From NCBI RefSeq assembly GCF_000285295.1, contig NZ_CADP01000015.1:21816-54366 (forward strand): a stretch of 32,551 nucleotides of DNA, in the 5' to 3' direction. Below are positions 1 to 32,551 of this stretch, piece by piece; within the stretch, counting starts at the first letter, position 1; every line of letters starts with the position of its first letter. This stretch comes from Komagataeibacter europaeus LMG 18890. Its GTDB lineage: Bacteria; Pseudomonadota; Alphaproteobacteria; Acetobacterales; Acetobacteraceae. Position numbers and translations under genes: made by a program. Under the pieces are notes generated by a model that had not been told where the DNA came from, did not search any database, and was given only the letters and a program-made list of their open reading frames with translations.

Positions 1-1062
1 CCTGCCGCCCCGCCATCCTGTGGCCCGGTGCCTGCCGCGCCCGGCGCACCGCCCGTATCGGCCCAGCCGGAAAAGGACTGGGGCGAGACTGCCGAGATCA
101 CCGTGCGCGAGGCCCTGCGCGACGCCATGGCCGCGGAGCTTGCGCGGGACGGGGACGTGTTCCTGATCGGTGAGGAAGTGGCCCAGTACCAGGGGGCCTA
201 CAAGGTCTCGCAGGGGCTGCTGGACCAGTTTGGTGAAAAGCGGGTGATCGACACCCCCATTACCGAACAGGGCTTTACCGGCATGGCCATCGGGGCCGCG
301 CTGACCGGGCTGAAGCCGATTGTGGAGTTCATGACCATGAACTTCGCCATGCAGGCCATTGACCAGATCATCAATTCCGCCGCCAAGACGCGCTACATGT
401 CGGGCGGGCAGATGTCGTGCCCCATCGTGTTCCGTGGCCCCAATGGCGCGGCCGCCCGCGTGGGCGCGCAGCATTCGCAGTGTTACGCAAGCTGGTACGG
501 CCATGTGCCGGGGCTGAAGGTGGTCGCACCCTGGTCGGCGGCGGATGCCAAGGGCCTGCTGCGCGCGGCCATCCGTGATCCCAACCCGGTCATCTTCCTT
601 GAAAACGAAATCCTGTACGGACAGCGTTTTCCCTGCCCGGTGGATGAGGACTTCATCCTGCCGATCGGCAAGGCGAAGATCGAGCGCGCGGGCACGGATG
701 TCACCATCGTCACCTTCTCCATCATGGTTGGCACGGCGCTGGAAGCGGCGGCGAAGCTGGCGGAGCAGGGGATCGAGGCCGAGGTCATCAACCTGCGCAC
801 CATCCGCCCGCTGGATACCCAGACCGTGGTGGACAGCGTGAAGAAGACCAGCCGCCTGGTCACGGTGGAAGAAGGCTGGCCGTTCGCGGGCATTGGCGCT
901 GAAATCGCCATGCAGGTGATCGAACGTGCGTTTGACTACCTTGATGCGCCGCCGGTGCGCGTGACCGGGGCCGACGTGCCCATGCCGTTCGCCGCCAACC
1001 TTGAAAAACTCGCGCTGCCCAACCCGGACTGGATCATCAATGCCGTCCGGCAGGTTGTGTGA
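1..1062 (+). CDS. pdhB: Pyruvate dehydrogenase E1 component, beta subunit (5' truncated by window)
   Basis: This is the beta subunit of the thiamine-diphosphate E1 enzyme, which decarboxylates pyruvate and reductively acetylates the lipoyl group of E2 in the cytoplasmic PDH complex. The frame is open from base 1, and 353 residues are visible. They begin in a Pro/Ala-rich linker (about residues 1-25) and continue into the transketolase-like pyrimidine-binding domain ([36 protein letters not shown]) and the transketolase C-terminal domain ([24 protein letters not shown]). E1-beta proteins of several alphaproteobacteria carry an N-terminal lipoyl domain joined by such a linker, so the gene very probably starts upstream of the window. 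The GTG at 28 lies inside the linker and is unlikely to be the real start. pdhC follows 14 bp after the stop, which indicates one operon. Identity is secure; the N-terminal architecture is inferred. Confidence 0.95.
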
Positions 1063-1076
1063 AGGGGGATCGCACG

Positions 1077-2333
1077 ATGTCCATCAACATCCTGATGCCC
1101 GCCCTGTCGCCCACCATGAAGGAAGGCAAGCTGGCCCGCTGGGTCAAGGCGGAAGGCGAGGCGATTGCCGCGGGCGACGTGATCGCGGAAATCGAAACCG
1201 ACAAGGCCACGATGGAAGTCGAGGCCGTGGATGAAGGCGTGCTGGGCCGCATCCTGATCCCCGAGGGGACGGAAGGCATCGCCGTCAACACGCCGATTGG
1301 CATACTGGTGGCCGAAGGCGAAAGCGTGCCGGATGCGCCCGTATCCGCCCCCGCGGCCCCGGCGGCGGCAACGCCCGCTTCCGCGGCGGCACCCACCGCA
1401 ACCCCTGCACCGCAGGCCGCGCCCGCTGCGCCCCCGGCGGGCAGGGGCAGGCGCGTGTTCGCGTCCCCGCTGGCGCGCCGGATCGCGGTGGGCAGGGGCA
1501 TTGACCTGTCCACGCTGAAGGGCAGCGGCCCCAACGGGCGCATCGTGCGCCGCGATGTGGAACAGGCGGCCGCGGCCCCGGCACAGGCACCGGCACCGAA
1601 ACCCGCAGCCCCTGCCGCACCGGCCGTGGCAGCCGCCGGGTATGAAAGCGTGCCGCATTCCACCATGCGCAAGGTGATCGCGCGCAGGCTGACGGAAGCC
1701 AAGACCACCGTTCCGCATTTCTATGTGGAAATGGATGTGCAGCTTGACGCGCTGCTGGCCCTGCGCACCCAGCTTAATGCCGCCGCCCCCGGCGATGGGC
1801 CGGGTGCGTACAAGATCTCCGTCAACGACATGCTGGTGAAGGCCGCCGCCATCACGCTGCGCCGCGTGCCCAGGGTCAACGTGGCGTACAGCGATGACGC
1901 GATGCTGGTTTATGACGACGTGGATATTTCCGTCGCCGTTTCCATCCCCGATGGCCTGATCACGCCCATCGTCCGCAATGCCGACACCAAGGGCCTGCGC
2001 CAGATCAGTCTGGAAACACGCGACCTTGTGGCCCGCGCGCGCGCCGGCAAGCTGAAGCCGGAGGAATTCCAGGGTGGCACGTTCTCCATTTCCAACATGG
2101 GGATGTACGGGGTGAAGGCGTTTTCCGCCATCCTCAACCCGCCACAGGCCGGTATCCTCGCCATTGCGGCGGGTGAGCGCAGGCCGGTGGTGAAGGGGAA
2201 TGAAATCACCATCGCCACCGTCATGACCGTGACCCTGTCGGTTGATCACCGCGTGGTGGACGGCGCACTGGCGGCGGAATGGGTCTCGGCCTTCCGCAAC
2301 GTGGTTGAAAACCCCATGAGCCTTGTGGTCTGA
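1077..2333 (+). CDS. pdhC: Pyruvate dehydrogenase E2, dihydrolipoamide acetyltransferase
   Basis: This protein transfers the acetyl group from its lipoyl arm to CoA and forms the core of the PDH complex. The 418-residue product has the classical E2 order. An N-terminal lipoyl domain covers about residues 1-80, with the lipoylated Lys43 in ETDKATMEVE. An Ala/Pro linker follows, then a peripheral subunit-binding domain at about 125-160 (FASPLARRIA, GPNGRIVRRDV) and a second Ala/Pro linker. The catalytic domain runs from about residue 190 to the end and ends in DHRVVDG, with the active-site His391 and Asp395. I chose ATG 1077 because an AAGGGGGA ribosome site lies just upstream and MSINILMPALSPTM is the usual E2 N-terminus. 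The frame stays open to a GTG at 1059, which overlaps pdhB. lpd follows 12 bp after the stop. Confidence 0.97.
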   Translation: MSINILMPALSPTMKEGKLARWVKAEGEAIAAGDVIAEIETDKATMEVEAVDEGVLGRILIPEGTEGIAVNTPIGILVAEGESVPDAPVSAPAAPAAATPASAAAPTATPAPQAAPAAPPAGRGRRVFASPLARRIAVGRGIDLSTLKGSGPNGRIVRRDVEQAAAAPAQAPAPKPAAPAAPAVAAAGYESVPHSTMRKVIARRLTEAKTTVPHFYVEMDVQLDALLALRTQLNAAAPGDGPGAYKISVNDMLVKAAAITLRRVPRVNVAYSDDAMLVYDDVDISVAVSIPDGLITPIVRNADTKGLRQISLETRDLVARARAGKLKPEEFQGGTFSISNMGMYGVKAFSAILNPPQAGILAIAAGERRPVVKGNEITIATVMTVTLSVDHRVVDGALAAEWVSAFRNVVENPMSLVV

Positions 2334-2345
2334 GGAAACGGTTTG

Positions 2346-3755
2346 ATGAGCACCACGCAATTTGATGTCATTATCATCGGTGGCGGGCCGGGCGGTTATG
2401 TCGCGGCCATCCGCGCGGGCCAGCTTGGGCTGAAGGTCGCGGTGGTCGAGGCGGCACAGCTTGGGGGCATCTGCCTCAACTGGGGCTGTATCCCGACCAA
2501 GGCGTTGCTGCGCGCGTCCGAAATCAACCACCTGCTGCACAACCTTGGCGAATTCGGGTTTGCGGCGGACAATGTGCGTTTTGACTTCGCCAGGGTAATC
2601 AAGCGGTCGCGCAATGTCGCGGCACAGCTTTCCGCCGGCGTCGCCCACCTGCTGAAAAAGCACAAGGTCACGGTCATCAACGGCTTTGGCAGGCTGGCGG
2701 GCGCCACGGGCGGGCAGCGCAAGGTATCGGTCAGCGTGGATGGAAAGGAAACCGCCACCCTGACCGCGCCCAACGTGGTCGTGGCCACGGGCGCGCGTGC
2801 GCGCGTGCTGCCGGGTCTGGAACCCGATGGCAGGCTGGTCTGGTCCTACCGTGAGGCGATGGTGCCGAAAGAACTGCCGCGCAGCCTGCTGGTGATCGGG
2901 TCGGGCGCGATCGGGGTCGAATTCGCCTCCTTCTATCGCAACATGGGCGCGGAAGTGACGATTGTGGAAGTCGCCGACCGCATCCTGCCGGTTGAAGATG
3001 CGGAAATCAGCGCCTTTGCCCGCAAGGCGCTGGAAAAGCAGGGGATGAAGATCCTGACCGGGGCGAAGCTGGGCGCGATCCGCAAGGGCGACAACGCCGT
3101 CACCATCGACGTGACCGTGGATGGCAAGGTGCAGCAGGTCATGGTGGAGCGCGTGATCTCGGCGGTCGGCATTGTCGGCAATGTCGAGAATATCGGCCTG
3201 GAAGGCACCGCGATCGAAGTGGACCGCACCCATATCAAGGTCGATCCCTATTGCCGCACGGGGGAAAAAGGGGTGTACGCCATTGGCGACATCGTCGGCG
3301 CCCCGTGGCTTGCGCACAAGGCCAGCCATGAAGGCGTGATGGTGGCCGAACAGATCGCGGGCCGCACCGTCCACCCGATCAACCCGCTGAACATTCCCGG
3401 CTGCACCTATTGCCGCCCGCAGGTTGCGTCCGTCGGCATGACGGAAGAAAAGGCGAAGGCGGCGGGCCACAAGCTGCGTATCGGGCGTTTCCCGTTCATC
3501 GGCAATGGCAAGGCGATCGCGATGGGGGAGCCGGAGGGCATGGTCAAGACCATATTCGACGACGCCACCGGCGAATTGCTGGGCGCCCACATGGTCGGCG
3601 CCGAAGTCACCGAGATGATCCAGGGTTACGTCATTGCCCGCACCGGGGAACTGACGGACGCGGAACTGAAGGAAACCATCTTCCCGCATCCCACCATATC
3701 GGAAACCATGCACGAAGCGGTGCTGGCGGCCTATGACGGGGCATTGCATATCTGA
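2346..3755 (+). CDS. lpdA: Dihydrolipoyl dehydrogenase (E3)
   Basis: This FAD-dependent E3 reoxidises the dihydrolipoyl group of E2 and passes electrons to NAD+. The 469-residue product, of normal length, starts with the FAD-binding GGGPGGYVAA (residues 12-21). The redox disulfide is Cys43/Cys48 in GGICLNWGCIPTKALL. The NAD-binding segment is VIGSGAIGVEFASFY, and the second FAD motif is GVYAIGDIVGAPWLAHKA. The C-terminal dimerisation domain ends in HPTISETMHEA and supplies the catalytic pair His448/Glu453. ATG 2346 has an AGGAA ribosome site about 8 bp upstream; a TTG directly before it is the only alternative. This is the last gene of the pdh operon. It may also serve 2-oxoglutarate dehydrogenase or the glycine cleavage system, which the window cannot show. 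Repeat copy 1 begins 15 bp after its stop. Confidence 0.97.
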   Translation: MSTTQFDVIIIGGGPGGYVAAIRAGQLGLKVAVVEAAQLGGICLNWGCIPTKALLRASEINHLLHNLGEFGFAADNVRFDFARVIKRSRNVAAQLSAGVAHLLKKHKVTVINGFGRLAGATGGQRKVSVSVDGKETATLTAPNVVVATGARARVLPGLEPDGRLVWSYREAMVPKELPRSLLVIGSGAIGVEFASFYRNMGAEVTIVEVADRILPVEDAEISAFARKALEKQGMKILTGAKLGAIRKGDNAVTIDVTVDGKVQQVMVERVISAVGIVGNVENIGLEGTAIEVDRTHIKVDPYCRTGEKGVYAIGDIVGAPWLAHKASHEGVMVAEQIAGRTVHPINPLNIPGCTYCRPQVASVGMTEEKAKAAGHKLRIGRFPFIGNGKAIAMGEPEGMVKTIFDDATGELLGAHMVGAEVTEMIQGYVIARTGELTDAELKETIFPHPTISETMHEAVLAAYDGALHI

Positions 3756-3770
3756 TTGATAAACAAGGAA

Positions 3771-3846
3771 AAGTTTTTGGATGTCGCCTTTTTTCAAAAA
3801 GGCGGCGTTCCCTGGGGCTTCCTGCAAAAAGCCTCACCAGAAACTT
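3771..3846 (+). repeat. Three-stem intergenic repeat, copy 1
   Basis: This is one of five related elements in the window. The outer arms AAGTTTTTGG (3771-3780) and CCAGAAACTT (3837-3846) pair, with one T-G wobble. They enclose hairpin 1 (CGCCTTTTT 3785-3793 with AAAAAGGCG 3796-3804) and hairpin 2 (GGGGCTT 3814-3820 with AAGCCTC 3829-3835). It lies just after lpd. There is no U-run after either hairpin, so it is not a textbook intrinsic terminator, although it may still end or stabilise the pdh transcript. Confidence 0.85.
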
Positions 3847-3991
3847 CTGACTGTCCGGCGGGCAGGGGGGACGGGCGCGCTGATCGTGCGGTTGTGATCC
3901 CCTGCCGGGACGAAGGCGGCAAGAACGCTTGACGTGGTGGGGCAGGCGTTACACTTCTGGTTATCTGCCTGTTTACGGGAATTTTTGCGTC

Positions 3992-4984
3992 ATGTCCGTG
4001 CGTTTGATGATCGATCACCGGAAGAAAGGGGAGGCCGCGCAGCGGCACCCGGAAAAGGCACACCGGCCCGACAACCCCATCGCGCGCAAGCCCGAGTGGA
4101 TACGCGTGCGCGCGCCCAACCACCCGACCTATCACGAGACGCGCAAGCTCATGCGCGACAACAGGCTGGTCACGGTGTGCGAGGAAGCGGCCTGCCCCAA
4201 TATTGGCGAATGCTGGTCCCAGCGCCACGCCACCATGATGATCATGGGGGAAATCTGCACCCGCGCCTGCGCGTTCTGCAATGTCACCACGGGCCTGCCG
4301 CATGCGCTGGATGCGGACGAACCGCAGCGCGTGGCCGACGCGGTGGCGAAGCTGGGCCTGCGGCATGTTGTCATAACATCGGTGGACCGCGACGACCTGC
4401 CCGATGGTGGCGCGCATCACTTCGCGCGCGTGATCGCGGCCATACGCGCCGCCGCCCCCGACACCACCATCGAAATCCTGACCCCGGACTTCCTGCGCAA
4501 GCCCGGCAGCCTGGAGGTCGTGGTGGCGGCGCGGCCTGACGTATTCAACCACAACCTGGAAACCGTGCCCCGGCTGTATCCCTCCATCCGGCCCGGTGCG
4601 CGGTATTACCAGTCGATGCGCCTGCTCGATGACGTGAAGCGGCTGGACCCGTCCATCTTCACGAAATCGGGACTGATGCTGGGACTGGGCGAAGAACGGC
4701 CCGAAATACTTCAGGTCATGGATGATCTGCGGATTGCGGACGTTGATTTCATCACACTGGGGCAATATCTCCAACCAACAGTGAAGCATGCTGCGGTGGC
4801 ACGGTTTGTCACGCCCGGGGAATTCGACGATTATGCGGGCATGGCCCGCGTGAAGGGGTTCCTGCAGGTCAGTTCCTCGCCACTGACACGGTCGTCGTAC
4901 CATGCGGATTCTGATTTTGCGGAATTGCGCGCCGCACGTGAACAACGCCTGCGGACAGAACGTGGCGCAACGGAGATGAAGTGA
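3992..4984 (+). CDS. lipA: Lipoyl synthase (radical SAM)
   Basis: LipA inserts two sulfur atoms into octanoyl groups on lipoyl domains, producing the cofactor used by the E2 encoded upstream. The 330-residue product has both iron-sulfur motifs: the auxiliary cluster Cys63/Cys68/Cys74 ([12 protein letters not shown]) and the radical-SAM CxxxCxxC at Cys89/Cys93/Cys96 (CTRACAFC). The LipA C-terminal signature around [12 protein letters not shown] is also present. ATG 3992 ([12 protein letters not shown]) is preceded by a weak GGGA about 11 bp upstream. ATG 4007 in the same frame is possible and would remove five residues. The frame is also open upstream to 3929, but that stretch does not look like LipA. 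The stop overlaps the next start by one base (TGATG), which suggests translational coupling. Placement next to the PDH genes fits the shared lipoate chemistry. Confidence 0.95.
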
Positions 4985-5472
4985 TGCCCACCCATGCCGA
5001 ACGTCGGCTTATCGCCTATACCCCCAGCCAGCTTTTTGATCTGGTGGCCGACGTCGGGAAATACCCCCAGTTCCTGCCGTGGTGCACCAGTGCGCGCGTG
5101 CGTACCCGCACGGCGGATGAACTGGTGGCCGACCTGACCATTGGCTTCGGTCCCTTCCTGGAGACGTTCACCAGTCGCGTCCTGCTGGAAGCGCCCGACA
5201 CCATTCGCGTCAGTTATGAAAAGGGACCGTTCCGTTACCTGAACAACGTGTGGACTTTCACCCCGGAACCGCGTGGCTGCCTGGTCGATTTTTTCGTGGA
5301 TTTCGAATTCCGCTCCCGCCTGTTGCAGGCGGCGATCGGCGTGGTGTTCAACGAAGCGGTGCGGCTTATGGTCTCGGCCTTCATCCGCCGGGCGCGTGAC
5401 ATCTATGGCCCGCCGCCCGCCGTCGCCGCACCGCAGCAACCCGTTGGCCCGGCCAAGGCCGGGAACGCCTGA
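4984..5472 (+). CDS. RatA/COQ10-type START-domain protein (putative ubiquinone-binding)
   Basis: This 162-residue protein belongs to the polyketide-cyclase/START-like family that includes yeast COQ10 and E. coli RatA. Family hallmarks are the N-terminal strand [21 protein letters not shown], the YPQFLPWC segment (about residue 29), the central GPFLETFTSRV and the C-terminal helix FNEAVRLMVSAFIRRA. COQ10 relatives bind ubiquinone and support respiration. RatA was first described as a toxin that blocks ribosome association, but for an alphaproteobacterial copy next to lipA the quinone-chaperone role is the better guess. ATG 4984 overlaps the lipA stop; a GTG directly upstream is the alternative. 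The C-terminal tail beyond about residue 142 is Pro/Ala-rich and probably disordered. The family call is firm; the function is inferred. Confidence 0.88.
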   Translation: MPTHAERRLIAYTPSQLFDLVADVGKYPQFLPWCTSARVRTRTADELVADLTIGFGPFLETFTSRVLLEAPDTIRVSYEKGPFRYLNNVWTFTPEPRGCLVDFFVDFEFRSRLLQAAIGVVFNEAVRLMVSAFIRRARDIYGPPPAVAAPQQPVGPAKAGNA

Positions 5473-5513
5473 CGGCCCCCCTTACGTAAAACCGGACAGG
5501 GAAATACCCAATC

Positions 5514-5804
5514 ATGAAAACCATTATGACCGCCATGGCAGGGGGCGTGCTGCTGTGCATGGCGCAGCCTGCGTCCGCAGCACCCGTGCCGTCGCACCAC
5601 GCGGGCAGGGAATCCGTTGCCGCCAGCGACGCGGAAACCGCCGACCTGAATGACCAGAGCCTGCAGAAGGCCCGTGCCTCGCTCAAGACCGCATCGCCCG
5701 CGCCCGTGGCGGCCCCCGGCCACCCGGTCCAGGCCGAGGGCACGGGCCAGACCGCACCGGCCATCCGCGTGCCTGAAACGGGCAGCACGGTCGCCGGATA
5801 TTAA
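5514..5804 (+). CDS. Small secreted Ala/Pro-rich protein
   Basis: I do not recognise a family. The 96-residue product has a clear signal peptide: a short basic start, a hydrophobic core (MAGGVLLCMAQ) and an Ala-X-Ala cleavage site near residues 21-23. The mature part is low-complexity, rich in Ala, Pro and Thr, with no Cys pair or evident domain. It therefore probably enters the periplasm as a short, largely disordered protein. It follows the START-domain gene by 41 bp on the same strand and may belong to the lipA transcription unit. A weak CAGGGA ribosome site lies upstream. Repeat copy 2 starts 20 bp after the stop, where the gene converges on the opposite-strand operon. The codon use and signal peptide argue that it is real. 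Confidence 0.7.
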   Translation: MKTIMTAMAGGVLLCMAQPASAAPVPSHHAGRESVAASDAETADLNDQSLQKARASLKTASPAPVAAPGHPVQAEGTGQTAPAIRVPETGSTVAGY

Positions 5805-5824
5805 TAAACTGTTTGAAAACAATA

Positions 5825-5902
5825 AAAGTTTCCGGACGTCGCCTTTTTTCGAAAAGGCGGCGTTCTTCGAAGCATTTTGAAAAAAGCTTCACCAGGAACT
5901 TT
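5825..5902 (+). repeat. Three-stem intergenic repeat, copy 2
   Basis: The outer arms AAAGTTTCCGG (5825-5835) and CCAGGAACTTT (5892-5902) pair except for one C/A position. Inside lie hairpin 1 (CGCCTTTT 5840-5847 with AAAAGGCG 5852-5859) and hairpin 2 (GAAGC 5869-5873 with GCTTC 5886-5890). It fills the gap between two convergent genes, ending 9 bp from the cinA stop on the other strand. Its orientation matches the plus-strand gene before it. Confidence 0.85.
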
Positions 5903-5911
5903 CATGACGGC

Positions 5912-6415
5912 CTATTCCGCCGATAGGCGCCCCGCATGGTCCAGCAGCAGGGCCAGCGCCGTGCGCACGGCCTGCGTGCGTACATCCCACCGTTCCCCCG
6001 CGAAAAGATGGGACACCGTATCCACCGTGCCGCTGGTGGCCACGGCAAACCAGACCAGGCCCACCGGCTTGCCCGCTGATGCCCCGCCGGGACCGGCAAT
6101 GCCGGTAATGGCGACGGACAGGTTGGCGTCGGGCGCATGGGCCAGCGCGCCCTGCGCCATGGCGGCGGCGACTTCGCGGCTGACCGCGCCGTACTGTTCC
6201 AGCAGTTTCGCGGGCACGCCCAGCGCATGGGCCTTCATGCTGTTGGAATAGGTGACAAATCCGCCGCACACCACGTCAGACGATCCGGCGGCTTCGGTCA
6301 GGGCGGCCGCCAGCAGGCCGCCGGTGCAGCTTTCCGCCGTGACAATCCGGCAGCCCGCCGAACGGAAGCGGGCCAGCGCGTCGGGCATGTGGGCAAGGAA
6401 TGTATCAGGTAACAT
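5912..6415 (-). CDS. pncC: CinA C-terminal-domain protein, nicotinamide-nucleotide amidohydrolase
   Basis: The family deamidates nicotinamide mononucleotide to nicotinate mononucleotide, recycling NMN released by DNA ligase back to NAD. The 167-residue protein is the stand-alone C-terminal domain without the N-terminal molybdopterin-binding-like half, the usual form in many proteobacteria. The conserved TAESCTGG (Ser29), the YSNSMK segment (Tyr56, Lys61) and the AITGIAGPGG loop are all present. It is the last gene of the minus-strand operon terC-slt-pgpA-cinA and starts 31 bp after the pgpA stop. ATG is at 6415. Its stop lies just beyond repeat copy 2, where it converges with the small secreted protein gene. 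Family assignment is strong. Confidence 0.92.
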   Translation of the reverse strand: MLPDTFLAHMPDALARFRSAGCRIVTAESCTGGLLAAALTEAAGSSDVVCGGFVTYSNSMKAHALGVPAKLLEQYGAVSREVAAAMAQGALAHAPDANLSVAITGIAGPGGASAGKPVGLVWFAVATSGTVDTVSHLFAGERWDVRTQAVRTALALLLDHAGRLSAE

Positions 6416-6446
6416 CCGGTATGGTCTCCTTTCCCACCCTAACGCA

Positions 6447-6911
6447 TCACGCCAGGAAACGGATGCCTGTCAGGATGATGCCTGCCATGATTCCGGCCAC
6501 GATATCGTCCCCCATGATGCCCATGGCGTCATGCCTGCGGTCGAACCAGCCCACCGGGCCGGGCTTGGTAATGTCAAACAGGCGGAACAGGGCGAAGGCC
6601 AGCAGCAGCCACAGCACGTCCGCCCACCGCAGGGCGGACAGGCGCAGGGGGGCCAGCGGGAACATGGCCAGCCACATGCCCGCGACCTCGTCGATCACGA
6701 TCCAGCCGTGATCCTCCCCGTTGGAGGCAAGCTGCGTCGCGCGGTAGCCCACCGCCGTGCACACCAGCACCGCCAGCGCCATCCAGATCCAGTGGCCCAG
6801 CAGCGGCACCCCCACGATCAGGGCGGCCAGCGACCCCACCGTGCCCGGCGCGCGCGGGGCGAACCCCGTGCCGCCAAAACTTGCGATCAGGTGGGACAGG
6901 GGACGCGCCAT
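6447..6911 (-). CDS. pgpA: Phosphatidylglycerophosphatase A
   Basis: This integral membrane phosphatase removes the phosphate from phosphatidylglycerophosphate to give phosphatidylglycerol, the substrate of the cardiolipin synthase encoded at 17885. The 154 residues show the family motifs GFAPRAPGTVGSLAAL (residues 16-31), DEVAGM with Asp74/Glu75, FRLFDITKPGPVGWFD and the C-terminal GDDIVAGIMAG, together with several hydrophobic helices. Start and upstream stop overlap as TGATG (the slt stop is read from 6913 to 6911), so translation is probably coupled to slt. Length and motif order are normal for PgpA. Confidence 0.95.
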   Translation of the reverse strand: MARPLSHLIASFGGTGFAPRAPGTVGSLAALIVGVPLLGHWIWMALAVLVCTAVGYRATQLASNGEDHGWIVIDEVAGMWLAMFPLAPLRLSALRWADVLWLLLAFALFRLFDITKPGPVGWFDRRHDAMGIMGDDIVAGIMAGIILTGIRFLA

Positions 6912-8884
6912 CAGCCGTGGCCCAGCGCCGGATCGGTTGCCTGGTAAATGGCCATGTTCTCCTCCACCCGTTCAACGTAGTTGCGTGTCTCCCCGAAGGG
7001 GATGCTTTCGATCCAGTCCAGCATGGCGTCCGGCTGGGGCGTGTCACGCGCGGGGTTGCCCAGTGTCATAAGCCAGGTATCCGTGCGGTTCGGCCCCGCG
7101 TTGTAGGCTGCGGCCACGTACGGCACGGCGCCGCCCATGCGCTGCGCGATATCCGCAAGGAACGCCGCCCCCAGCCGCATGTTCAATTGCGGGTCGGTCA
7201 GGCTGGCCGCGCTGACATTCACGTTCAGCCCGGCCTTGCGCGCGACTTCCCGCGCCGTGGGAACCAGCAGCTGCATCAGGCCCACCGCGTGGGCGGGGCT
7301 GACCACGCCCGCGTCAAAGCCGCTTTCCTGTCGCGCCACCGCCAGTTCCACATCGGCGGGCAGGGTGGATGTCGGCGGGTCATAGGCACGCGGCCAGCCT
7401 TCATGCACCAGCGTCAGCCCGTCCCTGCCCGCCAGGCGGGCCACCATCACGGCGGCATCGGGGATACCCAGCCGGGTGGCCATGCGCGCGGCCAGCACGT
7501 GCTTCATCGGGCCGGTATCCTGCGCATCAAGGGCAAGGATGAAGTCACGGGCATGGTGCCGATCGCCCCACGCCACCAGTATCTCGGCCGCGCGGGCCAG
7601 GTCGCTGGTGTCGAAATGCACGGAATCGGCCACGCCGGGCGTGGGTTCACGTTCGCGCAGCAGGTAGCCGCGGATCTGGCGGCCCGCCTGATCGGGCACG
7701 ATCAGCTGGTTCATGCTGTCGCCCGCCAGCCGTTCAATGGCCATCTGCCCGTAAAACGTGTTGGCCAGCGCCGCCGCCTGCTGCCACTGCGCCTTTGCCG
7801 GTCCATGCCGTCCCTGCGCCCACAGCGCGCGCCCGGCCCAGTACAGCCCGCGACTGCGGGTAATGACGGGCACCGCCTGCGCCAGGGGCGTGAAGTCCGC
7901 CAGCGCGTGGTCGGCGTCATGCAGGTATTCCAGCCGGATCCACCCGGTCAGGAACAGGGCGTCGTAATGCGTGGCCGACCCGGTATCGGCGCTGTCATTG
8001 GCCATGAACAGCGCGTCATCCGTGCGGTGGGCCAGCAGCAGGTCGCGCGCCATGGCGTCGCGTTCGCGCCAGAAAACCGCGGCGACCGCCGGGGTCTGCT
8101 GCTTTTCGGTTTCCACCCCGCGCGCATGCCACAGGGACAGTGCCTCATCCAGCCGCTGCGCATGGTGCAGCCAGCGCAGGCGGTCCAGCACCAGCGCGCC
8201 ATCGGCCTGCTGTTCGGGCGGAAGGGTGGCCAGCGTGTTTTCGGCATCGGGGTCATTGCGGCGGAAGGCCAGGCGCGCGCGCGCGACGGGCTGCTGGCCG
8301 GTGTCCAGCATGGGAACCTGCCGTGTCGCCGCATCGATCCGGCCCGCGCGTTCCTGCCGGTCGAATCGCAGCCAGTGGTCCTGTGGCGTCAGCACGGGGC
8401 CGAAGGCGGACAGCATGGCCTGCGCATCGGGCTGCGTATCCGCGCGGTTGACCCATGCCACCCGCGCCCAGCTGTCCAGTGCTGCGGGGCGGGGCGTTGC
8501 ACGCGCGCAGCGCACCAGCGCATGCACGTCCGTCAACTGCTGGCGGTCGCACAACGCGCCTGCCACCGCGTCATCGGGTTCGGCCGCCAGTTTCTGCTGG
8601 AAACGCGCCAGCAGCAGCGCGCGCTGCGGCCATGACGGGTTTTCGTCCACGAACGTCGCATATTCCTCCGCCGTGCCGCTGCCCGACAGCAGGCGCAGGT
8701 AGACCAGCAGCTTCGCCGCGACGGGATCATCATCGGCATTGCCGGTCGCGGCCTGTCCCGGCGTGGGCCAGTTGCCCTGCGGCGCGGCGGGGGCAGGGGC
8801 CGCATGCAGCGGGGACGCGGCCAGCAGCAGCGCCAGCCCCGCGGCAAGGCCCCGGGCTGCGACGGGACCAGCCCGGCGCGGCAT
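6911..8884 (-). CDS. slt: Soluble lytic murein transglycosylase (Slt70-like)
   Basis: This periplasmic enzyme cleaves the MurNAc-GlcNAc bond of peptidoglycan and forms 1,6-anhydro ends. The 657-residue product has a signal peptide (AARGLAAGLALLLAASPLHA, residues 9-28), then a long alpha-helical superhelix region of about 450 residues typical of Slt70. The C-terminal goose-lysozyme-like SLT domain starts near residue 510. The catalytic Glu520 lies in RQESGFD, followed by GLMQLLVPTA and YVAAAYNAGPNR. I chose ATG 8884 because it directly precedes the signal peptide and overlaps the terC stop (TAATG). A longer reading frame upstream lies inside terC and lacks secretion features. The gene sits between terC and pgpA, each joined by an overlap of one to three bases. 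Confidence 0.93.
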   Translation of the reverse strand: MPRRAGPVAARGLAAGLALLLAASPLHAAPAPAAPQGNWPTPGQAATGNADDDPVAAKLLVYLRLLSGSGTAEEYATFVDENPSWPQRALLLARFQQKLAAEPDDAVAGALCDRQQLTDVHALVRCARATPRPAALDSWARVAWVNRADTQPDAQAMLSAFGPVLTPQDHWLRFDRQERAGRIDAATRQVPMLDTGQQPVARARLAFRRNDPDAENTLATLPPEQQADGALVLDRLRWLHHAQRLDEALSLWHARGVETEKQQTPAVAAVFWRERDAMARDLLLAHRTDDALFMANDSADTGSATHYDALFLTGWIRLEYLHDADHALADFTPLAQAVPVITRSRGLYWAGRALWAQGRHGPAKAQWQQAAALANTFYGQMAIERLAGDSMNQLIVPDQAGRQIRGYLLREREPTPGVADSVHFDTSDLARAAEILVAWGDRHHARDFILALDAQDTGPMKHVLAARMATRLGIPDAAVMVARLAGRDGLTLVHEGWPRAYDPPTSTLPADVELAVARQESGFDAGVVSPAHAVGLMQLLVPTAREVARKAGLNVNVSAASLTDPQLNMRLGAAFLADIAQRMGGAVPYVAAAYNAGPNRTDTWLMTLGNPARDTPQPDAMLDWIESIPFGETRNYVERVEENMAIYQATDPALGHG

Positions 8885-9489
8885 TACGCGGCCCCTCCCA
8901 CATGGGTCCAGATCTCGCCCCCGCCCTTGACGATCAGTTCGATCGCCACCGCCAGCACCACCAGCAGCCCGACCCACGAAATCCAGCGATAACGTTCCAG
9001 CAGGCGCGCGATCAGCGATGCCGCCACCGCCATCAGCACCACCGATATGACCAGCCCCGCCACCAGCACGCCCATGTGCTCGCCCGCGGCGCCAGCCACG
9101 GCCAGAACGTTATCAAGGCTCATGGACAGGTCGGCCACGATGATGCGGATGATGGCGTTGCGCAGGGACGCAGGTGCGGGGGTATCGCCTTCGGCATGGG
9201 CGTCGCCGCGCATTTCGCGGTACATGCGCCAGCACACCCACAGCAGCAGAAGCCCGCCCGCCAGCGTCAGCCCGATGATGGCCAGCAGCCTGACCGCCAC
9301 CAGCGCCAGGCAGATCCGGATCACCGCCGCCCCCAGCACACCGCACAGGATGGCGATTCGGCGCGAGGCGTGCGGCAGGTTGCGCACCGCCATGCCCACC
9401 ACGATGGCGTTGTCCCCCGCCAGCGTCACGTCAATCAGGACAACCTGCGCCAGTGCGTAAAGGGAGGAGGCGGAAAAAATGGCGGACAT
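8884..9489 (-). CDS. TerC/YjbE-family integral membrane protein (putative metal exporter)
   Basis: This 201-residue polytopic membrane protein has the two inverted TerC repeats, each with an acidic motif inside a helix: DVTLAGDNA (residues 20-28) and DLSMSLDNVLAVAG (about 119-132). The repeats are joined by a charged cytoplasmic loop (about 90-107). TerC proteins of this YjbE-like size have been linked to manganese efflux and to metal loading of exported proteins. The exact ion here is not visible. It is the first gene of the minus-strand operon, so its promoter must lie in 9490-9715, shared with the divergent purB. An AGGAA ribosome site lies about 11 bp upstream of ATG 9489. I saw no manganese riboswitch-like structure upstream. 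Confidence 0.88.
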   Translation of the reverse strand: MSAIFSASSLYALAQVVLIDVTLAGDNAIVVGMAVRNLPHASRRIAILCGVLGAAVIRICLALVAVRLLAIIGLTLAGGLLLLWVCWRMYREMRGDAHAEGDTPAPASLRNAIIRIIVADLSMSLDNVLAVAGAAGEHMGVLVAGLVISVVLMAVAASLIARLLERYRWISWVGLLVVLAVAIELIVKGGGEIWTHVGGAA

Positions 9490-9656
9490 GGGCAGATACG
9501 TTCCTGGGACAATGGGCCATGGCGGGGATGGCGCGGGGTTTCACAATCGCTTTATGCCGTTTGCCGCCCGCATCATGCAAACACACCCGTTCCGGCGCGT
9601 GATATATGCCACGTTATGAATCACAGGTGAATATAAGGGAGACGCACGCGGCAGAA

Positions 9657-9686
9657 TTGGCTAGGAAGGCCGCCTGATCCTGTATT
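9657..9686 (+). promoter_or_regulatory. Candidate sigma-70-type promoter for purB
   Basis: TTGGCT (9657-9662) and TGTATT (9681-9686) are separated by 18 bp and lie about 30 bp before the purB start. They are the best -35/-10 pair I can see in the 226-bp divergent region between terC and purB. The matches to consensus are moderate, so this is a suggestion only. Apart from this pair I see no operator or riboswitch in 9490-9715. Confidence 0.3.
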
Positions 9687-9715
9687 GTCCGTTTGCTGCA
9701 AGGAAGCCCGAGAAC

Positions 9716-11068
9716 ATGGTACCGCGCTATACCCGTCCCGTCATGGCCGCCATCTGGTCGCCCGAGAACCGTTACCGCATCTGGTTCGAGATCGAGGCCT
9801 TGGCCTGTGAAGCCATGGCGGAATATGGCGCGATCCCGGCCGAGGCCGCAAAGACCATCCGCACGAAGGGCGACGCCGCCATGGCCGCCTTTTCACAGGC
9901 CGATCTGGACCGCATTGATGAAATCGAGGCCGAAACCCGCCACGACGTGATCGCGTTCCTGACGTGGCTGGCGGAAAAGGTGGGGCCGGACAGCCGCTTC
10001 GTGCATCTGGGCATGACATCGTCCGACGTGCTGGACACCTGCCTGTCGGTGCAGATGGTGCAGGCCACCGACCTGCTGCTGGCCGACCTTGACGCGGTGC
10101 TGGTGGCGCTGAAGCGCCGGGCGTTCGAACACAAATACACCCTGACCATCGGCCGCAGCCACGCAATCCATGCCGAACCGACATCATTCGGCCTGAAGAT
10201 CGCAGGGCATTACGCCGAATTCGCCCGCAACCGTGAACGCCTGCTGCGCGCGCGCGACGAAATCGCCGTCTGCGCCATTTCCGGCGCGGTGGGCACCTAT
10301 GCCCATATCGACCCGCGCGTTGAGGAATACGTGGCCGCGAAGCTGGGCCTGAAGCCCGAAGGCGTGTCCACGCAGGTCATCCCGCGCGACCGGCATGCCG
10401 CGTATTTCTGCGCGCTGGCCGTGATCGCCAGCGGGATCGAGCGCCTGGCCACCGAAGTGCGCCACCTGCAGCGTTCGGAAGTGCGCGAGGCGGAGGAGTT
10501 CTTCCACAAGGGGCAGAAGGGTTCGTCCGCCATGCCGCACAAGCGCAACCCGGTGCTGTCGGAAAACCTGACGGGCCTGGCCCGCCTCGTGCGCTCGCAC
10601 GTCATCCCGGCGCTGGAAAACGTGGCGCTGTGGCATGAACGTGACATCAGCCATTCCTCGGTCGAGCGCAACATCTGCCCCGATGGCACGATCGGGCTGG
10701 ACTTCGCGCTCATGCGGCTTGCGGGGATGATGGAAAAGCTGGTGGTCTATCCTGACCAGATGCAGGCCAATATCGACAGCCTCGGCGGCGTGGTGCATTC
10801 GGGCGAGGTGCTGCTGGCGCTGGCGCGCGCGGGCATCCTGCGCGAGGACGCGTACCGGATCGTCCAGCGCAACGCCATGGAGACATGGACCAGGCTGGGC
10901 CGCAAGGATGCGAAGACCTTCCGCGAAAACCTGGACGCCGACCCCGAGGTCGCGGGCCGGGTGCCGCCCGAAGTGCTGGACGCGGCCATGGACAGCAATG
11001 CCCACCTGCGCCAGATCGACCATACCTACAGCCGCGTGTTTGGTGAGCCGGGCCCCGCGCGGGCCTGA
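9716..11068 (+). CDS. purB: Adenylosuccinate lyase
   Basis: PurB catalyses two fumarate-releasing steps: SAICAR to AICAR in IMP synthesis, and adenylosuccinate to AMP. The 450-residue protein has the fumarase/aspartase superfamily signature SSAMPHKRNP (Ser270 to about Pro279) on the mobile catalytic loop. It also has GRSHAIHAEPTSFG with the catalytic-type His149 and the N-terminal MTSSDVLDT motif. It resembles the shorter, Bacillus/Thermotoga-like PurB type, not the E. coli type. ATG 9716 has an AAGGAAG ribosome site about 10 bp upstream. It opens the purine cluster that continues with purC, purS, purQ and purL, and is divergent from terC. Confidence 0.96.
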   Translation: MVPRYTRPVMAAIWSPENRYRIWFEIEALACEAMAEYGAIPAEAAKTIRTKGDAAMAAFSQADLDRIDEIEAETRHDVIAFLTWLAEKVGPDSRFVHLGMTSSDVLDTCLSVQMVQATDLLLADLDAVLVALKRRAFEHKYTLTIGRSHAIHAEPTSFGLKIAGHYAEFARNRERLLRARDEIAVCAISGAVGTYAHIDPRVEEYVAAKLGLKPEGVSTQVIPRDRHAAYFCALAVIASGIERLATEVRHLQRSEVREAEEFFHKGQKGSSAMPHKRNPVLSENLTGLARLVRSHVIPALENVALWHERDISHSSVERNICPDGTIGLDFALMRLAGMMEKLVVYPDQMQANIDSLGGVVHSGEVLLALARAGILREDAYRIVQRNAMETWTRLGRKDAKTFRENLDADPEVAGRVPPEVLDAAMDSNAHLRQIDHTYSRVFGEPGPARA

Positions 11069-11119
11069 CCACACGGACCACACCGTGGCCTGACGCAAAC
11101 AACAGCAGGATATCAAGGC

Positions 11120-11863
11120 GTGTGCACAGTCGTCATTTCCCACGACCAGGCCCAGGAATGGCCGCTGCTGATGGCGGCCAACCGTGATGAACGCCTTGAC
11201 CGGCCCTGGCTGCCGCCGGGGCGGCACTGGGTGGACCAGCCCGATGTCGTGGGCGGGCAGGACCAGGTCGCGGGCGGGTCGTGGCTGACGCTGAATGACG
11301 CGGGTGTCGTGGCGGGCATCATGAACCGCGTGGGCAGCCTTGGCCCGATGCCGGGCAAGAATTCACGCGGGGCGCTGCCGCTGCTGGCCGGGCGCTTTCC
11401 CACCGCGCGCGACGCCGTGGCGCATATCGCCACGATCGACGCGGGCGCGTGGCGGTCGTTCAACATGATCGTGGCCGATGGGGACAGCGCCTTCTTCATC
11501 CGTGGTCCCGGCTATGGCCGACCACAGGTCGAACCGCTGGCGCCGGGCGTGCACATGGTCGCCACCACCGACCCCGATGACATGGCCATGCCGCGCATCG
11601 CCCGCCACCTGCCGCGTTTCCGCGCGGCCCGGCGCCCGGTGCCGCCGCAGTGGACGGCGTGGACCACGCTGCTGGCCGACCGTTCGCTGCCTGCGGGCAG
11701 CGAACTGAACATCCCGCCGCGTTCGGGCTTTGGCACCTGCAGTTCATCGGCCATCGGGGTGGCGCGCGACGGGCGGCATTCATGGTTTTTCGCCGCCGGC
11801 GCCCCGGACCGCGTGGGCTACCAGCCCGTCAACCTGTCGGCCCCGGGCGCGCGGGCAGGGTAA
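11120..11863 (+). CDS. NRDE/TANGO2-family protein
   Basis: This 247-residue protein belongs to the TANGO2 (DUF833, NRDE) family found in bacteria and eukaryotes. The start is GTG and the sequence opens MCTVVI, placing the conserved Cys at position 2, as expected if Met removal exposes an N-terminal nucleophile. The name-giving Asn21-Arg22-Asp23-Glu24 follows in ANRDERLDRPW. Later motifs include GSWLTLNDAGVVAGIMNR and, near the end, GTCSSSAIGVARDG. Biochemistry is unsettled: Ntn-hydrolase-like chemistry, heme trafficking and lipid or CoA roles have all been suggested for relatives. It lies between purB and purC on the same strand, 51 bp after purB and 95 bp before purC, so it is probably co-transcribed. 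No signal peptide or membrane segment is visible. Confidence 0.9.
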   Translation: MCTVVISHDQAQEWPLLMAANRDERLDRPWLPPGRHWVDQPDVVGGQDQVAGGSWLTLNDAGVVAGIMNRVGSLGPMPGKNSRGALPLLAGRFPTARDAVAHIATIDAGAWRSFNMIVADGDSAFFIRGPGYGRPQVEPLAPGVHMVATTDPDDMAMPRIARHLPRFRAARRPVPPQWTAWTTLLADRSLPAGSELNIPPRSGFGTCSSSAIGVARDGRHSWFFAAGAPDRVGYQPVNLSAPGARAG

Positions 11864-11958
11864 ATATGGTATCTTCCGGGCCGGATCGCTGCTATGCCAT
11901 GCGCATCATCAGGGATCATGCCGACAACGGATCCCGCAGCGTTATGTGAAGGACGAGT

Positions 11959-12720
11959 ATGGGCCGCCGCCAGCTTTACGAAGGAAAAGCCAAGATCCTT
12001 TTCGAGGGGCCCGAACCGGGCACCCTCGTGCAGTATTTCAAGGATGACGCCAGCGCCGGCAACGGCGCGAAAAAGGGCGTCATCACCGGCAAGGGGGTGC
12101 TGAACAACCGTATCAGCGAACACCTCATGCTGCGGCTGCACGATATCGGGATTCCCACCCATTTCATCCGCCGCCTGAACATGCGCGAACAGCTGATCCG
12201 CGAAGTCGAGATCATTCCGCTGGAAGTCGTGGTGCGCAACGTCGCGGCGGGTTCGCTGTCCAAGCGGCTGGGCATTCAGGAAGGCACGCGCCTGCCGCGC
12301 CCGATCATCGAATTCTATTACAAGAATGACGCCCTGAACGACCCGATGGTGAGCGAGGAGCACATCACCGCGTTCGGCTGGGCCTGCCCGCATGACATGG
12401 AAGACATCGTGTCGCTGAGCATGCGCATCAACGACTTCCTGTGCGGCCTGTTCATGGGCATCGGCATCATCCTTGTCGATTTCAAGCTGGAATTCGGCCG
12501 CCTGTTCGAAGGCGACAACATGCGTATCGTGCTGGCGGATGAAATCTCGCCCGATAACTGCCGCCTGTGGGACGCCAAGACCAGCGAGAAGCTGGACAAG
12601 GACCGTTTCCGCAAGGACATGGGCAAGGTTGAGGAAGCATATCAGGAAGTCGCGATGCGCCTGGGTATCCTGCCCGAGGCCACGAATTCCGACATGAAGG
12701 GACCGGAGGTAATGCAATGA
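11959..12720 (+). CDS. purC: Phosphoribosylaminoimidazole-succinocarboxamide synthase (SAICAR synthetase)
   Basis: PurC joins CAIR and aspartate with ATP to make SAICAR, the substrate of PurB encoded upstream. The 253-residue length is normal. Family motifs are the N-terminal [11 protein letters not shown], the ATP/substrate region [32 protein letters not shown] and the metal/substrate motif DFKLEFGR, followed by [17 protein letters not shown] 11959 has an AAGGA ribosome site 6 bp upstream. Its stop overlaps the purS start as ATGA (12717-12720), the first of four consecutive such overlaps. Confidence 0.97.
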
Positions 12721-12959
12721 AGGTGCGCGTGACCGTCATGCTGAAGGAAGGCGTGCTCGACCCGCAGGGCAAGGCGGTGGAACACGCCCTGCACGTGCTG
12801 GATTTCAAGAATGTGGGCGAAGTCCGCATCGGGCGCGTGATCGAACTGGATATTGACGAAACCGATCGCGAACGCGCCCGCGCGCAGGCCGACGCCATGG
12901 CGCGCGCGCTGCTGGCCAACCTTGTGATCGAGGATTTCACGACGGAGGTCGCTGGATGA
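12717..12959 (+). CDS. purS: Phosphoribosylformylglycinamidine synthase subunit PurS
   Basis: PurS is the small bridging subunit of the three-part FGAM synthase and holds PurQ and PurL together for ammonia transfer. The 80-residue product carries the family features: [25 protein letters not shown] at the N-terminus (split here as [19 protein letters not shown] and AVEHAL), [14 protein letters not shown] in the middle, and an amphipathic C-terminus. It overlaps purC by 4 bp and the next gene by 4 bp (ATGA at 12956-12959). In most genomes purQ follows purS directly; here a secreted protein gene intervenes. Confidence 0.95.
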
Positions 12960-13339
12960 AGATCGCCAGCCTTCTTGCCCTTGGCTGCGTCATGGCCGTT
13001 GGCCTGCCCGCTTCCCATGCGTCCGCCCAGCGCCTGTCGCGCCTGACGGGCGAGCAGCTTGGATCGCTGTGCACCAAGCCCGCCGGTACCGGCATCTGTG
13101 ACGCCTATATTTCCGGCGTTGCCGATTCCGGGGCCCTTGACCACCTGTTCGAGCGTAATGCCGAAAAGGACGCCAAGGACGTTTCGGCCTTCTGCATAAC
13201 CCCCGCAACCCCCACGGCGGACATGCGCACCAAGGTCGTAAGCTGGATGAAGGACCACCGTGACACGCTGTCCCGCCCGGCGGGGGAGGCCGTGTTTACC
13301 GCGCTTCATGAATCCTATCCCTGCGGCGGCGGCAAATGA
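12956..13339 (+). CDS. Secreted Rap1a/Tai-like four-cysteine protein inside the pur operon
   Basis: The 127-residue product has a signal peptide (residues 1 to about 24, hydrophobic core [12 protein letters not shown], cleavage near ASA). The mature domain holds four Cys: Cys39, Cys48, Cys80 and Cys123. The layout is LxxLC, then [10 protein letters not shown], then FC, then [12 protein letters not shown] and a C-terminal ESYPC. This matches the pattern of the Rap1a/Tai4 immunity fold, known as periplasmic antagonists of type VI amidase toxins. The domain is also common as stand-alone secreted proteins of unknown role. No toxin or secretion gene is nearby. The gene overlaps purS upstream and purQ downstream by 4 bp (ATGA), so its translation is tied to purine synthesis. 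The family call is by pattern only; a role in purine metabolism would be odd because the protein is exported. Confidence 0.75.
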
Positions 13340-14040
13340 AGGCGGCGATTGTAGTTTTCCCCGGCACCAACCGCGAACGTGACATGGCCATCGCCCTGCG
13401 CGGCGTGACCGGCCAGGCGCCGGCCATGGTGTGGCACCGGGAGGCGGCGCTGCCCGCGGGCACTGACCTTGTGGTGCTGCCCGGTGGCTTCAGCTATGGC
13501 GATTACCTGCGCTGTGGCGCGATGGCGGCGCATGCCCCGATCATGGTGGCAATCCGTGAATTCGCGGCCAGGGGCGGGCATATCCTGGGCGTGTGCAACG
13601 GGTTCCAGATCCTGACCGAAGCGCAGTTGCTGCCCGGCGCGCTGCTGCGCAACGCGGCGCTGCGCTTCCTGTCGCAGGACTGTTTCCTGCGCGTCGAGCG
13701 CAACGACACGCCGTTCACCCGCCACTGGGCGAAGGGCGATGTGTTCCGCACCCCCATGGCGCATGGTGATGGCAATTACATCGCCAGCGCCGACACCATC
13801 CGCATGCTGGAGGACACGGACCGCGTGGCCTTCCGTTACGTGGCCGGAGATGGCCGCGTGGATGAAGGCGACCCGCAGCTGAACCCCAATGGTTCCATGA
13901 ACGCCATTGCCGGCGTGTTCAGTGAAAACCTGCGGATCTGCGGCATGATGCCCCACCCGGAGGATCTGGTTGATCCGCTGATGGGGGGCGAGGACGGAAA
14001 ACCCCTGTTTACGGGACTTGTGGAGGCACTGGTCGGATGA
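13336..14040 (+). CDS. purQ: Phosphoribosylformylglycinamidine synthase subunit PurQ (glutaminase)
   Basis: PurQ is the class I glutamine amidotransferase subunit that supplies ammonia to PurL. The 234 residues contain the nucleophile Cys87 in [12 protein letters not shown], the oxyanion segment [14 protein letters not shown] (about 48-61), and the catalytic His207 and Glu209 in MMPHPED. Length is normal for the stand-alone subunit. Both gene junctions are ATGA overlaps (13336-13339 with the Rap1a-like gene, 14037-14040 with purL), consistent with equimolar synthesis of complex subunits. Confidence 0.97.
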
Positions 14041-16247
14041 GTGCAAAGTCACCGCGCCCCGTTGATGCGGCACTGGCGCGCGAATTCGGCCTGACGGCGG
14101 AAGAATACGGCAATGTCCTGTCGATCATGGGCCGCACGCCCACGTTCACGGAACTGGGCATTTTCTCGGTCATGTGGTCCGAACACTGCTCGTACAAATC
14201 GTCGCGCGCGTTCCTGAAAACCCTGCCGACGACGGCCCCGTGGGTCATCCACGGCCCCGGTGAAAACGCGGGCGTGGTCGATATCTGCCACGGGCTGGCG
14301 GCCATCTTCAAGATGGAAAGCCATAACCACCCCTCCTTCATCGAACCCTACCAGGGGGCCGCGACGGGTGTGGGCGGCATCCTGCGCGATGTGTTCACCA
14401 TGGGTGCGCGTCCCGTCGCCAACCTCAACGCCCTGCGTTTTGGCGACCCCGACAACCCGCAGACCCGCCGCATCGTGGATGGCGTGGTGCGCGGCGTGGG
14501 CGGCTACGGCAACTGCGTGGGCGTGCCCACCGTGGGGGGCGAGATCAACTTCCACCCCGCATATGATGGCAACCCGCTGGTCAACGCCATGACGGTGGGT
14601 GTCGCGCGGCAGGACCGCATCTTCCTGTCGGCCGCCGCCGGTGTGGGCAACCCGGTGATCTATGTCGGGTCCAAGACCGGGCGTGACGGCATTCACGGGG
14701 CCACCATGTCGTCGTCCGAGTTTGACGAGGACGCGCTGGCCAAGCGCCCGACCGTGCAGGTGGGCGACCCGTTTGTCGAAAAGCTGCTGATCGAGGCCTG
14801 TCTGGAACTGATGGCGACCGACGCCATCGTGGCCATTCAGGACATGGGGGCTGCCGGCCTGACCTCGTCCGCTGTTGAAATGGCGGGCAAGGGCGGGGTC
14901 GGCATCGACCTTGACCTTGATAACGTGCCGCAGCGCGAACGCGGCATGACGGCCTATGAAATGATGCTGTCCGAAAGCCAGGAACGCATGCTGATCGTGC
15001 TGCGTCCCGACCGCACGGAACAGGCCCGCGCCATTTTTGACAAATGGGAACTGGATTTCGCCGTCATCGGCCACCTGACCGATACCGGCAACATCGTGAT
15101 CCGCCACAAGGGCGAGGTCGAGGCCGACATTCCGCTGGCCCCGCTGGCGGATCAGGCCCCGGTCTATCACCGCCCGACCGCGCCTGCGCTGAAGCCGCAG
15201 CCGATGGAGCGGATCATCGATCCCGTGGGCGTGGAACAGGCGCTGATCCGGCTGATCGGCTGTCCCGACCTTGCATCGCGCGCGTGGGTCTACAACCAGT
15301 ACGACAGCACGGTGGGCGGCCAGACGGTGCGCCGTCCCGGCGCGGCCGACGCCGCGATCATCAAGGTCGAGGACACGCAGATCGGGCTGGCCCTGACCAC
15401 CGACTGCACGCCGCGCTACTGCCGCGCCAATGCGAAGCTGGGTGGCGCGCAGGCCGTGGCCGAGGCATGGCGCAACATTACCGCGACCGGCGCGCGCCCG
15501 CTGGCGGTGACCGACAACCTCAACTTCGGCTCGCCTGAAAAGCCGGAGGTGATGGGCCAGTTCGTCGATGCCATCGCGGGCATGGGGGAAGCCTGCCGCG
15601 CGCTGGACTTCCCGGTCGTCAGTGGCAATGTCTCGCTGTACAACGAAACCCGCGCGCCCGATGGCACGTCACAGTCCATCCTGCCGACCCCCGCCATTGG
15701 CGGGCTGGGCGTGCTGGAGGACGTGCGCACGGCGGTCGGGCTGGAAATGCCCGATGGCTGTGATGTCATGCTGCTGGGTGAGACGAAGGGCCAGCTTGGC
15801 CAGTCGATCTGGCTGCGTGAGATCCTTGGCGCGCAGGACGGGGAACCGCCGGAACTGGACCTGGCCGCCGAACGGCGCAATGGCGATTTCGTGCGTGGCC
15901 TGATTCAGGACCGCACCATCATCGCCTGTCACGACGTGGCCGATGGCGGCGTGCTGGTGGCGGTGACCGAGATGGTCATGGCGGGGCAGGCGGGCTGCGT
16001 CCTGGATGCGCCGCAGTCGGGCATGCGGCCCGAAGCCTTCTGGTTTGGCGAGGACCAGTCGCGTTACGTCGTCGCCGTGCGCGACGGGCAGGCGCTGGCC
16101 ACCCTTGCGGCAAAGGCGGGTGTGCCATGCCGCAGGCTGGGCCGTTCGGGGGGCGAGGGTTTGACATTGCCCAGCGGGTCCACAATATCCAAGGCACGTC
16201 TGCTCGCGGTACATTCCGAATTCTTTCCGCGACTGATGGACCGATAG
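14037..16247 (+). CDS. purL: Phosphoribosylformylglycinamidine synthase subunit PurL
   Basis: This is the small (736-residue) PurL type, which lacks a fused glutaminase domain and requires PurS and PurQ, both encoded just upstream. It converts FGAR to FGAM with ATP. Visible motifs are [12 protein letters not shown] (about 46-57), the ATP/metal-binding [23 protein letters not shown] (given in parts: [22 protein letters not shown]), [12 protein letters not shown], and [13 protein letters not shown]. The second AIR-synthase-like half carries [24 protein letters not shown] and [15 protein letters not shown]. Length and motif order are normal. It ends the run of ATGA-linked genes; bolA follows 19 bp later. 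Confidence 0.97.
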
Positions 16248-16266
16248 GGCAGGAGTTTTAAGCCAG

Positions 16267-16500
16267 ATGGCAATGACGGCACAGGAAATCGAAACCTATA
16301 TCCGCGAAGCCCTGCCTGATGCGAAGATCCAGATCGATGATCTGGCGGGCGACGGGGACCACTACGCCTGCCGTGTCGTGAGCGAGGCCTTTCGCGGCCT
16401 GCCACGCGTGCGGCAGCACCAGCTGGTCTATAACGCGTTGCAGGGGCACATGGGCGGCAAGCTGCACGCCCTGGCCCTGCAGACGCAGACCCCGGACTGA
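16267..16500 (+). CDS. BolA-family protein (IbaG/BolA2-like)
   Basis: This 77-residue single-domain protein has the class II KH-like BolA fold. The family core is clear: GDHYACRVVSEAFRGLPRV, RQHQLVYNALQG and GGKLHALALQT. BolA proteins form [2Fe-2S]-bridged heterodimers with monothiol CGFS glutaredoxins, and such a glutaredoxin is encoded 37 bp downstream, so the two very likely act together in iron-sulfur handling. The motif set is closer to the IbaG/BolA2 branch than to E. coli BolA. ATG 16267 has a GCAGGAG ribosome site upstream. It follows purL by 19 bp and is probably read from the purine transcript. Confidence 0.94.
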   Translation: MAMTAQEIETYIREALPDAKIQIDDLAGDGDHYACRVVSEAFRGLPRVRQHQLVYNALQGHMGGKLHALALQTQTPD

Positions 16501-16537
16501 TCACGGATTCTTACCCCCAACGCAGGAAACGAAAACA

Positions 16538-16873
16538 ATGGCTGAAACAATCGCACAGCGCATCCAGGCGCAGATCGACGCCAACCCCGTCATGCTGTAC
16601 ATGAAGGGCGACGCCAACTTCCCGCAGTGCGGCTTCTCCGCGCGCGTGGTGCAGGTGCTCAAGCACCTTGGCGTGCCGTTCAAGACCGAGAACGTGCTGG
16701 CTGATCCCGAACTGCGGCAGGGCATCAAGGATTTCTCCAACTGGCCGACGGTGCCGCAGCTTTACATCAAGGGCGAATTCGTTGGTGGCTGCGATATCGT
16801 GACGGAAATGTACCAGACCGGCGAGCTGGAAAAGCTGCTGGCGGAAAAGGGCATCGCCACCGCCGCGGCCTGA
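16538..16873 (+). CDS. grxD: Monothiol glutaredoxin, Grx4/GrxD type
   Basis: The 111-residue product is a monothiol glutaredoxin with the CGFS active site (Cys31 in FPQCGFSARVV). Other marks of the Grx4 family are VMLYMKGD before it, the cis-Pro segment NWPTVPQLYI (about 68-77) and the C-terminal GEFVGGCDIVTEM glutathione-binding loop. These proteins bind a glutathione-ligated [2Fe-2S] cluster as dimers or with BolA and deliver clusters to targets. The BolA gene lies directly upstream. A strong hairpin at 16901-16938 probably ends the transcript. Confidence 0.96.
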   Translation: MAETIAQRIQAQIDANPVMLYMKGDANFPQCGFSARVVQVLKHLGVPFKTENVLADPELRQGIKDFSNWPTVPQLYIKGEFVGGCDIVTEMYQTGELEKLLAEKGIATAAA

Positions 16874-16900
16874 GTGCCTGCGCACCATAACGTGGTGGAT

Positions 16901-16943
16901 CGGGACGGGCGGGACAGAAATGTTCCGCCCGTTTCCCGTTTTG
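16901..16943 (+). terminator. Intrinsic-terminator-like hairpin after grxD
   Basis: A GC-rich stem joins 16901-16916 to 16921-16938 around a GAAA tetraloop (16917-16920), with core arms CGGGCGG and CCGCCCG and a two-base bulge. A short T-rich stretch (GTTTTG) follows. It lies 28 bp after the grxD stop and before the next gene, so it likely closes the purine/bolA/grxD unit. Confidence 0.75.
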
Positions 16944-17015
16944 TGGACAACATCCCTTGCGTCGCGCCCATGCTTTCGCCTAGCTTCGTGCAGGTTTGAA
17001 AAACAAGGGGGCCTG

Positions 17016-17357
17016 ATGCGCTACAGCGACTTGCGTTTTGCTACAATGTTACTGCTTGGCGCAGGTCTTGTTGGCAGCATCATAACCCCCGCCCACGCCC
17101 GTACCCACGCCGTGACGGACATGGAAGCCGACCGGCTGACACTGGGCGCGCTGACGGCGGCCCCGCCGCCGGTCCGGCATGTGGCCTATGCCCGTCGCGC
17201 GGGTGGCCATGGTGGCCATGGCGCCCCGGTCGTGATGGCGGCGAACCACAGTTCGGCGGCCCATACGCGCCGTACCATGGTCCATGCCATCGTCTATCAC
17301 CCGCATGGCACGGTGGCCCACCACATCCACCCCACGGCGGCCCGCCACCGCACCTGA
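17016..17357 (+). CDS. Small secreted His-rich protein
   Basis: No known family is recognised. The 113-residue product has a signal peptide (core FATMLLLGAGLVGSII, cleavage near AHA at about residues 26-28). The mature chain has no Cys but many His residues, including GGHGGHG, ANHSSAAH, HAIVYHPHG, AHHIHP and a terminal ARHRT. Such density could let it bind metals in the periplasm, which is inference. ATG 17016 has an AAGGGGG ribosome site upstream. The frame is also open back to 16920, but that would run through the grxD terminator hairpin, so the shorter start is preferred. The gene converges on yraN with a 15-bp gap. Confidence 0.7.
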   Translation: MRYSDLRFATMLLLGAGLVGSIITPAHARTHAVTDMEADRLTLGALTAAPPPVRHVAYARRAGGHGGHGAPVVMAANHSSAAHTRRTMVHAIVYHPHGTVAHHIHPTAARHRT

Positions 17358-17372
17358 TCCCGGGCAGCGGCC

Positions 17373-17771
17373 TCAATACTGCCTGAAGGCGTCCGGTATC
17401 CATTCCACGACATTGCCCGGCAACACCGCGCACAGATCGAAGCGCATGCTGTCGTAAACCCAGTGCGGGTTGGCCGCGCATAGAAATCGCGCGGCGTTCA
17501 TGATACGCGCCACCTGCGCCGGGCGGATGGCTTCGCCCGCCGCCAGCAGGGACGGGCGTGCCTTGACTTCGGCAAAGATCAGGCAGCCCGCCTGCAGCGC
17601 CACGATATCCACTTCTCCCCATCGCGTGCGGGCGCGGTGCAGCAGCACCTGTCCGCCACGGGCCTGAATATCCGCGATCGCCAGCCGTTCCGCCGCCATG
17701 CCATCAGCGCAGGCCCGCCTGCCGCGCCGCTGGCGGTGGAGGGGAGCGGGGGCAGCATTACGCATTGTCAT
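17373..17771 (-). CDS. yraN: UPF0102/YraN-family putative nuclease-fold protein
   Basis: The family is conserved in bacteria, has a PD-(D/E)XK endonuclease-like fold and remains without an agreed function. The 132-residue product carries the signature RTRWGEVDIVALQAGCLIFAEVKAR (in parts RTRWGEVDIVA and IFAEVKAR), with the acidic residues and Lys of the fold. The C-terminal RFDLCAV also fits. I chose ATG 17771, which has AGGAA 9 bp upstream; ATG 17765 or a longer frame up to 17837 are alternatives. It is divergent from the cardiolipin synthase with about 113 bp between them. Confidence 0.88.
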   Translation of the reverse strand: MTMRNAAPAPLHRQRRGRRACADGMAAERLAIADIQARGGQVLLHRARTRWGEVDIVALQAGCLIFAEVKARPSLLAAGEAIRPAQVARIMNAARFLCAANPHWVYDSMRFDLCAVLPGNVVEWIPDAFRQY

Positions 17772-17884
17772 GCTTTGTTTTTCCTGCGGCTGGCATGGGT
17801 GTGTAAAACCCGGCTGGTAGGATATAGCAGGCAGCACGACCGGGCTTTGTCGGCCATGGGGAAAACGCCGCGGGCCGCGACAGG

Positions 17885-19312
17885 ATGTGCGACATGCTTC
17901 TTCATTTCCTGACCATATGGGATCTTTGCCTGCTGCTGGCGCGCGTGTCCATCATCGCGGCGGTGGTGGTGCATGTGCTGCTGACCAAGCGCGATGTCGG
18001 GGCGTCCATCGGCTGGATTGGCGTGACCGTGCTCATGCCACTGACGGGTGGGGCGCTGTACCTGATGTTCGGCATCAACCGCGTGCACCGGCGCGCGCGG
18101 CGCATGGCGGGACAGCACCCGTGGCGCAGCCGCACCATGTCGTCGCAATGGCGGCGTGACGAATCCGGGGCCTTCGCGCCGCTGGCCTCCATGGTGGGCA
18201 AGCTGACCGGCCGCCCGCTGCTGGGTGGTAACGCGATCATGCCCATGCATGATGGGGACACCGTCTATCCCCGCATGCTGGACGCCATAAACGGCGCGCG
18301 GCACAGCGTGCTGATGTGTTCGTACATCTTCCGTGACGACCGGATCGGGCGGCAGTTCTGTGACGCGCTGGTCGCGGCCCACAGGCGGGGCGCGCAGGTG
18401 CGCGTGCTGGTTGATGGCGTGGGATCGGGATATTTCAACTGTGGCGTGGGGCGCATCCTGCATGACGCGGGGGTGCCGGTGGGGCGGTTCATGCATTCCA
18501 TGCTGCCGTGGCGCATGCCGTTCATCAACATGCGCGACCACAAGAAGATACTGGTGGTGGACGGGCTGACCGGATTCATGGGCGGGCTGAACATTGGCGT
18601 GGAAAACATTGCCGCATACCATCCCCGCCACCCGGTATCGGACACGCATTTTGAACTGAAGGGCCCGGTCGTCCACCAGTTGAGCGAGGCCTTCGCCCGC
18701 GACTGGGCCTTTACCCGGGGCGAGGAACTGACGGCGGACATCTATTTCCCGCGTCAGGACAGCCACGGCCCCAGCCTGAGCCGCGTCGTGACCGCGGGCC
18801 CGGACATGGATCTGGAAAAGATCGAATACACCATGCTGCAGGCTTTCACCCTGGCGCGGCGCAGCATCCGGATCATGACGCCGTATTTCCTGCCCGATGA
18901 CCGGTTCCTGACCGCACTTGCACTTGCGTCCATGCGCGGGATCGAGGTGGATATCGTCGTGCCGTGGCACAGCAACCATACCGTGCTGGACTGGGCGCGG
19001 TCGGCCAACCTGCCGCGATTCCTTGATTCGGGGTGCCGGATCTGGCTGGCGCGGCCGCCGTTCAACCATTCCAAGCTGATGGTGGTGGACCGGCACTGGT
19101 CATTCGTCGGCAGTTCCAACCTGGACGTGCGCAGCCTGCGGCTGAACTTTGAAATCAACCTGGAAGCGTATGACGGGACGCTGGCGGCCATGATTGATGA
19201 TTTCATCGCCACCCACCGCCATGTGCGCCTGACGCACCATGACCTTGACCGCCGTTCCTTCCCGCTCAAGATGCGGGACGCGGCGGCGCGGCTGTTCCTG
19301 CCTTACCTGTAG
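17885..19312 (+). CDS. cls: Cardiolipin synthase (phospholipase D family)
   Basis: The protein condenses two phosphatidylglycerol molecules to cardiolipin and glycerol at the inner membrane. The 475 residues begin with two hydrophobic N-terminal segments (about 7-30 and 38-60), as in ClsA-type enzymes. Two PLD catalytic HKD motifs follow: His219/Lys221/Asp226 in MRDHKKILVVDG and His395/Lys397/Asp402 in FNHSKLMVVD. The first is followed by GFMGGLNIG and the second by FVGSSNLDVRS. ATG 17885 (MCDML) is the likely start, with AGG directly upstream; an in-frame ATG three codons later is possible. PgpA at 6447 makes its substrate. Repeat copy 3 lies 56 bp after the stop. Confidence 0.93.
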   Translation: MCDMLLHFLTIWDLCLLLARVSIIAAVVVHVLLTKRDVGASIGWIGVTVLMPLTGGALYLMFGINRVHRRARRMAGQHPWRSRTMSSQWRRDESGAFAPLASMVGKLTGRPLLGGNAIMPMHDGDTVYPRMLDAINGARHSVLMCSYIFRDDRIGRQFCDALVAAHRRGAQVRVLVDGVGSGYFNCGVGRILHDAGVPVGRFMHSMLPWRMPFINMRDHKKILVVDGLTGFMGGLNIGVENIAAYHPRHPVSDTHFELKGPVVHQLSEAFARDWAFTRGEELTADIYFPRQDSHGPSLSRVVTAGPDMDLEKIEYTMLQAFTLARRSIRIMTPYFLPDDRFLTALALASMRGIEVDIVVPWHSNHTVLDWARSANLPRFLDSGCRIWLARPPFNHSKLMVVDRHWSFVGSSNLDVRSLRLNFEINLEAYDGTLAAMIDDFIATHRHVRLTHHDLDRRSFPLKMRDAAARLFLPYL

Positions 19313-19368
19313 GGCGGGGTGAATTGACAGGGTCGGGCGGGCATGCCTACCATTGCATATGAGCAATA

Positions 19369-19447
19369 AAAGTTTCCGGGTGCCGCCTTTTTTCAAAAGG
19401 ACGGCGTATTCCGAAGCTTGTTGAAAAAAGCTTCACCCAAAACCTTT
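19369..19447 (+). repeat. Three-stem intergenic repeat, copy 3
   Basis: The outer arms AAAGTTTCCGGG (19369-19380) and CCCAAAACCTTT (19436-19447) pair with three mismatches. Hairpin 1 is GCCG-CCTTTT with AAAAGG-A-CGGC (one bulged A), and hairpin 2 is GAAGCTT with AAGCTTC. It lies after cls and before the membrane b-type cytochrome gene. The orientation is the same relative to the preceding gene as in the other copies. Confidence 0.8.
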
Positions 19448-19515
19448 GCCACCTTCCATCAACGGCTTTCTCTGAAGCAGTCCCTTATGGCCATGCCACA
19501 TATATCGCGTGTCGC

Positions 19516-20220
19516 ATGTTCCTGATCCTGCCATTATGCGCGGCCTATAGCGTTTTCCTGCTGTGTTTCTGGCCATGCGGCATCATGCACCTGTCCACTG
19601 CGTGGGAGGTCAGCATGCTGTGCGGGTTTTCGGCGCTGTTTTTCCTGCTCACGCTGTTTGCCCTGACCGGGCGCCCGCTGCCCGAACCCTTTTTTGACGG
19701 CCGGTTCTTCCTGACCCTGCACCGCTGGCTGGCGTGGCTGTTCGTCGGGCTGGTGGCGCTGCATGCCGGGGTGGTCATGTGGGTGGATCCGCAGACGTTG
19801 TATGACCTGTGGCCATCGGGCGCGCCCGGCATGCAGTTCGGCGCGGCGGCGGCCCTGCTGGCGGTGGTGACGCCGTGCCTTGCGTTGCAGCGCGTGCGCC
19901 GTGGGCTTTACGCGACGGCGGCCATGTTTCGCCGCTCGCACGCGATGCTGGCGATGGCGGTACTCGGGGCCTCGGTTTTCCATGTCGTGGCGACACGGGT
20001 GCATGTGGCCCTGTGGTGGCAGGTCTGGCTGTGTGTCGGGATCGCCATGGTCGCCTGCATGCTGCCGGTGGGGGAACGCTGGCTGCTGGCGCGCGTGCCC
20101 ACCCGTCGCGACGGGCGCAGGCGGCGGCTGCACACGGCGTATCTGGCCCGCGGGCTGGTTGGCGTCATGCTGTGCGTGGCCGCGTCCGAAACGGTGGTGT
20201 TCGTGTTATGGCGGCATTAG
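19516..20220 (+). CDS. Ferric-reductase-like transmembrane di-heme b protein
   Basis: This 234-residue polytopic membrane protein has about six to seven hydrophobic helices. Two helices each carry two His spaced 14 apart: His69/His83 (LHRWLAWLFVGLVALH) and His142/His156 (SHAMLAMAVLGASVFH). This is the bis-heme pattern of the ferric reductase/NADPH oxidase/MsrQ superfamily. No FAD or NAD(P) domain follows, so it is the membrane core only. The 3' end overlaps the start of a tetraheme c-type cytochrome by 13 bp, which suggests the two form one electron-transfer unit across the inner membrane. Electron source and acceptor are unknown; MsrQ-like quinol-linked delivery is one possibility. ATG 19516 has no strong ribosome site. 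Confidence 0.8.
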   Translation: MFLILPLCAAYSVFLLCFWPCGIMHLSTAWEVSMLCGFSALFFLLTLFALTGRPLPEPFFDGRFFLTLHRWLAWLFVGLVALHAGVVMWVDPQTLYDLWPSGAPGMQFGAAAALLAVVTPCLALQRVRRGLYATAAMFRRSHAMLAMAVLGASVFHVVATRVHVALWWQVWLCVGIAMVACMLPVGERWLLARVPTRRDGRRRRLHTAYLARGLVGVMLCVAASETVVFVLWRH

Positions 20221-20609
20221 GCCTGCGGCGCGCGATGGCGCCTGTCCTGACGGCAATCGGGCTTGTGGCCCTGTTCGCCCTGCTTGTGGCCGGGCACCGG
20301 ATGACGGTCGCGACAGGGCAGGACATTCCCCTTGTGTTCCACCACCGCGCGCATGGGGGCTATAACTGTGTCACCTGCCACCATGATTTCCTCAAACCGG
20401 TGGTGACACCGGCGACACACCGCACCTGCATCGCCTGCCACAGGGAAACGCCGCAACTGGCCCCCATCATGCGCGACCAGTTCCATGAACTGTGCGAAGG
20501 CTGCCACCTGAACCTGCAGCAGCAGGGCCGGCAGGCGGGGCCGGTGCATGAATGCCGCGACTGCCATGCCCGCAGACCCGACATCCCGGCGCATGGGCGG
20601 CTGTTCTGA
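20208..20609 (+). CDS. Tetraheme cytochrome c3-like protein, membrane-anchored or exported
   Basis: The 133-residue product has an N-terminal hydrophobic segment (about 12-29) that serves as signal or anchor. Four CxxCH heme-attachment sites follow: Cys54-His58, Cys74-His78, Cys96-His100 and Cys116-His120. The segment FHHRAHGGYNCVTCHH is typical of class III cytochromes, and extra His residues (45, 46, 49, 59, 71, 93, 114) could be distal ligands, giving bis-His low-potential hemes. Class III cytochromes are best known from anaerobic sulfate and metal reducers, so the setting in an aerobic acetic acid bacterium is unusual. ATG 20208 overlaps the membrane heme-b gene; ATG 20232 is an alternative. 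Partner and acceptor are inferred, not shown. Confidence 0.85.
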   Translation: MAALGLRRAMAPVLTAIGLVALFALLVAGHRMTVATGQDIPLVFHHRAHGGYNCVTCHHDFLKPVVTPATHRTCIACHRETPQLAPIMRDQFHELCEGCHLNLQQQGRQAGPVHECRDCHARRPDIPAHGRLF

Positions 20610-20618
20610 CGCGCAGGT

Positions 20619-21311
20619 TCAGCGCATGGGCCTGAGCAGGACGGAAATGGGGCGGTGGTCGGATGCGTAATTCTCGATCACATGGCGTTCGATACAGGTC
20701 AGGCCGCGCACAAGGCAGCGGTCCAGCCGGATGGGCAGCATATCGGCCATGCGGTGCGTGGGTTCGCGTGGCCCCACGTCATGGAAATGCCGGATCAGGG
20801 CGGGACCGACCTGGTTGAAATCCCCCAGTATGGCGGCCTGGTGCGGCAGGATCTGCACGACGCGGCGCAACTGCCTGCGGTTGAGCAACTGCCCGTGCGA
20901 CAGGTGGACATTGGCCACCGTCACCGTCCCGCAATCCACGATCTGGGCCACGCGGCGGATCAGCGTGCCGGCGGGCAGGGTGCAGGTCAGCGGCTGGCGG
21001 CGGTAGGGCCACGGGCTCCAGCATGCCAGGCCGTGTATGCGGCCGGGCAGGGGGGAACGCGCGTAATGCCCGCCGATCAGCGTGGGCAGGGCATCGATTT
21101 CCACCGTTGCTTCCTGCATCAGCATAAGGTCGGGCCGTTCGACGCGGATCAGGTCGATCACGTCACGTACCGTCGCCCCGATGCGGCGCAGCAGGTTCCA
21201 GCTGACGATCTTGATCGCCTCGCCCTCGCGCGGGGTCAGGTCCATCTGCGGTGGCGTGCCGTGCCGGGGCTGGATTGAGGGCAGGCGAAGGTAGGGGCGC
21301 GCTAGGGTCAT
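20619..21311 (-). CDS. Endonuclease/exonuclease/phosphatase (EEP) family protein
   Basis: This metal-dependent phosphodiesterase family cleaves nucleic acids, phosphoinositides or sphingomyelin. The 230-residue protein has the full motif series: SWNLL (about 37), LMLMQEATVE with the metal-binding Glu, VANVHLSHGQLLNRRQL, ILGDFNQVGP, and the C-terminal YASDHRPISVLL with the catalytic Asp-His. No signal peptide is evident. The substrate cannot be deduced. Its ATG overlaps the stop of the upstream permease gene as ATGA (21308-21311), so the two are co-translated. It converges on the tetraheme cytochrome gene with a 9-bp gap. Confidence 0.88.
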   Translation of the reverse strand: MTLARPYLRLPSIQPRHGTPPQMDLTPREGEAIKIVSWNLLRRIGATVRDVIDLIRVERPDLMLMQEATVEIDALPTLIGGHYARSPLPGRIHGLACWSPWPYRRQPLTCTLPAGTLIRRVAQIVDCGTVTVANVHLSHGQLLNRRQLRRVVQILPHQAAILGDFNQVGPALIRHFHDVGPREPTHRMADMLPIRLDRCLVRGLTCIERHVIENYASDHRPISVLLRPMR

Positions 21312-22384
21312 GGTTCGATAAACGGCTCGCGTATTTCGTCAGGGACGGGATCTCTGGACCGGGGATCGCCGGCAGCGAATTCGGCAGTCAGGGTATAGCC
21401 CACGCCAATCAGGACGGGACCAAGGAAAATGCCCAGCCCCCCGAAGGTCAGCACCCCCCCCAGCACGCCCAGCACGGTCAGCAGGTAGGGCATCTGCGCC
21501 CCGCGCGCGATGAACATGGGCCGGATGACGTGGTCCGCCCCCGATACGATGATCGTGCCGTACAGCAGCAGGAAGATGCCCCAGCCAGGATGGTGGGTCA
21601 GCAGCAGGAACACGGCGGCGGGAATCCAGATCAGCGGCGCGCCGATGGGCAGCACCGCGACAAAGGCGGTCACCGCGCCCAGCAGCACGGGGCTGGAAAT
21701 GCCCGCGATGGCGAAGCCGATACTGGTCAGGATGCCCTGGATGATGGCGGTGCCAAGGATGCCGTACACCGTGACGCGTATGGTCCGGCCCACGATGCGC
21801 AGGATCCGGTCGGCATACACCCCCGCGATCCGCCGCACCACGGCGACGAAGGTATCGCCCAGCGCATCGCCGCCCAGCCAGAAGAAGAAGGAAATGAACA
21901 GCGCCATGGCCAGATGCGCCAGCCCGCTGGCCAATTGCATCATGGCGGTCAGGATCGATTGCCCGATGCGCCCGGCATAGGGGCGCACGATCTGGTCTAT
22001 GCTGCCGATGTCAACCGACCATTTCTGCCATTTTTCAACAATTTCAGGGCCGAAATGCGGAATATGCGCAATGCGCGCGGGCAGCGGCGGCAGGTGCAGC
22101 GTGCCCACCGCGTCCACCACGTACTGCAGTGTCGCCGGGACATCGGCAATGCTGCTGGACACCACGGCGGCCAGCGGCACCACCAGCACCAGCGCGCACA
22201 GCACCGTCATGATCAGGGCCGCGGGCAGCAGCGACATGTGCCGCCGCAGCCGCATGAACACCGGCCATGTGGAAAAGGTCAGGATCGCAGCCCACAGCAG
22301 GGCGGTCATGAACGGATACAGGATCAGGACGCAGCCGAATGCGATCCCCCCCAGCATCAGTCCCATCATGATACGTTCGACCAT
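21308..22384 (-). CDS. AI-2E family transporter (PerM/TqsA-like permease)
   Basis: This 358-residue polytopic membrane protein has the AI-2E family topology: two N-terminal helices, a soluble stretch (about 95-150) and a C-terminal bundle. Recognisable segments are FFFWLGGDAL, GILGTAIIQGILTSIGFAIAG, LPIGAPLIWIPAAVFLL, DHVIRPMFIARGAQMPYLLTVLGVLGG and the terminal FGGLGIFLGPVLIG. Relatives export autoinducer-2 (TqsA), act in Na+/H+ antiport, or have unknown substrates, so no quorum-sensing role should be assumed. It is the first gene of the minus-strand pair with the EEP protein and is divergent from sseA across 118 bp. Confidence 0.9.
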   Translation of the reverse strand: MVERIMMGLMLGGIAFGCVLILYPFMTALLWAAILTFSTWPVFMRLRRHMSLLPAALIMTVLCALVLVVPLAAVVSSSIADVPATLQYVVDAVGTLHLPPLPARIAHIPHFGPEIVEKWQKWSVDIGSIDQIVRPYAGRIGQSILTAMMQLASGLAHLAMALFISFFFWLGGDALGDTFVAVVRRIAGVYADRILRIVGRTIRVTVYGILGTAIIQGILTSIGFAIAGISSPVLLGAVTAFVAVLPIGAPLIWIPAAVFLLLTHHPGWGIFLLLYGTIIVSGADHVIRPMFIARGAQMPYLLTVLGVLGGVLTFGGLGIFLGPVLIGVGYTLTAEFAAGDPRSRDPVPDEIREPFIEP

Positions 22385-22412
22385 AGCGGTGGCGTATCCC
22401 CTCCTGCCATTA

Positions 22413-22442
22413 AACGAAAGACAAATGTTCAGGACTTTCGTT
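22413..22442. promoter_or_regulatory. Inverted repeat in the divergent AI-2E/sseA intergenic region
   Basis: AACGAAAG (22413-22420) and CTTTCGTT (22435-22442) form a perfect 8-bp inverted repeat with a 14-bp spacer. It is flanked by two copies of GTGGCGTAT in direct orientation (22389-22397 and 22446-22454). Position between divergent genes makes an operator plausible. No factor can be named, and the AI-2E start lies only 29 bp away, so an mRNA-leader role is also possible. Confidence 0.35.
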
Positions 22443-22502
22443 CCCGTGGCGTATGCTGCACCTTATTATGCGACACGCAATTCCTAAACACCGGGAGAAG
22501 GT

Positions 22503-23351
22503 ATGCATCCGCTGATCTCAGCCACAGACCTGGCACAGGCCATCCAGCATGGCGACATCCTTGTGCTCGATGCCTCCATGGCGTTGCCGGGACAGGCCTT
22601 CGACCCGCAGCAGCGTTTCGCCAATGCCCATGTCGCCGGTGCCGTGCGGTTTGACATCGACACGTTTTCCGATCCGGATTCCCCCCTGCCGCATACCATT
22701 CCCGGTCAGGCCCGCTTCGCCCGTCTTGCGACCGAACGCGGCATGGCGAACACGAAACGCATCGTGTTCTATGACCAGGACGGCATGGCCTGCGCCGCGC
22801 GCGCATGGTGGCTGACGCGCCTGTTCGGTCATGAACGGGTGCAGGTGCTCGAAGGCGGGCTGCCCGCATGGAAAAGCGCGGGGCTGGCGCTTGAAACCGG
22901 GCCGGACCTTGCCGCCCCCGCGCCCTTTGTCAGCCGCCCGCGCTACGGCCGGCTGCACGGCACGGGCGACGTGCTGGACATCGTGCATGGCCGCCTGCCG
23001 GGGCTGATCCTTGACGCCCGCAGCCGGGGCCGGTTCGAGGGCCGCGACCCCGAACCCCGCGCCGGGATCGAATCCGGCCACATGCCCGGCGCGCGCAGCC
23101 TGCCCTATACCGAACTGCTGGATGACAATGGCCGCTTCCTGCCCGTTGATACGCTGAAGGAAAAGTTCGCCAGCCTTGGCGTGACCGACAGCACGCCCGT
23201 GACGTGTTCGTGCGGCAGCGGCATGACCGCGTGCATGATCGCTCTGGCGCTGGTCAGCATCGGGGGCGGCGCGGGGGAACCCGCGGTCTATGACGGGTCA
23301 TGGGCGGAATGGGCGTCCACGCCTGATTCGCCCATCGTGTGCGGCGCGTAA
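22503..23351 (+). CDS. sseA: 3-mercaptopyruvate/thiosulfate sulfurtransferase
   Basis: This two-domain rhodanese transfers sulfur from 3-mercaptopyruvate (or thiosulfate) to a thiol or cyanide acceptor. The 282 residues comprise an inactive N-terminal rhodanese domain (about 1-130, HVAGAVRFDID) and an active C-terminal domain (about 160-282, IESGHMPGARSLPY). The active-site loop is CGSGMTA with Cys237; the CGSG(V/M)TA form is typical of mercaptopyruvate sulfurtransferase, while thiosulfate-specific rhodaneses usually have CRxGxxR. A GGGAGAAGG ribosome site directly precedes ATG 22503. metC follows after 11 bp, giving a small sulfur amino acid unit. Confidence 0.93.
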   Translation: MHPLISATDLAQAIQHGDILVLDASMALPGQAFDPQQRFANAHVAGAVRFDIDTFSDPDSPLPHTIPGQARFARLATERGMANTKRIVFYDQDGMACAARAWWLTRLFGHERVQVLEGGLPAWKSAGLALETGPDLAAPAPFVSRPRYGRLHGTGDVLDIVHGRLPGLILDARSRGRFEGRDPEPRAGIESGHMPGARSLPYTELLDDNGRFLPVDTLKEKFASLGVTDSTPVTCSCGSGMTACMIALALVSIGGGAGEPAVYDGSWAEWASTPDSPIVCGA

Positions 23352-23362
23352 GGGCGGCCGAC

Positions 23363-24622
23363 ATGACCGATCCCATGGCGCTGGTGCCGCCTGACCTGCT
23401 TGAACGCGTCGTGCGCGGCTGGCGCGACATGTCCACGCGGCTTGTCCAGATGGGGCGCGACCGGCCGGAGGGCGACAGGGGCGTATTCGTCAATCCCGCC
23501 GCCGAGCGGGGTTCCACCGTGCTGTTCTCCAGTCTGGAGGCCATGGACCGCGCCGGTCATGGCCGCTATGGGCCGGAACTGATCTACGGCGCCATGGGAT
23601 CCCCCATCCAGCACAGGCTGGAAGCGGTCATCGCCGAAATCGAGGGCGGCACCCACGCGCAGGTCGTGCCATCGGGGCTGGCGGCCTGCACGCTGCCGCT
23701 GCTGGCCTACCTGCAGGCGGGCGATCACTGCCTGCTGTCCGATTCCGTCTATGGTCCCACCCGGCGCTTTGCCGACAGGGTGCTGCGGCGTTTTGGCGTG
23801 GACGTTACCTATTTCCCGCCCATGGCGACCGAGACCGAGCTTCAGGCGCTGGTGCGGCCCGATACCCGCCTGGTCTTTGCCGAAAGTCCCGGCAGCCATT
23901 CGTTCGAGGTGCAGGATATTCCCATGCTCGGCCGCCTTGCCGCCCGGGCTGGCGCGCGGCTGGTGGTGGACAACACATGGGGCATCGGCCTGTTCAACCC
24001 GTTCGCGCATGGGGCGCATGTCTCGGTTCAGGCGCTGACCAAATACGCCGCGGGCCATTCCGACACCATCATCGGCGCGGTCACGGTGGCGTCGGATGCC
24101 GACTGGCGGCCCCTGCGCGACACCGCGATACAGGCGGGGCAGACGGCGGGACCGGATGACTGCTGGCTGACGCTGCGCGGCCTGCGCACCATGGGCGCGC
24201 GGCTGGAACGCCAGGCGGCCACCGCGCTGGGGGTGGCGTTGTGGCTGCAGTCCCGGCCCGAGGTGCATCGCGTGCTGCATCCCGCCCTGCCGTCATGCCC
24301 GGGGCATGAATACTGGGCGCGGGATTTCAGTGGCGCGTCCTCCCTGTTCGGCGTGGTGTTTGACGCGGGCTTCACGACCGCGGACATGACCGCCATGATC
24401 GACGGGCTGCAGCATTTCGGCATTGGCGCGTCATGGGGCGGGTATGAAAGCCTTGTGCTGCCCACCACGGGCGGGATCTCGCGTTCGTGCCTGTCGGTTA
24501 CGGGCGCGGGACCGGCGTGCAGGCTGCATGTCGGGCTGGAAGCGGGCGGGTTGCTGGTGGACGGTCTGGCGCGTGGTCTGGATGGCATGTCTGCCGCCCG
24601 CGCAGGGCGGGGGACGGACTGA
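23363..24622 (+). CDS. metC: Cystathionine beta-lyase (Cys/Met PLP enzyme)
   Basis: This PLP-dependent fold-type I enzyme cleaves cystathionine to homocysteine, pyruvate and ammonia in methionine synthesis. The 419-residue product has the PLP Lys227 in QALTKYAAGHSDTIIGAV, the substrate/PLP segments VNPAAERGSTVLF and YGAMGSPIQHRLE near the N-terminus, and LVVDNTWGIGLFNPF containing the PLP-ring Asp. The C-terminal GASWGGYESLVLP is more like cystathionine beta-lyase than gamma-synthase. ATG 23363 follows an AAGGG site; a GTG at 23339 overlapping sseA is less likely. The pairing with sseA links cysteine/methionine turnover with sulfur transfer. The last bases overlap a possible FNR-type site. 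Confidence 0.92.
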   Translation: MTDPMALVPPDLLERVVRGWRDMSTRLVQMGRDRPEGDRGVFVNPAAERGSTVLFSSLEAMDRAGHGRYGPELIYGAMGSPIQHRLEAVIAEIEGGTHAQVVPSGLAACTLPLLAYLQAGDHCLLSDSVYGPTRRFADRVLRRFGVDVTYFPPMATETELQALVRPDTRLVFAESPGSHSFEVQDIPMLGRLAARAGARLVVDNTWGIGLFNPFAHGAHVSVQALTKYAAGHSDTIIGAVTVASDADWRPLRDTAIQAGQTAGPDDCWLTLRGLRTMGARLERQAATALGVALWLQSRPEVHRVLHPALPSCPGHEYWARDFSGASSLFGVVFDAGFTTADMTAMIDGLQHFGIGASWGGYESLVLPTTGGISRSCLSVTGAGPACRLHVGLEAGGLLVDGLARGLDGMSAARAGRGTD

Positions 24623-24632
24623 CGTAGATCAA
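24619..24632. promoter_or_regulatory. FNR/ANR-like box upstream of the alcohol dehydrogenase
   Basis: CTGAC-GTAG-ATCAA matches the FNR-family consensus TTGAT-N4-ATCAA at 8 of 10 defined positions. It overlaps the metC stop and lies about 132 bp before the alcohol dehydrogenase ATG. Oxygen-responsive control of such a gene would make sense, but a single 8/10 match can occur by chance in a window this long. Confidence 0.3.
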
Positions 24633-24764
24633 GGTTGCGACGGGGCAGGGATGGGACACTTGCCCCATACACGATGCCCCCGTCCGGCCATGCCGGCCGG
24701 GCGGGTGGCGCAGGGAATGGTGGCTCCATGGCCGGGGCCGTGACATCGGAACGGAAGGTGCAAG

Positions 24765-25799
24765 ATGGCTGGAAAGATGAAGGCTGCGGTTGTACGGGAA
24801 TTCGGCAAGCCGCTGACGATCGAGGAACTGGACATTCCGCAGATCAACACCAACCAGATCCTGGTCAAGGTCGATGCCTGCGGCGTCTGCCATACGGACC
24901 TGCATGCCGCCCGTGGCGACTGGCCCACCAAGCCCAGGCCGCCCTTTATCCCGGGGCACGAGGGAATCGGCCATGTGGTCGAGGTCGGCAGCAACGTCAA
25001 CTGGATCAAGACCGGCGACGTGGTGGGCGTGCCGTGGCTGTATTCGGCCTGCGGGCATTGCGAACACTGTCTGGGCGGATGGGAAACCCTGTGTGAAAAG
25101 CAGGAGGACACCGGCTATTCCGTCAATGGCTGCTTTGCCGAATACGTGGTGGCCGACCCCAATTACGTCGCCCATCTGCCGAAAGACATCGACCCGATCA
25201 AGACGGCCCCCGTGTTGTGCGCGGGGCTGACGGTGTACAAGGGCCTGAAGATGACGGACACCCGGGCCGGGGAATGGGTCGCCATTTCCGGCGCGGGCGG
25301 ACTTGGGCAGATGGCCATCCAGTACGCGGTGGCCATGGGCCTGAACGTGGCGGCGGTGGATATCAGCGATGAAAAGCTGGAAGAAGCCCGCAGGCTGGGC
25401 GCGCGCGTGACCGTCAACGCGCTGAAGCAGGATCCGGTCGCCTATATCCGCGAACAGACCGGCGGCACCCACGGCGTGCTGGTCACCGCCGTGTCGGACA
25501 AGGCGTTCAGCCAGGCGGTGGGTTACGCGCGGCGCGGCGGCACGGTGGTGCTGAACGGCCTGCCGCCCGGTGACTTCCCGCTGTCCATCTTTGACATGGT
25601 GATGAATGGCACGACCGTGCGCGGGTCCATTGTCGGCACGCGGCTGGACATGATCGAAGCCATGTCCTTCTTCACGGATGGCAAGGTGACGACGGTGGTC
25701 AGCACGGACAAACTGGAAAACATCAACACCATTTTCGACAACCTGCAGCATGGCCGGGTAAAGGGACGCGTGGTGCTGGATTTCCGTAACGGGGCCTGA
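24765..25799 (+). CDS. adhP: Zinc-dependent alcohol dehydrogenase, AdhP type
   Basis: This cytosolic NAD-dependent medium-chain dehydrogenase interconverts primary alcohols and aldehydes. It is distinct from the membrane PQQ-ADH that drives vinegar fermentation. The 344 residues include the catalytic zinc ligands Cys39 (CGVCHTDLH), His65/Glu66 (PGHEGIGHVVEVGS) and Cys152 (LCAGLTVY). Cys96, Cys99, Cys102 and Cys110 (ACGHCEHCLGGWETLC) bind the structural zinc. The Rossmann motif ISGAGGLGQMA is followed by VDISDEKL, whose Asp favours NAD over NADP. ATG 24765 has GGAAGG upstream. It stands 142 bp after metC with a possible FNR-type box in between, so it may be a separate unit. A strong hairpin follows the stop. 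Confidence 0.94.
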   Translation: MAGKMKAAVVREFGKPLTIEELDIPQINTNQILVKVDACGVCHTDLHAARGDWPTKPRPPFIPGHEGIGHVVEVGSNVNWIKTGDVVGVPWLYSACGHCEHCLGGWETLCEKQEDTGYSVNGCFAEYVVADPNYVAHLPKDIDPIKTAPVLCAGLTVYKGLKMTDTRAGEWVAISGAGGLGQMAIQYAVAMGLNVAAVDISDEKLEEARRLGARVTVNALKQDPVAYIREQTGGTHGVLVTAVSDKAFSQAVGYARRGGTVVLNGLPPGDFPLSIFDMVMNGTTVRGSIVGTRLDMIEAMSFFTDGKVTTVVSTDKLENINTIFDNLQHGRVKGRVVLDFRNGA

Positions 25800-25811
25800 A
25801 ACGACGGCAGC

Positions 25812-25840
25812 CGCCACCCTGATGCCCGTTCAGGGTGGCG
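25812..25840 (+). terminator. Hairpin after the alcohol dehydrogenase gene
   Basis: A perfect 11-bp stem (CGCCACCCTGA 25812-25822 with TCAGGGTGGCG 25830-25840) with a 7-base loop lies 12 bp after the adhP stop. There is no following T-run, so termination efficiency is uncertain. It also faces the 3' end of the opposite-strand acetyltransferase remnant. Confidence 0.6.
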
Positions 25841-25945
25841 TATCGTGTAACCGGAGGGCGCGAACGGGAAAGATGCATCCCGTCGTCGCGCCGCCGTGGC
25901 AGGTGGCTGTCCGATGTAAAACGGCAAGGTTATTGCGCATTCCGG

Positions 25946-26709
25946 CTAAAGGATGCCGATACGATGCAGTAATTTTTCGGACAGGTGCGCTATTTTATTG
26001 TCGGGTTCCGGTCTCAGGTCGGAAAATTTTATTTTGGGCGGATTGAATTTCTTTATTTCTGCAGTTCTGGTTTCAAACATTTCCATGAACTTGAGGGGAT
26101 CGCTCCAGTCCAGCATGTTCAGGTCCCAGTACGCATAATCCCACCATCTGGACCGCAGCATTTTTTCAATGATGTTTTCATTGAACCGCATTCTTATTAT
26201 CCTGGCCGGGTTTCCGCCAACTATGGCGTATGGGGGAACATCTTTCGTGACCACGGATCCCGCTGCGACGACCGCGCCATCGTGGATTGTGACGCCACCC
26301 TTGACCATTACGTTTGCACCGATCCAGCAGTCATTCCCGATGACAATTCTTCCGTAATCAGAATTGAATGGCAGGAGATTCCAGTTTTTTTATGGGAATG
26401 CGCCAGATTCCGGTAAAAATCATCAGTGACAACCGGACTGGACGTTACGGAATTCAGGGGATGGGATCGACTGAAATCGCCAAACCCATGGGAGATGGAT
26501 GAATACCTGCCTACGGTGACATCCGCGTAAATTTTTGAAAAGGAATAGGAAAAGGCGCCACACTGGAACAGCGTGCTGTTCTTGAACCAGGAATAGATTT
26601 CTATTTCGGCCAGATCATTCCAGAAACGTAAATATATTGATTTATTGTCAACGTTTATATGATTGAGATTAAGGGTATTAATTATTTTTTTATTTATAAG
26701 AATTTTCAT
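25946..26709 (-). pseudogene. CatB/XAT-like hexapeptide acetyltransferase, frameshifted at a poly-A tract
   Basis: Two adjoining reading frames together encode one left-handed beta-helix acyltransferase of about 254 residues. The 5' part (to about 26392) has VGRYSSISHGFGDFSRSHPLNS, split here as VGRYSSISHGF and SRSHPLN, where the His is catalytic in CatB relatives. The 3' part reads [40 protein letters not shown] and a C-terminal WWDYAYWDL. The frame is lost in the run of seven A (minus strand; T 26385-26391). An eighth A would restore continuous sequence ([15 protein letters not shown]). ATG 26709 (MKILINKK) is the likely start. The region is clearly richer in A+T than its neighbours, which suggests acquisition by transfer. 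Relatives acetylate antibiotics or exopolysaccharide sugars; the substrate is unknown. A sequencing error or slippage-based expression remains possible. Confidence 0.8.
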
Positions 26710-26905
26710 TACAACCAATATATATTTTTAATATAACTTCTTGAAATTTTATATATGAAAAATACGCAGTCGATACATATTATGGACATGTGGAATGACC
26801 TGAAGAAACTTCGGCTTCGGGGGCGCGTTTTTCCTATCGGATAGGGCATGCGCGGCCATGCCGACATGTCGATAATGCAGAAACTGAAAGACAGGTAAGG
26901 GTATC

Positions 26906-27202
26906 ATGAAAAAAACGGTGATTCTGGCAGGGCTGTGCGCAACCGGGCTGAACGTGGCGATGCTGGTGCCCGCGCTGGCGGATTCCTGCGACGGCGTGAC
27001 GGATCATGCGGAATGTGAAGTGCGCCTGAAATCCCATGAAACCAGCAGGGAGACCCGTGAAAAGGCCCATGAAGCGCATGAAAAGGCCGCGTAAAAGACC
27101 GACAGCGCCAAGGACTGGGGCGACCGGACCGGCAAGAAACTGGATAACTGGGGCCACAAGACCAAGGGCGACATGAGCCAGTTTTTCACCGGGCATCGCT
27201 AA
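26906..27202 (+). pseudogene. Small secreted protein interrupted by an in-frame TAA
   Basis: The frame starts with ATG 26906, encodes a signal peptide (MKKTVILAGLCATGLNVAML, cleavage near ALA) and a charged mature segment (SCDGVTDHAECEVRLKSHE, then KAHEAHEKAA). It then meets TAA at 27092-27094. The same frame stays open afterwards for 35 more codons of similar, Lys/Asp/Trp-rich character (DWGDRTGKKLDNWGHKTKGD, SQFFTGHR) to a second TAA at 27200-27202. One base change (for example TAA to AAA or GAA) would restore about 98 residues. No family is recognised. The 62-residue short form could still be secreted. The call as broken rests on continuity of composition, so confidence is moderate. Confidence 0.6.
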
Positions 27203-27242
27203 TTGAAATAACGCAGCAGCCGGAAACTTCGGTATTGAATGG

Positions 27243-27280
27243 CGAAAGGGGGCGGTGCCAGATGGCGCCGCCCCCTTTCG
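27243..27280. terminator. Long GC-rich hairpin between convergent small genes
   Basis: A 17-bp stem pairs 27243-27259 with 27264-27280 around an AGAT loop, with a single T-G wobble. The outer arms are CGAAAGGGGGCGG and CCGCCCCCTTTCG. It lies 40 bp after the second stop of the broken secreted-protein gene and 18 bp beyond the stop of the opposite-strand gene, so a bidirectional terminator is the likely role. No T-run follows on either strand. Confidence 0.65.
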
Positions 27281-27298
27281 TGCATTCATGCCCCGCGA

Positions 27299-27487
27299 TC
27301 AGGAATGGTGGTGATCGCCTGCCTCATGCTCGCGCCAGCCTTCTTCCAGCGTGTGAAGGAAGGTCTTGAAATGCTTCTTCACCTCGGCAGGGGATGCTTT
27401 TTCCATCACGTCCTTTTTCGCGGCCGTCAGGGTGGCGGCGGCGTGGATCAGGGCGGCGTGGATGACGTTTGTCGGTTCTTTGGCCAT
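27299..27487 (-). CDS. Small conserved-looking cytoplasmic protein, His-rich tail
   Basis: I do not recognise a family. The 62-residue product (MAKEPTNVIHAALIHAAATL at the start) is predicted mostly helical, rich in Ala, Lys and His, with the middle DVMEKASPAEVKKHFKTFLH and a His-rich end (EAGDHHHS). No signal peptide is visible. ATG 27487 is preceded by GGGAGA, a good ribosome site; a longer frame to 27562 lacks one and is not preferred. It is divergent from the glycine-rich secreted protein at 27670, and a long hairpin lies just past its stop. Confidence 0.6.
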   Translation of the reverse strand: MAKEPTNVIHAALIHAAATLTAAKKDVMEKASPAEVKKHFKTFLHTLEEGWREHEAGDHHHS

Positions 27488-27669
27488 GTCGGTATTCTCC
27501 CGTTGGATTGATGGGCAGAGGATGAAAGATGCCACGATGGCTGGCAACCATTGCCCCTGCATGACTGCCGTTCCCTGACACCCCTTGAAACCGCGCGGGA
27601 TCGGGACGGGGGAACCCGCGCCACGGTCCGCCGTTGAACGTCCTGAACACCAATCCGATGGGATAAGAT

Positions 27670-27966
27670 ATGTTTTTCAGGCGTACCGCACTGGCCCTTG
27701 CCACCACGACTGTCCTCGTCCTGCCGCTTGCGGCGCGGGCGGAACCGGGGGGCTGCGTGAAGGGGGCCGTCGCCGGTGGCGTGGCGGGGCATTTCGTTGG
27801 CAGTGGCCATGCCAAGGGCGGGGCGGCTGCCGGATGTGCCGCAGGCATGGCGCGACGCCACCATGCGCGCAAGGAAGCGCGTGAAAACCAGCAGCAGCCC
27901 GAAAATGGCCCGCCGGAAGGGGGATCGCAGCCCGCGTCCCCGCCGCCCGGTAACGGCGGTCAGTAA
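27670..27966 (+). CDS. Small secreted glycine-zipper-like protein
   Basis: The 98-residue product has a signal peptide (RRTALALATTTVLVLPLAARA, cleavage near residue 24, shown as RRTALALATTTVLVLPL then AARA). A Gly/Ala-rich stretch with two Cys follows (GGCVKGAVAGGVAGHFVGSG, then GGAAAGCAAG). Small residues recur at intervals as in glycine-zipper membrane segments of outer-membrane or envelope proteins. The C-terminal third is Pro/Gly/Gln-rich and disordered. No enzyme motif is present; an envelope role is inferred only. It converges on the membrane protein gene at 28077 with repeat copy 4 between them. Confidence 0.7.
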   Translation: MFFRRTALALATTTVLVLPLAARAEPGGCVKGAVAGGVAGHFVGSGHAKGGAAAGCAAGMARRHHARKEARENQQQPENGPPEGGSQPASPPPGNGGQ

Positions 27967-27979
27967 AAGGTCAAGGCAG

Positions 27980-28056
27980 AAGTTTCTGGCGAAGCGTTTT
28001 TCCAGAACGCTTCGGAAAACGCCGTCTTTTGCAAAAAAGGCGGCGCCCAGAAACTT
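27980..28056 (-). repeat. Three-stem intergenic repeat, copy 4 (opposite orientation)
   Basis: The outer arms AAGTTTCTGG (27980-27989) and CCAGAAACTT (28047-28056) pair perfectly. On the plus strand, hairpin 2 comes first (CGAAGCGTT 27990-27998 with AACGCTTCG 28006-28014), then hairpin 1 (GCCGTCTTTT 28021-28030 with AAAAGGCGGC 28035-28044). The element is therefore oriented with the minus-strand gene whose stop lies 20 bp away. This is the best-paired copy. Confidence 0.85.
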
Positions 28057-28076
28057 TTTTTACCTTGTATCATCCG

Positions 28077-29405
28077 TCATGGCACGGACCGGACGGACGA
28101 TGCCCCCATGGCGCGTGCGAAACACATGGTCAGCATGTTGTGCGGGTCGGGGTTGATGCCTACGAAAATGATGTCCTTGCGCACATACAGCAGCTTGTGC
28201 CGTGGCCCCATCGTGACGCGGGGCAGGACGACCGGCTGGTCACGCGCCACCTGTTCGCGCGTGCTAGCCACCCGGTCGTGGCTTATGCGCGCCAGAAGCA
28301 CAAGGTCAGGCACCACAATGGCCATATGCATGACAGCCAGCCCGGCACAGCCCGATGTCATGACCCAACTGAAAACCCGCCCGGCGGGGCAGGTGAACAG
28401 CAGGCAGGTCAGGTAGCACACCAGCAGCACGCTGGCGGGAAAGGATACCCGCGCGGCCAGTGCTTCGCGCGGGAACATGAGCAGCAGCGCCATATAGGCC
28501 AGCGCCAGCCCGACAAACCATGCCCCATGCCCCGCACGCCGGCAGGCGGGAAAGGGGGTCTGCCGCCGCCCCAGGAACAGGCCGGTGCCGATCACCGCCA
28601 CGAATGGCAGCCAGAACGGGTCAAACAGGCTGCCAAGATTGCCCAGCAGCCCATCCAGCCGGTCCATGACCGGGCTGGGCGTCATGGTGCGCATGCGCAC
28701 ATAGTTGCCTGGCGCGATTCCCAGTACCAGCGTGCCCATGCCGTGGCTGCACAGCAGCGCCCACGGCGCGCGCCGTCCCCGCTTCCACGCCCGCACCGCG
28801 TCCCCCGCCAGCACCAGCGTCAGCAGCAGCGAAAGCGGTTCAAGGAAGGTGGAGATCAGGAAAACGGCGCCATGCTGCACCCCGTTCATGTCCGTGCGGC
28901 GGGACAGGATGCGCGCCAGCAGCCACATTTCCCCCGCAACAGGCCACAGATAGCCAATGGCCCCGGTTTTCCATAACGCGACCTCACCAATGGTGCGCGG
29001 CAGCCACCACAGCATGAGAAACACGAGCAGGTACTGCACCATGCCGTCCCGCCAGCAGGCAGGGGGGGGCCGCCCCGCCACCGCGCGGCACATATGCACC
29101 ACGACATGCACCAGAAAGGTGAAGATGCCCGCATTCACCACCGCAAAGGCCGCAAGCGACCCATAGGGCCGCAGGTCCAGCACGAAAAAGGTTGCCAGCG
29201 TGGTGAACCACCGCCCGGTCCAGAAATTGTAGTTGCCCCATACGATGCGCATGATGGTGGCGGGGTGGAACGGCATGGTGCGGCAGTAATCATCCGCCCA
29301 TAGCGGCGTGACCCAGTTGGCCCACAGCAGGAACATGAAGCATAGCGCCAGCCCGACCCGTTCACCGGGTTCGGGGCGGGGGGGAATGCATGCGGATGGT
29401 TTCAT
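28077..29405 (-). CDS. DUF6056-like polytopic membrane protein
   Basis: The 442-residue protein has about ten hydrophobic helices and resembles the DUF6056 family of bacterial membrane proteins, which share a glycosyltransferase-C-like appearance. Features are an early periplasmic acidic motif WADDYCR (about 36-42) followed by NYNFWTGRWFTT, then GEVALWKTGAIGYLWPVAGE, and IAPGNYVRMRTM. The Asp-Asp after the first helix is reminiscent of GT-C enzymes that use lipid-linked sugars, but this is an analogy. The C-terminal 75 residues are soluble. Surface polysaccharide modification would be a reasonable first guess for function. ATG 29405 has no strong ribosome site. Repeat copy 4 follows its stop. 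Confidence 0.75.
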   Translation of the reverse strand: MKPSACIPPRPEPGERVGLALCFMFLLWANWVTPLWADDYCRTMPFHPATIMRIVWGNYNFWTGRWFTTLATFFVLDLRPYGSLAAFAVVNAGIFTFLVHVVVHMCRAVAGRPPPACWRDGMVQYLLVFLMLWWLPRTIGEVALWKTGAIGYLWPVAGEMWLLARILSRRTDMNGVQHGAVFLISTFLEPLSLLLTLVLAGDAVRAWKRGRRAPWALLCSHGMGTLVLGIAPGNYVRMRTMTPSPVMDRLDGLLGNLGSLFDPFWLPFVAVIGTGLFLGRRQTPFPACRRAGHGAWFVGLALAYMALLLMFPREALAARVSFPASVLLVCYLTCLLFTCPAGRVFSWVMTSGCAGLAVMHMAIVVPDLVLLARISHDRVASTREQVARDQPVVLPRVTMGPRHKLLYVRKDIIFVGINPDPHNMLTMCFARAMGASSVRSVP

Positions 29406-29610
29406 TCGATACTGGGCCCCTGCCGGTCCGGGATTTCACCATGACGGGCATCCCTACGGAAAAATGATGCGGTCTGGCCACGGGGGCCGTTCGTGCAATT
29501 GATCCGTGACCGGGGTTGTATCATGGATCGATGCCGTCGCATCGCCTATGAATCCATCCTGACCGGCCCCGTCAATCACGATCATGCCGGAGATCAGGGG
29601 ATAGAGCCAC

Positions 29611-31065
29611 GTGTTACAGCCTGCCGATCAATCCGTCTCCCCCCCGCATGGCGCGGTGCCCGCCGCTCCGGCCACTGCCGGGTCGCCCCCGCCATCCGCC
29701 GGTACGGGCGGGGCTGCGGCGCGCGCGGCCCTGACCACTGCCTGCGCGGGACTGCTGGTGGGGCTGGATACCGGCCTGATCGCGGAGGCGCTGGGCTTCA
29801 TCGGCCATGATTTCCATGCCTCTGCCCGGGCGCAGGAATGGGTCGTGTCGGTGCTGATGGTGGGCGCGCTGCTGGGATCCGGGGCGGCAGGCGTGTTTTC
29901 CAGCCGCTTTGGCCGCAGGCTGGCGCTGGGCACGGCCACGCTGCTGATCGGGCTGGGGGCGCTGTTATGCGCCACGGCGGGCCTGATCGGGCAGATCCTG
30001 CTGGGGCGGTTCCTGATCGGGATGGCCATTGGCATCTGCACCTTTACCGCGCCGCTGTATATTTCCGAACTGACGACGGGGCGCATGCGCGGCACCATGG
30101 TGACCACCTTTTCCATGCTGCAGTCGGCGGGCATCCTGCTGGGGTACCTGGCGGGCGGCATCCTGTCGGGTGGTGGGCACTGGCGGCTGATGGTGGGGCT
30201 GCCGGTCATTCCGGCGGCGCTGCTGTTCATGGGGTGCGCGTTCCTGCCGTCCAGCCCGTCATGGCTGGCGGCAAAGGGCCGGTTCGAGGACGCCCGCAAG
30301 GTCCTGCGCAGCCTGCGTGGGGATGAGGTGACGGCAGACCGGGAACTGGACAACATCCGCCGCGAACTGGGCGCGGGCAAGCCGGTGGGGGGATTCGCCC
30401 TGCTGCGCACCAGGCCGTTTTTTCGCCGCTCCGTCGCCCTTGGCATCGGGTTGCAGGTCATGCAGCAGCTGACCGGCATCAATGTGGTGATGTATTACGC
30501 GCCCAAGATTCTGGAAGGGGCGCATTTCGGCACCGCCGCCGCCGCATGGGCCACGGTCATGGTCGGCGCGGTCAACGCGGTCGTGGGCGTGCTGGCCATT
30601 TTCATGGTTTCACGCTGGGGGCGCAGGCCGCTGCTGGTGACAAGCTGCATCATCATGGCGGTGGCCCTGGCCGCGGCGGGCGTGATCGAGGGGATGCACC
30701 TGACCGGACTTGGCGCGGTGCTGGCGCTGGTGGCGGCGTTGCTGGTGTTCGTGGCGGGCTTTGGCATGGGGGCCGGGCCGCTGGTGTGGACCCTGTGTTC
30801 GGAAATCCAGCCGATCGAGGGACGGGACTTTGGCGTCGCCTGCTCTACGCTGGCCAACTGGGGCATGGACTGGGCGGTCAGCAACACGTTCCTCAGCATC
30901 GTGGCGGTTGCAGGGGCGGGCTGGACCTTTGCCGGTTTCAGCGTGATGAACGTGGTGTTCGTGCTGTTTACGCTGGCACTGGTGCCCGAAACCCGTGACG
31001 TGCCGCTGGAGGTGATCGAACAGCATCTGGAAGCCGGCCGGCCGCTGCGTGAAATCGGGCGTTAG
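29611..31065 (+). CDS. MFS sugar porter family transporter
   Basis: The 484-residue, 12-helix transporter belongs to the sugar porter family (GalP, XylE, AraE relatives), which imports hexoses or pentoses with protons. Hallmarks are GLLVGLDTGLIAEAL in helix 1, SSRFGRRLALG in the helix 2-3 loop, GRFLIGMAIGICTFTAPLYISEL (in parts GRFLIGMAIG, APLYISEL), QQLTGINVVMYYAPKI from residue 285, SRWGRRPLL and the PETRDVPLEVIE end, a variant of PETKG. The usual PESPRWL is replaced by PSSPSWL. The N-terminal 37 residues are Pro/Ala-rich. GTG 29611 is preceded by AGGGGAT and is taken as start. The 205-bp gap before it shows no clear regulator site. The sugar is unknown. Confidence 0.92.
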   Translation: MLQPADQSVSPPHGAVPAAPATAGSPPPSAGTGGAAARAALTTACAGLLVGLDTGLIAEALGFIGHDFHASARAQEWVVSVLMVGALLGSGAAGVFSSRFGRRLALGTATLLIGLGALLCATAGLIGQILLGRFLIGMAIGICTFTAPLYISELTTGRMRGTMVTTFSMLQSAGILLGYLAGGILSGGGHWRLMVGLPVIPAALLFMGCAFLPSSPSWLAAKGRFEDARKVLRSLRGDEVTADRELDNIRRELGAGKPVGGFALLRTRPFFRRSVALGIGLQVMQQLTGINVVMYYAPKILEGAHFGTAAAAWATVMVGAVNAVVGVLAIFMVSRWGRRPLLVTSCIIMAVALAAAGVIEGMHLTGLGAVLALVAALLVFVAGFGMGAGPLVWTLCSEIQPIEGRDFGVACSTLANWGMDWAVSNTFLSIVAVAGAGWTFAGFSVMNVVFVLFTLALVPETRDVPLEVIEQHLEAGRPLREIGR

Positions 31066-31128
31066 ACCTGATTGACAGGTGGATTGTTCAGGGCTGCCTG
31101 AAAATAATTTATTGGTAAATTTAAGTAA

Positions 31129-31196
31129 AAAATTTTCTGTATGCCGCCTTTTTTTAAGGCGGCATTATTTTTGAAAATATTCACTTAAAATTCTTT
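31129..31196 (+). repeat. Three-stem intergenic repeat, copy 5 (decayed, AT-rich)
   Basis: Hairpin 1 is perfect (TGCCGCCTT 31142-31150 with AAGGCGGCA 31156-31164, T5 loop). The left flank AAATTTTCTGTATGCC and right flank GAAAATATTCACTTAAAATT align with the other copies, but the outer stem and hairpin 2 have decayed. It lies 63 bp after the sugar transporter stop and 50 bp before the IS element. Confidence 0.7.
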
Positions 31197-31246
31197 GTAT
31201 CTCCACATTTATTTCATTCCGTTATGGTTCACGGGTCTGCAACAAG

Positions 31247-31267
31247 CTGGAGACCCGCAAAAACCGG
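31247..31267 (+). repeat. IS left terminal inverted repeat
   Basis: It starts CTGGAGACCCGC and ends AAAACCGG; it is the exact reverse complement of 32531-32551. The preceding bases CAAG could be the left target duplication, but the right flank is not available to confirm this. Confidence 0.9.
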
Positions 31268-31323
31268 TAGCGTTTGGACGGCTATGGTGATTCATTGAAG
31301 TTACGCGATCACGGAGGCCTGCT

Positions 31324-32403
31324 ATGGATCCCAAGTCCCTGTTCAGTTTGAGCGATCACCTTGATGCATTGAGCAAAGAGGGCGATCCGCTCGAGGTTTT
31401 GCAGGAGACGGTGGATTTCGAGTATTTCCGGGCGTGGCTGGTCGAAGGGCTTGGGTATGGCGATGGTAGCAAAGGCGGCCGCCCACCATTCGATCCGGTG
31501 ATGATGTTCAAGGTCCTGATCCTGCAGGCGCAGCATAATCTGTCAGACGCCCGGATGGAGTTCATGATCCGCGATCGGCTGAGTTGGCTGCGATTTCTGG
31601 GGCTGTCGCTCGGGGATCGAACGCCGGACGAGAATACGATCCGGCATTTTCGCAATCGCCTGACCGAGACGGGAACGCTCAGGCGGGTGATGAAGGCCTT
31701 TGACTGGCAACTCCAGAAGAAGGGCTACATGCCAATGTCCGGGCAGATCGTGGACGCCTCGCTAGTGCCTGCGCCAAGACAGCGGAACACCGAGGGCGAA
31801 CGCGAAGCGATCAAGTCAGGGAAGAGCGCCAGCGACATTTGGCCGGACGAGCCGAACAAGGCAGCACAGAAGGATACCGACGCTCGCTGGACACTCAAGG
31901 TCGGCGGAAAAGTCCGGTATCGGGCAGATGGGACGCCGCTCCCCATGATCGCCCTGCCGGTCTTCGGCTACAAATCCCACATCAGCATCGACCGACGCTT
32001 CGGCTTCATCCGAGGCATGGCGGTGACTTCGGCGTCAGCGGCGGACGGGCGTCTTCTCCGGCAGGTCGTCAGCACGAACAATACCAGTTCCGAGGTCTGG
32101 GCAGACAGTGCCTATCGATCCAGGCGCAACGAGAAGTGGCTGTCGGACCAGATGCTCACGTCCCGTATTCATCGGCGCAAACCCATGGGCAAGCCGATGT
32201 CAAAGGCAACCGCGCGGGCCAATGCCGCCAAATCCTCGATCCGTGCGCATGTTGAGCATGTCTTCGCGCATCAGAAAAACCGGTTCAACCTGTTCATCCG
32301 CACCATCGGCCTCGCCCGCGCTGAGGCGAAACTGACCCTTTGCAACCTGGCCTACAACTTCAATCGGCTGATCTTCCACGAGCGTCTAGAAACCGCAGGC
32401 TGA
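31324..32403 (+). CDS. IS5-family transposase
   Basis: The 359-residue DDE transposase has the N-terminal DUF772-type region (GGRPPFDPVMMFKVLILQ, about 57-74, then DRLSWLRFLGLSLGD and PDENTIRHFRNRL). The catalytic acids are Asp144 in IVDASLVPAPRQ, Asp261 in VWADSAYRS and Glu311 in RAHVEHVFAHQK. The C-terminal YNFNRL segment is typical. The reading frame is intact with ATG 31324 and an upstream GGAGG ribosome site. It is probably functional. IS5-family members usually favour short CTAG/YTAR-like targets with 4-bp duplications; the flanks here do not allow a test. Confidence 0.95.
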   Translation: MDPKSLFSLSDHLDALSKEGDPLEVLQETVDFEYFRAWLVEGLGYGDGSKGGRPPFDPVMMFKVLILQAQHNLSDARMEFMIRDRLSWLRFLGLSLGDRTPDENTIRHFRNRLTETGTLRRVMKAFDWQLQKKGYMPMSGQIVDASLVPAPRQRNTEGEREAIKSGKSASDIWPDEPNKAAQKDTDARWTLKVGGKVRYRADGTPLPMIALPVFGYKSHISIDRRFGFIRGMAVTSASAADGRLLRQVVSTNNTSSEVWADSAYRSRRNEKWLSDQMLTSRIHRRKPMGKPMSKATARANAAKSSIRAHVEHVFAHQKNRFNLFIRTIGLARAEAKLTLCNLAYNFNRLIFHERLETAG

Positions 32404-32530
32404 CTCTGTCTGCAAGTCGGCAAAACCGGCGAAATCAACGCCGGGTATCGTGGAAATCGGTCCGAATGATACCCTTGGTGCGCCCCGCAACCTCGACGTC
32501 ATCAAGCCAGCCCGCTTCGCCAGAAATTAC

Positions 32531-32551
32531 CCGGTTTTTGCGGGTCTCCAG
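32531..32551 (-). repeat. IS right terminal inverted repeat
   Basis: It is the reverse complement of the left repeat over all 21 bases. The window stops exactly here, consistent with an assembly break at a multi-copy element. Confidence 0.9.

Follow-up and report, generated by a model that had tools for sequence, protein, structure and literature searches.

REP sequences are short palindromic extragenic repeats that lie at gene 3' ends. The ERIC/IRU, YPAL and NEMIS/Correia elements are intergenic MITEs whose folded RNA is thought, in the available part of the source, to alter the stability of neighbouring mRNAs (PMC2229807). For the pneumococcal SPRITE repeat, the accessible portion of its description gives one 18-bp stem with a U-rich tract, terminal inverted repeats (TIRs) AAAA/TTTT, no established target duplication and 30 copies (PMC3049150), and for IS1031 a TNA target duplication rule is stated in an excerpt of PMC12016507.

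The repeat analysed here is present as five copies in a 32,551-nucleotide stretch of the genome of Komagataeibacter europaeus LMG 18890 (the window). Compared with REP sequences as generally understood, it has IS5-type ends and a larger composite structure. Like SPRITE, as partly described, it is dispersed, MITE-like and structured, sits near the 3' ends of genes with an enrichment between convergent ones, and may have been co-opted as a terminator; it differs in its outer stem with two hairpins, its lack of a U tract, its 15-bp TIRs and TNA duplication, and its copy number of at least 150, and identity with SPRITE was rejected on the single stem with U-rich tract and the AAAA/TTTT ends, which are not found here. 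With IS5-family MITEs and IS1031-type insertion sequences it shares ends of the kind GAGnCTGTTTGnAAA and the TNA duplication, as the rule is worded in the excerpt (PMC12016507), differing from them in having no transposase gene, a conserved three-way-junction interior and a position behind stop codons. The ERIC/IRU, YPAL and NEMIS/Correia families, compared by description rather than by sequence, are likewise intergenic MITEs with folding RNA, whereas the stop-codon preference seen here is not described for them in the part of PMC2229807 available. Among the matches listed in the open literature, none described a repeat of this type from Komagataeibacter or Gluconacetobacter.

The five copies in the window and their predicted fold

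A first-pass annotation of the window had described five copies of 76-79 bp, each an outer stem enclosing two hairpins, and all five were recovered at those places (Table 1). Covariance model R1, whose 32 training copies include copies 1-4 but not copy 5, gives 86.6-91.9 bits to the former and 34.6 bits to the latter; because copies 1-4 belong to the model's 32 sequences, their scores are not independent. The repeat is real, with copies 1-4 as strong members and copy 5 as a decayed one. The size given earlier holds for the core, while the whole element measures about 162 bp at full length, its terminal repeats lying beyond the original coordinates. An exact Rfam match, which would have spoken against a new family, did not appear, the whole window giving 0 matches at gathering score.

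Table 1. Coordinates of the repeat copies and of a terminal remnant in the window
Feature	Position	Strand	Description
Copy 1	3766..3851	+	core three-way-junction element; R1 87.8 bits (model's own alignment), nhmmer 81.6 bits, fold z -3.93
Copy 2	5819..5905	+	core element; R1 91.9 bits (model's own alignment), fold z -5.09
Copy 2, left terminal inverted repeat remnant	5805..5819	+	TAAACTGTTTGAAAA; matches GACTGTTTGAAAA with 1 mismatch at 5807-5819
Copy 3	19364..19448	+	core element; R1 86.6 bits (model's own alignment), fold z -3.35
Copy 4	27976..28062	-	core element; R1 87.1 bits (model's own alignment); both strands fold, z -4.32 and -6.27
Copy 5	31127..31198	+	decayed member; R1 34.6 bits, E 8e-8; nhmmer alignment only 31127-31168

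Copy 1 lies 10 nt past the stop of a dihydrolipoamide dehydrogenase-like gene (2346-3755, +), the next gene call being 4007-4984 (+). Copy 2 is flanked by convergent genes, 5514-5804 (+) and a CinA-like gene at 5912-6415 (-), and the remnant of its left TIR stands directly 3' of the stop codon TAA at 5802-5804. The remaining copies follow a PLD-family gene (copy 3; 17885-19312, +; 51 nt past the stop, next gene from 19516, +), a DUF6056 gene (copy 4; 28077-29405, -; 14 nt past the stop, with a weaker ORF at 27670-27966, +, ending opposite) and an MFS sugar transporter gene (copy 5; 29656-31065, +; 61 nt past the stop). The gene product from the interval separating copies 1 and 2 has 98% identity to its counterpart in Komagataeibacter sp. 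FXV3, which bears out the genus named in the first-pass annotation. One copy compared with phage records gave no match.

On the strand named in the first-pass annotation, the RNA folds are more stable than those of shuffled sequence (z -3.4 to -5.1). Copies 1-4 are predicted to fold into the three-way junction proposed there, whereas in copy 5 hairpin 1 is intact within a short outer stem and hairpin 2 has been lost. The paired changes noticed in that annotation extend to a measurable covariation: 11 of the 31 pairs are changed on both sides among the 32 copies, against 4.9 +/- 1.4 in shuffles, none of 500 shuffles reaching 11. Between orthologous copies (n=48), double changes that keep pairing number 22, against 10.4 +/- 3.0 when shuffled, which suggests that pairing is maintained by compensatory change, although replacement by another copy could also be a source of such changes. 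The pairing is far from strict, since single changes between the same copies break a pair in one of the two species in 178 cases and keep it in 93. The RNAalifold consensus fold on alignment A3 favours a different pairing from the designated one; once non-standard pairs are dropped, only 8 of 32 copies have the designated junction within 3 kcal/mol of their minimum. Several other genera have hairpins 1 and 2 of such similar sequence that a single long hairpin is predicted.

Neither hairpin has a U-run after it, and for this reason the repeat is not a standard intrinsic terminator; hairpin 1 is followed by a pyrimidine linker of mixed C and U. A scan of window positions 1-20000 found no U-run terminator-like site overlapping copies 1-3, in agreement with the earlier annotation, and an ordinary Rho-independent terminator was rejected for these copies, in which no U run directly follows a GC-rich stem. 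Ordinary terminators occur at 19 of 171 convergent ends beside a repeat and at 5 of 37 without one (p = 0.78); at tandem ends the counts are 2/68 with and 20/191 without (p = 0.07), a hint that the repeat replaces ordinary terminators there.

Terminal repeats, target duplication and related transposons

Full-length copies of about 162 bp end in 15-bp TIRs, GAGACTGTTTGAAAA. TIRs at both ends, each allowed up to 3 mismatches in 15, delimit 41 non-identical elements among the loci analysed, all of which contain the core (41/41, three of them weakly, at 14-36 bits); 35 measure 157-164 bp and the remainder 126-154 bp, and no transposase gene is present. Identical TNA flanks, that is a 3-bp target duplication, were found in 24 of the 41, an identical non-TNA trinucleotide in 1 and no identical flanks in 16. 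In 7 of the 24 copies with a duplication, the duplicated TNA is the stop codon of the gene, and one such case, in K. nataicola, agrees with the annotated CDS end. A full-length copy with 95.7% identity is carried by a plasmid of N. hansenii, which belongs to another genus. No TIR is recognisable at 11/15 in 100 of 148 copies that nonetheless keep the core, a contrast that is partly one of ascertainment because searching with the core selects for copies in which it is well preserved.

An intact 883-bp IS5-family element in a relative (G060) has the left TIR GAGCCTGTTTGAAAA, which differs from the end of the repeat at 1 of 15 positions, and related transposases occur in 17 of 19 Komagataeibacter genomes. 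Of these, the one intact copy with ends read in the window's own genome has other ends, GAGCCTGATCCGAAAG. The insertion sequence in the window itself (31247-32551) was rejected as parent, its ends CTGGAGACCCGCAAAAACCGG being different. The earlier annotation had guessed at a REP/MITE-like family and named an exact match to a known transposon end as a refutation. The TIRs, the TNA duplications and the presence in the genus of an IS5-type element whose ends are nearly identical bear out the MITE part of that guess, and the ends do match a known class (IS5 family, IS1031 type). The repeat thus appears to be the conserved core of a MITE family resembling IS5-family, IS1031-type elements, and its mobility, as read from these sequences, is well supported.

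Copy number, placement and orientation

The family was found in 19/19 Komagataeibacter genomes and has at least 150 members in the window's genome, where all 150 candidates scored matched. Among the 145 copies of that genome with two gene neighbours, 140 lie downstream of a gene, 80 of these between convergent genes. Over the whole of one 311-kb contig, a copy occupies 11 of the 12 convergent gaps of at least 90 bp and 1 of 28 divergent gaps (p = 6e-8), so that placement, for which a check had been proposed, is strongly non-random. A tighter fit of core copies to the stop than of full-length copies is not supported, 11 of 22 full-length edges being at most 23 nt from the stop of a gene pointing at them.

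The fixed orientation claimed from the window describes its five copies and does not extend to the family. Convergent genes flank copy 2 and probably copy 4 as well, so that the orientation of both is uninformative. In tandem contexts, 46 copies are sense and 14 antisense in the window's genome, a strong bias, against 35 and 24 in K. swingsii, a weak one (p = 0.19), and 9 of 57 sites shared by the two are reversed; fixed orientation was accordingly discarded as a family trait. Judged by eye, about six of the nine are reversals in place. At two others (L401/L185 and L419/C321) the sequence next to the element does not align, and separate insertion fits better for that reason; it also fits better at the site of copy 2, where K. 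swingsii carries the element in opposite orientation and a full-length form faces a short one. Several of the sites scored as absent (12/69 and 5/61) are clusters or weak hits rather than clean empty sites, and an exactly restored empty target was not found among the sites compared.

Origin and possible role at gene ends

Taking these data together, the repeat is probably a MITE, with its core preserved to serve as a bidirectional structure at mRNA 3' ends. The first-pass annotation had suggested a MITE used in this way; the MITE and the placement after genes have held, and the use as a 3' end is the part we infer. An IS1031-type transposase would move the element in trans. Since the stop codons TAA and TGA both conform to TNA, whichever strand carries the gene, an insertion there duplicates the stop and does not alter the protein, as seen in 7 of the 24 copies with a duplication. 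After insertion the ends would decay, and the core, with its two hairpins and an outer stem able to fold from either strand, would persist behind genes, most of all in the gaps of convergent pairs, because the folded RNA would mark or protect the mRNA 3' end, stalling 3' exonucleases, helping to end transcription, or both. If so, mRNA 3' ends throughout the genus come from a mobile element, and its 3-bp target rule helps to account for harmless entry behind genes; transcription ends in cellulose-producing bacteria would become more predictable, a set of bidirectional 3' parts would be at hand for engineering, and sites with, without or with a reversed element would form a natural experiment on how bacterial repeats become functional RNA.

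A purely selfish MITE would owe its placement to TNA target preference and the removal of harmful insertions, and its fold would serve its own movement as DNA, through TIR and stem pairing, with nothing for the host. The TIR and target duplication signature, the sites that differ between species, the coexistence of ordinary terminators with the repeat and the many single changes that break pairs all agree with this, as does the convergent enrichment of pneumococcal SPRITE, RUP, BOX and even IS elements, for which the available part of PMC3049150 names tolerance as a possible cause. Yet cores without recognisable ends outnumber those with ends, in a search biased to good cores, and orthologous copies hold an excess of pairing-keeping double changes over chance. 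Full-length copies are convergent in 7/23 cases against 80/145 for core copies (p = 0.04), which is expected if retention depends on place, although tolerance could do the same; other genera, moreover, hold the core almost without these TIRs. We consider the selfish reading unlikely, if a serious contender. Quite improbable is a REP-like element acting as DNA, to which a nucleoid protein, gyrase or RAYT (REP-associated tyrosine transposase) would bind at gene ends: its size, palindromic form, extragenic position behind genes and inverted state at some shared sites recall REP sequences as commonly portrayed, but full-length copies have the ends and TNA duplications of an IS5-type element.

It may also be that an ancient terminator-like or exonuclease-blocking element of the Acetobacteraceae spread by other means and acquired IS1031-type ends secondarily in Komagataeibacter, these explaining recent copies only, an alternative that we hold to be distinctly doubtful. 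A covariance model built from other genera (R3) matches 24 of 150 genomes of the family, in 16 of 102 genera with Komagataeibacter included, and among 142 genomes sampled across the class it matched only the window's own. A similar architecture with other stems occurs in other Acetobacteraceae genera, where the Komagataeibacter TIR is nearly absent (1/72 flanks at 11/15), and 15 of 20 copies in three of them are tandem, each at most 32 nt from a stop. Against this alternative, the outer stem in those three genera, read by eye, forms inverted repeats of about 20 bp that enclose very similar copies, which also looks mobile, and the case for homology between genera draws on the architecture and on short stretches of A and T.

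Within the favoured reading of a MITE with a retained core, the core may predate the MITE form, because the copies read in other genera have a like architecture, different stems and almost never these TIRs. In its fullest version, which we put forward tentatively and think rather less than probable, a bidirectional mRNA 3'-end module present across the family became the cargo of an IS1031-type MITE in Komagataeibacter, where it would land harmlessly on stop codons, spread as a ready-made 3' end, be retained by compensatory change and be open to reversal in place; nearly all of the longer convergent gaps on the 311-kb contig do hold it. In the three other genera, 7 of the 15 tandem copies lie 10-31 nt upstream of the next gene and 2 of the 20 copies are divergent, odd positions that would be unexpected for a terminator.

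Copies of the repeat and their position relative to genes

All five copies of the three-way-junction repeat claimed by the first-pass annotation were recovered in the window, and an Rfam search of the same stretch gave no match. Between copies 1 and 2 lies a gene whose product is closest to proteins of Komagataeibacter sp. FXV3 (98%) and K. swingsii (97%). The covariance model R1 was trained on 32 copies of this genome: copies 1 and 2 of the window and 30 copies from a DNA search, two of which are the window's copies 3 and 4. Copies 1-4 score 86.6-91.9 bits, values that are not independent given that all four are in the training set, and copy 5 scores 34.6 bits. Folds beat shuffled sequence on both strands in four of the five copies; the other-strand fold of copy 1 is weak (z -1.42).

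The window's genome gave 1,848 first-look candidates, of which 150 were scored and all 150 match R1, so the copy number is at least 150; a profile search of C321, a 311-kb contig read whole, found 18 copies. R1 matches are present in 19/19 Komagataeibacter genomes, the window's own included, at 52 to at least 150 per genome, and in 15 of a family-wide sample of 80 genomes, again counting its own.

Placement was read against uncurated gene calls from a codon-usage script, which look sensible within the window. The 150 copies lie between convergent genes (80), in tandem gaps in sense (46) or opposite (14) orientation, between divergent genes (5), in gene calls (2) or without a neighbour (3); therefore in 140/145 at least one neighbouring gene points towards the copy. 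Among the 127 copies with an upstream sense gene, the median distance from the stop to the start of the element is 24 nt, and a tenth exceed 113 nt. On C321 a copy is held by 12/26 convergent, 5/181 tandem and 1/30 divergent gaps of any length, and by 11/12, 5/70 and 1/28, respectively, of those of at least 90 bp, a threshold to be read knowing that the element's own presence lengthens its gap. The 139 K. swingsii copies, counted in regions selected because they hold copies, are convergent in 69 cases, sense in 35, antisense in 24, divergent in 5, in gene calls in 3 and at edges in 3.

Coordinates of the window and of features discussed in the text
Feature	Sequence	Position	Description
Window	Contig C307, within a 4.2-Mb draft genome	21816-54366	
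Region beside copy 4	Window	25946-27966	Gene calls on both strands are all short and score weakly; possibly decayed genes
Insertion sequence	Window	31247-32551	Complete-looking; DUF772 and DDE domains; ends CTGGAGACCCGCAAAAACCGG
Ordinary bidirectional terminator	Contig C321	near 98101	Adjoins the repeat within the same convergent gap

The contig end coincides exactly with the right end of the window's insertion sequence, and the assembly therefore broke at this element.

Terminal repeats, target sites and movement

A MITE origin of the repeat is well supported and highly probable. Several copies extend beyond the core in their flanking sequence, and a search for paired terminal repeats in the examined loci identified 41 distinct elements, 157-164 bp long in 35 cases, every one containing the core (with weak scores in three) and 24 having an identical TNA trinucleotide on both flanks. 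IS1031-type elements, as described in one paper (PMC12016507), prefer TNA targets and make a 3-bp repeat on insertion. The duplicated trinucleotide doubles as a neighbour's stop codon in 7 of the 24 duplication-bearing copies, and in the read regions of the window's genome TAA stops are found in 75/222 element-followed genes vs 73/420 other genes, an excess that would be expected if TNA insertion picks stop codons. Remnants of the terminal repeat (at least 12/15) stand directly behind 10 of the 222 element-bearing stops and none of the 420 others.

The element also differs in presence and orientation between species. At the position of copy 1 it is found in the window, FXV3, K. swingsii and K. 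rhaeticus and is absent in K. xylinus and K. saccharivorans; at that of copy 2 it has one orientation in the window and K. xylinus, the opposite one in K. swingsii, and is absent in FXV3. Both flanks of 69 K. swingsii copies are present in examined regions of the window's genome; 48 of these copies face the same way as their counterpart, 9 are reversed and 12 unmatched, and the reciprocal comparison of 61 copies gave 47, 9 and 5, neither unmatched group being clean. In N. hansenii, a plasmid typed as conjugative harbours one full-length copy at 95.7% identity over 99% of the query and a second with TAA on either side.

A candidate driver of the MITE is an intact 883-bp element with an IS5-family transposase and left end GAGCCTGTTTGAAAA, located in a relative (locus L339). 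Similar transposases occur in 17/19 Komagataeibacter genomes (E 1e-30); in the window's own genome, the intact IS5-type element whose ends were read has ends differing from those of the MITE. The ends of the 883-bp element nearly equal those of the MITE, and its flanks are TAA and TTA. One Komagataeibacter genome (G090) has 41 matches to an IS1031-like transposase, one copy of which (L458) has ends GAGCCCGATCCGAAAGTTTTT.

Probable selection on the fold and possible role at transcript ends

Selection on the fold is likely. The 32 training copies show 11 pairs changed on both sides vs 4.9 in shuffles, and in 48 orthologous pairs, with a median core difference of 16%, double changes that keep pairing number 22 vs 10.4 +/- 3.0 (1,000 shuffles, largest 21); single changes in these comparisons leave 178 cells unpaired in one of the two species and preserve pairing in 93. 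A terminal repeat of at least 11/15 lies on either side in 48/148 copies and on both in 8/148, this match being reached by one control stretch per side; most of the cores found have therefore outlived their ends, a contrast to be read with the search's own bias towards good cores. Convergent placement is rarer in full-length copies (7/23 vs 80/145 core copies, p = 0.04). Pairing does not readily explain the composition of the linker behind hairpin 1, which is almost pure pyrimidine, with a purine in at most 9 of 73 copies at any of its first six positions (73 of the 150 were readable by pattern).

A putative role at mRNA 3' ends, judged from sequence, is the best guess, unproven and evenly poised. 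Ordinary terminators were rare by simple scan in the regions examined, and the element is not clearly replacing them: they occur at 19/171 convergent ends having the element vs 5/37 without it (p = 0.78), and at 2/68 vs 20/191 tandem ends (p = 0.07). At locus L171, as on C321, an ordinary bidirectional terminator adjoins the repeat within one convergent gap.

Probable relatives in other genera

Low-scoring matches in other genera keep the outer stem and two hairpins with different stem sequences, for example CTCCC/GGGAG, CTTC/GAAG and GTTC/GAAC instead of GCCGCC/GGCGGC, and a few loci have a single hairpin. Based on short runs and architecture, the core is likely to be homologous across genera. 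Twenty-four such loci, which include three of the nearest genus (G073), are tandem (11), convergent (8), at edges (3) or in gene calls (2), with none divergent. Fourteen aligned other-genus sequences show 8 pairs changed on both sides, reached in 10/500 shuffles, and 19 both-side-changed cells, reached in 0/500. A covariance model of this alignment, R3, applied with strict filters and at most about 30 candidates scored per genome, matched 24/150 genomes and 16/102 genera of the family, own genus counted, and in a class-drawn sample of 142 genomes had no match beyond the window's own genome. Twenty further copies in three genera, where the outer stem is extended to about 20 bp, lie a median of 13 nt from a stop (tandem in 15 cases, divergent in 2, convergent in 1 and within gene calls in 2). 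In other genera the Komagataeibacter terminal repeat hardly occurs, with a match of at least 11/15 in 1/72 flanks vs 0/71 control stretches.

Two plasmid loci of Pseudoroseomonas cervicalis (L429 and L430), read by eye, are permuted relatives in which two such hairpins lie on either side of a long stem that is formed by the outer-stem arms and encloses a GC-rich hairpin; L429 is placed between convergent genes.
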